Of a DNA stretch of 64,000 nucleotides, positions 1 through 64,000 are shown in pieces. Under the pieces are notes generated by a model, which was not told where the DNA came from, searched no databases, and saw nothing but the letters and a program-made list of their open reading frames with translations. A program made the translations under genes and the position numbers. Each line of letters opens with the position of its first letter. Position 1 is the stretch's first letter. Source of the stretch: Advenella kashmirensis WT001 (GTDB lineage: Bacteria > Pseudomonadota > Gammaproteobacteria > Burkholderiales > Burkholderiaceae_B). The DNA is taken from contig NC_017964.1 of assembly GCF_000219915.2 (NCBI RefSeq), positions 1,302,001-1,366,000 of the forward strand, given 5' to 3'.

Positions 1-21
1 AAGCAAATAACAGATTCAATC

Positions 22-970
22 ATGGACAATCGCAACATCAAGACAATCGCCATTATCGGCGCCGGAACCATAGGCAGCAGCTGGGCTGCCCTTTTTCTTG
101 CTCATGGCTATCATGTGGTGGTGTCGGACCCGGCACCGGACGTTGAGGCCAATACCCGAACGCTGATCGACTCGGCCTGGCAAACCCTGCGTGAGCTGGG
201 CAAAGTGAAGAATGAGTCATTTCTGCACAATTTGCGCTTTGAGGCCGATTTGCACAAGGCGCTGGAAAATGTAGACTTCGTGCAGGAGAATGCGCCAGAG
301 CGTGAAGACTTCAAAATCTCGCTGTTCGCAAAAATGGATGCACTGTTGCCGGAGCACGTCATTATTTCCTCCAGCTCGTCGGGCCTGCTGGTCAGCCGCA
401 TGCAATCGCAGTGCAGGTATCCGCAACGGTGCGTGCTGGGCCATCCGTTTAATCCGCCGCACGTGATTCCGCTGGTGGAAGTGGTCGGCGGCGAGCAGAC
501 ATCCGAAGACACGATCGCGCGTACGCTGGCATTTTATCGTGCCGTTGGCAAGCACCCGATCCGTCTGAACAAGGAAATTGCCGGGCATATCGCCAATCGC
601 CTGCAGGCTGCGGTATGGCGCGAGGTCATGCATCTGGTCAACGAAAACGTGGCCAGCGTGCAGGATATTGATGCGGCCATGAGCAAGGGGCCGGGCCTGC
701 GCTGGGCCATCTTCGGTCCGCAAATGGTGTTTGACCTGGCTGGCGGCCGGGCTGGTCTGGCGCATCTGATCGACCATTTGCAACCGGCCATCGAAAGCTG
801 GATGGATGACCTGGGCAATCCGCGCATGACCCCGGAGTTGCGAGCGCGTATGGTTCAGGCACGCAACAGGCCAGGAAGATAAATCGTTTGAATCGCTGCT
901 GCGCTATCGCGACAGCCATTTGATTGATATTCTGAAAAGTCTGGACAAAAAACAGGGCGATGACGCGTGA
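22..970 (+). CDS. 3-hydroxyacyl-CoA / L-carnitine-type dehydrogenase (frameshifted near 3' end)
   Basis: NAD-dependent dehydrogenase of the 3-hydroxyacyl-CoA dehydrogenase superfamily. The N-terminal Rossmann motif GAGTIGSSW (about residues 13-21), the SSSSSGLL stretch and GHPFNPPHVIPLVEVVGG are typical; the helical C-terminal domain follows. From memory it resembles L-carnitine dehydrogenases and lambda-crystallin-type enzymes more than FadB. The open frame stops at 882, but the expected family C-terminus (ESLLRYRDSHLIDIL) continues in another frame to a TGA at 968-970, so one or two bases are wrong around 858-885. Substrate is open: dehydrocarnitine formation, or oxidation of a hydroxyacyl-CoA in the benzoate lower pathway, are both possible given the cleavage enzyme at 2287. 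No clear ribosome binding site. Confidence 0.75.
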
Positions 971-1039
971 CCCCATGGGGCCGGGCATGTCGATCGCGAC
1001 AGGCGACTGAATGCATGCCCTTCTCATTATGTCGAATAA

Positions 1040-1588
1040 ATGATTATGTCAATTGAAAACCGTAGCCAGACGCGAGCGCCGTCTATCGGCATGCGGGCGC
1101 TGCGCACCGATGATCTGCCGCAGGTGCTGGCCTTGCAGGCCAGCGTGTACCCCTCATCGCTGCTGGAAAGCGGACAGGTGCTGGCCAGCAAGATCAGTTT
1201 TGTCCCGGCCGGCTGGACGTCTCTGGCGGCCTGCGATGGCGATACGCTTTGCGCCTACGCGCTAGGCTATCCCTGGCGCTCCAACCTGCAGCCCAGCTGG
1301 AACCGTCCGCTTGCGCTGCAACAGGATTGCGATGTGCTTTATCTGCATGATGTGGCAGTATCACGGGCCTATGCGGGCCGGGGTATTGCCAATGCACTGG
1401 TGTCGCAGCTGATGCGACAGGGGCAACAATTTGGCCTGTCGCGCGCCATACTGATTGCGGTCGAAGGCGCACAGCGGTATTGGTCAAGACTGGGCTTTGT
1501 CGCGATCCCGGCCGCCAGCACTGACCCGGCTTTCGGTGATGATGCCGTGCTGATGCAGCGCGAACTCACGCTGCCTGGTGCTGTATAG
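1040..1588 (+). CDS. GNAT family N-acetyltransferase
   Basis: A 182-residue protein with the GNAT fold signature. The acetyl-CoA pyrophosphate-binding motif A is visible as RAYAGRGIANALVSQL (roughly residues 111-126), preceded by a beta strand LYLHDVAVS and followed by the C-terminal YWSRLGFVAIP motif B. This suggests transfer of an acetyl group to an amine of a small molecule or protein N-terminus; the substrate cannot be told. It lies 70 bases after the dehydrogenase and 23 bases before a methyltransferase in the same direction, so the three may be co-transcribed. An ATG two codons downstream (1046) is an alternative start; neither has a strong ribosome binding site. Confidence 0.8.
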   Translation: MIMSIENRSQTRAPSIGMRALRTDDLPQVLALQASVYPSSLLESGQVLASKISFVPAGWTSLAACDGDTLCAYALGYPWRSNLQPSWNRPLALQQDCDVLYLHDVAVSRAYAGRGIANALVSQLMRQGQQFGLSRAILIAVEGAQRYWSRLGFVAIPAASTDPAFGDDAVLMQRELTLPGAV

Positions 1589-1611
1589 CGCGAGACGCCA
1601 GGAGCCACAGG

Positions 1612-2178
1612 ATGCCGCTGCTCAAAACCGTTGCCTTTGTTCATACGCTGCTTGCCGGCCACGTGGTAGCCGGCGCGCGCGTCATTGATGCGACGATGGG
1701 AAATGGGCACGATACGCTGCAGCTTGCCCGGCTTGTAGGTGAAGCCGGTCATGTATATGCGTTCGATATCCAGCGCGATGCGCTGGCTGCCACGGCCGCG
1801 CGCCTGGGTCACGAAAATCTGCAAGCGCGTGCCACGCTGATTCACGACAGCCATGCGCACATGCTCGATTACGTATCGGAGCCGGTCAGTGCCATTATCT
1901 TTAACCTGGGTTATCTGCCCGGCGCCGATAAATCCTGCGCCACCCAGGCCAACAGCACCCTGGCTGCCGTCAAAAGTGCGTTGACACTGCTTGCGCCCGG
2001 CGGACTATTGTTGATTGCGATTTACTGGGGGCATCCCGCAGGCGCCGACGAGAAAGAAGCGCTTGAGCCGTTCGTTGCACAGCTTTCGCCTGAGCAGTAC
2101 CGGGTGCTCAAATATGAATTCATTAATCGCGCGAATCCTGCGCCGTATCTGCTGGCCGTCGAACGCTTTACCAACTGA
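1612..2178 (+). CDS. SAM-dependent methyltransferase, rRNA_methylase (YtqB/MnmM-like) family
   Basis: A 188-residue class I methyltransferase. Motif I is IDATMGNGHDTLQLA (about residues 24-38), the acidic strand-2 end is VYAFDIQ, and the family signature NLGYLPGADK follows near residue 98. This combination marks the small family long called putative rRNA methylase; Gram-positive members (YtqB, now MnmM) methylate the wobble uridine of tRNA. Whether the proteobacterial member does the same is inference. An AGGAG sequence stands before the ATG. It is probably a housekeeping gene translated together with the acetyltransferase upstream and unrelated to the benzoate genes on the other strand. Confidence 0.8.
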   Translation: MPLLKTVAFVHTLLAGHVVAGARVIDATMGNGHDTLQLARLVGEAGHVYAFDIQRDALAATAARLGHENLQARATLIHDSHAHMLDYVSEPVSAIIFNLGYLPGADKSCATQANSTLAAVKSALTLLAPGGLLLIAIYWGHPAGADEKEALEPFVAQLSPEQYRVLKYEFINRANPAPYLLAVERFTN

Positions 2179-2286
2179 GCAGCGCGCCTCTGATTGGTTG
2201 ACGCCCCAAGCATGGCAATAAGCCAGCTTGTGGCGTTTTTCGGTGGCGTTGCAAGACCGGGTATCAGTCCGCGCCTGTGCCGTAGA

Positions 2287-3204
2287 TCACAGCGCAAACG
2301 TCGGTCTGACCGGTGCGCCAGGTCGTGGCAAATTGAGCATTTGCCTGGCTTCCTTGGGCGTTGCCGGCTCATAACCCATTTCACGCACCAGCCGGACAAT
2401 TCTTTCGGTCAATTCGATATTGCTTGCCAGGCGACCTTGTGAGTAATACAAATTGTCTTCCAGTCCGACCCGTACGTGTCCACCCAGCAGCAACGAGTTG
2501 ATGGCGCAGGGCAACTGTGCCGGGCCGATGCCGCTGGCGCCGAAGATAGTTCCAGGCGGCAGGCACTCCACCATGAACTGCAGATTTTTTGGCGAGTAGG
2601 GCATGGCGTTCTGAAAGCCCCGGTGTACGCCCATGACTAAGTTGACATAGGCCGGCTCTTCGTCCGCGCCCATGGCCAACAACGTCGCGGTATCCTGCAA
2701 AATATGAGTGGGGCTAAATACCTCCCATTCGGGTTTGATGCCGCGTTTTTTCATCTCGTCGGCCAGGAAGCGGCAACGCGAGGGCGCGGTGTTCATCAGT
2801 ATTTCCTTGTTATCAAAACTGGCAATAATGGTGGTCGCGTCCAGCGTGCACATCTCGGCGCCGGCCTCCATACCCTTGATGCGTTCTTCCCAAAGCAATT
2901 CCCACATGCCGTTTTCGTTCTGTCCGATCATCTCGCCATGGACTCCACCACCGGTGGAGTTATTCAAAATGATGTCGCATTTGGCGCGAATGCGTGTATT
3001 CATGTCGTAATAGATATCGGGATTGCAGGTGGCGCCGTCATCGGGATTGCGTGCATGCAGCGCCACAATGCTGGCGCCGGCGTTGTAGCAGTCGTACACG
3101 TCGTCGGCAATTTCCTGCGGTTGCGTGGGCAGGTTCGGGTTCTGGCTCTTATAGGCCATGCCACCGGTGGGGGCAATGGTAATAATGACTTTGGGTGTAC
3201 TCAT
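2287..3204 (-). CDS. beta-keto acid cleavage enzyme (BKACE, DUF849 family)
   Basis: Family members condense a beta-keto acid with acetyl-CoA, giving acetoacetate and a new acyl-CoA; the founding member cleaves 3-keto-5-aminohexanoate, and others act on dehydrocarnitine or 3-oxoadipate. The 305-residue TIM barrel shows [18 protein letters not shown] and the metal/acid motif [10 protein letters not shown]. In the characterised enzyme zinc is held by an HxH pair plus this Glu; here the first His is replaced (A48-L49-H50). The start codon overlaps the stop of the binding-protein gene upstream (ATGA), so it is the last gene of the benzoate transport operon. That location suggests a role in the lower benzoate pathway, for example on 3-oxoadipate, but the substrate is inference. 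Confidence 0.85.
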
Positions 3205-4433
3205 GATTGCGCTCCTGCAGATTGTTGCACCAGTTTGCAGGCGGAGTCTTCCAGTTTTCCGTAAAGATCATCGGGTGAAAGCGTTTCAACTTTCCGGTAA
3301 TAATCCCAGGGTGCTTTGGATTCGTCCGGTTTTTTTACCTGCATCAGGTACATCGGATTGGTGAGTCTGCCATCGGCACGTACGATGGCATCTTTGGCGA
3401 AAAAGTCTTTGATGCGCTCGGTCTTGAATCGCTTCATGATCGCATCCGCATCGTCGGTTTTTAATGCGGCGACTGCCGCAAGATAATTGCTGACTGCCGA
3501 ATAGGTGCCGGCCTGAATGTAGGTCGGTATGCGATTAGTGATTTTTTTGTATTCGGCTGTCCACTTGCGGGTGTCATCGTCCAGGTCCCAGTAGAACGGC
3601 GTGGTCAGATACATTCCCTGGGTAACCTGCAAGCCCAGGGAGTGGATGTCCGGAATGAGTACTGTCAGGCCCACCAGATTCATTTGGGTATTCAAGCCAA
3701 ATTCATTGGCAGATTTTGCAGCGTTCACAAAATCGCCGCCGGCATTGGCCATGCCCAGGATCTTGGCGCCTGATGATTGCGCTTGCAATATATAGGAAGA
3801 AAAATCGGAAGCGCCAAGCGGCACTTTGACCGATCCTTTGATGGTGCCGTTGGCTTGCTTTACCACCTTGGAGGTGGCCGCTTCCAGAGCATGGCCAAAG
3901 GCATAATCGGTGGTAATGAAGAACCAGTCCTTGCCGCCGTTTTTAACCACAGATTTGCCCGTGCCGTTGGCCAGCGCATCGGTTGAATAGGTGTAGTGGA
4001 TAATGTAAGGCGAGCATTGTTTGCCGGTCAGGGCCGATGTACCGCCACCGGTAGAGATAAACAGTTTTTTCTTTTCAGTGGCAACGTTGGCCATGGCCAG
4101 GCTGACCGCAGAATTGGTTCCGCCGATCAGGATATCTACTTTGTTCACGTCCGCCCATTCACGGGATTTGGCGGCAGCGACATCGGCCTTGTTCTGATGA
4201 TCGGCATAAAGCAGTTCAATTTTCTTGCCGTCGATACTGCCGCCAGCATCGCGGATCGCCATGCGGATGGCTTGCACACCACCCTGGCCGTCATAGTCGG
4301 CGTAGACCCCCGAGATATCGGTCAGAAAACCGATACGGATGACATCATCGGAGATGCCGGCGGCATGCGCCGCGCCTGTCGAGGCAAGCAGCATGCCTGT
4401 CGCCCATGTGAGTGTGCCCGTCTTGTTCATCAT
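3201..4433 (-). CDS. ABC transporter periplasmic substrate-binding protein (branched-chain amino acid type), binding protein 2
   Basis: A 410-residue Peripla_BP_6 family receptor. A Sec signal peptide is clear ([10 protein letters not shown], hydrophobic core, AAHAAG cleavage region). The mature start [21 protein letters not shown] and the later [13 protein letters not shown] and [13 protein letters not shown] segments fit the LivJ/aromatic-acid receptor family. GGAGAG precedes the start. It lies downstream of livF and upstream of the BKACE gene, with which it overlaps by four bases. This is the second receptor in an operon with a single permease/ATPase set, so the two receptors may bring different aromatic or ring-cleavage acids to one channel. 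The ligand is not visible from sequence. Confidence 0.88.
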
Positions 4434-4575
4434 TCTCTCCTTTTTTATACTGTCTCTCAGAACTGTGCCCGCGACCAGGGCGCTATCGCCGATCGCCGGC
4501 AGCGCTTTGGTTAGTGCCTGGCAAGGCTTGGGCCCGCCAGGCTGCGGTTATTTTGTTCCCCTGGCACCCCAACTA

Positions 4576-5304
4576 TCAGACGCCCAGATACCGGTGGATC
4601 TGCGAAGGGTCTTCACGTAGCTGGCTGGCATCGCCCTCGAGCACAACCCGGCCTTTTTCCAGCACAACCAGCCGGTCCGCCTGCTCCATCACTTTGCGAT
4701 AATTGCGGTCGACCACCATGGTTGCCAGGCCGCTGGCGCGGATGAGCGCAATGACACGCCAGATCTCCTCTACAATCAGCGGCGCCAGGCCTTCGGTGGC
4801 TTCATCCAGAATGATGGCATCCGGATTGGTCATCAGCGCCCGACCAATCGAAAGCATTTGCTGTTCGCCTCCGGAGAGCTGGTCACCCATGTTGTCCAGG
4901 CGCTCTGCGAGCCGGGGAAAGGTCTGCAGTATGCGATCGGTATCCCATGCTTTACTCCCGTCGCGGCCGGCGCGCGCGCACATCAGCAGATTTTCGCGGA
5001 CTGTCAGATTGGGAAAAATGCCGCGCCCTTCAGGAACGTAGGCAATGCCCAATTGGGCAGCCTGATAGGGGCGGGCACCAGACATCAGCTGTCGCTGCAG
5101 TTCGATCCGTCCACTGCGTTGTTTGACATGGCCCAGCAGGCTGCGTATCAGCGTGGATTTGCCCATGCCGTTGCGGCCCAGCAGGCCTACGGTTTCGCCG
5201 CGCCGCAGGTTAAAGTCAATGCCGTGCAGCACGTGACTGGAGCCGTACCAGGCATGGATATCGCGTGCCAGAATGATGTCGTCTGTCATAGTTGCATTTG
5301 TCAT
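4576..5304 (-). CDS. livF: LivF-type ABC transporter ATP-binding protein
   Basis: The 242-residue second ATPase of a branched-chain-type uptake system. Walker A is GRNGMGKST (about residues 43-51), the signature is LSGGEQQ and Walker B is IILDEATEGL. The C-terminus ends in YLGV, as in many LivF proteins. It acts at the cytoplasmic face with LivG to drive LivH/LivM. Its ATG overlaps the livG stop by four bases, showing translational coupling. Given the neighbouring benzoate-CoA ligase, the transported compound is probably benzoate or a related aromatic acid. Confidence 0.9.
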   Translation of the reverse strand: MTNATMTDDIILARDIHAWYGSSHVLHGIDFNLRRGETVGLLGRNGMGKSTLIRSLLGHVKQRSGRIELQRQLMSGARPYQAAQLGIAYVPEGRGIFPNLTVRENLLMCARAGRDGSKAWDTDRILQTFPRLAERLDNMGDQLSGGEQQMLSIGRALMTNPDAIILDEATEGLAPLIVEEIWRVIALIRASGLATMVVDRNYRKVMEQADRLVVLEKGRVVLEGDASQLREDPSQIHRYLGV

Positions 5305-6082
5305 ATCGCCAGAGTGGCCGAGTCGTCTGTGGCGTGATCGCTCTCGCCCAGATAGGCGGTCTGCACCGCGGTATTGTTGCGAATATCATGGGGCAGGCCG
5401 CTAGCGAGTACTGCGCCGTTGACCATTACCGTCAGGCGGTCTGCAACGGCAAAAACCGCATCCATGTCGTGTTCGATCAGCAAAATAGCCAGGTTCTTTT
5501 TCAGCCGGTGCAGCAGCGCCAGCATGCGCTCGGACTCTTCAGCCCCATGCCTGCCAGTGGCTCATCCAGCAACAGTACCTGGGGCTGCTGGGCCAGGCAC
5601 ATGGCCACTTCAAGCTGGCGTTTCTGCCCGTGAGACAGGTTGGCGGCAATGCTCGCAGCCTGTCCGCTCAGGCCGGCCTGTTCCAGCGCGTGGTCGGCCA
5701 TCTCAAGGCTGCGTTGACAATGTTGCGCAGCCGTCCAGAATTGCCATGGTTTCTGAATTTTTGCCTGGGCGGCCAGGCGGCAGTTTTCGCGTACGCTTAG
5801 CGGCAGAAAAATATTGTTGCGCTGATAGCTGCGTCCCAGGCCTGCTTGAGATCTTGCCGGCTGTGACCATTTGCTGATATCTTTGCCGCGCAAATACACC
5901 TGGCCATTGGTCAGCGGCAGTTCGCCGGACAGCAGATAGGTCAGTGTCGATTTACCGGCCCCGTTGGTGCCGATCACAGCCAGGATTTCCCCTTCGAACA
6001 ATTGGAGCGATACATTATTTACTGCAACCAGCGCGCCAAATTTGCGGGTCACGTTCCTGGCTTCAAGTAATGCCGTTGTCAT
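5301..6082 (-). CDS. livG: LivG-type ABC transporter ATP-binding protein (frameshifted)
   Basis: First ATPase of the uptake system, beginning MTTALLEARN at 6082. Walker A is GTNGAGKST, the signature region is LSHGQKRQLEVAM and Walker B is LLLDEPLAGM. Directly after Walker B the frame breaks: the continuation (ESERMLALLHRLKK, then IEHDMDAVFAVADRL) lies in another frame. The C4 run at 5543-5546 would need one more base. The whole length is 782 bases, one short of a complete frame, so a single missing base explains it. The start overlaps the livM stop and the end overlaps the livF start. It is probably intact in the cell. Confidence 0.85.
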
Positions 6083-7072
6083 CGGGTTGCACCTCCCTTG
6101 TTTGCGCGGCGAATGCGCCATTCCTTCAGTTGCCGGGGCAGGCCGGCCAGGCCATAGGGCATTAGCATGACTACGAAAATAATAAAGCCGCCGAGCAGCA
6201 ACTGCCAGTGCTTGGTGAGGGCGGTAAACCATTCTGACAGCAGCACGAAAGCGAAGGCGCCGATAATGGCCCCACCCAGACTGCCCAGGCCGCCCAGAAT
6301 AATCATGAGCAGTACATTGCCAGACTGATGCCAGGACAGCAGCTCGGGATTGACGTAACCGTACTGGCATGCATACAGAAACCCGGCCAGACCTGCCAGC
6401 ATACCGCTGATGACAAAACTGGCAATCTTGTAAGCGGTTGACTCGAACCCGGCGGCACGCATGCGCAACTGGTTGTGTTTGATACCGACAAAAGCATGAC
6501 CCAGGCGCGAACGCAGAATCAGTTGCAGAATGATGACGGTGATAATAAGCAACACAAGCGTGAACCAGTAGAAAGTATTGCCCGATTCAAGATCGAAGGG
6601 CTGCCATTGAAAAATGGAAAAAACCGGCTTGAAATAAATATAGGTGCCGTCGGAGCCGCCGAAAATCTTGATGTCATGAAAAACGAAGTAAACCAGTTGG
6701 CCAAAGGCCAGCGTGACCATGATGAAATACACGCCATAGCTGCGCATGACCAGCATACCGATCAGCAATGCCAGCAGCCCTGCGCCGCCAATGCAGATCG
6801 CCATCAGCAGCCAGCCGTTGCCCGCTTCCGACTCGGGCGAGAAGGTCGCAACCATATAGGCGGCAAAGCCGAGAAAAGCGGCGTGCCCAAGGCTCACCAG
6901 ACCGGTAAAGCCAACCAGCAATTGCAGGCTGAGCGCAAAAATGCTCAGGATCATGATTTTGGTAACCAGATCACCGTGGTATTTGCTGCCAATGGGCTCG
7001 GGCAGCAAGGGCAGCAGTGCCAGCAGGGCCAGGCCGACTATCCACAAAAAAAAGATTGTTTTTTGTAATCAT
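6079..7072 (-). CDS. livM: LivM-type ABC transporter permease (extra base in A/T run near the start)
   Basis: Inner-membrane permease with about ten hydrophobic segments; the family landmark GLVSLGHAAFLGFAAY occurs near residue 55 and GGLGSLGGAIIGA later. The uninterrupted frame starts only at a TTG at 7047. If one base is removed from the eight-base A run at 7046-7053, translation starts at the ATG at 7072 as MITKNNLFLWIVGLAL, two bases after the livH stop. This fits family N-termini and operon spacing better, so I prefer 7072. It forms the channel with LivH. Confidence 0.85.
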
Positions 7073-7074
7073 GC

Positions 7075-7944
7075 TCAGGTTCCCTGTTTGAACAGGCCCT
7101 GGGGCTTGAATAGCAGCACCAGCACCATTAGCAGATAGACCAGTGCGCCAGCGCCTTCGGGCCAGAGCACTTTGCCAAAGGTGTCTACGAAGCCGATCAG
7201 CAGCGCTGCGACCAGCGCGCCCTTGATGGAGCCGATGCCGCCGATGACCACGACCACAAAACAGATAATCAGTTCATTGCCGCCCATGCCAGGGTAGACC
7301 GATGACACTGGCGCCGAGAGCATGCCGGCAAAGATGGCCAGGGCAACACCGGCCGCAAATACGGTGCGGTACAGTACCGAGATATTGACGCCCAGCGATT
7401 GCACCATTTCGCGATTGGTGGCGCCGGCGCGGATTTTCATGCCCAGCCGGGTATGCTTGATCAACAGGTACATGCCAATCGCAATAACCAGGCAGACCAG
7501 CGAAATGAACAGGCGATACACCGGATAGCTCAGCCCATTGCCCAATGCGATAGAGCCGGCCAGCCAGGCAGGCGGGCTGACGCCATGCACATCGTCGCCC
7601 AGCAGAATGCTGCGCAGCGCTTCGAATACCAGAATAAGCCCGTAGGTCATCAGCACCTGCAACAGGTGCTCACGTTCGTACAGAAAGCTGAAAAAGCCCC
7701 ACTCCAGCAAATAACCGAAAGCCAGGGCAAGAATAATGCCCAGCACCAGGGCAAGGGCAAAATTGTCGATATACATGCCCAGCGCGTAGATAAGATAAGC
7801 GCCAATCATGAAGAAACTGCCGTGCGCCAGGTTGATGACGCCCATGATGCCGAAGATCAGTGTGAGCCCGCTGGCGATCAGAAACAGTAGCAGCCCGTAC
7901 TGCACACTGTTCAGACACTGAATCAGAAATGTTGTTATATCCAT
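7075..7944 (-). CDS. livH: LivH-type ABC transporter permease
   Basis: Integral membrane permease of the branched-chain amino acid/aromatic acid ABC family, about 289 residues. The typical N-terminal segment VQYGLLLFLIASGLTLIFG, then GVINLAHGSFFMIGAYL, and the C-terminal GGIGSIKGALVAALLIGF and FKPQGLF motifs are present. I choose the ATG at 7944 (MDITTFLIQCLN) over the longer frame from 7995 because LivH proteins start just before this first membrane segment. It stands between binding protein 1 and livM. Confidence 0.9.
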   Translation of the reverse strand: MDITTFLIQCLNSVQYGLLLFLIASGLTLIFGIMGVINLAHGSFFMIGAYLIYALGMYIDNFALALVLGIILALAFGYLLEWGFFSFLYEREHLLQVLMTYGLILVFEALRSILLGDDVHGVSPPAWLAGSIALGNGLSYPVYRLFISLVCLVIAIGMYLLIKHTRLGMKIRAGATNREMVQSLGVNISVLYRTVFAAGVALAIFAGMLSAPVSSVYPGMGGNELIICFVVVVIGGIGSIKGALVAALLIGFVDTFGKVLWPEGAGALVYLLMVLVLLFKPQGLFKQGT

Positions 7945-8002
7945 ATTTGATCCGAAGAAAGGGGCGGGCGCACGGATCAGCCCTTGCGCCTGCACTTTCG
8001 GT

Positions 8003-9173
8003 TTACTTGCTCAACTTGCAGCCTTTGGCCGGATCTTCCAGATTGGCTACGGCGATACCCAGGTTCTTGTTGTGGTTGCCTACGACTTCACGCAGATAGA
8101 TGTTCTGCACCGGATTGTGTGCCTTGGACATGGTGAACGGTCCACGCGGGCTGTCCACCTTGGCCTGTTCCATTCCCTCAATAACGGCGTCCTTGTTCTT
8201 GATATCGCCCTTGGCATGATTCAAGCCGGCTGCCAGCAACTGGGCCGCGTCATAGCCCTGTACTGCATATACGTCCGGCTCCATGCTGAACTTTTCCTGG
8301 TAGTGCTTGCGAAACGCCTTGTCTTTCGGATTGTCCAGCTCATCGGCATAGTGCAGGGTGGTCAGCATGCCCTTGGCGGCATCACCCTGGGCGGCAAGTG
8401 TGCCGTCAGTCAAAAAGCCCGGACCATAAAGCGGAATTGTCTTGCGCAGGCCCGAGGCGTCATAATCTTTAACGAATTTGACAGCCCCGCCACCGGCGAA
8501 GAATGCAAAGACGGCATCCGGTTTCAATGAGGAGATTTCAGTCAGCAGCGATTGGAATTCCACGTTGGGGAAGGGCAGTGTGAGCTCTTTGATCACCTTG
8601 CCACCCTTGGCTTCAAAACCTTCGCGGAAACCATCGGCCGCTTCTGTGCCGGCGGCGTATTTCCAGTTGATGGTCACTGCAGTTTTATGCTTTTGTTTTT
8701 CGGCGGCGACAATGCCCATGCCATAGGCAGGCTGCCAATTGGTGAATGAGCTGCGGAAGATGTTCTTTGCGCACAGCGGACCGGTAAGCATATCCGCGCC
8801 GGCGTTGGGAATAATATAGATGACGCCGCTGTCACGCGCAATTTTCGCCATCCCCATGGCCACGCCCGAATGCACTGTTCCTACCAGTACATCGACCTTG
8901 TCGCGCTGCACCAGCCGGTTGGTATTCTCTGGTGCCTTGGCCGGTCTCAGATTCGTCATCCACAGCAAAATACTGGATCTGTTGACCGCCCAGTTTGCCG
9001 CCCTGTTCCTCGACGTACAGTTTAAAGCCATTTTCAATCGCCTTGCCAAGCGCCGCGTAGGTGCCTGTGGCCGGCAGCATCAGGCCCACCTTCACCTCGG
9101 CCTGCGCCGCCTGACCCAATCCCCCGGCCAGCAGGATCGCCGTGGCGATCGTGGCTTTTCTCACATTATTCAT
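8003..9173 (-). CDS. ABC transporter periplasmic substrate-binding protein 1 (frameshifted)
   Basis: Peripla_BP_6 receptor of about 390 residues. The N-terminus is a signal peptide (MNNVRKATIATAILLAGGLG, cleavage near AQAEV), then KVGLMLPATGTYAALG. After VDDESET the family sequence moves to another frame (KAPENTNRLVQRDKVDVLVG) near 8945-8955; overall length is one base more than a full frame, so either one base is extra or two are missing. The rest (ARDSGVIYIIPNAGADMLTGPLCAKN) is fully conserved. It stands directly downstream of benzoate-CoA ligase and upstream of livH, so benzoate or a substituted benzoate is the likely ligand. An alternative is another aromatic acid. Confidence 0.85.
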
Positions 9174-9323
9174 TGTCCTGTCTCCTGAATGTACGACTGC
9201 TTTTTATGATGACTGCTTATTTGTGTTGCCACGAACGATGTGGTGTGCCGCCTCCTGATACCGCACTTGCAGGATCACGGCAGACCTTGCGATAGCCGCT
9301 ATGCCTGTCTTATTTGTGCCAGC

Positions 9324-10898
9324 TTACGCCACTTCATGCTGATTCATTTCGCGCAGACGAAAACGCTGGATTTTGCCGGTTGCCGTTTTGGGCAATTCAT
9401 CCAGAAACTCAATGCTGCGTGGATATTTATGCGGTGCCAGCCGGGATTTGACAAAGGCCTTGAGCGTGTCCTTGAGCGTGTCGTCGGCCGGTGGCGCCGT
9501 TTCCTTGAGCACCACATAGGCGCGGGTCTTGACCAGGCCCTGCGAGTCGGTAACGCCGATGACGGCCGCCTCCAGGACAGCCTCGTGCTCAATGAGCGTG
9601 GCCTCCACTTCGAAGGGAGACACATACTGTCCGCTTACCTTGAGCATGTCGTCGCTGCGACCCGCATAGGTGTAATAGCCGTCGGCATCGCGCGAATACT
9701 TGTCGCCACTTTTGATCCACTCCCCCTGAAATGTCGCTCTTGTCTTTTCCCGGTTGTTCCAGTACATGAGGGCAGCGCTTTTGCCCTTGATGTACAGATC
9801 GCCGATTTCGCCATCTGCGACGATAGCACCTTGCTCGTCGCGAAGCTCAAGTTCATAGCCGGGTACGGGTTTTCCTGTGGTGCCATAGCGAATGTCATCA
9901 GGCCGGTTGGACAGAAAAATATGCAGCATTTCGGTTGATCCGATGCCATCGATGATATTACATCCGAAATGAGTCGTGAAACGCTCGCCAAGTTCCCTTG
10001 GCAGAGCCTCACCAGCTGACGAACACATCCGCAATTGCACTTCATCGCGGGTAGGTGTGTTGGCAGCCGCCAGCATGCCGGCATAACCGGTTGGTGCGCC
10101 GCAAAACACTGTGGGCTGGTGTTTGCGCATCGCCTCGAACACGGCATCCGGGGTCGGGCGGCCCTCGATCAGAACTACGCTGGCCCCGACACCCAACGGG
10201 AAGGTCAGGGCGTTGCCCAGTCCGTAGGCAAAAAACAGTTTTGCGGCTGACAGAATTCGGTCTGATTCGGTCAGCCGCAGCAGGTCCTGTGCATAATAGC
10301 GAATGGTCCAGTAAGGATTGGCATGGCTGTGTACGGTGCCTTTGGGTTTACCGGTAGACCCCGATGAGTACAGCCAGAAGGCCGGTTCATCGGCCTTGGT
10401 GCTACAGGGGCGATGACAGGGCGTTGCAGCGTCCATTGCCTGGTCCATGCTTAACTGGCCATGCGAGAGTTCACCTTGCGGACGTGACACCAGGATATGC
10501 TTGATTTCGTGCTCTGCTTCACTCATGGCCTGGGTTAGCACCGGCAACAGTGCTGCCGACACCATGGCGGCCTGGCAGCGACTGTCTTCAATAATGTATT
10601 TATAGTCTTGCGGTGTCAGCAAGGTATTGATGGCAACCGGCACAATGCCTGCGTGAACGGCGGCCAGAAAGGCGACAGGCCAGTCTGTGCAGTCGTTCAT
10701 CAGCAACAGTATCCGTTCTTCGCGGTGCACGCCGAGGTTTTTCAGCACAGAGGTCAGGCGCCGCACTTTGTCAAAAAGCGCGGCATAGGTCAACGTTCCG
10801 TTGCTATCGATGTAAGCAATGCGATCCAGGCGGTTCTGGTTGGTTTGGATCAGATAGTCGGCAATATTGAACTGGCTGCTGTTTTCAGGGGTCTGCAT
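9324..10898 (-). CDS. bclA: benzoate-CoA ligase
   Basis: Converts benzoate, ATP and CoA to benzoyl-CoA, the first step of the box pathway. The 524-residue protein has the AMP-binding P-loop YSSGSTGKPKGTVHSH (near residue 180), the benzoate-CoA-ligase-typical AKLFFAYGLGN, the GSTEMLHIFLSNRPDD motif and the C-terminal catalytic lysine region LPKTATGKIQRFRL. Length and motifs match BclA/BadA enzymes rather than general acyl-CoA synthetases. It is the second gene of the minus-strand operon, 162 bases after the DUF4863 gene, and it links uptake genes to boxABC on the other strand. Confident on function; related substituted benzoates may also be substrates. Confidence 0.93.
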   Translation of the reverse strand: MQTPENSSQFNIADYLIQTNQNRLDRIAYIDSNGTLTYAALFDKVRRLTSVLKNLGVHREERILLLMNDCTDWPVAFLAAVHAGIVPVAINTLLTPQDYKYIIEDSRCQAAMVSAALLPVLTQAMSEAEHEIKHILVSRPQGELSHGQLSMDQAMDAATPCHRPCSTKADEPAFWLYSSGSTGKPKGTVHSHANPYWTIRYYAQDLLRLTESDRILSAAKLFFAYGLGNALTFPLGVGASVVLIEGRPTPDAVFEAMRKHQPTVFCGAPTGYAGMLAAANTPTRDEVQLRMCSSAGEALPRELGERFTTHFGCNIIDGIGSTEMLHIFLSNRPDDIRYGTTGKPVPGYELELRDEQGAIVADGEIGDLYIKGKSAALMYWNNREKTRATFQGEWIKSGDKYSRDADGYYTYAGRSDDMLKVSGQYVSPFEVEATLIEHEAVLEAAVIGVTDSQGLVKTRAYVVLKETAPPADDTLKDTLKAFVKSRLAPHKYPRSIEFLDELPKTATGKIQRFRLREMNQHEVA

Positions 10899-11060
10899 GG
10901 TTTAACTCCGCTAAATGCCTGGCTGCTTGCCGCCGGCGCACTTCAAGTTGTTGGCACTGCCGCGCTGTGAGTGGATCAATGGGCTGCCTGTGTCGGTTTT
11001 GTGCTACGTTGATATGGCTGCAGCCGGGTTGTCGACAGGGTCTGACTTTTCATTGAGCTG

Positions 11061-11531
11061 TCATTGCTGCTGCGCCGTGAATTCTATTTTTCCGTCCGGC
11101 AGCAAATACAGCACATGGGCTGCACCGTTGCTGACGGTCGGATAGTGGGCAGAGTCCGGGCCGTAGACTTTCCAGCCGGCATCACTGCCATCGAACCGGG
11201 CGCCGGGTGTGAGCGGCATGATCAGATCAATTTCGCCATTGGGATGACGGTGATGCGGGCCGCGGATATCCTGCATGCTGACCACATCCACGGAAAATCC
11301 GTGGCTCGCTTCGGACGGCTTGGTCACCCGGCCGTATTTGAGTCCCTGCGCTTCGTGCTTGCACATCCAGCCATCTGCTATACCCTGGATACAGGCTGCC
11401 GTCATTTCTTGGTACCAGTCCGAGTGCGCACCGTAGCCGGCATTGAGCCACGCCTGGAGCGTGTGATCCAGCGGACGGCCTGCTATTTGACGGGTTACCG
11501 TCTGAATAAGCGTGTCGAAATGTTCGCGCAT
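11061..11531 (-). CDS. DUF4863 (PnbB-like, 4-hydroxylaminobenzoate lyase family) protein
   Basis: A 156-residue cupin-like protein of the family that contains 4-hydroxylaminobenzoate lyase. Recognisable pieces are DTLIQTVTRQIAGRPLD at the N-terminus, GFSVDVVSMQDIRGPHHRHPNGEIDLIMP in the centre and VLYLLPDGKIEF at the end; the HHRHP cluster could bind a metal. I choose the ATG at 11531 (MREHFD), since AAGGAGA stands nine bases in front; a longer frame from 11618 would run over the putative BoxR operator. It is the first gene of the transport operon. A role in handling aromatic intermediates or effector levels is plausible, but a true lyase activity here is unproven. Confidence 0.8.
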   Translation of the reverse strand: MREHFDTLIQTVTRQIAGRPLDHTLQAWLNAGYGAHSDWYQEMTAACIQGIADGWMCKHEAQGLKYGRVTKPSEASHGFSVDVVSMQDIRGPHHRHPNGEIDLIMPLTPGARFDGSDAGWKVYGPDSAHYPTVSNGAAHVLYLLPDGKIEFTAQQQ

Positions 11532-11565
11532 GCTTAAAGTCTCCTTAACACCTGATTTTTTTTCG

Positions 11566-11579
11566 TGCATTATTTTGCA
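11566..11579. promoter_or_regulatory. putative BoxR operator, TGCA-N6-TGCA (transport operon side)
   Basis: Two TGCA tetrads at 11566-11569 and 11576-11579, ten bases apart start to start. A third TGCA lies at 11600-11603. BoxR/BzdR regulators are known to recognise TGCA-containing repeats. The site lies in the 144-base gap between the DUF4863 start and boxR, so it could serve both divergent promoters. Confidence 0.6.
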
Positions 11580-11675
11580 TGTAGATGATAAGATAGGCAT
11601 GCAGTTAAAATCAGTCAAGATTTTTGCTCAATCTTTAGGGAAAACACTAGCTCCCGATTTACGAAATGGCACGCT

Positions 11676-12590
11676 ATGACGCTGGAAAATTCATTTGAAA
11701 TAGATTCGATGCAAGACAAGACGCCGCTGTTGCGGGCGTTGGGTGAGCGCATCCGCTCGCTGCGCGCGCGCAAGGGCATCACGCGCAAGAGGCTGGCGAG
11801 TCTGGCGGGCATTTCCGAGCGCCATATGGCCAATCTTGAGCTGGGTACCGGTAATGCAACCATACTGGTGCTGCACCAGGTCGCTCAGGCGCTCACTTGC
11901 TCACTGGCCGAACTCATCGGCGACGTTACCACTTCGTCGCCCGAGTGGCTGATGATCCGCGAGTTACTGGAGAACCGCAGCGAGAAGGATTTGCATAAAG
12001 TGCGGCTGCGGCTGATTGAGCTGTTCGGCGCCGACAAGACGCCGGGCTCGCGGCTGTCACGCATTGCCCTAATCGGCCTGCGCGGTGCCGGCAAATCCAC
12101 GCTGGGCCGCATGCTTGCAGACCGGCTTGGCTATCCGTTCATCGAGCTGTCGCATGAAATTGAGCAGACTACCGGTTGCAGCATCAACGAGATTCATTCG
12201 CTATATGGCCCCGTCGCTTACCGTCGCTATGAGCGACGCGCGCTGGAAGAAACCATCCAGCTATATCCTGAAGTGGTCATTGCCACGCCGGGCGGGCTGG
12301 TTTCCGAAGCGGCCACCTATAACAATCTGCTGGAGCATTGCCTGACGGTCTGGTTGCAGGCCACACCGCGCGAACATATGGATCGTGTCATTGCCCAGGG
12401 CGATTTCCGTCCCATGTCCGGCAGCAAGGAAGCCATGCACGACCTGAAGCTGATCCTGGAGGGCAGGGTGGCCTTCTATAGCAAGGCGGATGTACATCTG
12501 GATACCAGCCTTCAGCCCCTTGAAGAGACCTTTGAGTCGCTGTTTGCGAAAGTTCAGGCGGCGCGCCAGTCGGCCGAAGTATTGACCTGA
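11676..12590 (+). CDS. boxR: BoxR, benzoyl-CoA-responsive transcriptional repressor
   Basis: A 304-residue regulator with the two-part BoxR/BzdR architecture. An XRE-type helix-turn-helix sits at about residues 22-80 (GERIRSLRARKGITRKRLA, then ISERHMANLELG). A shikimate-kinase-like domain follows from about 128, with P-loop GLRGAGKST at 134-142 and FIELSHEIEQTTG. In the studied homologues the kinase-like domain binds benzoyl-CoA and releases DNA. The gene is divergent from the ligase/transport operon and lies just upstream of boxC; matching TGCA-N6-TGCA sites before both operons support control of both. An alternative start at 11709 (MQDKTPLL) is possible. Confidence 0.93.
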   Translation: MTLENSFEIDSMQDKTPLLRALGERIRSLRARKGITRKRLASLAGISERHMANLELGTGNATILVLHQVAQALTCSLAELIGDVTTSSPEWLMIRELLENRSEKDLHKVRLRLIELFGADKTPGSRLSRIALIGLRGAGKSTLGRMLADRLGYPFIELSHEIEQTTGCSINEIHSLYGPVAYRRYERRALEETIQLYPEVVIATPGGLVSEAATYNNLLEHCLTVWLQATPREHMDRVIAQGDFRPMSGSKEAMHDLKLILEGRVAFYSKADVHLDTSLQPLEETFESLFAKVQAARQSAEVLT

Positions 12591-12604
12591 GTGAACCGAA
12601 GTGG

Positions 12605-12621
12605 CTAGGGTAAATCCCTAG
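12605..12621. repeat. inverted repeat CTAGGG-N5-CCCTAG between boxR and the boxC promoter
   Basis: Perfect six-base arms (12605-12610 and 12616-12621) with a five-base loop, ten bases upstream of the boxC -35 element. There is no T run after it, so a terminator is unlikely; it may be a further regulatory site or chance. Confidence 0.35.
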
Positions 12622-12630
12622 TCAAACGGC

Positions 12631-12660
12631 TTGACCACCTATAGAATCATGCAATATAGT
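12631..12660 (+). promoter_or_regulatory. sigma70-type promoter for boxCBA
   Basis: TTGACC at 12631-12636 and TATAGT at 12655-12660 with an 18-base spacer. Transcription would start around 12667, upstream of the TGCA-N6-TGCA site at 12681-12694, which places the operator where a bound repressor would block the start of transcription. A single TGCA at 12650-12653 overlaps the spacer end. Confidence 0.6.
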
Positions 12661-12680
12661 GCCTCTAATGACAAACTAAA

Positions 12681-12694
12681 TGCAATGAAATGCA
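12681..12694. promoter_or_regulatory. putative BoxR operator, TGCA-N6-TGCA (boxCBA side)
   Basis: TGCA at 12681-12684 and 12691-12694, identical in spacing to the site at 11566-11579. Another TGCA at 12650 is 31 bases upstream, about three helical turns. It lies between the predicted transcription start and the boxC start codon, a classic repressor position. Confidence 0.65.
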
Positions 12695-12714
12695 TGACTC
12701 TATTGGAGACAGCC

Positions 12715-14376
12715 ATGAGCGAGCTGAAAGTCAATTACCAGACCAATCCGTCGCAGTACAAGCACCTCTCATTGACGACCGAAGGCAATGTTGCACGGCT
12801 GACGATTGACATCGATGAAGACAGTGGCATTCGTCCCGGCTATAAGCTGAAACTGAACTCCTATGATTTGGGTGTGGATATTGAATTGCACGATGCACTC
12901 AATCGCCTTCGGTTTGAACATCCGGAAGTGCGCAGCGTTGTTGTATCCAGTGGCAAAGAGCGCATTTTCTGCTCGGGCGCCAATATTTTCATGCTGGGTC
13001 TGTCCAGTCACGCGTGGAAAGTCAATTTCTGCAAGTTCACCAACGAGACGCGCAACAGCATAGAGGATACCAGCGAGCATTCAGGCGTGAAATTCATTGC
13101 TGCCGTCAACGGCGCCTGTGCTGGTGGCGGTTACGAGCTGGCCCTGGCCTGTGATGAAATCTATCTGGTGGATGATCGCTCCTCGTCGGTGTCGCTGCCT
13201 GAAGTTCCTTTGCTCGGGGTTCTGCCGGGGACCGGCGGGCTGACCCGGGTCACCGATAAACGCAAGGTTCGTCATGACCACGCTGATATTTTCTGCACCC
13301 TGGTTGAAGGCGTGCGCGGCCAGCGGGCTAAAGACTGGAAACTGGTTGATGAGGTCGTCAAGCCGGCCAGGTTTCAGGAAACCATCAGCGCCCGTGCACA
13401 GGAACTGGCGCAGCAGAATGCTTCAGGTTCATCGCCCGGGTTGCAGGGCGTGACGCTGACGGCGCTTGACAAACACGAAACGGCCGACAGCCTGCATTAC
13501 AAATATGTCAATGTTGATATTGATCGCGCAGGCAAGTTCGCCACGTTCACCCTGCGAGGCCCCGAAGGGGCGTTGCCCGAAAGCATTGATGCCATTTTGC
13601 AGGCCGGTATGAGCTGGTGGCCGTTGCAAATGGCCCGCGAACTGGATGATGCCATTCTTTCCATGCGCACCAATGAACTGGACAGCGGGCTGTGGTTGAT
13701 CAAGACGACAGGCAGCGCCGAGGCTGTGCTCAAAAGCGACGATATCCTGCTGAATCATAAGGACCATTGGTTCGTGCGCGAAACACTGGGTTTGCTGCGT
13801 CGTACTTTTGCAAGACTGGACGTTTCTTCGCGCTCTCTGTTTGCGCTGGTCGATGAAGGCTCATGCTTTGCCGGATCGTTGCTGGAGCCTGCGCTTGCCT
13901 GCGACCGCATCTATATGCTGACCCTGCCCGACGATGAAGATCGCACGCCGCGTATCACCGTTGGTCCGATCAATTTCGGCTTTTTGCCCATGGTGACGCG
14001 GCAGTCGCGTCTGGCGCGCCGCTTCTATGATGATCCGGTCAGCCTGGAACGGATCAAGGCGCTGGCCGGCAAGGGACTGGAAGGCGATCAGGCCGAACAG
14101 GCCGGCCTGGTTACTTATGCGCTGGATGATATCGACTGGGACGAAGAAGTGCGGATTGCCATTGAAGAGCGGGTGTCCATGTCGCCCGATGCGTTAACCG
14201 GCATGGAAGCCAACCTGCGCTTTAACGGCCCGGAAAATATGTGGACCCGGATTTTCGGCCGCCTGACGGCCTGGCAAAACTGGATCTTCATCCGGCCCAA
14301 TGCGGTGGGTGAAAAAGGCGCCCTCAAATTGTATGGCAAGGGCGAAAAACCGAACTTTGACCGCAATCGCGTCTGA
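12715..14376 (+). CDS. boxC: BoxC, 2,3-epoxybenzoyl-CoA dihydrolase
   Basis: Hydrolytic ring-opening enzyme of the aerobic benzoyl-CoA pathway: it converts 2,3-epoxybenzoyl-CoA with two waters to 3,4-dehydroadipyl-CoA semialdehyde and formate. The protein has 553 residues, close to the family's usual length, with an enoyl-CoA-hydratase fold: GKERIFCSGANIFMLG, the oxyanion region FIAAVNGACAGGGYELALACDEIYL, and LPEVPLLGVLPGTGGL. A degenerate second hydratase-like half follows (ALVDEGSCFAGSLLEPALACDRIY). I choose the ATG at 12715 (MSELKVNY) with GGAG upstream over the frame from 12631, which would start inside the promoter. First gene of boxC-boxB-boxA. Confidence 0.93.
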   Translation: MSELKVNYQTNPSQYKHLSLTTEGNVARLTIDIDEDSGIRPGYKLKLNSYDLGVDIELHDALNRLRFEHPEVRSVVVSSGKERIFCSGANIFMLGLSSHAWKVNFCKFTNETRNSIEDTSEHSGVKFIAAVNGACAGGGYELALACDEIYLVDDRSSSVSLPEVPLLGVLPGTGGLTRVTDKRKVRHDHADIFCTLVEGVRGQRAKDWKLVDEVVKPARFQETISARAQELAQQNASGSSPGLQGVTLTALDKHETADSLHYKYVNVDIDRAGKFATFTLRGPEGALPESIDAILQAGMSWWPLQMARELDDAILSMRTNELDSGLWLIKTTGSAEAVLKSDDILLNHKDHWFVRETLGLLRRTFARLDVSSRSLFALVDEGSCFAGSLLEPALACDRIYMLTLPDDEDRTPRITVGPINFGFLPMVTRQSRLARRFYDDPVSLERIKALAGKGLEGDQAEQAGLVTYALDDIDWDEEVRIAIEERVSMSPDALTGMEANLRFNGPENMWTRIFGRLTAWQNWIFIRPNAVGEKGALKLYGKGEKPNFDRNRV

Positions 14377-14472
14377 CCCCATCGCATCTGGCTGCTAGCT
14401 GCGTATATCCATCAAAATGAAGGAGCCGGGTAAACTCATTGAAATACCCGCTCCATGACACTGGAGATCACT

Positions 14473-15900
14473 ATGTCGAGTATCAATTACAGCGAAAAAA
14501 TCCCCAATAACGTGAACCTGTCTGAAGACAGGACGCTGCAACGCGCGCTGGAGCACTGGCAACCGAATTATCGTAAATGGTGGAACGAAATGGGTCCCGA
14601 CGGTTCCCAGGATTTTGACGTTTACTTGCGTACCGCGACCAGTGTAGATCCGCAGGGGTGGGCCTCCTTCGGCTATGTAAAGATGCCGGACTATCGCTGG
14701 GGCATCTTCCTGAACCCGCGCGATGCCGAGCGCCAGGTCAATTTCGGCGAACACAAGGGCGAGAAGGCCTGGCAGGATGTGCCGGGCGAACATCGCGCCA
14801 ATCTGCGACGTATTATTGTGACCCAGGGCGACACTGAGCCGGCATCGGTGGAACAGCAGCGCCATCTGGGCCTGACTGCGCCTTCCATGTATGACTTGCG
14901 CAATCTGTTTCAGGTCAACGTGGAAGAGGGACGGCATTTGTGGGCCATGGTGTACCTGCTGCATAAGCATTTCGGTCGTGATGGCCGCGAGGAAGCCGAG
15001 GCGTTGCTTGAGCGCAATAGCGGCGACGAAGACAATCCGCGGATTCTGGCGGCCTTCAATGAAAAAACGCCAGACTGGCTGTCGTTTTATATGTTCACGT
15101 ATTTCACTGACCGTGACGGTAAATTTCAATTGTGTGCGCTGGCCGAATCCGGCTTTGACCCGCTGGCCCGTACGACCAAATTCATGCTGACCGAAGAGGC
15201 GCATCATATGTTTGTGGGCGAGTCGGGCGTATCCCGGGTCATTCAGCGAACCTGCGAGGTGATGAACCAATTGAAAACCGACGATGCCGCGCGTCTTCGC
15301 GAGGCTGGCGTGATTGATCTGGAAACCATTCAGCGCTATCTGAATTTCCACTTCAGTGTCACCATTGACCTGTTTGGTGCCGACGAATCCAGTAACGCAG
15401 CTACGTTCTACAACACCGGGTTGAAAGGACGCTATGAAGAAACCAAGCGTGATGACGATCATAAACTATACGATCGCACCTACAATGTGCTGGCGGTGCA
15501 GGACGGTCGCCTGGTCGAGCGCTCCGTGCCGATGCTAAACGCCCTGAACGAAGTGTTGCGCGATGACTATATCAAGGATTCGGTCGGTGGCGTCAATCGC
15601 TGGAACAAAGTCATTGAAAAGGCGGGTATTGCCTTTCGCCTGAAGACGCCGCACAAGGCATTTAACCGAAGTATCGGCACCCTGTCGGGCGTGTTTGTTT
15701 CTCCAGAAGGCACGATGATGTCCGAGGCTGAATGGGTCAAGCGCGAGCGCGACTGGCTGCCGACCCATGAGGACCGGGCCTTTGTCGCTTCACTAATGGG
15801 GCGCGTTGTCGAACCAGGCAAATTTGCCAACTGGATCGCGCCGCCGGTCATGGGTATCAATCGACAGCCGGTTGATTTCGAGTATGTGCGATTCAACTGA
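14473..15900 (+). CDS. boxB: BoxB, benzoyl-CoA 2,3-epoxidase oxygenase component
   Basis: Class I di-iron monooxygenase that epoxidises the ring of benzoyl-CoA using O2 and electrons from BoxA. The protein has 475 residues, as usual for the family. Candidate iron ligands occur in two helical-bundle halves: E122, E152 and H155 (VEEGRHLW), then D213, E242 and H245 (TEEAHHMF). I choose the ATG at 14473 (MSSINYSEK), preceded by GGAG, rather than 14455. It lies 96 bases after boxC and 60 bases before boxA, so all three are probably one transcript. Confidence 0.94.
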   Translation: MSSINYSEKIPNNVNLSEDRTLQRALEHWQPNYRKWWNEMGPDGSQDFDVYLRTATSVDPQGWASFGYVKMPDYRWGIFLNPRDAERQVNFGEHKGEKAWQDVPGEHRANLRRIIVTQGDTEPASVEQQRHLGLTAPSMYDLRNLFQVNVEEGRHLWAMVYLLHKHFGRDGREEAEALLERNSGDEDNPRILAAFNEKTPDWLSFYMFTYFTDRDGKFQLCALAESGFDPLARTTKFMLTEEAHHMFVGESGVSRVIQRTCEVMNQLKTDDAARLREAGVIDLETIQRYLNFHFSVTIDLFGADESSNAATFYNTGLKGRYEETKRDDDHKLYDRTYNVLAVQDGRLVERSVPMLNALNEVLRDDYIKDSVGGVNRWNKVIEKAGIAFRLKTPHKAFNRSIGTLSGVFVSPEGTMMSEAEWVKRERDWLPTHEDRAFVASLMGRVVEPGKFANWIAPPVMGINRQPVDFEYVRFN

Positions 15901-15960
15901 TCGGGGATGCCCGACACGGGCATCCAACAATATGGAAATAGATCCAGGAGGTAGACTGTT

Positions 15961-17226
15961 ATGGCGACGATCGAATTAGCCCAGGTAATAAAAAAACAGC
16001 ACCTGATTGATCCGGAAATTTGCATACGCTGCAACACATGCGAGGAAACCTGTCCGATCGATGCGATTACGCACGACGGCACCAATTACGTCGTCAGGCC
16101 CGATGTCTGCAACCACTGCATGGCCTGTGTGGCGCCCTGTCCGACCGGTGCCATAGACAACTGGCAGCCGGTGCTCGCCGAAAAAATGTATTCACTCGAT
16201 GAACAATACAGCTGGGACGAGTTGCCTGCGCCGCTGGCGCTGGATGTGGCGGACATAACGGCGCTCGCCGATGCCGGCGCGACTGGTGCTGACGCGGATG
16301 CCGATGCCGAAGTAACCATTCAGGGTAGCAATTATGTGGCCGGCTCGCAGGTCCCTCCCTGGTCGGCCTCGCACAGCTATACGAATTTGTACGGCACGCG
16401 CAACGTGGTGACGGCAACGGTGTCGGGAAACTACCGGCTGACCGATGAGTCATCCGATAGCGACATTCGCCATGTCGTGCTGGATTTTGGCGATGCTCCC
16501 TTTCCGGTACTGGAAGGTCAGTCTATCGGCATTATTCCGCCCGGCACCGACGCCGGCGACCGTTTGCATCATGCCCGTCAATACTCGCTGGCCAGTCCGC
16601 GAGACGGCGAGCGGCCCCGCTACAACAACGTATCGATCACCGTCAAGCGGGTGGTGCAGGACTATGATGGCAATCCGGTCAGGGGCGTCTGCTCCAATTA
16701 CGTATGTGATTTGAAGAAGGGCGACAAGGTACAGGTTATCGGCCCTTTCGGGCATACTTTCCTGATGCCGAATCACCCTGGTGCCAATATCATCATGATC
16801 TGCACCGGAACCGGCAGTGCGCCCATGCGCGCGATGACCGAGAGGCGCCGACGCAAGCGCCTGCAGGAGCCGGGCGACGATCGCGGCAAACTCATGCTCT
16901 TCTTTGGCGCTCGTTGCAAGGAAGAATTGCCTTATTTCGGCCCGCTCAACAAGCTGCCCAAAGACTTTATCGATATTAACTTTGCATTTTCACGCACGCC
17001 TGGCGAACCCAAGAAATATGTGCAGGATGTGATGCGCGAACGCTTGCCCGATCTGCTGGCGTTGCTCAGGAACGACGACACTTATATTTATGTCTGTGGC
17101 GTCAAGGGCATGGAATCGGGCGTGCTGGAGGTGTTGCAGGAAGCGGCCGCATCAGGCGGTATGCAATGGAGCGAACTGCATGCTACGCTCAGGCAAAAAG
17201 GGCGTCTGCATCTGGAGACGTATTAA
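15961..17226 (+). CDS. boxA: BoxA, benzoyl-CoA epoxidase reductase component
   Basis: Electron-transfer partner of BoxB. A 421-residue protein with an N-terminal two-[4Fe-4S] ferredoxin part (cysteines 21, 24, 27, 31 and 50, 53, 56, 60). A variable acidic linker (about residues 90-115) follows, then an FAD/NADPH reductase domain: [10 protein letters not shown] for [15 protein letters not shown] for nucleotide binding and [12 protein letters not shown] at the C-terminus. An AGGAGG sequence before the start is the best ribosome binding site in the operon. A strong terminator follows at 17251, so boxA ends the transcript. Confidence 0.94.
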
Positions 17227-17250
17227 TTCCTGCCATTGTGTGAACCGGGA

Positions 17251-17288
17251 AAAAGTCGCAGCCTGTGAACCAGGCGCGGCTTTTTTTT
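17251..17288 (+). terminator. rho-independent terminator after boxA
   Basis: An imperfect stem pairs AAAGTCGCAGCCTG with CAGGCGCGGCTTT around the loop TGAAC and is followed by eight T residues. It closes the boxCBA transcript before the amino-acid transporter genes. Confidence 0.75.
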
Positions 17289-17403
17289 GCGCTTGGATGG
17301 GGCTTGCCAATGAATGGACGGGACATAAGTCATATGTCATGCCATGTGGGCACTGCGACAGCATGCAGTGCCAGCGCTGAACGTGAAACCTGATTATTAC
17401 CAT

Positions 17404-17418
17404 ATAACCATTGGTTAT
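17404..17418. promoter_or_regulatory. palindrome ATAACCA-T-TGGTTAT upstream of the amino-acid transporter
   Basis: Perfect seven-base arms around one central base, about 95 bases before the binding-protein start, in an AT-rich 286-base intergenic region. This is a plausible operator for the transporter; no regulator gene is adjacent. Nothing else was recognised in 17289-17512. Confidence 0.4.
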
Positions 17419-17512
17419 TTTATTGGCTTTTGTTATGCTGATATAGTTTTCTTCACGAATATATGCATTCCAAATAACGTTTGAGCATAACGCCAACTAT
17501 CAGGAAATCTTC

Positions 17513-18340
17513 ATGAAACAGAGAAAACTACTAGCCTTGCTGGGCGCAACCCTCATCGGCCTGAGTGCCGTCAACGCGCAGGCTGATCAACTGGACGATA
17601 TCAAGAAAAACGGTGAACTGGTTGTCGGCGTCCTGGGCACAGATGAACCTGCCACCTTTATTGATCCCAAAACCCGAGAGTTCATCGGTTATGAAGTGGA
17701 CCTTGCCAAGGCAGTCGCCGACAAGATCGGCGTCAAGGCGCGCTTCAAACAGGTCGCCGTAGCGGCGCGCATTCCCGAACTGCAGCAAAAGCATGTTGAT
17801 ATCATTGCCGCGGGCCTGACGCACAACAAAGAGCGCGAAGCGCAGATCGATTTTTCCGTGACCACATTTGTGACCGGACAGAAGGCGCTGGTGCGCAGCG
17901 ACAGCGGTATCACCGATCTGGCCGGTTTGTCGGGCAAGAAAGTGCTGACCATTCGTGGCGGCACCCAGGAGCCCAATATCCGCAAGGCGGTGCCAGATGT
18001 AAACGTGGTCACCTTCGATACCAGCCAGCAGGCGTTTCTTGCATTGCAACAAGGCAAGGGCGTAGGCTATGTTGACGATGAAGCCGCCCTGTTGCGCGTC
18101 TACGCCAAGCTGGGTCCCAAACAGAGAGATTTTGTGGTGCTCAAGCAAAGCATCAGCGAAGAGCCGCTGGCATTCGGCTTGCGCAAAGGCGAGGCCGGGT
18201 TGAAAAAGGTCGTTGACGATACGCTGCGTGAACTCGAAGCCTCTGGCCAGGCCGAGAAAATTTTCTTCAAGTGGTACGGACCGGATACCAAATCACAGTT
18301 TTCAACGCGCAGCTTTAAACTCGAAACCGATAAGATTTAA
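17513..18340 (+). CDS. polar amino acid ABC transporter, periplasmic binding protein
   Basis: A 275-residue SBP_bac_3 family receptor. A signal peptide (MKQRKLLALLGATLIGLSAV, cleavage near NAQADQ) is followed by LDDIKKNGELVVGVLG, EFIGYEVDLAKAVADKIG and DIIAAGLTHNKEREAQIDFS, all standard for receptors of glutamine, cystine or arginine type. The mature protein would be periplasmic. It is first in an operon with two permeases and an ATPase. The ligand cannot be decided from sequence. Confidence 0.9.
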   Translation: MKQRKLLALLGATLIGLSAVNAQADQLDDIKKNGELVVGVLGTDEPATFIDPKTREFIGYEVDLAKAVADKIGVKARFKQVAVAARIPELQQKHVDIIAAGLTHNKEREAQIDFSVTTFVTGQKALVRSDSGITDLAGLSGKKVLTIRGGTQEPNIRKAVPDVNVVTFDTSQQAFLALQQGKGVGYVDDEAALLRVYAKLGPKQRDFVVLKQSISEEPLAFGLRKGEAGLKKVVDDTLRELEASGQAEKIFFKWYGPDTKSQFSTRSFKLETDKI

Positions 18341-18409
18341 GAGTAGACTGGATATCCGCAAGACAGCATCGGAACACGACCGGTAGCTGTTGCCAAGCGA
18401 CGGCGTGTG

Positions 18410-18448
18410 CTGCGCTCGACCTGCGCAGCGGATTTCACGCCGTTTTTT
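18410..18448 (+). terminator. intra-operon hairpin with T tract between binding protein and permease genes
   Basis: Outer arms ACGGCGTG and CACGCCGT enclose inner arms GCTGCGC and GCGCAGC; six T residues follow. It stands in the 132-base gap before the first permease gene. Partial termination here would give more binding protein than membrane complex, a common design in ABC uptake operons. Confidence 0.7.
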
Positions 18449-18472
18449 GTTCCATGACTACGCGACCAATAC

Positions 18473-19168
18473 ATGCCCGAGTTTGACGCTTCCATGCTGC
18501 TTAGCGGCCGGTACCATGACATGCTGCTGGCAGGATTATGGCTGTCCATACAGTTGCTGGCCATTTCACTGGTGCTCGCGCTGCCGCTGGCCACCTGTAT
18601 CGCCTTGCTGCGTCTGTCGCCGTTTCGGCTGTTGCGTGGCGTGGGCTTCGCCTACGTAGAGACCATTCGCAATATCCCCTTGCTGGCACATATGCTGTTC
18701 TGGTATTTTGGCGCTCCCGAGCTGCTGCCCGAAGCAGCAAAGCAATGGCTTTACGCAGGTAATACCGAAGCCAGCTGCGCGGTCATCGCCCTTACGCTTT
18801 ACACCGCAGCTTATATGGCTGAAGACATCCGCAGCGGGATTCGGGCCATTTCATTTGTACAGATGGAAGCGGCGCGTGCGCTGGGCCTGAGTTTTCTGGC
18901 CGCCATGCGTCTGGTTATCCTGCCACAGGCCATGCGCGTCATTACGCCCCCGTTGATTTCGCAGACACTGAATTTGTGGAAAAACACCAGTATTGCAACC
19001 GTCATTGGCGTGGCAGAGCTTATGTATCAGGCAGGCCAGGTTGAAAGCGCCAGCTTCAGAAGTTTTGAATCGTTTGCCTTTGCCACCTCTGCCTATCTGA
19101 GCCTGTCGCTGCTGATCACCGCGCTGGCGGCATGGTTCCAGCACCGTTATCCGCCGAGGGCGCTATGA
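18473..19168 (+). CDS. amino acid ABC transporter permease (HisMQ family), first subunit
   Basis: A 231-residue inner membrane protein of the His/Glu/Gln permease family. It starts with GLWLSIQLLAISLVLALPLAT, has YVETIRNIPLLAHM, and the cytoplasmic EAA loop MEAARALGLSFLAAMRLVILPQAMR that docks on the ATPase. Its stop overlaps the ATG of the next permease gene by four bases. It acts with the products of 19165 and 19881. The start at 18473 has only a weak ribosome binding site, but no better one is seen. Confidence 0.88.
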   Translation: MPEFDASMLLSGRYHDMLLAGLWLSIQLLAISLVLALPLATCIALLRLSPFRLLRGVGFAYVETIRNIPLLAHMLFWYFGAPELLPEAAKQWLYAGNTEASCAVIALTLYTAAYMAEDIRSGIRAISFVQMEAARALGLSFLAAMRLVILPQAMRVITPPLISQTLNLWKNTSIATVIGVAELMYQAGQVESASFRSFESFAFATSAYLSLSLLITALAAWFQHRYPPRAL

Positions 19169-19884
19169 GCGGATTTCTTGAGATCATTGATACGTACTGG
19201 TTGTACTTTCTGGTTGGCCAGTATCCGAACGGACCGCTGGGCGGGTTGGCGTTAACGTTGTTGCTGGCTAGTTGTGCGCTGGTCATGGCCATGCCGCTGG
19301 GAATTGCCCTGGCGTTTGCCCGCATCAGTCCGTGGCGCGCCGTGCGCTGGCCTGTGAGTCTCCTGGTTTTTGTGGTGCGCGGAACGCCGTTGCTGATGGT
19401 GGTGTTCTGGGCGTATTTCTTTTTGCCCAGCGTGACCGGCGTAAAAACCAATCAGTTCTGGACCATGCTAATTGCATTGGTCATTTTCGACGCGGCCTAT
19501 CTGGCCGAGATTATCCGGGCCGGCATTCAGGGTCTGCCCAAGGGCCAGATGGAGAGTGCCCGTTCGCTGGGTTTTGGTTATTTTCGGGCCATGCGACTGG
19601 TTGTATTGCCGCAGGCAATCAGGCATATGTTGCCATCGCTGATCAACCAGTTTATCTCGACGATCAAGGAAACCTCATTGGGTTATATCATTGGTCTTGC
19701 TGAAGTGTCTTTTATCACCTCGCAAATCAATACCCAGGTGATGGTGTATCCGGCACAGATCTATCTCGTCCTGGGCCTGACCTACCTGCTGCTGTGTTTC
19801 GGCCTGTCCCGTTTTGCCTACTGGCTTGAACGCCGGCGTGGGAAACAGCAAGCGGCGCTTGTGGCCCGCAAGGAAGCAACATGA
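19165..19884 (+). CDS. amino acid ABC transporter permease (HisMQ family), second subunit
   Basis: A 239-residue permease starting [12 protein letters not shown] at the ATG overlapping the upstream stop; a longer frame from 19132 would overlap the first permease by 37 bases and is less likely. Family motifs are [17 protein letters not shown] and the EAA loop [26 protein letters not shown]. It forms the heterodimeric channel with the preceding gene product. Its stop overlaps the ATPase start. Confidence 0.9.
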
Positions 19885-20623
19885 TTGAATTTGAAAATGT
19901 GAATAAATGGTATGACAAGTATCATGCCCTGGTCGATGTCACGGAAACCGTTGCGCGTGGGGAAGTGGTCGTCGTTTGCGGCCCTTCGGGATCGGGAAAA
20001 TCCACCCTGATCCGCACCATCAATCGCCTGGAGCCCATCCAGGCCGGCCATATCCGCGTTAACGGACAGGACATTCATGATAAATCAATTGATTTGAATG
20101 CCTTTCGCTCTGGCATAGGCTTTGTTTTTCAGCAGTTCAATCTGTTTCCGCATTTGAGCGCCCTGGAAAACTGCACCCTGGCGCCCATGCATCTGCGCGG
20201 GCTGTCTGCCAAGGCGGCGCGGGAAAAAGCCTTGTCCTTGCTGGATCGGGTCGGACTGGCCCATAAGGCCGACGCGATGCCCGACGCATTGTCGGGCGGG
20301 CAGCAGCAGCGCGTTGCCATCGCTCGTGCGCTGGCCATGGAGCCGCCACTAATGTTATTTGACGAACCAACCAGTTCGCTGGATCCTGAGATGGTCGGGG
20401 AAGTATTGTTGGTTATGCGCGATCTGGCCAGAGACGGCATGACCATGGTATGTGTGACGCACGAGATGGGGTTTGCGCGCGAAGTGGCGGACCGAATTCT
20501 GTTTATGGATGCCGGCAAAATGCTGGAGCGTGCGACACCGGACGATTTTTTCAATCGTCCGCAGCACCCCAGGCTGCCCAGTTTCTCGCCGATATACGCA
20601 CGCCTTTCGCCCGGGCGGTATAA
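19881..20623 (+). CDS. amino acid ABC transporter ATP-binding protein (frameshifted close to the C-terminus)
   Basis: GlnQ-type ATPase of about 247 residues: Walker [11 protein letters not shown]-loop [15 protein letters not shown], signature LSGGQQQR and Walker [14 protein letters not shown]. After FFNRPQHP the usual ending ([17 protein letters not shown] then TAA at 20621) lies in another frame; one G is missing in AGGGCTG around 20572. As given, the frame instead runs on without a stop into the next gene, making a false 628-residue fusion. The true gene is closed by the TAA at 20623. Confidence 0.85.
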
Positions 20624-20744
20624 CAGCGGTTTGCCCGGGCATGATGACAATTGGAATAATCTTGCCCTTGCGCCCGCAGTCGCTATTGCAGTCGTTTGCG
20701 AACTGCCGGGTGCCGGATCTTCAACCATTCATTCGATCAAGACC

Positions 20745-21767
20745 ATGACTTATACCTCAGCACCCCATGCGGCATTACCGATCATTGATGTCTCTGCGCT
20801 GATCACCGATAGCAGCCCCAAGGCATTGCAGACGGTTGCCGATCACATTCGCAATGCCTGCCGTGCCCATGGCTTTTTTTATGTTTCGGGGCATGGTGTA
20901 CAGATGCCGTTGATACAGCGCCTGGATGCGCTCAGCCGCCAGTTCTTTGCCCTGGACGTGCAGGAAAAAATGCGCTGGCGAATGGCACTGGGTGGCCGGG
21001 CGTGGCGTGGTTATTTTCCTCTTGGGGGTGAATTGACGTCGGGCAGGCCCGACTGGAAAGAAGGGCTTTATCTGGGCACCGAGCTGGCCGATGACCATCC
21101 GCTGGTTCAGGCAGGCACACCGGTGCATGGGCGCAACCTGTTTCCCGATATTCCGGATTTGCGACAAACCATCTTGCAATACATGGAAGCGGTGACCGCG
21201 CTGGGCCACGCCCTGATGCGCGGCATTGCGCTCAGTCTGGCGTTGCCGGCAGACTACTTCGCGCGCCGCTACACGGCAGACCCCCTGATTTTGTTTCGCA
21301 TATTTAATTATCCAACCCAGGAGGTGCCCAAGGACATGGATGTGCAATGGGGCGTTGGCGAACATACGGATTACGGTTTATTGACTATATTGCTGCAGGA
21401 CCAGATTGGTGGCCTGCAGGTAAAAACGCCCGGCGGCTGGGTGGATGCAACGCCGGTGCCCGGCACTTTCATTTGCAATATCGGCGACATGCTGGAACGC
21501 ATGACCGGCGGCTGGTATCGATCAACCGCCCATCGGGTTATACGCAACACCTCGGGGCACGATCGGCTGTCTTTTCCGCTGTTCTTTGACCCCAATTACT
21601 TTGCTCAGGTGCAGCCCATCGAAGGACTGCCCGCCGTTCCCGATCCGGACGACAGCGCATCGCGCTGGGATAAGGCGAATGTACATGCCTTCAATGGCAT
21701 TTATGGAGATTATTTGCTCAATAAAGTATCCAGGGTATTTCCGCAATTGCGCCAGGAGGTCTTGTAA
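20745..21767 (+). CDS. 2-oxoglutarate/Fe(II)-type dioxygenase, isopenicillin N synthase family
   Basis: A 340-residue non-haem iron oxygenase. The N-terminal DIOX_N region ([24 protein letters not shown]) is followed by the 2OG-Fe(II) jelly roll: the HxD pair in [15 protein letters not shown], the distal His in STAHRVIRN and the RLSFPLFF arginine/serine pair that binds 2-oxoglutarate. I start at the ATG at 20745 ([12 protein letters not shown]), which begins just before the family's first strand. Such enzymes hydroxylate or desaturate amino acids and small acids. The preceding amino-acid transporter suggests that an imported amino acid or derivative is the substrate, but no member with this context is known to me. 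Confidence 0.82.
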
Positions 21768-21886
21768 GGGGGTGGCTAACGCGCATGGATATTGTATGAC
21801 GCAGGATGGCGTGATGTACCGCCCACAGGCAGGGGGGGCCGTGCTTAGTCGCGACAGAATAATCATCAGATAATCCCGACAATCCT

Positions 21887-21898
21887 ATTGTTAACTAT
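21887..21898. promoter_or_regulatory. putative operator ATTGTTAACTAT upstream of the GntR gene
   Basis: It differs in one base from the perfect palindrome ATTGTTAACAAT at 24256-24267 in front of the carboxylase genes. It lies 74 bases before the GntR start codon, so the regulator could control its own gene and the divergent carboxylase promoters. Confidence 0.4.
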
Positions 21899-21971
21899 AT
21901 GAATTATTACAACGGCGTTATAATGCACAGAACCGTCTGCAATCATTTTCTGCCGGACGCCGTGTCTACCA

Positions 21972-22727
21972 ATGCCTGCCGGCAAACAGGATTTTATTTT
22001 GAAACCAACTGATCAAGACGCACTTGACAACTTTGAAAGTTCGGTCGGATTTCGACTCTTTGCGGAACGCAAGCAGCTTACATTATCGCTGCCAGAGCAA
22101 ATTGCCGCCCAGTTGGGTGACCAGATCATCAGTGGCTCCATGGCCAACGGCGCACATATTCCTGAGCAGGAATTGGCCGAACGGTACGAGGTCAGTCGCG
22201 GGCCAGTACGCGAAGCGTTAAGAATCCTGGAACGAGAGGGCCTGGTTGTCGTCAACCCCAGACGCGGAGCCAGCGTGTCAGAGCTGAACGCCGATGAGCT
22301 GGCGGAAATCTTCGAAGTGCGTAGCAGCCTGCTGTCTCTGGCAGCACGAAAAAATGCGGCGGCTCAAAACCCGGAATTGCTCAAGTTGCTTGAGCACGGT
22401 ATCAAAAAGCTTGCGTCATGCATTGACACGCCTGCCGATGGCAGTCTTTACGCCGAGACGACTTATCGCCTGTCTTTGCTGTCAGCGCGTTACGCCAACA
22501 ATACGCGCTTAAGCCAGATCGTGACCTCCTTGTCATTGCAAACCCTGCGTTATTCCAAGCTGCAATTTCGATCCAGGGAACGGCGAGTGCGTTCTATCGA
22601 GCACTGGCAACGCTCCCTGCAGGCCTGCCGGGCGGGTGATGCTGAACTGGCGGCACAGATCTGCCAGCAGCGGATCCAGGAGTCCTGGGATGCCACCCTG
22701 GCGGCCCTGCAAGCCGAGACGCACTAA
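21972..22727 (+). CDS. GntR family (FadR/FCD subfamily) transcriptional regulator
   Basis: A 251-residue regulator. A winged helix occupies about residues 38-105 (LSLPEQIAAQLGDQIISG, ELAERYEVSRGPVREALRILEREGLV, PRRGASVSEL), and a helical FCD-type effector domain follows (ELAEIFEVRSSLLSLAA, HWQRSLQACRAGDAELAAQI). FCD regulators usually respond to organic acids. It is convergent with the biotin carboxylase gene, which ends 60 bases downstream on the other strand, and is the natural candidate regulator of the carboxylase module. An unusually long N-terminal tail of about 35 residues precedes the DNA-binding domain; the start could be later. Confidence 0.88.
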   Translation: MPAGKQDFILKPTDQDALDNFESSVGFRLFAERKQLTLSLPEQIAAQLGDQIISGSMANGAHIPEQELAERYEVSRGPVREALRILEREGLVVVNPRRGASVSELNADELAEIFEVRSSLLSLAARKNAAAQNPELLKLLEHGIKKLASCIDTPADGSLYAETTYRLSLLSARYANNTRLSQIVTSLSLQTLRYSKLQFRSRERRVRSIEHWQRSLQACRAGDAELAAQICQQRIQESWDATLAALQAETH

Positions 22728-22786
22728 CCGATCAGGCCGATTGGTCGCATTGGATCCGTGTTGCTACGGTTTGGCAGTGCGATTCA

Positions 22787-24167
22787 TCACGCGACAAGCG
22801 GACGCTTTTTATCGGGCGCCGCCTGCCTCACAATATCTTGTGCCAACTGCGTGTGAACCTGTCCCTGGCAAAATTCCGGGTATTCCAATGCGGCCAGCAG
22901 AAACGGCAGATTGGTCTTGATACCTTCGATCGCGCTGTCTGATAACGCATTTTTTAAGCGTTCAATGGCCTGGTGTCGGGTGGCGCCATGCGCGATTACC
23001 TTGGCAATCATGGGATCATAAAACGGTGAAACCCGCGTGCCTTCAGCATAACCGGTTTCAATGCGAATGCCGGCGCCCTGGCTCAATCGAAAAACGTTCA
23101 ATAAGCCGGGAGACGGGGTGAAGCGCCATGGGTCTTCGGCATAAATGCGAACCTGGATCGCATGGCCGTCCGGGGCCTGCGGCCGATCAGGAATGACCTC
23201 GTGCAGACGTTTGCCGGCGGCCAGTGCAATCTGGCTTTGCACAATGTCAATGCCCGTGACCGCTTCGGTCACACCATGTTCGACCTGCAGTCGCGTATTC
23301 ATTTCCAGAAAACTGAAACCGGTCTGCTGATCGTATAAGGTTTCCACCGTTCCAATATTGTTATATTTCACGTTTTCCATGATGCGAACTGCGGTGTCTG
23401 CCATCGATACGAGCGTGGTTCTGTCAATGGCTGGGGCACCCGCTTCTTCAATGACTTTCTGGTGGCGGCGCTGGATGGAACAATCGCGCTCGAAAAGATG
23501 CATGGCGTTGCCAAAGTTGTCTGCCATGATCTGGAATTCGATATGGCGCGGCTGCGCAAAGAGGCGCTCGGCATACAGCTGGCTGTTGGCGAAGCTTCTT
23601 TGTGCCAGACTCGTGGCCTGTTCGAGTGCGGCCGGCAGTGCCGATGCTTCATGCACCGCGATCATGCCAATGCCGCCACCGCCTGCCGCCGGCTTGATCA
23701 GCAATGGAAAGCCCGCGCTTGCGGCCTGGCTGCACTGCTGTTGGGTCGTGCCGTGGAGGATGCCGCTGCTGCGACACATCGGCATCCCATGGCGTGCCAT
23801 CAATTCCCGTGCCCGGGTTTTATGCCCCATGGAGTCGATCCATTGGGGCGCCGGACCAATGAACACCAACCCGGCGCGTTGCACGCGTTCAGCGAACTTG
23901 GCATTTTCCGACAGAAAGCCATAACCTGGATGGATGGCGTCGACGCCGACCGATTGCGCTGCAGCGAGTATTTTGTCGATATTCAGATAGCTGTCGGCAG
24001 CCGCGGGAGCGCCAATACAGATCTTCTCTTGTGCCTGGCGTACATAGGGCAGGTCGGCATCTGCCTCTGAATAGACCACGGCGCAGTCTATGTTCATTTG
24101 CCTTGCGGCACGAATAATTCTTGCTGACGACTGCGCCCCGGTTAGCCACCAGTATTTTCTTGAACAT
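22787..24167 (-). CDS. biotin carboxylase subunit of an acyl-CoA carboxylase (frameshifted near the start)
   Basis: AccC-type protein of about 460 residues that carboxylates biotin using ATP and bicarbonate. The start MFKKILVANRG at 24167 has GGGGA/AGAGG upstream; after NRG the frame breaks (about 24130-24145) and continues as ARIIRAARQMNIDCAVVYSEADAD. The ATP-grasp glycine loop KPAAGGGGIGM, FLEMNTRLQVEHGVTEAVTG and the C-terminal EDPWRFTPSPG are conserved. It is divergent from the separate biotin carrier at 24300. Because the carrier domain is not fused, this is a dissociated carboxylase like AccC, but the housekeeping role is unlikely given the CoA-transferase context. Confidence 0.88.
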
Positions 24168-24255
24168 CCTCTTATCCCCTCTCGCACTCGGCAACGCCAT
24201 TAAGTTAGCTCTCGAGTAATGATTGATTGTGTAATTCCAGTTTGTATATTATATT

Positions 24256-24267
24256 ATTGTTAACAAT
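24256..24267. promoter_or_regulatory. palindrome ATTGTTAACAAT between divergent carboxylase genes
   Basis: A perfect 12-base palindrome in the AT-rich 132-base gap between the biotin carboxylase and biotin carrier genes, suited to control both directions. A near copy occurs before the GntR gene (21887-21898). Confidence 0.45.
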
Positions 24268-24299
24268 CTGTTTGTTAATTTATTTATAGGACAAAAATA

Positions 24300-24512
24300 A
24301 TGGATGTTCTGTCAGAAGTGACCGGCACGGTATGGAAAATCGTTGTTAACGATGGCGATACGGTTCAGGAGGGCCAGACCTTGCTGATTGTGGAATCCAT
24401 GAAAATGGAAATCCCGGTAGAGGCGCCTGCCGGTGGCCAGGCCACCGTTCTGGTTCAGGAAGGCAGTGCCGTCGAAGAGGGCATGGTGGTCGCACGTATG
24501 AATGATGCCTGA
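24300..24512 (+). CDS. single-domain biotin carboxyl carrier protein
   Basis: A 70-residue biotinyl domain. The biotinylation motif is ESMKMEIPV with the target lysine at about residue 36, flanked by GDTVQEGQTLLIV and GSAVEEGMVVA, the symmetrical halves of the barrel. It shuttles carboxy-biotin between the biotin carboxylase (24167, divergent) and the carboxyltransferase (25876). It has no Ala/Pro-rich N-terminal part, so it differs from housekeeping AccB. AGGA stands upstream of the ATG. Confidence 0.92.
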   Translation: MDVLSEVTGTVWKIVVNDGDTVQEGQTLLIVESMKMEIPVEAPAGGQATVLVQEGSAVEEGMVVARMNDA

Positions 24513-24552
24513 ATCAGTGGCCGATCTGAACCCTTATTTGCAACAGGAGAAT

Positions 24553-25802
24553 ATGTTGAATCCACCCTCGATTAATCCGCAATCCATGGCCGCAGCCGAG
24601 GCCCAGCCGCTGGCGGGCGTCAAGGTGATCGAGATCTGCAGCACCATTGCCGGACCCGCTTGCGGGCGCTGCTGGCTGATTTTGGCGCCGATGTCATCAA
24701 AATAGAGCCTCCCCAGGGGGATCCGGTTCGCCAGATGGGCAGTCATGTGGGTGATATTTCCCTGTATGCCGCGTCCATCCTGCGCAACAAGCGCTCGGTC
24801 GTGATCGATCTGAAATCCGAGCAGGGCCGCAAGCTGGCGCTGGCGCTGATGGCGGGGGCCGATATTGTGCTGGAAAATAATCGGCCAGGCGTCCTGGAAA
24901 GACTGGGGCTGGGTTATGAACAGGTATCGGCGCAACATCCGGGCATCATCTTTGTGCGCATCAGCGGATATGGTCAGGACGGGCCCTATGCCCAAAGGCC
25001 GGGTTACGGCGCGATCTGCGAGGCCGTGGGCGGCGTCAGACATATGACCGGAGACCCGGATCGGCCGCCGGCGCGCGTCGCATTGGCGACAACCGACTAT
25101 CTGACCTCGGTGTATGCGGCTTTTGGCGCAATGGGTGCTTTGCGCAGCCGCGATCGGACCGGGCAGGGCCAGGTCGTGGATGTTGCGCTGTATGAAACCG
25201 CCTTCACACAACTGGAGCCGCTGGTTCCCGCGTATCAGAAGCTCAAAAAAATTCCGATGCGGGTCGGCGCGAACCTGCCTTCCATGGCGCCCAACAGCCT
25301 TTATCCCACACGCGACAATAATTATTTGCTGATTGCAGCCAACAGCAACGCTACTTTCGAACGTTTGCTCAAGCTGATGGATCGGCTTGACCTGCTGGAC
25401 GATACGCGCTTTTGCTCGATTCGTGCACGGGGACAAAAACCCAATATGACGGACCTGGATGCGATTATCAGCGCATGGACGCGGCAGTATGATGCCGTCG
25501 AACTGGAACAGATGATCATTGCCGTGGAAGTGCCTGTATCCAGAGTCTATACGATAGCCGACATCTTCGACGATCCGCATTATCAGGCACGCGGGATGAT
25601 TGCCGATGTGCCGCACCCGCAACTGGCGTCTGTGGCCCAGGTGGGCATCGTGCCGCGCCTGTCTGCCACGCCGGGCAGCATCCGCTTTACCGGGCCCGAT
25701 CTGGGTGCGGACACGGTCAGTGTATTGCGCGACGAGCTGGGTATCGACGACCAGACCATAGAAGACCTGCTGCGCGACGGAGTGATCGCGACAGGGCATT
25801 GA
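24553..25802 (+). CDS. CaiB/BaiF family (family III) CoA-transferase (frameshifted near the start)
   Basis: A protein of about 416 residues that transfers CoA between carboxylic acids. The N-terminus PLAGVKVIEICSTIAGPACGR is followed, in a new frame after about 24668, by LLADFGADVIKIEPPQGDPVRQMG, the family hallmark. Further motifs are NKRSVVIDLKSEQGR, RISGYGQDGPYAQRPGYGAICEA (with the Asp used as catalytic carboxylate nearby) and QGQVVDVALYETAF. AGGAGA precedes the ATG at 24553. One missing base explains the break. Located between the biotin carrier and the carboxyltransferase, it probably makes the acyl-CoA that is then carboxylated. Confidence 0.88.
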
Positions 25803-25875
25803 CCTGACTTTACAGCTTTGGACATGGCGTGTCGCGCCTGGCCTGCTGTTATTACAAACCAATATAGAAGAGACT

Positions 25876-27436
25876 ATGCAAACATTCGAATATCATGGCC
25901 AGCAGTGGAAAGAGGAATACGAAGAGCTAAACAAACGTCGCAAAATGGCCCAGGCCATGGGGGCGAGCAAGCCTTGCTCAGGCACAAGGAACGCGGGCGG
26001 CTGAATGCGCGGGAGCGCATGGACGCGTTGCTCGATCCCGGCAGTTTCGTGAAATGGGCAGACTGGCAGGCAAGGGGCGTTATGACGAAAATGGTCGCTT
26101 CATCGATATGTCGCCCGTTAATGCAATTATCGGCACCGGTAAAATTGAGAGCAGAACAGTCGTGGTCTCGGGTGATGACTATACCTTGCGCGCTGGATCT
26201 TCCGAGTCCACGATTGCCGATAAGTGGATCTACGCTGAGCGATTGGCAATAACCGTGGGGGCGCCACTGATCAGAATGGTCGATAGTGCTGGCGGCAGTG
26301 TGAAGTTGCTTGCACAGATGCACGGTACCAAGATTCCGGGTTATCCGACCTGGCCGGCCATAAAACTGCTGGACCAGGTGCCGGTCGTGGGCATTGCTCT
26401 GGGTTCATGTGCCGGGCTTGGCGCCATGAAGGTGCTGTTATCCCATTTCTCCGTTATGGTGCGTGATCAGGCGCAGGTATTTGCCGCGGGTCCTCCGGTT
26501 GTGAAACAAGCCTATGGCATTGAGATCGACAAGAACGATCTTGGCGGCTATAAAGTGCATCGCCGCAGCGCTCTTGTTCATAACGAAGCAGTCGACGAAG
26601 CCGACGCCTTCGCCCAGGTGAAGCGCTTCCTGAGCTATCTGCCGCCAAACAGCGATCAGCTGGCGCAGCGCACCGCATCCGATGATTCGCCGGACCGGGT
26701 TGAAGACTGGCTGGCAGATGCAATTCCGAAGGACCGGCGCAAAATTTTTGATCCTCGCAAAATTCTGGCTGCAATCTGTGATCGTGATTCTATCTTTGAA
26801 ATCGGTCGCTGGCAGGGTGGATCAGTCATTACGGCACTGGCGCGCATTGATGGCTACCCAGTGGGTATTCTTTGCAGCGATCCGAAAATAGCGGGCGGCG
26901 CCATGACGGTGGCGGCGGCCTATAAAACCGAAAGGCATGTCAAACTGTGCGACACATTTGGCTTGCCCGTCATCAACTTCGTTGACCAGCCAGGCAATGC
27001 AACCGGTCCAGAGGCTGAACTGCAGGGAACCCTGCTGTCGGCCGTGCGGGTGCTGAGCACCATTGAAAAGGCAGACATTCCCTGGTTCTCGGTGATCATG
27101 CGGCGCTGCTTCGGTATGGCCGGCGGCATGCATGCACCAAAGCATTTTCCGGCACTCAACCACCGGGTCGCGTGGCCGTCTGCCCGGTGGGGGTCAATTC
27201 CCATCGAGGGCGGCGTATATGCGGCACATCGGCGCGAGATTGATACGGCAGACGATCCGATCGCCACGCGCGAGCGGCTTGAGGCGCAATACCATCACCT
27301 GGGTTCACCTTTTCGCACCGCCGAGGCTTTCGGCATACTGGACATCATCGACCCGCGTGAGACACGCTCCATGCTTTGTGACTGGGTTGAGCAGGCATGG
27401 CAGATGCTTGCCGTAAGGCGAGGTAAAAAAGCATAG
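25876..27436 (+). CDS. acyl-CoA carboxylase carboxyltransferase subunit (two frameshifts)
   Basis: A PccB/MmdA-type carboxyltransferase of about 520 residues. The start MQTFEYHGQQWKEEYEEL at 25876 is followed by a missing base in a G run (about 25957-25961) and a second missing base near 26047; between them the frame reads LLRHKERGRLNARERMDALLDPGSF, the typical N-terminal domain. From 26054 it is open: DSAGGSVKLLAQMHG, GIALGSCAGLGAMKVLLSHF, YPVGILCSDPKIAGGAMTVAAA and INFVDQPGNATGPEAEL (acyl-CoA and biotin sites). It moves the carboxyl group from the carrier protein to an unknown acyl-CoA. It shows no sign of being the malonyl-CoA-forming AccAD. Confidence 0.87.
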
Positions 27437-27535
27437 ATTTGGTTCACCAAGCGCAGGCAGCAGAACGTGCGTTCATTATTTTTACAAAAGAAGCGAGCGT
27501 CAGTCTCGCTCAATCTACCATCTGAGGAGATCAGC

Positions 27536-28552
27536 ATGAGTCTTAATATTCGGACCAGACGGTTCGGCAAAACAGGCATCTGCCTATTTTTTGTCTCTGC
27601 ATTGATGACGGCCGGCGCCGGTCATGCACAACAGACGGACACCAGCAAGTGGCAGCCTGGCAAAGGTGAGTTCATTGTGCCGGCAGGCCCGGGCGGGGCG
27701 CTTGACACTGCAGCCCGGATGATTTCGCATTTATTGCAAACGAAAAATTTGTATCCCAATCTTGTCGTAGTGAACAATCCAGGCGGCAATATGGCCATCG
27801 CCCTTAACGCCCTGGATAAACACAAGGGTGACGGCAATTACGTGATGACCTCGGTCAGTTCGCTCATGAACCAGGAAATACTGGGCAAAATCCAGCACAA
27901 GTTGAGTGACTACACAGAGATCGCGACGCTGTTCGACGAATATGTTGCGGTCGCGGTTCGGGCTGACTCTCCATATAAAAATATCCACGATCTGATTGCC
28001 AAGTTCAAGGCATCTCCTGGAACCTTAAATGTCGGTGTGGCGACCTCCATTGGCAACCATATTCATGTCGGCATCGCGAGCCCCTTGAAAAAGGCGGGTG
28101 TCGACATCAGCAAAATGACCGTGGTGCCCTACAAATCCTCGTCCGAGTCCATGACTGCATTGCAGGGTGGCCATCTTGATGTTGTCGCCGCCACCACGCC
28201 CAATCTTATCGGGCTGCTCAAAAGCGGCGCAATACGGGTTCTGGCCATCGGTGCGCCTGATCGCCTGAGTTCGCCTTTTGAAAATGTACCGACCTGGGTA
28301 GAAGAAGGCATTGACGTCGTGCCAAGTTCTGCACAAGGAGTATTGGGCCCCAAGGATATGCCCAAGGAGCAGCTTGATGTGTGGGTGGATATGCTGGCCA
28401 CCATCGCCGCCACTGAAGAATGGAAGGCATTCCTGGCCAAGAACCATTGGCGGGAACACTATCTTGGCCCAGAAGACACGCGTCAATATCGGGCTCGCGA
28501 ATACAAGCAGATCCGCACTGTGCTGACGGATCTGGGACTGGTAAAAAAATAG
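27536..28552 (+). CDS. tripartite tricarboxylate transporter (TctC/Bug family) periplasmic binding protein
   Basis: A 338-residue Bug-type receptor. The ATG at 27536 with TGAGGAG upstream is preferred over 27467. The signal peptide spans about residues 14-35 (GICLFFVSALMTAGAGHAQ). Family motifs are FIVPAGPGGALDTAARMI, VVNNPGGNMAIALNAL and QGGHLDVVAATTPNLIGLL. Bug proteins bind small carboxylic or amino acids in the periplasm; no TctA/TctB membrane genes are in the window, which is common for orphan Bug genes in this family. Position 100 bases after the carboxyltransferase suggests that it captures the acid fed into the carboxylase module. Confidence 0.88.
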   Translation: MSLNIRTRRFGKTGICLFFVSALMTAGAGHAQQTDTSKWQPGKGEFIVPAGPGGALDTAARMISHLLQTKNLYPNLVVVNNPGGNMAIALNALDKHKGDGNYVMTSVSSLMNQEILGKIQHKLSDYTEIATLFDEYVAVAVRADSPYKNIHDLIAKFKASPGTLNVGVATSIGNHIHVGIASPLKKAGVDISKMTVVPYKSSSESMTALQGGHLDVVAATTPNLIGLLKSGAIRVLAIGAPDRLSSPFENVPTWVEEGIDVVPSSAQGVLGPKDMPKEQLDVWVDMLATIAATEEWKAFLAKNHWREHYLGPEDTRQYRAREYKQIRTVLTDLGLVKK

Positions 28553-28795
28553 CGCGCTAACCTTGCCGCCCTGTCGCAGGAGATCATTGGCCGGTTACAC
28601 GTGCAACCATGTCAATTGCCATCAGGTTCGGTGTTTCCATCATAAGCGGGCGACAGTGGTGTGGCTTGCAAGCGCGCGTTTGCAACACAGCAGACAGAAA
28701 GAAGCGCCATCTGTCATTTGTCGAACGAGCCAGTGAGCAGGCATCCTGCGGCGCACCGGCTGGTAGTCGGTAATTGTCGGTTGACCGGAATAAAG

Positions 28796-29602
28796 TCAGG
28801 TGCCAACGCTCAACGGTGCACGCAATTTGCGCAGCAAGGCAACAACGCTTTGCGCGGTAATACGCCCCGTTTTGGGGTTGTCAGAGGGAATATTCTGGAT
28901 TTCCACCGACAGCAGCGCCGCATCGGAAACGACCTCGATGCGATGCGTATTGCGCTCCAGAAAAGGGTCCGCCCACACCTCCAGGAAAGTTTTGTCGGGA
29001 CCGACACCGGCCAGTGCGACGCTGGCTGCCACATTCAGATTGGCCGGAAAGCCGGCTGCGGCCTCGCGGGCCGTTCCGGAAAAAAGCATGGTAGGTTCCG
29101 TGAACGTCATCACATCGATATTCTGCGCTTGCAAAAATGGCGCACCCGCAAAGCCCCTTAGCGGCTTGCGCGAAGTCATCCTGACCGATTCAATCGTGCC
29201 TTCGGCTGCGCCCAGAATGGCGTCCAGCCCGACAATGGCGCCTGATGCAATGAGAATTTGCCCGTCATGGGCTTTGGCCAGTTCCACCAGCTCGGGGTGT
29301 GCCAGCAGTGCGCCGCTGCTCAGGCAGATCACCTTTTTTCCCTTTTCCAGAAACGGAATGGCAATGTGCGGCAACAATTGCGCCGGCGCACATTCAATCA
29401 CAATATCGCAGCAGGCCTCCATCTGATCCAGCAGGACAAACTGTGGCACAGGCGTGTCTTTCCAGTCGAATGTCGGCGGCGCGGCCGGGTCCCTGACACC
29501 CACTGCCGCAAGCTGTACGCCTGCAACGCCGTTAGTCAGTTGGGTTGCGATAGACCGGCCGATTGCACCAAAGCCTGCTATTCCAATACGTAAGTCTTGC
29601 AT
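28796..29602 (-). CDS. L-aspartate dehydrogenase family (NadX-like) protein
   Basis: A 268-residue NAD(P)-dependent enzyme. The Rossmann motif IGIAGFGAIGRSIA is at the N-terminus, with the family's VIECAPAQLLPHIAIPFLEKGK, LIASGAIVGLDAILGAAEGTI and the C-terminal NIPSDNPKTGRITAQSVVALLR. Aspartate dehydrogenases convert aspartate to iminoaspartate or oxaloacetate plus ammonia. It is convergent with the TctC-type gene; no nadA/nadC are near, so NAD synthesis is not suggested. It may act on the amino acid or keto acid of the neighbouring carboxylase module. The ATG at 29602 lacks a strong ribosome binding site. Confidence 0.82.
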   Translation of the reverse strand: MQDLRIGIAGFGAIGRSIATQLTNGVAGVQLAAVGVRDPAAPPTFDWKDTPVPQFVLLDQMEACCDIVIECAPAQLLPHIAIPFLEKGKKVICLSSGALLAHPELVELAKAHDGQILIASGAIVGLDAILGAAEGTIESVRMTSRKPLRGFAGAPFLQAQNIDVMTFTEPTMLFSGTAREAAAGFPANLNVAASVALAGVGPDKTFLEVWADPFLERNTHRIEVVSDAALLSVEIQNIPSDNPKTGRITAQSVVALLRKLRAPLSVGT

Positions 29603-29837
29603 CTGTAATATTCCTGTTGAAAAGGGGGCAGCCTGGTGCCCGTAGAGGTTACTTCATCGGCGGCGCAGGCAGGCGACGATAGTGCCTTGCCTTTATGTTG
29701 CGAGTTCGTGAGATGTTCTGATCGTTCGCAGACGCGACAATGGCAATGCGACCGCCGGTTTGTTGTCGGCATTCTCGCTACTGCATCGCCTGGATGGTGC
29801 AATGGCGATGCCGGTTCACTGGCCTGTATATTGGAAG

Positions 29838-30056
29838 CTATTGGTGAAAATAGGCGTTGGCGACATGCTGGCGCACACTGTCTGGGTCCGTAAAATCCAT
29901 ATCTGTCCGTTTGCTCTCAGTTTCCACCAACTCCATGAATTTGACCGCCTCGACATTATCCAGCTGTCGTGTCTGGCCATTGCTGTAATGAAATCGCACC
30001 GAGGCAATATCGTGATCGTCGCCATAAAAAAGACTTACCGACTGCACCAATTCCAT
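29838..30056 (-). CDS. small hypothetical protein, 72 residues
   Basis: A short soluble protein starting MELVQSVSLFYGDD at 30056, with GGGAGA seven to eight bases upstream; the longer frame from 30086 is less likely. It is acidic, with predicted beta strands at the N-terminus (IASVRFHYSNG) and helices in the C-terminal half. I do not recognise a family. It stands divergent from the DUF883 gene at the edge of the stress-type gene group. Confidence 0.55.
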   Translation of the reverse strand: MELVQSVSLFYGDDHDIASVRFHYSNGQTRQLDNVEAVKFMELVETESKRTDMDFTDPDSVRQHVANAYFHQ

Positions 30057-30366
30057 CTTCGTCTCCCGGTTATTCGAAAAAAACATCCTGCAGCAAGGGC
30101 ATCACTGCACCAGCAGCGTTTCCCACATCATGCCATATTTGGCATGCGCAGCATACCGGATGAATGCGCGGCTACTAACGTCAGTGAATGCCTGTGAGAT
30201 TAGACAATAGACGGGCGGCAGCCGGAAACCGAGGGAAAAATTGGGTAAAAGTTGGTTAATGCCGGTCCAAACACAATTGAAATTATGCTAAAGATAGTAT
30301 TAAGGCCACGATTGATTGCCATTCTGGTGTGTGCCTTGTTTCACTTATCTTATATGAGGTGATGCT
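30057..30366. other. intergenic region between divergent small genes
   Basis: 310 bases without a gene that I can support. The right half is AT-rich and should hold the promoter of the DUF883 gene. No clear operator or hairpin was seen. Confidence 0.5.
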
Positions 30367-30621
30367 ATGAATACCGATGAAACCATTCAGCAAAAGGCAG
30401 CTGCCGCTGCCGACAAAGCGCAGGCGGCAACCGAGCAGTTGGTTGACGATCCCAAAGAGGAAATCAAGCGCCGGGCGGGCCAGGCAGCCGGCAATGCAAC
30501 GTATGCGTTCAATTCGCTGGTCGATTCGATCGAAGATTGCACCAGACGCAGCCCCGGATGCGCGTTGCTTATTGCCGGTCTGGTTGGCGTGTGCGTCGGA
30601 CGCCATTTCTATAAGAAGTAG
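30367..30621 (+). CDS. DUF883 family (ElaB/YqjD-like) membrane-anchored protein
   Basis: An 84-residue protein. The N-terminal part is an Ala/Lys/Glu-rich amphipathic helix (QKAAAAADKAQAATEQL), and the C-terminus is a single membrane segment (GCALLIAGLVGVCVG) followed by RHFYKK. This is the ElaB/YqjD layout; in E. coli such proteins sit in the inner membrane and bind ribosomes in stationary phase. ATGAGGTGA stands upstream. The sequence GRHFYKK replaces the usual GLLLGRR-type end. A stress or stationary-phase role is inferred from the family. Confidence 0.8.
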   Translation: MNTDETIQQKAAAAADKAQAATEQLVDDPKEEIKRRAGQAAGNATYAFNSLVDSIEDCTRRSPGCALLIAGLVGVCVGRHFYKK

Positions 30622-30841
30622 ATCCCGCGTAGCGGTTCGAGTGTGCTGGTGCGCTGGGTAGGCTGCCTGTCCGTGCAGGCTTCATGCCTGCTTGCACGTT
30701 TATGTTCGGTGACAATACCCGGAGCAGGCGGCGAGGGCGCTGACCTGCCGGCTATGGACAAAAAAACCGTCGTTCCGGCCAAAGCGGATTGTTCATCACG
30801 CGCCTTGGAGCCGCCCGACAGGCAAACAACAAGGAGAAGCG

Positions 30842-31399
30842 ATGTTGCACGATCCGTTGGTGTTAATCCTGATGTATTTTATCGTCCCGCTATGGCTTAT
30901 TGCCGGGTTTGCCGACTGGCTTTGCCATCGCGCCAGCCATATCGAGAAGACTGCCGGCGTCAAGGAGTCTGCGCTTCATTTACTGCAGTTTGCGGAAATT
31001 GGTCTTGGACTGCTGGCCGCACTTTTTCTGGAAATCAATGCGGGCATTATTGCCTTCTTGATCATCGTTTTTTTTGTTCATGAAGCCACGGCACTGTGGG
31101 ATGTCAGTTATGCAGTCGCCGAACGCAAGGTCACGCCCGTCGAGCAGCATATTCACAGCTTTCTGGAAATCATTCCCATGATCGCTATCATATGCGTCAG
31201 CGCGTTGCACTGGGACCAGTTTCTGGCGCTTTTTGGCTTCGGTCCTGAAAATGCGCGGTTCTCCCTGGGCTGGAAGACTCCGCCCGTACCGTTGTCATAT
31301 GTGATTGCGCTGTTGATCTGCGTTTTACTGCTCGCCGTTATTCCGTATGCCGAAGAGCTGTATCGTGGCGTACGCGCCAGGCGTTCGTCAGTCAAGTGA
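30842..31399 (+). CDS. conserved integral membrane protein
   Basis: A 185-residue protein with about four membrane segments (LVLILMYFIVPLWLIAGFADW, LLAALFLEINAGIIAFLIIVFFVHEA, IIPMIAIICVSAL, YVIALLICVLLLAVIPYAEEL). Conserved-looking polar motifs within or between them are DWLCHRASHIE, HEATALWDVSYA and RKVTPVEQHIHSFLE; the His and Glu residues could bind metal or haem. A strong AAGGAG precedes the ATG. I know it only as an uncharacterised membrane protein found near stress genes. Confidence 0.7.
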   Translation: MLHDPLVLILMYFIVPLWLIAGFADWLCHRASHIEKTAGVKESALHLLQFAEIGLGLLAALFLEINAGIIAFLIIVFFVHEATALWDVSYAVAERKVTPVEQHIHSFLEIIPMIAIICVSALHWDQFLALFGFGPENARFSLGWKTPPVPLSYVIALLICVLLLAVIPYAEELYRGVRARRSSVK

Positions 31400-31522
31400 T
31401 AGCAGACCTGGGCACATGCAGTATGGCGAGGGTCGCGCTGGCGCAGCAGGCGGCCATTGTTGACCTGCGGTGCTGCGTCCCATGGGCTGGCGGGACATCC
31501 AGTAAAGGACAGCATTATCTCG

Positions 31523-32355
31523 TTGGGAACAATCTTTGCACTGAGCTCCGCGCTTCTGTACGGTATTGTCGATTTTGCAGGCGGCAAGATATCGAGGCAG
31601 ATTAGCGGCATTGCCTTTGCATACCACGTGCAATTGACCGGACTTGCTGCGGCTTTGGCATTCGTGCCGCTTGCGCCGGAAACCCTGCGGGCCGGTGACC
31701 TCGGATGGGGTGCCCTGTCTGGCCTGGGAAGCGGCATGGCTATCATGTTTCTCTACACGGGCATGGGGAAAGCAAAATCAGCCAGGTCGTTCCTGTGGTC
31801 GCGGTGTTGGGCGCTGCCATTCCGGTTTTGGTCAGCATATTCCTGCTCGGGGAGCGACCTGGCGTACTCGCGCTCTCTGGCGTAGTGCTGGCGCTCCCGT
31901 CTATCTGGATGGTGTCCGGAGCCGGGCGACCCGGCGATGACAAAGGGATGGACGGGCTGTCTGACTGCCTGGTCGCCGGGTTGGGTGTAGCCCTGCAATA
32001 TACGGCAATGGGTCATGTGTCTGCAGAGTCCGGCGTGTGGCCGCTGGTAGCCAATCGGACGGTGTCCATTATGCTTGTTGTTGCCTACGGCAGGACTGTT
32101 GGTCGGCGACTGCATATCCCTGCCGGGTATCTCTGGAGCGCCTTGTGGATTGGCGCGGCTGCTTCGGGTTCATTAGCATTGTATGCGCTATCTACCCGCT
32201 ATTCTATGTTGTCGATTTCGGTTGTGCTATCTTCTTTATATCCGGTGATTCCAACGGTGCTGGCCGTATGGCTGCTTAGGGAACGGCTCGTACCCATACA
32301 ACTGGTCGGACTGATGAGTGCAGCCGCCGCCGTGGTCCTTATCACCGTCGAATAA
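31523..32355 (+). CDS. EamA/DMT family transporter (frameshifted)
   Basis: Drug/metabolite transporter family permease with two EamA halves, about 277 residues and ten membrane segments. The first half (FALSSALLYGIVDFAGGKI, GLGSGMAIMFLYTGMGKA) breaks at an A run near 31773, where one base is missing, and continues as ISQVVPVVAVLGAAIPVLVS in the next frame. The second half ends IPTVLAVWLLRERLVPIQLVGLMSAAAAVVLI. The start is uncertain: only TTG codons (31457, 31523) precede the first membrane segment; I use 31523. Substrate unknown. Confidence 0.75.
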
Positions 32356-32684
32356 ATCACATTTGACATTGTTCCTCAGGTAGCCCGTCCAGTCAGCCCA
32401 AAACGATTGGAATGGCATGTGAAGGCCATGCTACGCTCCACCGCTTATTGCGCTCGTAAGTACACGTAACTGCGCAAATAATCAACCTTGGTAAATTTGA
32501 GCAATTGGCCGATAACGTCGCGCAGTACGTCCCAGCTTGCTCTCATGCAGTACCGATCATGAATATATAACAGATCTTTCATCCATATAGGCTTGTTAAA
32601 CAGTTGTAACGCGGCGTTCTTGCTGCCAGCTTTCCTTGTTAGTATGAATCGTCCGTTATTTGATGATACAGAACGGAGGTATGC
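32356..32684. other. intergenic region before the CsbD gene
   Basis: 329 bases. A minus-strand frame (32445-32741) exists but has no ribosome binding site and crosses the CsbD gene. I see no other feature apart from the expected promoter of the CsbD gene. Confidence 0.4.
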
Positions 32685-32890
32685 ATGAACAAAGACATTG
32701 CTCAGGGTAAGTGGGCTCAAATCAAGGGCGCCATCAAGCAAACGTGGGCAACCTGACCGATGACGACATCGCCCAGATCAACGGCGATGCCCAAAAGCTT
32801 TGTGGCCTGCTGCAGGAGACCTACGGCAAAAGCCGTGAAGATGCGCAACGCGAAGTCGATCACTTCTGGAGCAGACACGGCCAGCCGTAG
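32685..32890 (+). CDS. CsbD family stress protein (frameshifted)
   Basis: A small CsbD-like protein of 68 residues when one missing G near 32746 is restored. The first part reads MNKDIAQGKWAQIKGAIKQTW and the second NLTDDDIAQINGDAQKLCGLLQE, then YGKSREDAQREVDHFW, matching the family from end to end. GGAGG precedes the ATG at 32685. CsbD proteins are abundant general-stress proteins of unknown mechanism. A terminator lies 14 bases downstream, so it is expressed as its own unit. Confidence 0.88.
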
Positions 32891-32903
32891 CAAGCCCATG
32901 AAC

Positions 32904-32933
32904 AGCACCCGCCGCTTGCGGGTGCTTATTCTT
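32904..32933 (+). terminator. hairpin terminator after the CsbD gene
   Basis: Perfect nine-base arms AGCACCCGC (32904-32912) and GCGGGTGCT (32918-32926) with a five-base loop and a U-rich tail (TATTCTTT). Confidence 0.7.
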
Positions 32934-32946
32934 TCAGGAGATACCT

Positions 32947-33525
32947 ATGTTATCCGTCCAATTGAAAAAAATACTGTTTATTTCTGCATTATGTGTGGTG
33001 CCGGTGACGGGATCGGCGCAGTCGACCAACCCGGCTACGGATATGAAGCCGGAGACAGCGACACGGCCGCATGAAAACGAGCTGCCCGGCAGCGACGAGT
33101 CCTTCCTTAATAATGCCGCCGAAGCCGGGCTGGCCGAGATTGCCGGCGCGAAACTGGCGCAGAAAAAGGCACGGTCCAGTCAGGTCAAGGATTTTGCTGA
33201 AAAAATGATCGCTGATCATACCAAGGTCAATGATGAACTCAAGGCACTGGCAACGAACAAGGGTGTCACTGTATCGACCGAACCTTCAATAGCGCAAAAA
33301 GCGGAACTGCAGGCGCTGGAAATTCTGGATGATACTTTTGACAAGAACTACGTTGACAGACTGGCGGTAGCGGCGCACGAAAGCACAATAGAGCTGTTCA
33401 GGGAAGCGGCGGAGAAAGGTGAAGATGTAGACGTCAAGTCCTTCGCCAAAGCCAAACTGCCGTCCCTGGAGTCCCATTTGCAGATGGCCAGGGCACTACA
33501 AACGGCAACCAATACAGAAAAGTAG
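32947..33525 (+). CDS. DUF4142 family periplasmic protein
   Basis: A 192-residue exported protein. The signal peptide covers about residues 1-24 (LFISALCVVPVTGSAQS). The DUF4142 domain follows: SDESFLNNAAEAGLAEIAGAKLA, FAEKMIADHTKVNDELKALA, and FDKNYVDRLAVAAHESTIELF. The fold is a ferritin-like four-helix bundle. A paralogue lies at 50596-51176 on the other strand, at the far side of the glycan operon. Often found in stress regulons; function unknown. A DUF4142 protein next to ferritin-like genes fits an envelope stress group. Confidence 0.88.
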   Translation: MLSVQLKKILFISALCVVPVTGSAQSTNPATDMKPETATRPHENELPGSDESFLNNAAEAGLAEIAGAKLAQKKARSSQVKDFAEKMIADHTKVNDELKALATNKGVTVSTEPSIAQKAELQALEILDDTFDKNYVDRLAVAAHESTIELFREAAEKGEDVDVKSFAKAKLPSLESHLQMARALQTATNTEK

Positions 33526-33559
33526 AGCTTGGCTGTTCAAAATTAATTCGGAGAATGCA

Positions 33560-34756
33560 ATGACGATTGAAACCAACATCTGGGGGCACGCAGGTGTGCC
33601 TCTGGATAAGCAGCGCTTCAACTGGCAGGAGATGGCCGGCAAGCCCATCAGCAAACTGGATGACGATGCCTTTACAAGGGTCCGTATCATTTTATTGAAT
33701 GGACTCGAACTGGATGCGCTGCGACTCAAGCATATCGCTGCCCGCATGAATCGTGATCTCAGGGTTCCACTTGCGCAGCTAAGACGGGTGGAGCAGCATC
33801 AGGCTACGATGATCAACTGGCTGATTTCCGCGGACCATTCCCCTTTGGAGACTACTATTGCCTATGAGCAGGTGGCCATCGAAGTGACTGCTGCCGTCGC
33901 CCAGCAGGAGCCGGATCCTTACCAGGCACAGACATACCGGTTTGGCCTGCTGGAGGACTTTGATCATCTATACCGTTACAGTGCGATGCTCGACAGGCTC
34001 GAGGGCAAGGATGCCAATAATATTATCCAGGGATATACGGACATTGTGCCCGGACGCGACACCGTGGATGAGCATCGCGCTCCCGAGGACGATGTAAGGG
34101 ACTCCTATGATCGCGAAGATGCCCAGTTGGCGACGAAATTGCATGCCACACTGATCACGGCTGCAGAATACCAGACCCATGATTACTACATGAATATCGG
34201 GCCGACCTTTGCAGATCCGGTGGCTCGCCAGCTTTACGCAGAAATTGCATCGATCGAAGAACAGCATGTTACCCAGTATGGTTCGCTGCAGGATCCCCAG
34301 GAATCGCTGCTGGAAAAAATTCTGATCCACGAGGCTACCGAAGTCTATACCTATTACAGTTGCAGTATGAGCGAAACCAATCCGCGAATCCGCGCATTAT
34401 GGGAACGCTTCCTGGACTATGAGCTGGGCCATCTGACGTTTGTTGCGGAACTGTTCAAAAAATATGAACGGCGCGATCCGGCCGAAGTGCTGGGAACGGT
34501 CATGCCCGCACCGCTTCCGTTTGCATCGCAACGTGCGTTTATCCGCCCCGTACTGGCTGATGAAAAGTGCTTGAGTTCCAAAGGCACCGGCTATGTCTCC
34601 AGGTCCGAAGAGAGCGCAGCGACGCGGGATGCCAGGGCAACGTTGAATGCAGCAGGGTCGCCAAGCAATGCGGCGTCTGCGGGCTATCAATGGACGCCAG
34701 GCACTGAGCTGAATCGCCATGTTACCAAACAGGAGATTTCTTATGCAGAAACATGA
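33560..34756 (+). CDS. large ferritin-like protein of unknown function
   Basis: A 398-residue cytoplasmic protein with ferritin-like helical segments. Possible metal-binding motifs are RRVEQHQATMINWL near residue 80, IASIEEQHVTQYGSL near 230, LIHEATEVYTYYS near 255 and DYELGHLTFVAELFKKYE near 280, that is EQH, E and ExxH-like sets as in rubrerythrin-type proteins. The last 80 residues are low-complexity and polar. GGAG precedes the ATG. The next ferritin-like gene starts inside its last codons, so the two are translationally coupled and may form a complex. Function unknown; peroxide or desiccation protection is only a guess. Confidence 0.65.
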   Translation: MTIETNIWGHAGVPLDKQRFNWQEMAGKPISKLDDDAFTRVRIILLNGLELDALRLKHIAARMNRDLRVPLAQLRRVEQHQATMINWLISADHSPLETTIAYEQVAIEVTAAVAQQEPDPYQAQTYRFGLLEDFDHLYRYSAMLDRLEGKDANNIIQGYTDIVPGRDTVDEHRAPEDDVRDSYDREDAQLATKLHATLITAAEYQTHDYYMNIGPTFADPVARQLYAEIASIEEQHVTQYGSLQDPQESLLEKILIHEATEVYTYYSCSMSETNPRIRALWERFLDYELGHLTFVAELFKKYERRDPAEVLGTVMPAPLPFASQRAFIRPVLADEKCLSSKGTGYVSRSEESAATRDARATLNAAGSPSNAASAGYQWTPGTELNRHVTKQEISYAET

Positions 34757-35456
34757 CACACCAGGTACAAACCGTAGTGGCAGTACGCTAAACCCGTCGC
34801 TCATACAGACCCAACTGGCTTTTGCCGAATCCGTGGCGGCGACACCGGTGCAAGGTTCGGAAAATATTAAGACCGTTCGCATGCAATACATTGCCCACGC
34901 CGACGTCGTCGGCTCGCCTGCACCGTTGCTGAATCAGGACAGTGCGCTGGGAAAAGCGCTGAGCGAAAGGGGCCTGGAGGCACAAATATTTGCCGATAAG
35001 CTTGGCCAGCGGCTCGCTTTTGAAAGAAGCGGCGTACGTCTGTATGAGGCCCTGATGGACAAGGTACTGGCGACAGAATTCGCGGGTAAGCCGGAACTGA
35101 CTGCTGATATTGGTCACATTTGTCAGGAGGAAACAGAGCATTTTCTTATGCTCAAGAACATCATGGAGTACCTGGGCGCCGATCCCACTGCGATCACGCC
35201 GGCAGCCAATGTCAGTGGCGTGGCGGCCCAGGGCTTTTTGCAGGTTATCACCGATCCGCGTACAACGCTGCCGCAGTGCCTGGAGGCGATGCTATCGCTG
35301 GAATTGACCGACAGCACCTGTTGGGAGCACTTGATTGAAGCGGCCGATAAAGCGGATATGGACGCGGTCACCGAGAATTTCCGGCAAGCTGCGGAAACTG
35401 AGAAAGAGCACGTGCAAATCATAGAGAAGTGGCTCAAGGCAGTGACGTACGTCTAG
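34743..35456 (+). CDS. ferritin-like protein, partner of the preceding gene
   Basis: A 237-residue protein. The start at 34743 (MQKHDTPG) is preceded by AGGAGA and overlaps the upstream gene by 14 bases. A disordered N-terminus of about 90 residues is followed by a four-helix bundle with E-H pairs: ERSGVRLYEALM, CQEETEHFLMLKNIMEYLG, ELTDSTCWEHLIEAADKADM and AAETEKEHVQIIEKWL. This is the pattern of di-iron ferritin-like (rubrerythrin/DUF892-type) proteins. No homologue of known function is recalled. Confidence 0.68.
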   Translation: MQKHDTPGTNRSGSTLNPSLIQTQLAFAESVAATPVQGSENIKTVRMQYIAHADVVGSPAPLLNQDSALGKALSERGLEAQIFADKLGQRLAFERSGVRLYEALMDKVLATEFAGKPELTADIGHICQEETEHFLMLKNIMEYLGADPTAITPAANVSGVAAQGFLQVITDPRTTLPQCLEAMLSLELTDSTCWEHLIEAADKADMDAVTENFRQAAETEKEHVQIIEKWLKAVTYV

Positions 35457-35466
35457 TATGAGCCGG

Positions 35467-35673
35467 TTAATCATTCATGGCCGGGCCGTCGTGCCAGAAC
35501 CTTAGTAGATGCAGGTCGCCCCTGATCATGGGGGTGACAGCTTTTCTGCGGCTCTTTCTGGCGCGGACCCAGACCTTGCCTGTCCAGTATGCTTCGCGCT
35601 CTGCGCCGGTAAACAACCTGATCGAATAGGTGCCTGGTCTGGGCGGAACAGCGTCGTCGATGCAATGCCACAT
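35467..35673 (-). CDS. small hypothetical protein, 68 residues
   Basis: A basic protein starting MWHCIDDAVPPRPGTYSI at 35673, with AAGGAGACGCCAG directly before the ATG, an excellent ribosome binding site; the longer frame from 35754 is therefore rejected. It contains YSIRLFTGAEREAYWTGKVWVRARK, suggesting a small beta barrel. I do not recognise the family. It is convergent with the ferritin-like pair. Confidence 0.6.
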   Translation of the reverse strand: MWHCIDDAVPPRPGTYSIRLFTGAEREAYWTGKVWVRARKSRRKAVTPMIRGDLHLLRFWHDGPAMND

Positions 35674-36044
35674 CTGGCGTCTCCTTGGTGGTAGGCATGT
35701 GCCGGTTTTATTGTGCAGCAGGAATAACAGGCTATAACAAAATGACAAAAGCATGTTCGGCGATTCGTATCAAAATTTGTCCTGGGCGCTGAAACACGCG
35801 CCGGAGAAAATTAATATTTGTGTTGAACGTTCCGGTAACTGTCTACATATAATGCTTAAGCGCATCCAATGTTTGCCACAGGTCTTCTACTGCGTGGTAA
35901 AAAAAAATTTGCAATTGTGTTGCCGCAGTCTGGAGGTTGGGCCGAGGAACGCATCCCGCCACTTGCCGTGGGACCGGCCGTCATTTGCGCAGCCGTCGCC
36001 GTTATCGGTAATCTCGCTGTCATTGTGGCCGGGGTGGCTTGCGC
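35674..36044. other. intergenic region between two small minus-strand genes
   Basis: 371 bases. A plus-strand frame from 35869 could encode a short protein with one hydrophobic stretch, but it has no ribosome binding site and runs into the 3' end of the opposite gene. Nothing else was supported. Confidence 0.4.
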
Positions 36045-36320
36045 CTACGAACCATCCGGGGCGTCATCCCAGGATTCCTCGATTGCAGATCCTGTGTCCG
36101 ATGAGTAATACCGGGTATTCTTGGGCATGGGGTAGGAGAGGATGAACCTGATGGACCCGTCTTCATTGTGGATAGTCATCGACCCCTCCAGAGCAAGCAT
36201 ATAACAGTGTCCAAAATTGAGCACCAGACGACGCGACGTCGCATGAAAATAATCGCCGCTTTCGCCTTCTTTCGTAAATTTCCAGAGCCCGTCTTCTTTC
36301 AAAAGGTGAAACTTATGCAT
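36045..36320 (-). CDS. small protein resembling DUF2188
   Basis: A 91-residue protein with AAGGAGA just upstream of the ATG. The N-terminal half (FHLLKEDGLWKFTKEGESGD) and the later SMTIHNEDGSIRFI resemble the two beta-hairpin halves of DUF2188 proteins, which read similar phrases such as GWAVKREG and IHGRDGRI. The C-terminal 25 residues are an acidic tail. The role is unknown; relatives are often found among stress-induced small proteins. The family assignment rests on memory of the pattern only. Confidence 0.6.
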   Translation of the reverse strand: MHKFHLLKEDGLWKFTKEGESGDYFHATSRRLVLNFGHCYMLALEGSMTIHNEDGSIRFILSYPMPKNTRYYSSDTGSAIEESWDDAPDGS

Positions 36321-36969
36321 TTTTTTCTCCTTATCAAAGCAGTTGAGGAATTATTCTTTACTGGAATATCTCTGCCTATCGGGTCGTGGGCGCCGATAGG
36401 CGGTGGTTGTGCCCCACTCTTGTTGCCCAAAGCGATTATATGGATTGCCAATCCCAAAAAGCAAGCCCTGCTTTTGACAAACGCCTGCGAGGTCCCTGTT
36501 TGCCCCGAGCGCTTTGGAGAGCAAAAAAACGGCGGCTGACAAGCGTACCGGTAAATCGCCGATCCACTCCCTTTGCTGATGCTGCCGATTTTTTCTGATG
36601 CGCCGCCATTTTGAAAAATAGCCTTCTGTTTACATTTGGTAGAGCCTCTCAATATATGGCACCACATTTTTTAAAAACGACATAGCACCGTGATCGTCGC
36701 CTGTTAAAGCCCGCAGCTAGTCACTTAATTACAGTTGTCATAGAGTTGAAGGAACAAGACAACAGACTACTTGTAATTGTTAACAAGAAAAGCGTTATAA
36801 CGTTTGCATTTAGATTGCTGTGCGCAAATACTGAACCGTAACAACGAAGCTTGTCAACGAATAACTATCGCCATCCTGCGGGAGATGGTTGTCAAATGGA
36901 TCGGTCCGAGAAAAGTCATAAGTGGATCGGTCAGGCAGATCGGTTCTGCATTAACAGGAGCAAAGCGAC
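36321..36969. other. 649-base intergenic region upstream of the glycan operon
   Basis: No coding frame with a ribosome binding site was found. The last 250 bases are AT-rich and hold two symmetrical elements: ATTGTTAACAAG at 36776-36787 and the palindrome CGTTATAACG at about 36792-36801. The region should contain the promoter(s) of the glycan operon, whose first start codon is preceded by AGGAG. Confidence 0.5.
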
Positions 36970-38253
36970 ATGCAAACAATAGCGGTTGTCAGTGAACATG
37001 CATCTCCATTGGCTGCACTGGGCGGCGTCGACAGCGGTGGACAGAATCTGTATGTGGCCCATGTTGCGCGCGGGCTGGCGCATCTTGGTCATCGTGTAGA
37101 TATTTATACCCGGCTGGACAATCCCGGTCTGCCCGCCCAATTGGACTGGTATGACAACGTGCGGATCATCCACGTTCCCGCCGGTCCTGCAATAGCCTTG
37201 CCCAAGGAAAGCCTGTTGCCACATATGAAGGCCTTCGGACAGTATATGCAGAACTACGTGCGTGATCACGGGATTGACTATGACGTGATTCATGCCAACT
37301 TTTTCATGTCGGCCATGGCAGCACTGCCGCTGGCCAGGATGTCGGGCACCCCCCTGGCGGTTACCTTTCATGCCCTGGGCAAAGTCCGGCGCATGCATCA
37401 GTCGCAAAACGATCATTTCTCTGACCATCGTTTCGCAATCGAAGAGGAAATCGTGCGTCATGCCGATTGTATTATTGCGGAGTGCCCTCAGGACCGGCAG
37501 GACCTGATAGATCTGTATGAAGCCGATCCACGGCATATCAAAATGGTGCCTTGTGGCTACGATCCGGATGAACTGGCGCCCATGGACAAACAAAAGGCGC
37601 GCCAGGTTCTGGGCTGGGACCCATCGGCGTATTACATCCTCCAGCTGGGACGCATGGTGCCACGCAAAGGAATAGACACGGTGATTCGTGCCTTATCCCG
37701 CTTGCGTGACGTGCACAAAATTGACGCCCGATTGTGTGTTGTGGGCGGCAATCTGTCGGACGTGAATCTGGCCGACATCGATGAATACGAACGACTCAGC
37801 GCCATTGCAGTTGAAATGCAGGTAGATCGCTGGGTGAATTTTGCGGGTAGCCGGGCGCGTCATGAGCTAAGCCGCTACTACGGCGCCAGTGACGTCTTCG
37901 TGACGACGCCCTGGTACGAGCCCTTCGGTATTACACCCCTGGAAGCAATGGCATGTGAGCGCCCGGTGATAGGGTCAAATACGGGTGGCATCAAATACAC
38001 CATTGTTGACGGCAAGACCGGCTTTCTGGTCCCGCCCCGGAACCCTGACGCGACAGCAGAGAAACTGGCCATTCTGGCACAGGCCCCTGAGCTGGCGCAA
38101 ACAATGGGCCGGGCGGGGGCCCGGCGGGCGCAACGTATGTTCACCTGGCAGCAGGTAAGCATGCAATTATCCGGCATATTTCAAGAACTGGGCAGCCAAG
38201 CCGCAATGCCTTACGGTTATGCACGATCCTTGGACGCGCCTGCTATTCACTAA
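36970..38253 (+). CDS. GT4 family glycosyltransferase (sucrose-phosphate-synthase-like)
   Basis: A 427-residue GT-B enzyme. The N-terminal acceptor-side loop GGVDSGGQNLYVAHVARGLAHLGH and the C-terminal donor-side motif WYEPFGITPLEAMACERPVIGSNTGG (the EX7E motif of GT4) are clear, with LQLGRMVPRKGIDTVIRA between. It uses a nucleotide sugar, probably with retention. It is the first gene of the operon running to ugd at 47888. Homology to sucrose-phosphate synthases is in the N-terminal motif only; no phosphatase partner of sucrose metabolism is seen, so a role in the cluster's glycan is more likely. Confidence 0.88.
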   Translation: MQTIAVVSEHASPLAALGGVDSGGQNLYVAHVARGLAHLGHRVDIYTRLDNPGLPAQLDWYDNVRIIHVPAGPAIALPKESLLPHMKAFGQYMQNYVRDHGIDYDVIHANFFMSAMAALPLARMSGTPLAVTFHALGKVRRMHQSQNDHFSDHRFAIEEEIVRHADCIIAECPQDRQDLIDLYEADPRHIKMVPCGYDPDELAPMDKQKARQVLGWDPSAYYILQLGRMVPRKGIDTVIRALSRLRDVHKIDARLCVVGGNLSDVNLADIDEYERLSAIAVEMQVDRWVNFAGSRARHELSRYYGASDVFVTTPWYEPFGITPLEAMACERPVIGSNTGGIKYTIVDGKTGFLVPPRNPDATAEKLAILAQAPELAQTMGRAGARRAQRMFTWQQVSMQLSGIFQELGSQAAMPYGYARSLDAPAIH

Positions 38254-38283
38254 CCCAATACACCAATTTTTACAGGATTGATT

Positions 38284-39018
38284 ATGGACGTTGACGACTA
38301 CGAACACCTTTCAGGCCGTGTGGTGCTGGTCACGGGTGGCGGTCGCGGACTTGGCGCTGCGATCTGCGAGACACTGGCCCGCGAGGGCGCCCAGGTGGCT
38401 GTCGCGGATATCAATAAGGCAGCGGCGCAAAAGGTGGCGGATGAGATTATTTTCTGCGGGCACACGGCGCAGGCCTACGCCATGGATGTGAATGATGAGC
38501 GGGCAATCAGCAAGGTGCTCGATAGTATCGTGAATCGGTTCGGACATCTGGATGCCATCGTTAACAATGCCGGCATCGATGTCACGGTAGGGATCAGACA
38601 AATGGAGACGGCAGATTGGCACCGGGTTATCGCTACCAATCTGACCGGTCCGTTCCTGGTTGCCAAACACGGACTGAGTCATTTGTGTGCTGGCGGGCAT
38701 GTCATCAATATCGCGTCTACGGCAGCCCGCCGCGCATGGCCGAATGCCAGTGCGTACCATGCCAGCAAATGGGGCCTGTTGGGGCTGACCCATGCACTGC
38801 ATGCAGAGCTGCGGGAGGAGGGCATCAAAGTATCCGCAGTCATTGCCGGGGGCATGCGTACGCCGTTCCTGCTGGAGCGCTTTCCCGATCTTGATGTGCA
38901 ATTGCTGCAGGATCCGAAAAACGTTGCGAGAGCAATCAAATTTGTGCTGACGCAACCGCCCGAAACGGTGATTCCTGAAATCATGGTGCTGCCGATGAAG
39001 GAGACATCATGGCCCTGA
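38284..39018 (+). CDS. short-chain dehydrogenase/reductase in the glycan operon
   Basis: A 244-residue classical SDR: cofactor motif TGGGRGLGAA near residue 17, NNAGID near 96, catalytic Ser in INIASTAARR and YHASKWG with the Tyr/Lys pair near 160. D61-type acidic residue VADIN suggests NAD. I use the ATG at 38284 with AGGA upstream; a TTG six bases earlier is an alternative. The stop overlaps the next gene. It probably oxidises or reduces a sugar or sugar alcohol of the pathway. Confidence 0.85.
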   Translation: MDVDDYEHLSGRVVLVTGGGRGLGAAICETLAREGAQVAVADINKAAAQKVADEIIFCGHTAQAYAMDVNDERAISKVLDSIVNRFGHLDAIVNNAGIDVTVGIRQMETADWHRVIATNLTGPFLVAKHGLSHLCAGGHVINIASTAARRAWPNASAYHASKWGLLGLTHALHAELREEGIKVSAVIAGGMRTPFLLERFPDLDVQLLQDPKNVARAIKFVLTQPPETVIPEIMVLPMKETSWP

Positions 39019-39596
39019 GACCTGCAATTTTCCTGGATAAGGACGGCACGGTGCTGCAGGATGTCCCTTATAACGTGGACCCTGCCAATATGATATTTGC
39101 GCCGGGCGCGGCTGCAGGTTTGGCGCGGCTGGCCCTATTAGGTGTGCCGCTATACGTGATTACCAACCAGCCCGGCATTGCCCTGGGTAGGTTCTGCCTG
39201 GATGACCTGGCCGATATGCAGCAGCACTTGTCCCAGATGTTCACACAGGTGGGCGCCACGCTCGACGGATTATATTTTTGTCCGCATCATCCAGAGGGTA
39301 CCGTGCCCCAGTACGCCTGCGAATGCGAATGTCGCAAGCCGGCGCCCGGCTTGCTGCTGCACGCGGCGAAACAACATGGCATTGATCTGGCACGCTCCTG
39401 GTTGATCGGCGATATTCTTAACGACATCGAAGCGGGTAACCGTGCTGGATGCCAGACCATCCTGATCGACAACGGCAACGAAACCGAATGGGATCTGGAC
39501 CAGGGCCGTACGCCTGACTATCGCGTCGCGGATCTGGAAGAGGCAAGCCGGTTTGTGCTCGGGCAGCGCGTTCATCTGACGGAGTTATATTCATGA
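39009..39596 (+). CDS. HAD-IIIA phosphatase, D-glycero-D-manno-heptose-1,7-bisphosphate phosphatase (GmhB) family
   Basis: A 195-residue HAD phosphatase. The nucleophile motif is FLDKDGTVLQ (about residues 8-17), then ITNQPGIALG, a zinc-binding loop with cysteines and histidines (CPHHPEGTVPQYACECECRKP) as in GmhB, and the GDILNDIEAGNRAG motif. GmhB removes the 7-phosphate of heptose bisphosphate for ADP- or GDP-heptose synthesis. No gmhA or hldE-like gene accompanies it here, so it may use another sugar bisphosphate or a housekeeping heptose supply. It overlaps both neighbours. Confidence 0.88.
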   Translation: MALRPAIFLDKDGTVLQDVPYNVDPANMIFAPGAAAGLARLALLGVPLYVITNQPGIALGRFCLDDLADMQQHLSQMFTQVGATLDGLYFCPHHPEGTVPQYACECECRKPAPGLLLHAAKQHGIDLARSWLIGDILNDIEAGNRAGCQTILIDNGNETEWDLDQGRTPDYRVADLEEASRFVLGQRVHLTELYS

Positions 39597-40695
39597 CCGA
39601 GAGACAGCACTGGAAACATGCACGGAAAATACTGTGCATCCGACTGGACAATATGGGCGATGTGCTCATGACGACCCCGGCGATGCGAGCGCTGAAAACT
39701 GCCGTTCCCGGTCGCAGCATCACGCTGCTGGCATCGCCGGCCGGTGTGGCGCTGGCGCCTCATATGCCTTTTGTCGATAGCACCATCACGTATAACGCGC
39801 CGTGGCTCAAGAACGCTGATAATTGTCCCATGGCGGACGAGCAAACGCTGCAGGCGTTGCGTGCCGGGCATTTCGATGCTGCCGTTATTTTTACCGTGTA
39901 CAGCCAAAGTCCTTTGCCTGCAGCGCTGCTATGCCGGTTGGCAGGCATACCGATGACACTGGCGTATTGTCGTGAAAACCCTATTGGTTACTGTCAGACT
40001 GGGTGCCTGAGACCGAGCCCGAGTTGGTTACGCGGCATGAAGTGCAACGCCAACTGGATTTGGTTGCGCAGGTGCAGGCTGTTTCTCCCGATCCCCGCTT
40101 AGTGTTCGTGACACGCAGCGCTGACCGTGTCAGCTTGCGGGCAAAGCTTATGCTGCGCAACATTGACCCGGATGGTGACTGGATTGTGGCGCATTGCGGA
40201 GCGACTGCCGCTTCGCGGCGTTATCCGCCAGAGCATTACGTAGAGGCGTTACGGCAACTGGGCAATCGGGCCGGCCAGGTGATTCTGACCGGCAATGAGG
40301 CCGAGCAGGCCATGACACAGCAGATCGCCCAACAATGTGCGGATCGTGTGCCTTGTTTTGATCTGGCCGGTACCTTGACGCTGGGCGAGTTCGCCTGTCT
40401 GCTGGAAGACGCCTCTTTGCTGCTGTCCAATAATACCGGGCCCGTGCATATTGCTGCAGCGGTGGGAACCCCGGTAGTGGATCTGTATGCCCTGACCAAT
40501 CCGCAACATACGCCCTGGATGGTGCCCCATCGGGTTCTGTTTCATGATGTCCCATGCAAGTACTGCTATCGCAGTGTGTGTCCGCAAGCGCATCACAATT
40601 GTCTGCGCCTGGTCGCGCCCGAGACGGTATGCGAGGCAGTCACCGGTTTGCTGGCTGACACCAGACCGCGTCCGCAAATGCGGGCTGTCGTCTGA
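39593..40695 (+). CDS. GT9 family glycosyltransferase, heptosyltransferase-like (frameshifted)
   Basis: A heptosyltransferase-type GT-B enzyme of about 367 residues. The N-terminal part (ILCIRLDNMGDVLMTTPAMRALK) is typical for GT9; after RENP the frame moves (one base missing near 39980, then WLLSDWVPETEPEL). The C-terminal domain shows LSNNTGPVHIAAAVGTPVVDLYALTNPQHTPW, the GT9 donor site. The start overlaps the phosphatase stop (ATGA). Together with the GmhB-like enzyme it suggests that heptose is a building block of this glycan. Confidence 0.85.
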
Positions 40696-40715
40696 GCGTT
40701 GAATAAGGAGATCGA

Positions 40716-42447
40716 ATGTTAACCCTAGGCATTAATGCGACATTTCACGATTGTTCTGCTTCAATTGTGCGCGACGGCAAAGTGCTGGCGGCGGTTGAAG
40801 AAGAACGTTTTACGAGAATCAAGCACAGCAAGCGCCCGGTTCCGTTTTCAACATGGCAATTGCCTTACAACGCGATTAATTATTGCCTGGCGACCGCTGG
40901 CTGCGAACTGGCTGCTGTTGACCATATCGTTTACGGATTCGATCCTTCACTGATTGCGCAGGAGATTGCACCAGAAGGCCGCATCACGTTGCCGCTTGAG
41001 CCCTCCGGGCAGTGGGACGGCCCCGGCTCGCCCTGGGACGGCCTGTTTCTTTCCTACATCCTGAATGCGCCGCGACAACTGATCGATGGCGTGCCGCTGC
41101 ATCTGCAGGGGCGTTTCGCTTCGGATACCCTGAAACATGTGCTGGAGCGATGGCAATTCATGGAACATCACTTGTGCCATGAGGCCAGCGCCTTTATGTC
41201 TTCGCCCTTTGACGAGACTGCCGTGCTCACCATGGATGGCCGCGGCGAACGCACCACTACCAGCTATGGCCATTACGTACAGGTCGCTATAGCCGGCTCA
41301 AGCAAATCAATTTGCCGCATTCGCTGGGCCTGCTTTACGAAGAGGTCACGCGGTACCTGGGTTTTTTGCACTCGAGCGACGAATACAAAGTGATGGCGCT
41401 TGCATCTTATGGAAAGCCAACTTATGTAGACGAGTTTCGTGAGATTCTCCAATACGACGGACAGGGCGGCTATCGATTGCAGCCATATCAGCTGGATAGA
41501 AAATTCGGCCCCGCCAGGGTGCGTGGCGACGAGTTTTTATCCCGGCACATGGATATTGCCCACTCGCTGCAGAAAGTGCTGGAAGAAACCGTCTTGCAGA
41601 TGACCCAATGGCTTCATCAACAGACCGGCGCCAGTAACCTGTGCATGGCAGGAGGGGTTGCCCTCAATTGTGTGCTGAACGCGCATTTGGCTGCGCATGG
41701 CCCTTTTGACAATGTCTGGGTCCAGCCGGCCGCGGGTGACGCCGGTATCTCACTGGGTGCCGCGCTTCTGGCGGATATGCAGGCGTCTGAGAGCAGGAGT
41801 AAGCGCTGGGTCATGGACCATGCTTATTTGGGTCCCGAATACGACGATCAGGAAATCGGCCAGTTTCTGAGCCGATCGGGTGTAAAACACCGGAAATTGC
41901 GGAATGTGGCCAGAACAGCAGCAGAATGGCTGGCCGACGAGAAGGTGATCGCGTGGTTCCAAGGCCCGATGGAGTTTGGCCCCAGGCGCTTGGTGCCCGA
42001 TCTATCCTGGCCTCGCCGCGCCACAGCACAATGCAGGCACGGTTGAACGAGCTCAAGGATCGCGAGGATTTTCGACCGGTGGCGCCGGTGGTGCTTGCCG
42101 AAAGGGCTCACGAATGGTTTGACAGCCGCGGCAAAGCGCGCATCGAAGCGCCATTCATGTTGTTTGTATTCGATGTGCTGCCAGACAAGGCGCAGTTGAT
42201 CCCCGCGGTGCGCCATACCGATGGCACGGCACGGGTGCAGACAGTGAGCGCTGCGCAAAACCGCTTGCTGCATGAGTTATTGACAGAATTTGAGGGACAC
42301 ACCGGCGTGCCGGTGCTGGTCAATACTTCGTTCAATACACGCGGCGAACCGGTAGTGTGCAGTCCGCGCGATGCACTTGAATCGTTCTGGACTTCGCCGC
42401 TGGATGCCTTGTTTATTGGCAGTTATTTGGTAGAGAAGACATCATGA
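40716..42447 (+). CDS. carbamoyltransferase, NodU/TobZ family (two frameshifts)
   Basis: Family members transfer a carbamoyl group from carbamoyl phosphate to a hydroxyl of a sugar or antibiotic. The N-terminal Kae1-like domain shows LGINATFHDCSASIV, AAVEEERFTRIKHSKRP and the metal-binding HHLCHEASAF. The frame breaks near 41283 (new frame RLKQINLPHSLGLLYEEV) and near 41982, where FGPRALGARSILASPR is restored by one base. The C-terminal domain has HTDGTARVQTV and VLVNTSFNTRGEPVV. About 577 residues in total, normal for the family. AAGGAG precedes the ATG. It probably O-carbamoylates the cluster's glycan. Confidence 0.9.
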
Positions 42448-43429
42448 GTACAGTCAGGCCACCACAGATCAGTGTTGTCGTGCCCACGTATTGCAGACCG
42501 GACCTGTTGTCCCGTTGCCTGCACGCCCTGGTGCGCCAGACCCTGTTTCCCGCCGATTACGAAATCATTGTTTGTGATGACGGTCCGACGGTGCAGGCTG
42601 CCCGGGTTGTCGACGCGATCAGGGCCGCGATGCCGGACGGACCCATGATCCACTATCTGGAGGTGATCGATACCCAGGGACCAGCCGCGGCGCGTAATCA
42701 CGGCTGGCGTTGGTCACGGGCGGCGGCCATTGCGTTTACCGACGATGACACTGTACCCGATCCGGGCTGGCTTGCCGCCGGCCTGCAAGCGCTCAACGCA
42801 GCGCCGACGCGGTAAGCGGGCGGCTGATCATGCCGTTGCCCAGCAATCCGTCGGACCTGGAACGCGATGCTGCAGGGCTGGCCAATGCGGAATTTGTCAC
42901 GGCAAACTGCTTTATACGCCGCGCGGCCCTGTTGCGCGTGGGCGGGTTTGACGAGCGCTTTGAGATGGCGTGGCGCGAGGACTCCGATCTGCATTTCAAT
43001 TTAATCGAAGCGGGGTATTCGATCGTTAAGACGCCCACCGCTGTGGTGGTGCATCCCCTAAGGCACATGGCCTTTGCAGCGGGTATCGGCATGCAGAGAA
43101 AAATGGTTTATGACGTCCTGCTATATCGCAAACATCCGGTGCTTTACCGGGAGCGGATTCGCACCGGCCCGCCCTGGTTTTACCTTGTCGTATCCTTTTT
43201 GCTGGCCCTGACCGTCTTGAGTGCGCTGGCCGGCAATCACGACCTCGCATTGGTTTCGCTGATTCTCTGGTCGTTATTGACCTTGCGGTTTTTTCTGAAA
43301 AGGATGACCCATAGCGCAATGACAGCGCGCAACGCGCTTGAGCTAATGCTTACTTCAATTGTCATACCGCCATTGGCCATATTCTGGCGTGTTGTCGGTA
43401 TTGCTCGTTACGGAGCGGGGTTTCCATGA
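42444..43429 (+). CDS. GT2 family glycosyltransferase with C-terminal membrane segments (frameshifted)
   Basis: A GT-A enzyme of about 328 residues. The nucleotide-sugar domain starts ISVVVPTYCRPDLLSRCL, with GPAAARNHGW and the metal-binding FTDDDTVPDPGWL. The frame ends at 42815 but continues as AVSGRLIMPLP after one missing base near 42805, then FVTANCFIRRAALLRVGGFDE and the acidic WREDSDLHFNLIEAG. Two or three membrane segments lie at the C-terminus (FYLVVSFLLALTVLSAL, SLILWSLLTLRFFL), so it acts at the inner membrane. It overlaps both neighbours by four bases. Confidence 0.87.
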
Positions 43430-44492
43430 GTACAGGGGCCATCAACTGGGGCACACCGATGGAGAAGGTAGCGGTCTTCCGGGCCCTCAATTTGGGCGAT
43501 ATGTTATGCGCAATCCCGGCAATACGGGGATTGCGCCGGCGCCTGCCTGGGGCACACATAAGCCTGATCGGGTTGCCAGCCGCACTGCCGGTAATGCAGC
43601 GGTTTCCCGGTTTTTTCGATGAGTTCATTGCCTTTCCGGGAGATCCCGCATTCCCTGAACAACCAGTGCGCGAGTCAGATTTGCCCGGCTTTTATGCCGC
43701 CATGCGGCGCCGTCGCTTTGATCTGGTGCTGCAAATGCATGGTAGTGGCAGGCGCGCCAACACACTGGTGCGCACACTGGGCCCCTGCAGTGGGGCGGGT
43801 TTGTTCCTGAACCGCGGCAGGCTGAACCAGGCCGACTGATGCCGTGGCCGGATCACCTGCATGAAGTGCATCGATATCTGGCCCTGCTCCGGTATATCGG
43901 AGTGGAGGTCGGTGACGATAGGCTTGAGTTTCCGATCAGCGCTGTTGACCGGCATGAGGCAGATTCACTTGCCGCGCGCCGGGGTCTGCAGCCGGAAAAG
44001 ACCGTGTTTATTCATCCCGGTGCACGCCTGGCGTCGCGTCGCTGGCCGATTGAGCGGTTTGCCAGGGTAGCCAGGAGGCTGGCCGAGGATGGCTGGCAGA
44101 TTGCCGTTACGGGCAGCCAGGGTGAGGCCGATATGGCGCATACGCTGCGTGCGCGTTCCGGGCATGCGCTGCATGACCTATGCGGAGCCACGACGCTGGG
44201 CGCGTTGGCCAGCCTTTTGCAACGCGGGAAATTATTGATTTGCAACGACACGGGGGTGTCGCATCTGGCTGCAAGCGTACGCCTGCCCAGCGTGGTCATC
44301 GCCTCGGGCAGCGATGTGGCCCGCTGGGCGCCGCTGGATGCCGCTCGTCATACTGTATTGCATAAGCCCATGGCTTGCCGGCCCTGCGCATACAATGCAT
44401 GTCCTATCGGGCACCCCTGTGCCTTGGGTGTTGGCGTTGAGCGGGTGCTGAACGAAGCGCGACGGCATCTGCAGGGGGACGCAAGGCAATGA
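43426..44492 (+). CDS. GT9 family glycosyltransferase, heptosyltransferase-like, second copy (frameshifted)
   Basis: The second GT9 enzyme of the operon, about 355 residues. The N-terminus KVAVFRALNLGDMLCAIPAIRGLRRRLP is diagnostic. The first frame stops at 43839; one missing base near 43800 restores FVPEPRQAEPGRLMPWP and joins it to the donor domain: FIHPGARLASRRWPIERFA, LICNDTGVSHLAASVRLPSVV and the closing CRPCAYNACPIGHPCALGV. The cysteine-rich ending also occurs in other GT9 proteins. Start and stop overlap the neighbours by four bases. Confidence 0.86.
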
Positions 44493-45453
44493 GAAGACTG
44501 CGGATTCTGACCTGGCACGTTCATGGCAACTATCTGTATTCGTTAAGTCATTTACCTCATGACTTCGTTATTCCTGTGCTGGCAGACAACCGTCCAGGCT
44601 ATTGTGAACTGGGGACCAAACTGCCATGGGGTGATAATATCCGCATGGTTCCGGCAGGCAGATCTGTCGCGAACCATTCGATATCGTCATATACCAATCC
44701 AGGCAAGCATACGAAACAGATAGCCGGCAATTGTTGACGCCGGCCCAGCAGCGTCTTCCGTCTGTCTATATAGAGCACAATCCGCCAGAGCCGCATCCTA
44801 CGGATACCCGACATTTCTTTGGCCATGATCAAGGTGTGCTGGTACATGTCACCCGATATAACGCGCTGATGTGGGATGCCGGCACCATGCCGGTAACCGT
44901 TATTGAGCATGGGGTGCCGGAAATGGCGAATGTTCTCTATAGCGGCGAGCTGGAACGGGGGATTGTGGTCATTAATAACCTGGCCAGCCGCGGACGCCGT
45001 CTCGGCGCGGATATCTATGCCTGGGCCCGGGCATCCATGCCGCTGGACCTGATCGGCATGGGCTCGGAAAACATCAAGGGCGGCTGTGGCGAAGTTGACA
45101 ACATGCAGGTGCCTGAATATATCTGTCGGTACCGATTCTTTTTTACGCCGATCCGCTATGCCAGCCTCGGGCTCTCTCTGGTGGAGGCCATGATGGCGGG
45201 TATGCCGGTAGTGGGCATTGCGGCAACCGAGCTGCCCTATGTTATTCAGAATGGCATCAATGGTTATGTGGATCATCGACCTTCAGCGCTGCTTGATGTA
45301 TGCAACAAGTTGCTGAAAGATCCAGAACTGGCGCGGCAATGGGGGCAGGCCGCAAGGCGAACTGCGCAGGAACGCTTCGGTATAGACCGTTACGTGGACG
45401 ACTGGCAGCGGCTGCTTTATGAACTGGTGGGAGGCCAATCATGTCTGAAATAA
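44489..45453 (+). CDS. GT4-like glycosyltransferase (frameshifted)
   Basis: A GT-B enzyme of about 321 residues, shorter than usual for GT4. It starts RRLRILTWHVHGNYLYSLSHLPHDF and breaks near 44667; the continuation (EPFDIVIYQSRQAYE, then SVYIEHNPPEPHP) is in the next frame. The donor side is FFFTPIRYASLGLSLVEAMMAGMPVVGIAATELP with the EX7E-like end and NGYVDHRPSAL. From memory this resembles an uncharacterised group that often stands in such clusters. Translationally coupled on both sides. Confidence 0.82.
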
Positions 45454-46462
45454 ATGCTGAAGATCAGGTTGTCCTGGTCGCGGGCGGGGCGGGTTTTCTG
45501 GGTACCATTTGTGCCGAAAATTGCTGACACAGGGTCATCAGGTCATTTGCGTGGATAATTTTCTGACCGGTTCAGCCACCAATCTGGCGTCGCTGCAGGA
45601 TCATCCGGATTTTACCGTCATACAGCATGACATTATCGACCCTTTGCCACCCAGCCTGAGGCCGACGCAAATCTATAACCTTGCCTGCGCTGCCTCGCCG
45701 CGTCGCTATCAGGCCGACCCCATCCACACGCTGCGCACCTGCGTTCAGGGCGTCTTTAATTTGCTGGAACTGGCTGCTGCTCACGATGCGCGGATATTGC
45801 AGGCCTCGACCAGCGAAGTTTACGGTGATCCCGAAGTACATCCGCAGCATGAACGCTATCACGGCAATGTGAATCCGGTCGGTATTCGTTCCTGTTACGA
45901 CGAAGGCAAGCGTTGCGCTGAAACGTTGATGTCCGATTTTTCGCGAATGCGTGGCGTCACCGGCAAGATCGCGCGGATCTTCAATACTTATGGTCCTGGG
46001 ATGGCGCCGGATGACGGCCGCGTTGTCTCTACTTTCATTTGTCAGGCACTGCAGAACCAGGCACTCACCGTCTATGGCGATGGCAGTCAGACCCGTTCGC
46101 TATGCTATGTCGACGACATGATAGAGGGGCTGATGCTGCTGATGAACAGCGTTGACACGTTCCGCGGTCCCGTCAACCTGGGCAATACGCATGAGGTTTC
46201 CATTATGCAGATCGCGCAGCATGTAAGCAGGCTTGCCCGGCAGCAGGTAAAGGTCGAATTTAAGCCATTGCCGGCAGATGATCCGACTGTGCGTTGTCCC
46301 GACATCACGCTGGCTCACCATCACCTTGGCTGGGCGCCCAGTGTGAGTATTGACGAAGGCCTGGCGCGAACCTTCGCACATTTTGAGCACACCCTGAAGG
46401 GTACAGGCACCTGGCCGTTACCCGATGTTGTTCGATATCCGAGAACACGCTTGACGAACTAG
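45441..46462 (+). CDS. UDP-glucuronate decarboxylase / UDP-xylose synthase (frameshifted near the start)
   Basis: An extended SDR of about 340 residues that decarboxylates UDP-glucuronate to UDP-xylose. The start MSEINAEDQVVLVAGGAGFLG at 45441 breaks at 45505-45508, where one C is missing; HLCRKLLTQGHQVICVDNFLTG follows. UXS hallmarks are NLACAASPRRYQADP, STSEVYGDPEVHPQ and SCYDEGKRCAETL with the catalytic Tyr/Lys. The next gene makes UDP-glucuronate, so the two give a complete route from UDP-glucose to UDP-xylose. The start overlaps the upstream gene by 13 bases. Confidence 0.92.
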
Positions 46463-46472
46463 AGGTACGATT

Positions 46473-47888
46473 ATGAATGTGGTTATTATTGGTTCTGGTT
46501 ATGTGGGTCTGGTCACGGGATGTTGTCTTGCCGAAGTCGGTAATATTGTGACTTGCGTAGACCATGATACAAAGAAGGTGGCTGCACTTGCCGCCGGCCG
46601 CCTGCCTTTTTATGAGCCGCAATTGGGGCAGATACTGGGCGCGCAATTGGCAAAGGGACTGTTGAAATTTGAAACCTCCATGGCAAGTGCTGTGGCAAAT
46701 GCAGACGTCGTATTCCTGGCAGTGGGCACGCCGTCCAACGCTGACGGCAGCGCCGATTTGAGCAATCTGCTGGCGTGCGCCAGGGCGCTGGGAGACGCTA
46801 TTCCCTCCCATTGCGTGATCGTCGTCAAATCCACAGCGCCCGTGGGCACAGGTGATCGAATCGAGGAAATACTGAACGCGTCAGTCCGGCAAGCGGACGC
46901 CAACGATGGTATCAGGGTCGCCTGCAATCCGGAGTTTCTCGCCGAAGGCAGAGCCGTACACGATTTTCGATGTCCGGACCGGATCGTCATTGGCGCCAAT
47001 GACGCGTACTCGTCTGCTGTACTGGAGCAGCTATATACGCCATTTGACACCGACGGGCAACGTACCATGCTGATGGACAGACGCAGCGCAGAATTTGCCA
47101 AGTATGCATGCAACTGCATGCTGGCAGCAAGGATATCCATGATTAATGAATTATCCAGCCTGGCCGGTACGCTTGGTGCCGATATCGCTTCTACCTGCAG
47201 GGTACTGCGGGCGGATCCGCGTATCGGTGCCAGCTATTTGCAGCCTGGCGTTGGATACGGAGGCTCCTGCCTGCCGAAAGACCTGAGCGCGCTCATCGAT
47301 CTGGCACAGCGAGCCGGAGAACCTGCTCATATGCTGCGCAGCATAGAACGGGTCAATGTAGGTCAGCGCCAGCGTCTCCTAAAAGCGATCTGCGACTATT
47401 TCGGGGGCGGACTGCGGGGGCGGCGTCTGGCCATATGGGGCCTGTCGTTCAAGCCGGACACCGACGACGTACGCGCATCGCCCAGCGTTGCGCTGATTCG
47501 CGATCTGGTGCAGGAAGGCGCAAACGTCAACGCCTATGATCCGGTCGCCAGGCCGGCCGCACAAGCCGCACTGGGCAACGTATCAGTCGGCTTCGGGCAA
47601 TCGGCCATGGCCGTGTGCGAGCAGGCGGATGCGCTGATCGTCATGACTGAGTGGGATGAATTCAAATCACCCGATCTGGATCGGCTTGCTACGACGATGC
47701 GGGGACATATGGTTTTTGATGCACGCAGCATTTACAAGACAAAGGTGCTGCAGCAACACGGTCTACACCATTACCGGCTGGATCAGATCATGTCGGTGTC
47801 GGGCGAGCCAGTAGTGAATCGGCCCAGGATGTCTGCCGATAGGGGGTATCGCGGTATGCTCCCGCAAGCGGAGAGTCCGGCGGTATAA
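46473..47888 (+). CDS. ugd: UDP-glucose 6-dehydrogenase
   Basis: Oxidises UDP-glucose to UDP-glucuronate with two NAD. The 471-residue protein has MNVVIIGSGYVGLVTGCCLAEVG, AVGTPSNADGSADLS, the substrate loop CNPEFLAEGRAVHDF, the catalytic cysteine in GVGYGGSCLPKD and the C-terminal FKPDTDDVRASPS. Intact, with no frameshift. It is the last gene of the operon and converges with a GT2 gene 37 bases away. It supplies the upstream decarboxylase; glucuronate may also enter the glycan directly. Confidence 0.94.
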   Translation: MNVVIIGSGYVGLVTGCCLAEVGNIVTCVDHDTKKVAALAAGRLPFYEPQLGQILGAQLAKGLLKFETSMASAVANADVVFLAVGTPSNADGSADLSNLLACARALGDAIPSHCVIVVKSTAPVGTGDRIEEILNASVRQADANDGIRVACNPEFLAEGRAVHDFRCPDRIVIGANDAYSSAVLEQLYTPFDTDGQRTMLMDRRSAEFAKYACNCMLAARISMINELSSLAGTLGADIASTCRVLRADPRIGASYLQPGVGYGGSCLPKDLSALIDLAQRAGEPAHMLRSIERVNVGQRQRLLKAICDYFGGGLRGRRLAIWGLSFKPDTDDVRASPSVALIRDLVQEGANVNAYDPVARPAAQAALGNVSVGFGQSAMAVCEQADALIVMTEWDEFKSPDLDRLATTMRGHMVFDARSIYKTKVLQQHGLHHYRLDQIMSVSGEPVVNRPRMSADRGYRGMLPQAESPAV

Positions 47889-47925
47889 GCAGCAACTCCG
47901 GCTGTATAAACGGCGCGCCGCAAAC

Positions 47926-48827
47926 TTATGGCTTGTCATGTTGCCATACCTGCCTGAGTAGTTGACAGGTTTCCTTACTCAGGACGCGCCGCTTCGGCAC
48001 TATTTTGAGGACGCCCGATAGTGCATCGGCCAGGGCGTGGCGACGTAAACGGCGATCCGGTAGTTGTTGCAGCAAAAAGCGGGTACGCTGCCATGCCAGA
48101 GACCAGGGTAACCTTAACCAGCATGTCCAGATGGCGTTGCGCGCCGTAAGCCGCTGGCGCTGGTGTGTATGGCGCAGACGGGATGGCCAGTGATGCACCA
48201 CCAATGCTGGTGCATAGGCGATATGTCCGCCTGCATCCAGAATATCCATGGCCAGCAGCGTTTCTTCGCCACCAATGAAAAATTCTTCCCAGTAGCCGCC
48301 GGCTTTTCTGAATGCTTCTGTACGCATGACGATGGCGCGGCCATAAAGCCGGCCAACAAGGGGCCGATGTCGTCATGGTACGCCAGCGGACTGCTCGCCA
48401 TGGCTGCACAGGTGGGGTCCGGCATTTGCTGGGGGCCAACGACAATACGGGCATTTAATACCGAGAGCCGGGCATGTCGGTCAAGCAGCTCAACGGCGGT
48501 ATCCAGTGCGCCGGGCGCCCACCAGGTGTCGTCATCGCAAAAGGCGACATAGGGTGTTTGGACAAAATCAACACCCAGGTTGCGGCCAGCCGCGCCAAGA
48601 TTGCGTTCTGTACAGATCAGTTTCACCGTCGGAAATGCCGCCTGAACGCGCTCGGCAGTATTGTCAATACTGCAATTGTCCACAACGATGATTGGCGGCT
48701 TTTCGGGCAGGTCAAGCAGATGCCCGAGCGTGCGACAAAGTTCTCCAACCCGGCTGTGCGTAAGCAACACAATGCTTATTTTGTCGTTTACTGCGTTGTC
48801 GTTTACTGCGCAGGCGAGGGCTGTCAT
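47926..48827 (-). CDS. GT2 family glycosyltransferase (frameshifted)
   Basis: A GT-A enzyme of about 300 residues. It starts at 48827 (MTALACAVNDN), with GGAG seven bases upstream, overlapping the PIG-L stop by four bases. The catalytic domain reads ISIVLLTHSRVGELCRTL, IIVVDNCSIDNT and VAFCDDDTWWAPGAL. After GFMA the frame breaks near 48335 (one base missing) and continues VMRTEAFRKAGGYWEEFFIGGEETLLAMDI. The C-terminal region is basic with WTCWLRLPWSLAWQR. It faces the main glycan operon and probably serves the same product. Confidence 0.86.
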
Positions 48828-49555
48828 GCTAACTCCAGACTGCAATGCAAGCGCCAGAATTTTTCATTCAGATGCATAACGGGTGCAGCGCCCCGATGAC
48901 CCAGGCCGCGAAATTGACTCTGGTAGGCGTGCACCGCACGCGTTTTGTAGTCGCCGGCCAGTTCCGTGCCAAACGGTTCTATCGGAACGCCACGCTCTAT
49001 CAGCTGTGCAAGACGTTCGGCAACCCGTCCTGCCTGGTTGCGATAGGGAATGTCTTCATATACCAACCAATTGATAGCGGGAAAACGACTGCAGATGGTC
49101 ACGAAGGTATCGGATATGTGGATGTGATCTTTGTGAAACAATCCCAGGGGGAAGATAACCGAGGACGGTTTGATTTGTTCAATATTCAAGGCTATCGTGT
49201 CCGCAAGCAGTTCTGAATCCAGGCGACTGTCGTCGATATACTGGCTGTCCAGAAAACCAAGATCGATGCCGCTCGCATCCAGGACTGACAGGGCCGCTTC
49301 GTTTTCAAGGCTTCTTGTCTGCATCGCCTGTCGCGCATTGGAGAACCCGCAGCGGCGGTCCCAGTCTGTGGAGACGGCCCCGTTTTCCGGTACGCCGGTG
49401 CACACGGTCAGGACCGTGCTGGTGGACAACATAGACAGCAATTCGCCACAGCTGAATATGGCATCGTCATAATGTGGGGAGACGACCACGACCGGCGCTT
49501 GCTGTGCCGCCTGAAAAAAATCCTTATCAAAAGTAAATGAACGATACGAAAGCAT
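48824..49555 (-). CDS. PIG-L family deacetylase
   Basis: A 243-residue zinc-dependent deacetylase of the LmbE/PIG-L family, which removes acetyl groups from N-acetylglucosamine-type residues. The zinc/catalytic motif PHYDDAIFSCGE is at about residues 27-38 and the second zinc His occurs in PLGLFHKDHIHI. AAGGAA precedes the ATG. It is translationally coupled with the downstream GT2 gene. In this context it could de-N-acetylate an amino sugar in the glycan. Confidence 0.88.
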   Translation of the reverse strand: MLSYRSFTFDKDFFQAAQQAPVVVVSPHYDDAIFSCGELLSMLSTSTVLTVCTGVPENGAVSTDWDRRCGFSNARQAMQTRSLENEAALSVLDASGIDLGFLDSQYIDDSRLDSELLADTIALNIEQIKPSSVIFPLGLFHKDHIHISDTFVTICSRFPAINWLVYEDIPYRNQAGRVAERLAQLIERGVPIEPFGTELAGDYKTRAVHAYQSQFRGLGHRGAAPVMHLNEKFWRLHCSLELA

Positions 49556-49846
49556 AGCGTTAATTCCTTAGAGTGAAAAGGCAAGTTATGGCCATGTCGA
49601 TTGACTGGCGGCGAAGGCCTGGTTGCATGCTGTGGCCGGCGGTGGATCAATAACAATTGTGACTGCCGATACATGTGTTTGCAAAAAAAATTCTGCAACG
49701 TCCGATTTCGTGAAATCATGGTCCGGACCTGCCGCATGTTTGATGCGTGACAACGCATCCCTGTAAATTTGATCTTCCCGACTGTTGCGACCGATGGCAA
49801 AGGTTTGCAATCGACGCGAGGGCACAGACATGGAGATGTCAAATAT

Positions 49847-50494
49847 ATGAGCCGTCCCTTGAAATTGATCGGATGCGTCCTGGTGCTGCTTTTGATCCTG
49901 TCTTTCTTTGTGTTCACAGACATAGATTTATCCAGTAAGACCAGTCTGCTTATTGCGGTCGGAACCTTTACCGCTGCCATCGTTTCCCTGTATATCGCCA
50001 ACAGTAACTGGAAGCGGGAAAGCAACCGGGAAAAGCAGACTGAAGAAAAAAAACGAATACTGTTTCTGAGCTTATGTGAAGTCACCATGGACCACTATAC
50101 AGAGGCGGTGTGCAGCTTCAATAACGTAAAAAAATACAATGCAAGGCTTCAGTCTTCTTTTGACGATCCCGACAAAGGCGACGCCGACGATCAGGCGCGA
50201 CTTTGCAAGTTAATTTGCCGCGAAATTGAGTTCAATAAAATCAAATTCGATTACGTCAACTTTGACTTGATCATCAAGAATCTTGATTCCCTGCTTTACC
50301 TGCGCAAAGAGGCGACGCCCATCCTGGTCAATCTGATTACCTTTGTCGAGATTATCTATCAGCAGATAGATCTGATCCTGAACTCGTCCAAAAATAGCGA
50401 AACGCAAGAACTGTGCAAACAGTGCAACTATCTCATGCAGGTGCTGTCAGAAGTCGAGCGTGAAATCAAAAAATTCCAGACGCTGAACAAGTAA
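49847..50494 (+). CDS. hypothetical membrane-anchored protein
   Basis: A 215-residue protein with two N-terminal membrane segments (LKLIGCVLVLLLILSFFVF and SLLIAVGTFTAAIVSLYIA) and a cytoplasmic, mostly helical, charged domain. The N-terminal arrangement (two hydrophobic segments then NSNWKRESNREKQTEEKKR) resembles uncharacterised phage-defence-like and envelope proteins, but I cannot name the family. It has lower GC and more Lys/Asn/Ile than its neighbours, a sign of possible recent acquisition. I choose the ATG at 49847, with GGAGA upstream, rather than 49769. Confidence 0.6.
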   Translation: MSRPLKLIGCVLVLLLILSFFVFTDIDLSSKTSLLIAVGTFTAAIVSLYIANSNWKRESNREKQTEEKKRILFLSLCEVTMDHYTEAVCSFNNVKKYNARLQSSFDDPDKGDADDQARLCKLICREIEFNKIKFDYVNFDLIIKNLDSLLYLRKEATPILVNLITFVEIIYQQIDLILNSSKNSETQELCKQCNYLMQVLSEVEREIKKFQTLNK

Positions 50495-50595
50495 CCGGCA
50501 ACTGAAGCGTCAGGACCAATTCGCATGGGCGTGCTGTTCTTTCGGGAACGCGTCCATCGCGCAAAATACGAAGGTATCCGGGTCGGATCGCGCCG

Positions 50596-51176
50596 TCAGG
50601 GTTGCAGCCTGGCTTTGCTGGCGGTCGGATTGAGCGCTTGGCTCGACGTCTTCAGATGCGCCTGCAGCGAAGGCAATGTTCTTTCGGCAAATGCTTGATG
50701 TCCTTGTCTTGACTCATGACGGCGGTATCCTGGAATAGCGCAATGGTGCTTTCATGTGCCGCAACGCCCAGCCGGTCTACATAGTTCTCATCAAATTTGT
50801 CCTCCAGTAAACTGAGCGCCTTGAGTTCGCCTTTTTGCAGCAAGGAAGGCTCAGTGGGTAACTCCACGTCTTTGGTTACCGCCAGCGCTTTGAGCTCATC
50901 ATTAACCTTGGTATGTTCAGTGATCATCTGGGCGGCAAAATGCTTGACTTCGCTGGTTGCCGCTTTGTGCTGGGCAAGCATGGCGCCTTCGATTTCGGCC
51001 ATGCCGGCTTGGGCTGCGTCGTTAAGAAACGACTTATCGCTTGCCGCTAGCGCAGTTGTCGCCGGCGGATTGTTTGTCGGCGGGTTCGTATTGGCAGCAG
51101 GCTGCGCGCTAGCTGCATTGGGAACGGTTAATAACGCTGATAACAATATGATTGTTTTGCAGGATAAATGAAACAT
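50596..51176 (-). CDS. DUF4142 family periplasmic protein, second copy (frameshifted near the 3' end)
   Basis: A paralogue of the protein at 32947. A signal peptide (TIILLSALLTVPNAASAQP) and an Asn/Pro/Thr-rich linker precede SDKSFLNDAAQAGMAEIEGAMLA, HTKVNDELKALAV and FDENYVDRLGVAAHESTIALF. The open frame ends at 50652, but FAERTLPSLQAHLK, which matches the paralogue's SFAKAKLPSLESHLQ, continues in another frame after one missing base near 50697, to a stop at 50596-50598. GGAGG precedes the ATG. Confidence 0.85.
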
Positions 51177-51890
51177 ATAGCCTCCAGCATCGGGTCAGCG
51201 CCCGGACGATTCCGAGCGCCATCTGTTGTTCGTTCATGAGCGTTTGCATTCATGCATTTGAACGCCTGGCTCATAGATCTACCTGCGTTGCACGCTGCTG
51301 CCTTCGTGTTTTGACTGTCGTCCGGCAGTGCAGGCGTGTATGCCGATTACTTCGGATACTCGCAGCCGGTGATCAGGATCATGGCCGATATGGGTCGGCT
51401 TCGCAGCGACCTTATCACCGGTCGCGTTGACTCTGCATCCGCAGGCAGCCTAGCAGACATGACAGGATTCATACTAGCAACCAAATAAAGGGAAAAACAC
51501 TGGATGTTACATATGCTTAACAAGACTATGCGCCTGAAATAAAACAAGGCCCGTCACGTTAGCTCCGAATTTGCAGCGACTAAAGACCAGTACCACGCAA
51601 TTAGGGGGGCATTTGACGAGCTTGGTAAGCGTGTTGTATTGCGCCCTTACGTGTCTTTACAAACTAGGACGCGGGATGTTTGCGTCAGGCTGATGGCAGG
51701 GCAGATAATGAAAATGTCTTTTGGCGCGAAGCACAAAAGATCAGGCTCGTATCAATCGGTCTGATACGCAGGCGAGCGTTAAAAATTATGGACTGATGCT
51801 GCGTGTATACGGTACATCTTCATGCGTATGCAGGTGCGAAAGAAGCCTGAATGTATTTTGATATAGGACTCTCAACCTCAAGGAAGAAAT
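51177..51890. other. 714-base intergenic region
   Basis: Divergent promoter region between the DUF4142 and SDR genes. I found no frame with a ribosome binding site and convincing composition, no tRNA and no clear hairpin with a T tract. The length is much more than two promoters need. Confidence 0.4.
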
Positions 51891-52742
51891 ATGACACAGA
51901 CCATGCCAGCACAGGAACAGCACGTGCAGCCCGGCCGCGAATCAAAAATGCATCCGGCCCCCGTTTATGACGATCCGCATTACAAGTCAGCCGGTAAGCT
52001 GCAGGATAAAGTCGCGCTTATTACCGGAGGCGATAGCGGAATAGGGCGTGCGACAACGATCGCCTTTGCCAAGGAAGGTGCCCGGATCGCTATCGTTTAT
52101 CTTGAAGAAGATCATGACGCCAGGGAAACGCAGCAGTGCGCGCAAGCGTATGGCTCGGAAGTGCTGTTGATCAAGGGTGATATCGGTGACGTGGCATTTG
52201 CAAAAAAATGCGTTAACGACACATTTGAACATTTTGGGAAATTGGATATTCTGGTCAATAATGCGGGTGAGCAGCATACAGCCGCCGAACCGGAAGACAT
52301 CAGTCATGAGCAGCTGCTGCGTACCTTTCAGACCAATTTTTTCAGTATTGTGACTATCACGCTGGAGGCGCTCAAGGTCATGCGCGAAGGCGCATCCATT
52401 ATCAACACGTCTTCCATTACCGCCTTCAAGGGCAATCCGGATCTGATTGACTATTCGGCAACCAAAGGCGCGATTACGTCTTTTACACGCTCACTTTCGA
52501 CAAAAATCGTTGACCGGCAGATCCGTGTGAATTCTGTCGCGCCCGGGCCCATCTGGACGCCGCTCATTCCGGCTTCATTCTCGGCCGACAAGGTAGCCAA
52601 GTTTGGCAAGGACACCCCTATGGGTCGCCCGGGGCAGCCGTTTGAGCTGGCGCCGGCCTACGTCTATTTGGCCAGCCCGGACTCTTCTTATGTGACGGGT
52701 CAGACGATTCATGTCAATGGCGGTACGGTGCTGAATGGATAA
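51891..52742 (+). CDS. general-stress-type short-chain dehydrogenase (YhdF/YghA-like)
   Basis: A 283-residue SDR with the long N-terminal extension typical for this group (MHPAPVYDDPHYKSAGKLQDKVALITGGDSGIGRA; the cofactor motif is at about residues 46-53). NNAGEQH, the catalytic INTSSITAF and YSATKGA follow, with NSVAPGPIWTPLIP and GQTIHVNGG at the end. Bacillus relatives are in the general stress regulon; Gram-negative ones are often listed as glucose or aldehyde oxidoreductases. AAGGAAG precedes the ATG. It closes the stress-type neighbourhood. Confidence 0.88.
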   Translation: MTQTMPAQEQHVQPGRESKMHPAPVYDDPHYKSAGKLQDKVALITGGDSGIGRATTIAFAKEGARIAIVYLEEDHDARETQQCAQAYGSEVLLIKGDIGDVAFAKKCVNDTFEHFGKLDILVNNAGEQHTAAEPEDISHEQLLRTFQTNFFSIVTITLEALKVMREGASIINTSSITAFKGNPDLIDYSATKGAITSFTRSLSTKIVDRQIRVNSVAPGPIWTPLIPASFSADKVAKFGKDTPMGRPGQPFELAPAYVYLASPDSSYVTGQTIHVNGGTVLNG

Positions 52743-52901
52743 ATGGAATCGCAGATGACTTTTGCAGTGGCCTTGAGCCGGTGCGAGCGTGTTATTACAT
52801 CTGTCATGGGGACAAGGGCCGCCCCACGCACGAGCATGCTAGCCAGGCAGGAAAACGTGGCGGGCAGACGCGCGTAGCAAGGCGCCGAAAGCCTGCGCGC
52901 A

Positions 52902-53702
52902 TTACAATAGTTTGCGCACAAAGGCGACAATGGCATCGGTGGTTTCCTGCGGCTTGTCGCGATGCGGGGAGTGGCGGCAATCGTCGATCACATACAGCTT
53001 AACGTCGGCGGCCAGCTCGGCAATATGCTCGATCTGGGCCAGTGATCCATATTCATCTTCTCGTCCCTGGATCGCCAGAATGGGGCACCGGATGAGTGCG
53101 ACCTCGTCTTCAATATTCCATTCCCGGAATTCCGGTAAGAGCCAGACATTGTTCCATCCCCAGAAGGCTGAATCCACATCGTCATGATAGCGTTGCAGTT
53201 TTTCGGGAAGATCGCTGTTCAGATAGGTTTGGCGGGCCAGTTCGATATTTCTTATGGTGGCCTCTTCGACAAACAGATGCGGGGCCAGCACCGCAGTAGC
53301 ACGAATGCGGTCGGGAAAAGCGGCCGCGTACAGCAAAGCGATCGAAGCGCCGTCGCTATGGCCGATCAGAACAGGCGGGTCTGCGCGCGTATCTATCCCC
53401 AGTGCGCTGAAAAATGCGGGTAGAAACTGCTGTGCCTGGATGTGCATGAAGTCTGCTGACCATTGCTCCTGGGCCGGACGCGGCGTAGATTTGCCGTAGC
53501 CATGGCGCGAAAAGACCAGGCCGCGGCAATCGAGCAGCCGGCACAGGTTTGCGGGCCAGTCTTTCCACATGGCAACTGAACCCAGGCCCTCATGCAAGAA
53601 GACCAGCAGCGGCCGCTCAAGCCTGTCAGGCTGAATCAACTGATATTCAATGGATATGGTTTTTTCGTCATATGAAACGTTCGTCAGTTGTGTGTCAGCC
53701 AT
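52902..53702 (-). CDS. alpha/beta hydrolase
   Basis: A 266-residue alpha/beta-hydrolase-fold protein. The oxyanion strand is LVFLHEGLGSVAMW, the nucleophile elbow GHSDGAS (Ser-Asp context typical for ester or C-C hydrolases), the acid lies in ILAIQGREDEYG and the histidine in DDCRHSPHRDKP. I start at 53702 (MADTQLTNV); the frame from 53801 adds a Cys/Arg-rich stretch with no family match. Related to proteins near aromatic-acid and CoA-ester genes; substrate unknown. It is divergent from the MaoC-like gene. Confidence 0.82.
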   Translation of the reverse strand: MADTQLTNVSYDEKTISIEYQLIQPDRLERPLLVFLHEGLGSVAMWKDWPANLCRLLDCRGLVFSRHGYGKSTPRPAQEQWSADFMHIQAQQFLPAFFSALGIDTRADPPVLIGHSDGASIALLYAAAFPDRIRATAVLAPHLFVEEATIRNIELARQTYLNSDLPEKLQRYHDDVDSAFWGWNNVWLLPEFREWNIEDEVALIRCPILAIQGREDEYGSLAQIEHIAELAADVKLYVIDDCRHSPHRDKPQETTDAIVAFVRKLL

Positions 53703-53887
53703 TTTCAGAATAAGTGTGAGTTTACGGTTGCAGGTACGAAGTTTAAGTAAAATAGCCGGTTGCGGGCAGTGGTCTGGTCGTGCACCAGTTAGTCGCACCA
53801 ACGTCAGTTTATCAAGTCAGACGCTGCATTTATAGAGGGGCATACAGCTTTCGCTGCTTTTGTGCCGTTCACAATAAGGTTAGTTAA

Positions 53888-54346
53888 ATGAAATTCGCGG
53901 AATTCCAGCCGGGTATGGTCTTTGAACAGGGGCCCCGGCATTTGACCGAAGAAGAAATCATTCGCTTCGCCGAAGCCTATGACCCACAGTGGTTTCACGT
54001 TAATCCGGAGCGGGCCAAGGCCGGTCCCTGGAAAGGCCTGATCGCTAGCGGCTGGCACACCTGTGGGATCGCCATGAAAATGGCCGTAGAGGCTGCGCTG
54101 GAAGGCTCCGAGTCGTTTGCCTCGCCTGGCCTGGACAGCGTAAAGTGGCTCAAGCCTGTGCGACCCGGCGATGATCTGTTCTGGAAAGGCGTGGTCAAGG
54201 CAAAAAGGGTATCCAATACCCGCGAAGGGCTTGGTATTCTGCTCTGGAGCTGGGAAGTGACCAATCAGAAAAATGAAACCGTGCTGGAACTGGATGCCAC
54301 CAGTCTTTTTGATATTTCCGAGAGTATGGAAAAAGACCAAGAATAA
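53888..54346 (+). CDS. MaoC-like hotdog dehydratase
   Basis: A 152-residue single-domain hotdog protein. The hydratase-type motif AYDPQWFHVNPERAKAGPWKGLIASGWHT shows the Asp/His dyad region of R-specific enoyl-CoA hydratases, although it is a short version. GLDSVKWLKPVRPGDDL is the second family motif. It probably hydrates an enoyl-CoA or acts as a thioesterase-like protein; the substrate is unknown. A strong terminator follows at 54417. Confidence 0.85.
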   Translation: MKFAEFQPGMVFEQGPRHLTEEEIIRFAEAYDPQWFHVNPERAKAGPWKGLIASGWHTCGIAMKMAVEAALEGSESFASPGLDSVKWLKPVRPGDDLFWKGVVKAKRVSNTREGLGILLWSWEVTNQKNETVLELDATSLFDISESMEKDQE

Positions 54347-54416
54347 GCTTTCAACAAATCAATGGCAGACACAAATAGGTTTGCCGTTACACATTCCGTT
54401 TTTTTAGCTATTTACC

Positions 54417-54448
54417 GGAAAAGCGCCTCTGTTCGGAGGCGCTTTTCC
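54417..54448. terminator. strong hairpin terminator between the MaoC and urease genes
   Basis: Perfect 13-base arms (54417-54429 and 54436-54448) with a six-base loop, GC-rich core and A/T-rich flanks including CTTTT. It lies in a 358-base gene-free stretch (54347-54704). That stretch also holds the short inverted repeat TTTCA-TG-TGAAA (54668-54679) and TATAAAG just upstream of ureA, likely parts of the urease promoter. Confidence 0.75.
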
Positions 54449-54704
54449 AGTTTGAATTGAACCTTGCCGGGTTTGCACTTTTGCCGGATTGTCGTTGCCT
54501 GGAACAAGAGCGTATTGGCCAGATCTACAGGGCTTGTTTATGTTCCTGTCGGAAAGCCCATCAACGTTGACTGGTGGGGGGACCCATGCTAGAGTATTTT
54601 GCAGGTAATCGGGCACTACGCAAGTAATATCCGGTGCATATCAAACGGCTTTGGTTTTGATTTTTTATTTCATGTGAAATGCATATAAAGAAGGGCTATC
54701 TATC

Positions 54705-55007
54705 ATGTTTTTAAGTATGTATGAACAGGAACGGTTGATGGTATACACCGCCGGCAAGCTGGCGCTTGAGCGCAAGCAGCGCGGCCTGAAGCTGAATTTA
54801 CCCGAGGCTACAGCCTATATCACGGCCTTTTTGCTTGAAGGCGCCCGTGACGGGGAAACGGTTGCAGATCTGATGGAAGCCGGACGCCATGTGCTCACGC
54901 GTGACGATGTTATGGAAGGCGTTCCCGAAATGCTGGGCCAGGTTCAGGTGGAAGCGACATTTCCAGATGGAACGAAGCTGGTGACCGTTACAGGGCCGAT
55001 CTCATGA
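54705..55007 (+). CDS. ureA: urease gamma subunit
   Basis: The 100-residue small structural subunit of urease. Family motifs are [27 protein letters not shown], with [21 protein letters not shown] and [23 protein letters not shown]. Length and sequence match free-standing UreA. GAAGGG stands about ten bases upstream of the ATG. It overlaps ureB by four bases (ATGA), so the subunits are translationally coupled. Confidence 0.95.
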
Positions 55008-55562
55008 AAGACAAACCCAATCCCTTTGAAAACCCGGATCCCGTTCCAGCGGATGCGGGGGAACCGGTGCATGCCTCAGATGACCCTGGGCGCGAGTATC
55101 CCGACGCTGAACCGGCGGGCGAGGGGCTACCCATTCTTCGGGTGTCAGCAGTCCCAGTTCGCCCCGTCGGGCGGGTACCGGAGAGCGACAGCGCCCCGAC
55201 GGGAATCTGAAGATGAATTTGATGAATCTGTCCCGCTGGTGCCCGGAGAAATCCTGTATTGCACGCAGGACGTGGAAATTAATGTAGGGATGCCGGTCAT
55301 AACGCTCAAGGTAGTCAATGGTGCCGATCGTCCAATTCAGGTTGGTTCGCATTTTCATTTCGCTGAAGTTAACGCGGCCCTGGAGTTTGACCGCGCCAGT
55401 GCCTGGGGCAAACGGCTGAACGTACTTTCAGGTGGTTCGGTGCGTTTTGAACCTGGTGCCGTGGTTGAGGTGGAATTGATAGATATACAAGGTAGGCGCG
55501 TTGTGCGTGGTTTACGAGGTTTGTGCGGAGGCAGTCTGGATGGCAAAGATTTCTCGATCTGA
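55004..55562 (+). CDS. ureB: urease beta subunit with N-terminal extension (frameshifted)
   Basis: Structural subunit of urease. The conserved domain reads [72 protein letters not shown]. In front of it lies an extension of about 65 residues, rich in Pro, Asp and Glu ([19 protein letters not shown]), encoded from the coupled ATG at 55004; it shifts frame near 55200 before [11 protein letters not shown]. Standard UreB is about 105 residues, so this version is unusually long. If the extension is not real, translation may start further in, but no good start is seen. Confidence 0.85.
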
Positions 55563-57249
55563 ATATGTGGCTTCATATGGTCCGACCACGGGTGATCGCA
55601 TCCGGCTGGCCGATACCAATCTGTTGATCGAAGTCGAAAAAGACCTGTGTGCAGGCGGTAACGAAGCGGTTTTCGGCGGCGGCAAATCGGTGCGCGAGTC
55701 GATGGGGCAATCGTGTGCCACACGGGCCGAAGGTACCCCCGATCTGGTGATTACCGGTGCGATTATTCTCGATCACTGGGGCATCATCAAAGCTGATGTG
55801 GGGGTGCGAGACGGCCGTATCGTGGCCTTGGGCAAAGCCGGCAACCCTGACACAATGGACGGTGTACATCCTGATCTGGTGATCGGACCGTCTACCGAAA
55901 TCATGTCGGGCAATGGGCTCATTATGACGGCGGGTGCAGTTGACACCCACGTTCACTTTGTTGGCCCGCAGATGCTGCAAATCGCATTGGCCTCTGGCAC
56001 TACGACAGTGACAGGGGGCGGTTCGGGGCCGACAGAAGGTTCCAAGGCAACCCTGGCTACGCCAGGGGCGTGGTGGATGGAGCGCATGCTCGAAGGGTTT
56101 GAGCCTTGGCCCGTGAATGTACTCTTTCTGGGGCGCGGTAATACGGTATCTCACGAATCCTTGTGGGAGCAATTGCGTGCGGGTGTGGGCGGCTTCAAAG
56201 TCCATGAAGACTGGGGCGCCACGCCGGCGGTAATCGATGCAGCGCTTCAGGTCGCAGATGCCTCCGGTGTACAGGTTGCGATTCACTCCGATACCCTTAA
56301 CGAGGCCGGCTTTGTCGAAGATATGCTCAAAGCCGTTGCCGGCCGCTCGTTCCATTCGTTCCACACCGAAGGTGCCGGCGGCGGGCATGCGCCCGATATT
56401 ATCCGCATTGCCGGGGAACCCAATGTGTTGCCTGCCTCGACCAACCCGACCCGTCCTTTTACCCGCAATACGGTGGACGAGCATCTGGATATGGTCATGG
56501 TGGCGCACCATTTGAATCCGCGGGTCCCTAACGATCTTGCCTTTGCGGAAAGCCGTGTACGGGCGGGCACCATTGCCGCCGAAGATGTGCTGCACGATAT
56601 TGGCGCGCTTTCGATCATGTCTTCTGATGCGCAGGCCATGGGCCGTATCGGTGAGGTCGTCATCCGTACCTGGCAGACGGCACACCGAATGAAGCAGCTT
56701 CGGGGCTCGTTGCCAGGCGATACGCTGGCAGACAATCACCGGGCGCGCCGGTATGTGGCCAAATATACCATTTGCCCTGCCATCGCCCACGGACTGGAAA
56801 AGCACGTCGGATCTATCGAAGTCGGAAAAATGGCCGATCTGGTGCTTTGGCAGCCTGCGCTTTTCGGTATACGTCCTACGATTGTATTCAAGGGCGGCAT
56901 GGCCGCGACCGCAGCGCTTGGCGATCCCAATGCATCCATTCCCACGCCGCAACCGGTGCTTGAGCGCATCGGCTTTAATGTGTATTCGCCGGCAGCCGCC
57001 GCTACCAGCGTGGCCTTTGTGTCGCAGGTGGCGATTGATGACGGGCTTGCTGGCCGCTTAAATATCAAGCGCCCTCTGGTCGCTATCGAAAACTGCCGGG
57101 CTCGCACGAAGGCCGATCTGCCTGAAAACTCGGCATTGCCGCATATAGAGGTGGATCCCGATAGCTACGCCGTCAAGGTCGACGGTGAACTGATCGATCA
57201 CGAGCCCGCAGATGAGGTTCCCATGGCTCAACGATATTTTCTATTCTGA
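55540..57249 (+). CDS. ureC: urease alpha (catalytic) subunit, flap cysteine replaced by alanine
   Basis: Catalytic subunit that hydrolyses urea to ammonia and carbamate at a bis-nickel site. The 569-residue chain starts [20 protein letters not shown] at 55540, with GGAGG upstream. Nickel ligands: H137 and H139 (DTHVHF), carbamylated K220 (GGFKVHEDW), H249, H275 ([11 protein letters not shown]) and D363 (SSDAQAMGR). The catalytic flap histidine H323 is present (AHHLNP), but the preceding conserved Cys of the MVCHHL motif is Ala322. The ending [12 protein letters not shown] resembles actinobacterial-type ureases. It overlaps the end of ureB. Intact. Confidence 0.95.
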
Positions 57250-57262
57250 AGCGAGGTACGGA

Positions 57263-57934
57263 ATGGCGCATAGTGCCGCGCTGTTATTGCTGGCAGACGG
57301 ACGTCTCCCTGCTGGCGGATATGCCCATTCCGGTGGCCTTGAGCCAACGGTGCATATCCATGGACTGACGGACGTAGCCGGTCTGGAGGGTTTTCTTGAA
57401 GGGCGCGCTGCGACTGCCGGTCTGGTGGCTGCATCATTCGCCGCCGCCGCATGCCGGGCTGCCCAGATGGGGCAGCATGCATTGCTTTGCGAACTGGACA
57501 GGCAACTGGATGTTCGCACGCCGTCCAAAGCGACACGCGCTGTTTCCAGGGCGCTGGGGCGTCAGCTATTGCGTGCCGTTACCAGTATTCGATCCGTCGA
57601 CGTGCCTGCACAATCGCGACGCGATATGCATCAGCCCGTCGTATACGGTATGGCGGCCGCGGCATTCGGGCTGGCGCCCAAGGAAGCGGCGCTGATTGTC
57701 CTGCATGAATCGGTGGCAGGACCGGCGGCAGCTGCCGTCAAGGTGCTCAGTGTCGATCCGTTCGCCGTGCAGGCGGCGCTGGCGCGTCTGACAGATTTGC
57801 TTGATACGCTGGCGCAGCAGGCGGCCGAGCACGCAGACACGCCGCCCGACGATTTGCCGGCCCTGGGCACGCCTTTGCTCGATCTGGCTGCTGAACACCA
57901 TAGAAATTGGGGGGTACGTCTCTTTGCCTCTTGA
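57263..57934 (+). CDS. ureF: urease accessory protein UreF
   Basis: A 223-residue all-helical accessory protein that helps load nickel into the UreABC apoenzyme and acts on UreG. Family motifs are LLLLADGRLPAGGYAHSGGLEPTVH at the N-terminus and the central VYGMAAAAFGLAPKEAALIVLHESV. I choose the ATG at 57263, preceded by GAGG; the frame from 57212 would overlap ureC. It directly follows ureC, and there is no ureE between them, unlike most proteobacterial operons. Confidence 0.9.
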   Translation: MAHSAALLLLADGRLPAGGYAHSGGLEPTVHIHGLTDVAGLEGFLEGRAATAGLVAASFAAAACRAAQMGQHALLCELDRQLDVRTPSKATRAVSRALGRQLLRAVTSIRSVDVPAQSRRDMHQPVVYGMAAAAFGLAPKEAALIVLHESVAGPAAAAVKVLSVDPFAVQAALARLTDLLDTLAQQAAEHADTPPDDLPALGTPLLDLAAEHHRNWGVRLFAS

Positions 57935-57959
57935 TCATCCAATCCATCAGCCTGGTGTC

Positions 57960-58871
57960 ATGAGGGCCCGGGCAACGCTTGCCACCCGTCAAGACCATGA
58001 TCATTCCGGCCGTCCTGTCAGCAGAGTGCATACGCTGCGGTCTCAGGCGCCGCTGATATTGCGTCCTACGCAGTCCAAAGAGCCGGAACCGCAGGTGTTG
58101 CGTGCGGGTTCCGTGGCGCGGGTGTCGCTCGTCTCGGGCGCGGCAGGCCCCCTGGGCGGCGATGATTTCGAACTGAATGTTCGCGTGGGAGCAGGTAGTA
58201 CTTTATTGCTCAATGAGATTTCATCGATGCTGTTACTGCCTGGCGCACGCGGCGGGCGGTCCAGCATGAGGATCAATATCGCCGTTGAAGACGACGCCAC
58301 GTTTGTCTGGATGGGCGAGCCGATTATTGCTGCACGTGGATGCCACCATGTGCACACAATCAATATTGAACTGGCCGCCAGCGCGCGCCTGTTCATGCGC
58401 GACGAACTGCAGTTCGGGCGACACAAGGAGCAACCTGGCAATCTTCTTCAGAACGTGCGCGTTAAACGGGATGGCGAGCCATTGTTCTGCCAGCAACAGC
58501 AAATCGGGCCGGCCGCGGTGGGGTGGCGCAGTTGCGCGGTCCTCGGCCAGCACAAGTGTATGGGCACCGTGCTTGTTGTGGACCCGCAATGGTGTGCAAT
58601 CCAGCCCCAAACCCATTTATTTGCAGCCGATGCTGCGTTATTGCCCCTAGAGGGCCCCGCCGTCATGATCAGTGCGCTGGCGGCGGAAACCTGGACTTTG
58701 CGCAAACACCTGGAACACGGTATCAATCTGCTGGGAGGGCGGTGGTCCGTTGCGGCCACTGAGCCCGCCCGAGATGATCGGGAGGCCGGTGGCGACCGGC
58801 ATAAGCCCGACCAGATTATTCCATCTTCTGAAACTATTGAACAAGGAAACAATTATGAATACACAAACTGA
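57960..58871 (+). CDS. ureD: urease accessory protein UreD (UreH)
   Basis: A scaffold protein of about 303 residues for nickel insertion. Recognisable parts are [41 protein letters not shown] and [19 protein letters not shown]; the C-terminal [11 protein letters not shown] fits the family. The start at 57960 ([10 protein letters not shown]) is the first plausible ATG after ureF; a TTG further upstream is possible. The position between ureF and ureG is unusual, since ureD stands first in many proteobacterial operons. The end overlaps the start of ureG. Confidence 0.85.
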
Positions 58872-59601
58872 AAATACGCGTACGCGTGCATTGCGACTGG
58901 GCGTTGCAGGACCGGTGGGCACCGGCAAAAGTTCGGTTGTTGCCACGCTGTGCCGAAGCCTGCGTCATGAGTTCCAGATCGGCGTAATCACAAACGACAT
59001 ATACACGGATGAGGATGCCCGCTTCCTGAGAGCCGAAGGCGTGCTGCCGGTCGAGCGCATTCGGGCGGTAGAAACCGGTGCATGCCCGCATACCGCCATC
59101 CGCGACGACGTTACGATGAATTTGCTTGCCGTCGAAGATCTGGAGAAAGATTTTGCACCGCTGGATATTGTGCTTATCGAAAGTGGTGGCGATAACCTGA
59201 CCGCCACTTTTTCACCATCGCTGGTGGATGCGCAGATTTTCGTGATCGATGTAGCCGGTGGCGGCGACGTGGCGCGCAAGGGCGGGCCGGGAATCGGCCG
59301 TGCGGATCTGCTTATCGTCAATAAGGTAGACCTTGGAGAGCATGTAGATGTGGACGTCGAGCAAATGCTCAAGGACGCCCGGGCGGCACGAGCGGGTGCA
59401 CCTGTCCTTGCTCACTCCAAAAAATATCCCGACACTGAAAAGGCACTTTGCGACTGGGTTCGGCATTTGCATGAGGCGCACGTCAGCGGCACGCATGTAC
59501 CCACAGACCCGGGTCCGATGGCGCCCCATTTTCATGCAACAGAAGACGGCGGCTATACCCATCGACATGGAGATGAAGCGCATCCGCATGTGCATCGTTA
59601 A
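58855..59601 (+). CDS. ureG: urease accessory GTPase UreG with histidine-rich C-terminus
   Basis: SIMIBI-class GTPase that delivers nickel to urease. The P-loop is GPVGTGKSS (residues 19-27), the nickel-binding motif [13 protein letters not shown] near residue 73, [12 protein letters not shown] (switch/Walker B) and VNKVDL (base recognition). The 248-residue chain is longer than the roughly 205 residues of common UreG because of a C-terminal extension with seven histidines in its last 24 residues ([17 protein letters not shown] then HPHVHR). Such tails normally belong to UreE, which is missing here. AAGGA precedes the ATG; the longer frame from 58672 is rejected. Confidence 0.92.
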
Positions 59602-59694
59602 ACAGGTTGCAAGGGAAGTTATTTGATGCCACTTGATTGGCCGCGCCAGCATGCTGGAAAGCGATAGGAATTATTACTAGTCTAGGAGTTTTAT

Positions 59695-60305
59695 ATGCGT
59701 ACTTTGTTGAAACCCATGAACGTTGCGATCACGATCGGCACGCTGCTGGGCCTGACTGCCACTGCCGTTTTTGCGCATCCCGGTCACATTGACCAGGCGC
59801 AACACAGCATGTTTGCAGCCGGTCTCCTGCACCCACTGACGGGTCTGGATCATTTGCTTGCGATGCTGGCTGTCGGTCTCTGGAGCGCCCTGACTCACCA
59901 GAGCTTGCGTCGCGCCATGCTCGCCCCGGTGGTGTTTCTGATCATGCTGTTTGCAGGAGCAATGTTAGGCATCATGGGCGTACAGCTACCGCTGGTTGAA
60001 CCCATGATCATGGCGTCGCTATTGATACTGGGACTACTGGTGGCAACCAGAAAGTCCATCAATGAAATGGTGGGATTTGTGATTGTCGGCGCATTTGCCT
60101 GTTTCACGGGCTGGCGCACGGTATGGAAATGCCCGCGAGCAATGCTGCCATACCGTTTGTCGCCGGTTTTATGCTGGCAACATTTGGATTGCATTTGGCA
60201 GGGCTCTTGGGAGGAATGCAACTCAAACATCATAGCGCATGGTTCTCACGCGTGTTAGGTGCTGCCATTTCTGCTTATGGTGTTTTCCTGCTGGCCGGAG
60301 CATAA
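59695..60305 (+). CDS. HupE/UreJ family nickel permease (frameshifted)
   Basis: An integral membrane protein of about 203 residues with six to seven segments and an N-terminal signal-like segment (TLLGLTATAVFAHPGH). The family motif HPLTGLDHLLAMLAVGLW, thought to bind nickel, is at about residues 45-62. The second motif (FHGLAHGMEMP) lies across a break near 60097: one missing base changes it to FTGWRTVWKCP. It then runs to 60305 as SNAAIPFVAGFMLATFGLHLAGL. GGAG precedes the ATG. It is probably the nickel uptake protein for the urease operon. Confidence 0.87.
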
Positions 60306-60412
60306 GTAGTCAGGTGGCCAGCCAGATTTGACAAGGCAGTGGCGAATAAACAGGAATAAAAAAGCAGCATGCGGTAGTGGATGCTGGCTTTTGTCTGGCC
60401 TGATGTTTCTTG

Positions 60413-60443
60413 AGGATGCTGTGTGACTACAGCATCCTTTTTT
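60413..60443 (+). terminator. rho-independent terminator after the urease operon
   Basis: Perfect ten-base arms AGGATGCTGT (60413-60422) and ACAGCATCCT (60429-60438), a six-base loop and a run of six T residues. It closes the ureABCFDG-hupE transcript just before the convergent gcdH gene ends. Confidence 0.85.
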
Positions 60444-60448
60444 GCTGC

Positions 60449-61639
60449 TTAGTAGAACGCCTGCAGGCCGGTTTGTGCACGGCCCAGAATCAGGGCGTGT
60501 ACATCATGCGTGCCTTCGTAGGTATTGACCACTTCCAGATTCACCAGATGACGGGCGACGCCAAATTCGTCTGAAATACCATTGCCGCCCAGCATGTCGC
60601 GCGCCATACGGGCAATATCCAGCGATTTGCCGCAGGAATTGCGTTTCATGATGGATGTAATCTCAACGGCGGCAGTGCCTTCATCTTTCATGCGACCCAG
60701 GCGCAGGCAGCCCTGCAGGCCAAGTGTAATTTCGGTCTGCATGTCGGCCAGTTTTTTCTGAATCAGTTGGTTCTGCGCCAGCGGGCGACCAAACTGCTTA
60801 CGATCCATTGTGTATTGACGGGCTGTGTGCCAGCAGGCTTCGGCGGCGCCAGAGCGCCCAGGCGATGCCGTAACGGGCAGAGTTCAGGCAGGTGAAAGGA
60901 CCGCGCAAACCGCTGACGCCCGGCAGCATCTGTTCATCAGATACTTGCACGTCGTCCATCACGATTTCCCCTGTGATAGAGGCACGCAGGCCGACCTTGC
61001 CGTGGATGGCTGGTGCAGACAGGCCTTTCATGCCTTTTTCCAGAATGAAGCCACGGATTTTTCCATCAAAATCGCCGCCGACACAACGTGCCCATACGAC
61101 AAATACATCAGCGATCGGAGAGTTGGTAATCCACATTTTGTTGCCACTCAGGCTGTAGCCGCTGTCGATTTTTTTGCACGGGTTTCCATGCCATCCGGGT
61201 CAGAGCCATGATTGGGTTCGGTCAGGCCGAAACATCCGATCCATTGGCCAGAGGCCAGTTTTGGCAGATACTTGGATTTTTGTTCTTCGCTGCCAAATTC
61301 ATTGATCGGCACCATGACCAGCGAAGACTGAACACTCATCATGGAACGGTAGCCCGAGTCAATGCGCTCCACTTCGCGCGCGATCAGCCCGTAGGCGACG
61401 TAGTTCAGACCACCGCCGCCGTATTGTTCGGGAATGGTAGGACCCAGCAGGCCCAGTTCACCCATTTCGCTGAAAATGGCAGGATCGGTTTTCTCGTGGC
61501 GAAATGCTTCCAACACACGGGGCGCCAATTTGTCCTGGCAGTATGCCGCAGCGGCATCGCGGATCATGCGTTCTTCGTCGGTCAACTGTGCATTGAGCAA
61601 CAGGGGATCGTCCCAGTGAAATGAGGGGTTAGAGGACAT
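60449..61639 (-). CDS. gcdH: glutaryl-CoA dehydrogenase (several frameshifts)
   Basis: FAD enzyme that oxidises and decarboxylates glutaryl-CoA to crotonyl-CoA. It starts at 61639 ([15 protein letters not shown]) after GGAG. Hallmarks are [29 protein letters not shown], the [10 protein letters not shown] loop specific for [28 protein letters not shown] and [19 protein letters not shown], with the C-terminal [18 protein letters not shown] missing A in the run near 61170 and apparently two missing G residues around 60848-60860 break the frame; total length 1191 is again a multiple of three. It is divergent from the LysR gene. Confidence 0.92.
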
Positions 61640-61817
61640 GTATGGCTCCTGTCTGTATTGATGAAATATGGTTTCGGATGGTAAGGGCTGATTTGATCGC
61701 CAGACCGTCAGCGTCATCTTGATGATTGCATTGTATGTGTTAAATTATCAATATTCAATTGATAAAAATGCACAATGTCGTGCGCTGTATTCAGATTGTT
61801 TCATACGGGAGAGTGCT

Positions 61818-62710
61818 ATGCGTAAAGGTATTCCCAGCCTGGGCGCATTACAGGCGTTCGAGGCCTGCGCTCGTCTGGGCTCGTTTTCCAGGGCTGCCGA
61901 AGAATTGTCGCTAACCCACAGTGCGGTATTTCGGCAGGTTGAAGGGCTTGAAGCCCGATTGGGCGTCACGCTGTTTAACCGCGTGCGCCGGCGCATATCG
62001 CTCACGACACAGGCGCGGAATACGCTGCGCGCATTCGCCACCATCTGGAGCAACTGCAAAAGGATACGTTTGTGCTGATGAGCCGCTCGGGCCTGGGACG
62101 CAGTCTGCATATTGCAACGCTGCCCACCCTGGCCACCACCTGGCTGATTCCCCGGCTGGCCGATTTCCAGCGCCATTGGCCGGACGTGCAGATCAGCCTG
62201 TCGGTGCGCACCCATCCGTTCCAGTTTACCGATGTGCCGGTGGATGGCGCCATCTATCACGCGGCACACCCCTGGCCAAACACCCAAAGCGTCATGCTGT
62301 TTCGTGAACAGGAATTGGTGCCGGTGTGCTCTTCGCAATTGCTGGCCCGCGCAAAGGCAAAAGGGGCGGGTGCATTGGCGCAACTGACGCATTTGCACAT
62401 GATGACGCGGCCCGATGCCTGGCCCAGTTGGTATGAACATAACGCCGTGCCATTTACGCCCCTGGTGCTGGGCGGGCCCCGTTATGAGCTGTTTACCATG
62501 CTGCTGGCGGCCGTAGATGCCGGGCTGGGTGTGGCGCTGGTGCCGGCTTTTGTTGCCCGAGAACACATTAAAAGCGGTCGTTATGTTATGCCGGTAACGG
62601 CGACGCTACCGGTGGAAACCGCTTATTACTTTGGTTATCCAAAAGCCGAGACCTACCCCGAGGCGCTGACCCTGTTTGAATCCTGGCTGAAGGCGCAGAC
62701 AATACGCTAA
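61818..62710 (+). CDS. LysR family regulator (GcvA/GcdR-like), divergent from gcdH (frameshifted)
   Basis: A LysR-type regulator of about 297 residues. The HTH is at residues 1-65 (MRKGIPSLGALQAFEACARLGSFSRAAEELSLTHSAVFRQVEGLEARLG in order). After RRRISLT the frame breaks near 62015 (one base missing), then AEYAARIRHHLEQLQKD and the effector domain LHIATLPTLATTWLIPRLADF, EQELVPVCSSQLL and VDAGLGVALVPAFV. This subgroup stands next to gcdH in many betaproteobacteria and is the likely activator of it in response to glutarate; that is inference from position. The start at 61818 begins the family's usual N-terminus. Confidence 0.87.
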
Positions 62711-62838
62711 ACCTGACGCAGGCTTCACGCGCGATTGCAGTCATGACGCAGTGACATTCCGGATCAAACTCCGGTAGCAGCAACCAAAGAAAAAAGCAGA
62801 ATAACGCTGCTGCGCTGAAGGGCAGTGCGGACGGTAAA

Positions 62839-62862
62839 AGGGCCCGACCGAAGCCGGGCCCT
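62839..62862 (+). repeat. hairpin immediately upstream of the microprotein gene
   Basis: Perfect eight-base arms AGGGCCCG (62839-62846) and CGGGCCCT (62855-62862) with loop ACCGAAGC. It ends nine bases before the AAGGAGG of the 25-residue frame, with no T tract, so it may control translation or stabilise the message rather than end transcription. Confidence 0.6.
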
Positions 62863-62881
62863 GCCTGATAAGGAGGATACG

Positions 62882-62959
62882 ATGAATAGAATCGTATTAC
62901 AACTTATCCTGATCGGTATAGTGCTGATGCTGCTGGTGTACAGCATGCCAGCTTACTGA
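62882..62959 (+). CDS. 25-residue hydrophobic membrane microprotein
   Basis: The frame encodes MNRIVLQLILIGIVLMLLVY followed by SMPAY and TGA. AAGGAGGATAC directly before the ATG is a near-perfect ribosome binding site. One positively charged residue (R3) precedes a single membrane segment of about 17 residues. A GC hairpin lies upstream and a terminator-like hairpin (62966) directly downstream, so this is a complete small expression unit. I do not recognise the family; candidates are a regulatory membrane peptide or a type I toxin-like peptide. Confidence 0.6.
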   Translation: MNRIVLQLILIGIVLMLLVYSMPAY

Positions 62960-62965
62960 TCAGGG

Positions 62966-62990
62966 ACCGGCGAGTATACGGCTCGCCGGT
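62966..62990 (+). terminator. hairpin terminator after the microprotein gene
   Basis: Perfect nine-base arms ACCGGCGAG (62966-62974) and CTCGCCGGT (62982-62990), a seven-base loop and a moderately T-rich tail (TTCAGGTTTTAATTT), six bases after the stop codon. Confidence 0.65.
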
Positions 62991-63170
62991 TTCAGGTTTT
63001 AATTTACTCAACTGTATTTCTTTTGTCAATGTCGTACTTTCCGAGGGTCGGTTGGTGAGGTTATGGCTTACGCGAAGTACACAGCATCGCCGGCCGCATT
63101 CGATGCGTTCGAAGCGAGTGGGTCTCAGTTGGCAGTGAACCTCAGCCATTACGTTCGCAGCTCAGATCGC

Positions 63171-64000
63171 TTATTGATACGAGAAGGTAATGGTGGAAAT
63201 AGCGCGGACGGTGCCCGGTTGGACCGCGCCGGTCCGGATATACCGTGCTCGGAATGAAATCGTCGTGTCGGTCGCCATTGTATTGTATGTATTGTCGGGA
63301 CCAGCCTGCCACTGATTGGTGTTGTTTTTGACGCGTGAATCCGGGCCGAAGCGGCAGGGCGAGCCGTTGCTGCAGTTGCTGGCGCTGAAAGAGCGCGACG
63401 TTTGCAACAACTGCACACCCACCCCTTTTGCTGAGCCAGTATTGGTGAGCGTGTCGCTTGTGTTCGAGGTGCTGTTGGCGTCTGTGAGGGTGGCAAATAC
63501 GGTAGAGCCGGGATCGCAATGCAGCGAAAACCGGGCTTCATTGCCCCCCTCATGGGTGCTGCCAATTTGCTTGAACTTAACCATAGGGACGTCCGGCAGC
63601 TTGATGCTCTGGGTTGCTGTGCTGGTCAATCGGCAGCTGGACGCGATCGTGCTTATGCTGAAGTTGAGGTTGGCATGGGCGGGACCGCGCAGCACCAATC
63701 TGGTCTGGTTGTGTACTATATGGAAGCTGACCAGCTTGTCTATCAAAAACGTTTGGGCACTGAAGGTGCGAATCGGACTGTGGTCGATTTTGATAAAGGT
63801 GATGCGTATACTCAGGCTCATCGTGCAGCAAATTCCTGCGGCGCCCGCAGGAATCTGATAAGTGGTTTTACGGCCGGCTTGTATAGAGGGTGGCACAAGC
63901 TCACTATTAATGGGTAGCCAGATGGAGGACGCGGGATCCTTGACGTCCAATACATAGCCTATGGAGGGTAGTCCGGGAATTTGAAATATGCTATGCGGCT
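63171..64000 (-). CDS. fimbrial adhesin/pilin family protein, 5' end outside the window
   Basis: The C-terminal 276 residues of a chaperone-usher fimbrial protein. The frame is open to the right edge (SIFQIPGLPSIGYVLDVKDPASSIW), so the start lies outside. The C-terminal pilin domain has the paired cysteines (SSCRLTS, SLHCDPG), VPMVKFKQIGSTHEGGNEARFSL and the closing beta-strand GTVRAISTITFSYQ, which is the zone that takes part in donor-strand exchange. The extra N-terminal region of more than 130 residues suggests a two-domain tip adhesin rather than a major pilin. No chaperone or usher gene is visible in the window. Confidence 0.8.
   Translation of the reverse strand, partial: PHSIFQIPGLPSIGYVLDVKDPASSIWLPINSELVPPSIQAGRKTTYQIPAGAAGICCTMSLSIRITFIKIDHSPIRTFSAQTFLIDKLVSFHIVHNQTRLVLRGPAHANLNFSISTIASSCRLTSTATQSIKLPDVPMVKFKQIGSTHEGGNEARFSLHCDPGSTVFATLTDANSTSNTSDTLTNTGSAKGVGVQLLQTSRSFSASNCSNGSPCRFGPDSRVKNNTNQWQAGPDNTYNTMATDTTISFRARYIRTGAVQPGTVRAISTITFSYQ

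What the first reader, a model, noticed from the sequence alone, without database searches (positions are those of the whole stretch)
30367..52742. A carbamoylated-glycan operon embedded in a general-stress island
The glycan genes (36970-49555) are framed by stress-type genes: DUF883, CsbD, DUF4142 and two ferritin-like proteins on the left, a second DUF4142 and a general-stress SDR on the right. The operon codes for two GT4, two GT9 and two GT2 enzymes, an SDR, a GmhB-like phosphatase, a carbamoyltransferase, UDP-xylose and UDP-glucuronate synthesis and a PIG-L deacetylase, but no Wzx, Wzy, ABC exporter or ligase. That looks like a stress-induced envelope or compatible glycan (glycolipid or oligosaccharide) with heptose, xylose and carbamoyl decoration, which I do not know as a described system.
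Basis: inference. Interest (0 to 1): 0.78.

Follow-up and report, generated by a model that had tools for sequence, protein, structure and literature searches.

The report
Heptose-glycan gene cluster with dedicated exporter
A set of sugar-building genes that turns up in much the same order in many bacteria, where it often travels with an unusual pump carrying a built-in signal receiver; in the strain read here several of the genes are broken, and the neighbouring stress genes are only loosely tied to it.

Summary

GT4, SDR, GmhB-like phosphatase, GT9, carbamoyltransferase, GT2, GT9, GT4 and UDP-xylose synthase recur in this order in other Betaproteobacteria. A shorter core occurs in loci labelled as other phyla, where it usually brings heptose genes (HldE 16 of 17 loci, GmhA-type domain 15 of 17, versus 2 of 55 each in Proteobacteria). 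Heptose in the product is therefore likely.

"No exporter" holds for this locus, not for the system. An ABC exporter fused to a receiver domain occurs in 60 of 71 carbamoyltransferase-positive genomes (50 with the match reaching the receiver's end) and 0 of 200 negative ones. Advenella lacks it.

The stress frame is partly supported: CsbD is linked only in Advenella; DUF4142 co-occurs at genome level and lies nearby in 5 of 19 genomes. Sigma-54 elements are a recurrent neighbour elsewhere. Nine literature searches found no description of the system. Product, transport and role are inferred.

The parts
36970..38253 (+). GT4a: glycosyltransferase, nearest described families MshA and sucrose-phosphate synthase; one open frame
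   Evidence: Pfam GT4 domains; G003 orthologue hits TIGR03449 MshA at 246 bits (cut-off 462.5) and PDB 6kih Tll1590; one frame
38278..39018 (+). SDR1: classical short-chain dehydrogenase; one open frame
   Evidence: PF00106, 2.1e-53; Y-x3-K conserved in 48 aligned members
39009..39596 (+). GmhB-like HAD phosphatase; one open frame
   Evidence: G003 orthologue matches GmhB structures 3l8e/2gmw at 1e-32 and GmhB models below their cut-offs
39593..40695 (+). GT9a, heptosyltransferase family, frameshifted (two frames)
   Evidence: PF01075 on the C-terminal piece; two frames; orthologue resembles heptosyltransferase II, 117 bits (cut-off 134.6)
40716..42447 (+). O-carbamoyltransferase (TobZ/GdmN/NovN type), frameshifted (three frames)
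   Evidence: PF02543 and PF16861 on pieces; three frames; orthologue matches 9s2t, 7vzu, 3ver
42444..43429 (+). GT2a, glycosyltransferase family 2, frameshifted
   Evidence: PF00535 and PF13632 on separate pieces
43426..44492 (+). GT9b, heptosyltransferase family, frameshifted (two frames)
   Evidence: PF01075 on the C-terminal piece; two frames
44489..45453 (+). GT4b, frameshifted (two frames)
   Evidence: PF00534 on the C-terminal piece; two frames
45509..46462 (+). UXS: UDP-glucuronate decarboxylase (UDP-xylose synthase); N-terminus not in frame
   Evidence: PF16363/PF01370; orthologue matches 2b69 at 1e-94
46473..47888 (+). UGD: UDP-glucose 6-dehydrogenase type; one open frame
   Evidence: PF03721, PF00984, PF03720; TIGR03026 at 406 bits, over cut-off
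47926..48845 (-). GT2b, frameshifted (two frames)
   Evidence: PF00535 on the N-terminal piece; two frames
48824..49555 (-). PIG-L (LmbE-like) deacetylase; one open frame
   Evidence: PF02585 over cut-off
30842..31399 (+). TM4: small hydrophobic protein of unknown family; also beside this cluster in G003 and in three Cupriavidus loci
   Evidence: no family; cluster 29
32685..32890 (+). CsbD-like gene, frame-broken
   Evidence: 37.2 bits, cut-off 40, positions 11-52 of 53; sequence
32947..33525 (+). DUF4142 protein
   Evidence: PF13628, 1.5e-41
33560..34756 (+). putative ferritin-like protein, weak support
   Evidence: only sub-threshold ferritin-superfamily hits; in 3 of 121 relatives, all three carrying the glycan carbamoyltransferase
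34719..35456 (+). ferritin-like protein
   Evidence: PF02915 29.4 bits and PF00210 25 bits, over cut-off
50652..51176 (-). second DUF4142 protein
   Evidence: PF13628, 2.5e-30
51891..52742 (+). SDR oxidoreductase, PRK06701 subfamily
   Evidence: 420 bits, cut-off 413

Best explanation
The cluster is one instance of a widespread, patchily distributed pathway for a short heptose-containing glycan (oligosaccharide or glycolipid). GT4a starts the chain on a small or lipid acceptor. The two GT9 enzymes add heptose from ADP-heptose, supplied in Betaproteobacteria by heptose genes elsewhere in the genome with the cluster's own GmhB-like phosphatase, and in other phyla by a GmhA domain and HldE encoded in the cluster. 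GT4b and the GT2 enzymes extend the chain, UGD and UXS supply UDP-xylose, PIG-L deacetylates a residue, and the TobZ-type enzyme carbamoylates a sugar, most likely heptose. In most of the cluster-bearing Burkholderiales genomes examined the product (or a lipid-linked precursor) is exported by a dedicated Atm1/MsbA-like ABC exporter fused to a histidine-kinase-ATPase remnant and a receiver domain. Some lineages place linked genes under sigma-54. In strain WT001 six genes are frameshifted and the exporter is absent, so this copy, as sequenced, probably does not work. Shown by computation: gene content and order, co-occurrence with the exporter, co-location of heptose genes, conserved catalytic residues, sigma-54-like sites elsewhere. 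Inferred: product structure, donor and acceptor of each enzyme, the exported substrate, the role.
For: Gene order conserved across loci. HldE in 16 of 17 non-proteobacterial loci of 15 kb or more versus 2 of 55 proteobacterial ones; GmhA-type domain in 15 of 17 versus 2 of 55. SIS domain fused to GT4a in 4 of 4 proteins scanned; in the one scanned with NCBIfam it is named phosphoheptose isomerase, below cut-off, and HldE domain II passes its cut-off in the one HldE scanned. An HldE-type kinase over cut-off lies outside the locus in 17 of 19 cluster-bearing genomes, including this one. Receiver exporter in 16 of 19 carbamoyltransferase-positive versus 0 of 102 negative genomes and in 44 of 52 versus 0 of 98 in a second family sample; counting only matches that reach the end of the receiver, 15 of 19 and 35 of 52, still 0 in the negatives. 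It lies within 20 kb of the carbamoyltransferase in 11 of 16 and 42 of 44. Receiver Asp in 28 of 28, Lys in 27 of 28, Thr/Ser in 28 of 28 aligned. Transporter part resembles ABCB-type exporters including Atm1-type 4mrn and MsbA, below cut-off. Sigma-54-like sites upstream of 10 of 11 linked rpoN genes and 8 of 16 BON genes versus 39 of 629 other ORFs. Catalytic motifs kept in GT4a, HAD, SDR1 and carbamoyltransferase.
Against: No biochemistry, expression or product data. GT9 enzymes score below the equivalog cut-offs of known heptosyltransferases, so the donor could differ. HldE is also in 2 of 55 proteobacterial loci, so the contrast is not absolute. Three of 19 and 8 of 52 carbamoyltransferase-positive genomes lack the receiver exporter, among them this genome and G003, so export must differ or not occur there. 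In nine of the 44 (and in G026 of the 16) the match stops before the end of the receiver. Pfam recognises the kinase ATPase just over cut-off in one member (26.9 against 26.4 bits) and not in two others. Oxalobacteraceae have an ABC gene without the receiver. Bordetella genomosp. 2 and 7 have GT4a and the receiver exporter, but the rest of the cluster is not within the 21 kb fetched, and was not sought elsewhere. Related genomes inflate the p-values; no tree-corrected test was run. The sigma-54 signal at GT4a itself is weak: 17 of 96, no higher than at GT2a, a gene inside the operon (8 of 40). No such site is upstream of GT4a in the window (best score 9 of 14.9).
Confidence: 0.6

Rival explanations
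1. An accessory LPS-core pathway: the GT9 enzymes extend the core with heptose, the carbamoyltransferase modifies it as WapO does in Pseudomonas, and the product reaches the surface with the housekeeping LPS machinery, so no separate exporter is needed.
For: Pseudomonas core clusters combine heptosyltransferases, the putative heptose carbamoyltransferase WapO and a PIG-L gene (PMC8005017, passages). GT9a resembles heptosyltransferase II at 117 bits. It would explain the missing exporter in Advenella.
Against: The core also occurs in loci labelled Chloroflexota and Cyanobacteria, groups not known for a heptose-containing LPS core (recalled). GT4a resembles MshA and sucrose-phosphate synthase. 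A private ABC exporter usually accompanies the cluster.
Confidence: 0.2
2. A cytoplasmic or periplasmic soluble oligosaccharide acting as a stress protectant, made like sucrose by a sucrose-phosphate-synthase-like GT4 plus a HAD phosphatase.
For: GT4a is nearest to MshA and sucrose-phosphate synthase, which use soluble acceptors (recalled). The exporter also resembles glucan exporters, below cut-off. DUF4142 co-occurs at genome level.
Against: The HAD matches GmhB best. Six glycosyltransferases plus carbamoyl and deacetylase steps are much for a bulk solute (judgement). The usual presence of an exporter argues against a purely cytoplasmic role.
Confidence: 0.15
3. A partial capsule or exopolysaccharide cluster whose Wzx/Wzy or Wzm/Wzt genes lie elsewhere.
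For: UGD, UXS and GT2 genes are common in capsule clusters (recalled); GT2a resembles EpsD-type enzymes at 119 bits, cut-off 370.
Against: Of eleven neighbour families found in 10 or more loci, one representative each was scanned; none is a polymerase, flippase or initiating polyprenol-phosphate transferase, though one had no hit at all. The gene set is unusually constant across families. Whether such genes lie elsewhere in these genomes was not searched.
Confidence: 0.05

Closest known systems
Pseudomonas LPS core-oligosaccharide cluster (waaC/waaF, WapO, PIG-L gene PA5002)
   Same: Heptosyltransferases, a carbamoyltransferase thought to act on heptose and a PIG-L gene in one cluster (PMC8005017, passages)
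   Different: No heptose kinase among the window genes scanned; GT4 enzyme of MshA type; also present in loci of phyla without such a core; usually its own receiver-bearing exporter. WapO itself was not compared by sequence.
TobZ/GdmN/NovN O-carbamoyltransferases (and NodU)
   Same: Both carbamoyltransferase domains over cut-off in the intact G003 copy and strong matches to solved structures
   Different: Embedded in a heptose-glycan cluster; far below the NodU cut-off (173 of 1000 bits)
MshA / sucrose-phosphate synthase GT4 enzymes
   Same: Sequence similarity over the whole GT4 part
   Different: Well below the MshA cut-off; in loci of other phyla fused to a phosphoheptose-isomerase-like domain
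Atm1 and MsbA/glucan type ABC exporters
   Same: Transmembrane and ATPase domains with Walker A, signature and Walker B motifs in 27 of 28 aligned
   Different: C-terminal HATPase remnant and receiver domain; distribution tied to the glycan cluster
Rubrivivax gelatinosus psc1 exopolysaccharide cluster
   Same: Burkholderiales glycan cluster with heptose genes gmhA and gmhB (PMC3684757, passages)
   Different: Has wzx, wzy and wza, PEP-CTERM genes and a heptose 1-phosphate guanosyltransferase; the word carbamoyl does not occur in its main text

Membership tests
Wzx/Wzy- or Wzm/Wzt-dependent polysaccharide cluster | polymerase/flippase or polysaccharide ABC transporter in the locus | tested here: not met
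   none among the window genes scanned or among one representative each of eleven recurrent neighbour families; rarer neighbours were not all scanned
LPS core cluster | GT9 enzymes over curated heptosyltransferase cut-offs | tested here: not met
   117 and 98.5 bits versus 134.6 for heptosyltransferase II (G003 orthologues)
LPS core cluster | product linked to lipid A-Kdo | not testable with these tools
   needs chemistry
TobZ-type O-carbamoyltransferase | N- and C-terminal carbamoyltransferase domains | tested here: met
   PF02543 219 bits and PF16861 229 bits in the intact G003 copy; PDB matches; in the window split over three frames
ADP-heptose pathway | GmhB-type 1,7-bisphosphate phosphatase | tested here: inconclusive
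   139.7 bits versus 178 (PRK08942) and 127.9 versus 149.6 (GmhB_yaeD); above the broader histidinol-phosphatase domain cut-off
ADP-heptose pathway | HldE and GmhA encoded with the cluster | tested here: met
   in 16 and 15 of 17 non-proteobacterial loci; not in the window, where an HldE-type kinase lies elsewhere in the genome
General-stress island | stress genes physically linked to the glycan genes in other genomes | tested here: inconclusive
   CsbD within 20 kb in 2 of 19 genomes; DUF4142 within 15 kb in 5 of 19, contig ends could hide some; 3 of 81 flank ORFs are DUF4142, which is not in the 25 families listed for 105 control ORFs
General-stress island | induction by stress or a stress sigma factor | not testable with these tools
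   no expression data; sigma-54-like sites in other lineages only
Atm1/MsbA-type ABC exporter (partner gene, absent from the window) | ABC_membrane and ABC_tran domains with ATPase motifs | tested here: met

The most novel reading that the evidence does not exclude
A previously undescribed heptose-glycan system, spread among Betaproteobacteria and several other phyla, whose export step in Burkholderiales is controlled directly by phosphorylation: the ABC exporter carries its own receiver domain (and a vestigial kinase ATPase), so that a two-component signal gates transport of the glycan itself and not only transcription.
Probability: 0.4. Interest if true: 0.82.

Novelty: new variant of a known kind. 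Interest (0 to 1): 0.62.

Why it matters
The cluster gives a concrete, testable glycan pathway to many bacteria, and it carries heptose genes into groups not known for them (recalled). The exporter with a fused receiver domain, found in 60 of 71 carbamoyltransferase-positive genomes and in none of the 200 others examined, would be a direct link from signal transduction to glycan export. It also corrects the idea that the pathway lacks an exporter and loosens its tie to general stress.

Tried and rejected
Rejected: local decay as the reason for the broken genes. Frameshift-like events number 40 in 173 kb of coding sequence from ten other stretches of this genome versus 6 in 180 kb of G003; the glycan region has 4 detected in 12.6 kb and the rest of the window 11, near the genome background (the method missed some breaks, compare). 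The published genome paper reports the same genome-wide (PMC3669393, passages). I cannot tell real mutation from sequencing error; the authors argue against error.

Rejected: CsbD as a conserved partner. Rejected: a sigma-54 site at the window's GT4a. Results against a simple sigma-54 story: in the 13 loci carrying a linked rpoN or sigma-54 activator, the region at GT4a itself was not enriched (1 of 13 with shuffle p of 0.01 or less, versus 21 of 84 in the other loci), and at the threshold used the operon-internal GT2a (8 of 40) scores as high as GT4a (17 of 96); the linked rpoN and BON genes stand out (10 of 11, 8 of 16). Rejected: the Rubrivivax psc1 cluster as a relative. Led nowhere: a Paraburkholderia NifA paper whose listed carbamoyltransferase is HypF (PMC8305402, passages) and a sigma-54 regulon paper in which I could not identify the cluster (PMC5979394, passages). 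Structure prediction of the small exporter-adjacent protein never ran: the machine was busy at all eight attempts.

Rows dropped before counts. In some searches only operon-type carbamoyltransferases were counted (71% identity or more, 19 of 31 matching genomes; 683 bits or more, 52 of 55). In one search all 44 matches at 1e-230 or better were counted; nine of them align only to residues 691-755. For the flank test, 19 of the 38 flanks computed were fetched; one search scanned 81 of their 94 ORFs, the other 13 being cut by a stretch end; one search scanned 105 ORFs from 10 of the 17 control stretches, out of 175 ORFs in all; both tables show only 25 families. The 99 loci are not all independent: by equal contig lengths at least Castellaniella defragrans, Candidimonas sp. 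SYP-B2681 and Pigmentiphaga sp. NML080357 are in both sets. One notebook entry says 19 of 26; the recount is 18 of 26, used here.


Full report
Identity and state of the locus. The window lies at 1302001-1366000 of a 4,365,995-base contig; the genome has one more contig and 4,423,879 bases in all. These sizes equal the chromosome and plasmid (57,884 bp) of Tetrathiobacter (now Advenella, recalled) kashmirensis WT001 in PMC3669393, of which I saw passages. That paper counts 578 frameshifted genes among 4452 and holds them unlikely to be sequencing errors. A codon-usage scan finds 40 frameshift-like events in 173 kb of coding sequence from ten other stretches of the genome, against 6 in 180 kb of the congener G003. 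In the glycan region six of twelve genes are broken: both GT9, both GT2, the second GT4 and the carbamoyltransferase. The region therefore shares a genome-wide condition. G003 carries two copies of the cluster in which these genes are uninterrupted ORFs as far as they are in view; one copy ends near a contig end, so its GT2b and PIG-L were not seen.

What the genes are. GT4a is nearest to MshA and sucrose-phosphate synthase. SDR1 is a classical short-chain dehydrogenase. The HAD is GmhB-like. GT9a and GT9b resemble heptosyltransferase II but stay below its cut-off. The carbamoyltransferase is of TobZ/GdmN/NovN type. UXS is a UDP-glucuronate decarboxylase; UGD is a nucleotide-sugar dehydrogenase nearest to UDP-glucose 6-dehydrogenases. 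Catalytic motifs are kept across the aligned members of GT4a, HAD, SDR1 and the carbamoyltransferase.

Conservation. A carbamoyltransferase of this type is in 19 of 121 relatives, two of them in the genus, of which ten genomes were searched. The order GT4a-SDR1-GmhB-GT9a-carbamoyltransferase-GT2a-GT9b-GT4b-UXS recurs in many of the Alcaligenaceae loci and, with rearrangements and mostly without SDR1 (3 of 27 have it), in Burkholderiaceae, and in part in other Betaproteobacteria. Loci labelled Cyanobacteria, Chloroflexota, Myxococcota, Bacteroidota, Acidobacteriota, Planctomycetota and one candidate-phylum MAG hold a shorter core; 5 of these 17 have the carbamoyltransferase and none has UXS. 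Labels of single MAG contigs may be wrong.

Why heptose. In 16 of the 17 non-proteobacterial loci of 15 kb or more an HldE-like gene is in the fetched stretch, and in 15 of 17 a GmhA-type domain; the figures for 55 proteobacterial loci are 2 and 2. In four of four proteins scanned, a SIS domain is fused to GT4a; in the one scanned with NCBIfam it is nearest to phosphoheptose isomerase, under cut-off, and the HldE scanned passes the cut-off for domain II. In 17 of 19 cluster-bearing genomes of the window's family, this one included, an HldE-type kinase over cut-off lies outside the locus. The simplest reading is that the cluster needs ADP-heptose and brings the pathway along where the host may lack it; whether those hosts lack it was not tested.

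The exporter. In 46 of 99 loci a gene of one ABC cluster lies near; that cluster includes genes without the receiver. The long form has ABC transporter domains and a receiver; between them a histidine-kinase ATPase remnant is recognised just over cut-off in one member and not in two others. The receiver's phospho-acceptor, lysine and threonine/serine are kept in an alignment of 28. In the 121 relatives the long form occurs in 16, all among the 19 carbamoyltransferase-positive genomes; G000, G003 and G058 lack it. Of the 102 negatives, 54 are of the same family and 48 of other families of the order. Among 150 genomes of a second family (that of a Burkholderia locus) it occurs in 44, all among the 52 positives. 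If only matches reaching the end of the receiver are counted, the figures are 15 of 19 and 35 of 52, against 0 of 102 and 0 of 98. Within genomes of the window's family of 3.5 Mb or more they are 15 of 18 against 0 of 23. Of 26 further genomes reached through named loci, 18 have it; the eight lacking it are four Betaproteobacteria and the four searched from other phyla. In Oxalobacteraceae an ABC gene without the receiver sits near the cluster. In Bordetella genomosp. 2 and 7 the receiver exporter and GT4a are present but the rest of the cluster is not in the stretch fetched. A small protein of unknown family often adjoins the exporter or GT4a (20 of 99 loci). The exporter may carry the glycan, a lipid-linked precursor or something else; relatives move lipids, glutathione conjugates and glucans (names; substrates recalled), so the substrate is open.

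The stress frame. CsbD is in 18 of 19 cluster-bearing genomes but within 20 kb of the carbamoyltransferase only in G000 and G003; contig ends could hide some cases. DUF4142 is within 15 kb in 5 of 19 genomes. At genome level it is in 17 of 19 positive against 16 of 102 negative genomes, and in 16 of 18 against 11 of 23 among larger genomes of the family, p = 0.008. The small protein at 30842 is in 5 of 19 against 2 of 102, and the putative ferritin-like protein at 33560 in 3 of 19 against 0 of 102; neither is significant among the larger genomes (p = 0.07 and 0.19). Flank ORFs of cluster loci hold sigma-54 activators (6 of 81), PIG-L (5), starch-synthase-like domains (4) and DUF4142 (3); none of these is among the 25 families listed for 105 control ORFs. 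BON, hemerythrin and YetF-type neighbour clusters occur in 17, 16 and 15 of 99 loci, named from one representative each, without a matched control. So stress-type genes recur, but loosely.

Regulation. An rpoN gene is near the cluster in 11 of 99 loci and a sigma-54 activator in 12. Sigma-54-like sites precede 10 of 11 of those rpoN genes and 8 of 16 BON genes, against 39 of 629 other ORFs. At GT4a the figure is 17 of 96, but the operon-internal GT2a gives 8 of 40, so the GT4a figure alone proves little; a well-formed Caballeronia example is shown. Related loci are not independent. The window has no such site.

Literature. Nine full-text searches on the system and one on the organism gave, in their listings, no description of the cluster or of the receiver exporter. 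The library holds only open-licence PubMed Central papers, so this is weak evidence of novelty. The nearest precedent for the chemistry is the carbamoyl group on heptose in Pseudomonas core, ascribed to WapO (PMC8005017, passages).

Verdict. Product, transport and role are inference.

Noticed in passing
whole genome; window 1-64000: Frameshift-like events are about seven times denser in sampled stretches of this genome than in its congener G003; the published genome paper genes frameshifted. Real decay or sequencing error is undecided.
   Followed up: partly
G003:C1 (L036) and G003:C7 (L035): The congener carries two diverged copies of the glycan cluster (one cut by a contig end), each near a homologue of the small protein at window 30842.
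   Followed up: partly
window 30842-31399: Small hydrophobic protein without a family, 47-71% identical to homologues that lie near this cluster in G003 and three Cupriavidus loci.
   Followed up: partly
L066:9175-9702 and 19 further loci: Protein of about 160-200 residues without a family, usually beside the ABC exporter or GT4a; 27 invariant residues in 16 aligned.
   Followed up: partly
L038-L043, L050, L055, L056, L058, L062: An rpoN gene near the cluster, in 10 of 11 cases with a sigma-54-like site upstream, as if self-regulated; whether it is a second copy in the genome was not checked.
   Followed up: partly
G026:C7 and G027:C1: In two genomes where the receiver exporter is not linked to the glycan genes it lies within about 4 kb of a DUF4142 gene.
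   Followed up: no
window 31457-32355: EamA-type transporter gene that appears frameshifted.
   Followed up: no
window 36045-36320, minus: Short ORF with a sub-threshold DUF2188 match in the long gap before GT4a.
   Followed up: partly
L116:19604-20608 and four other loci: Radical SAM/SPASM protein (named from L116 only) in some versions of the cluster.
   Followed up: no
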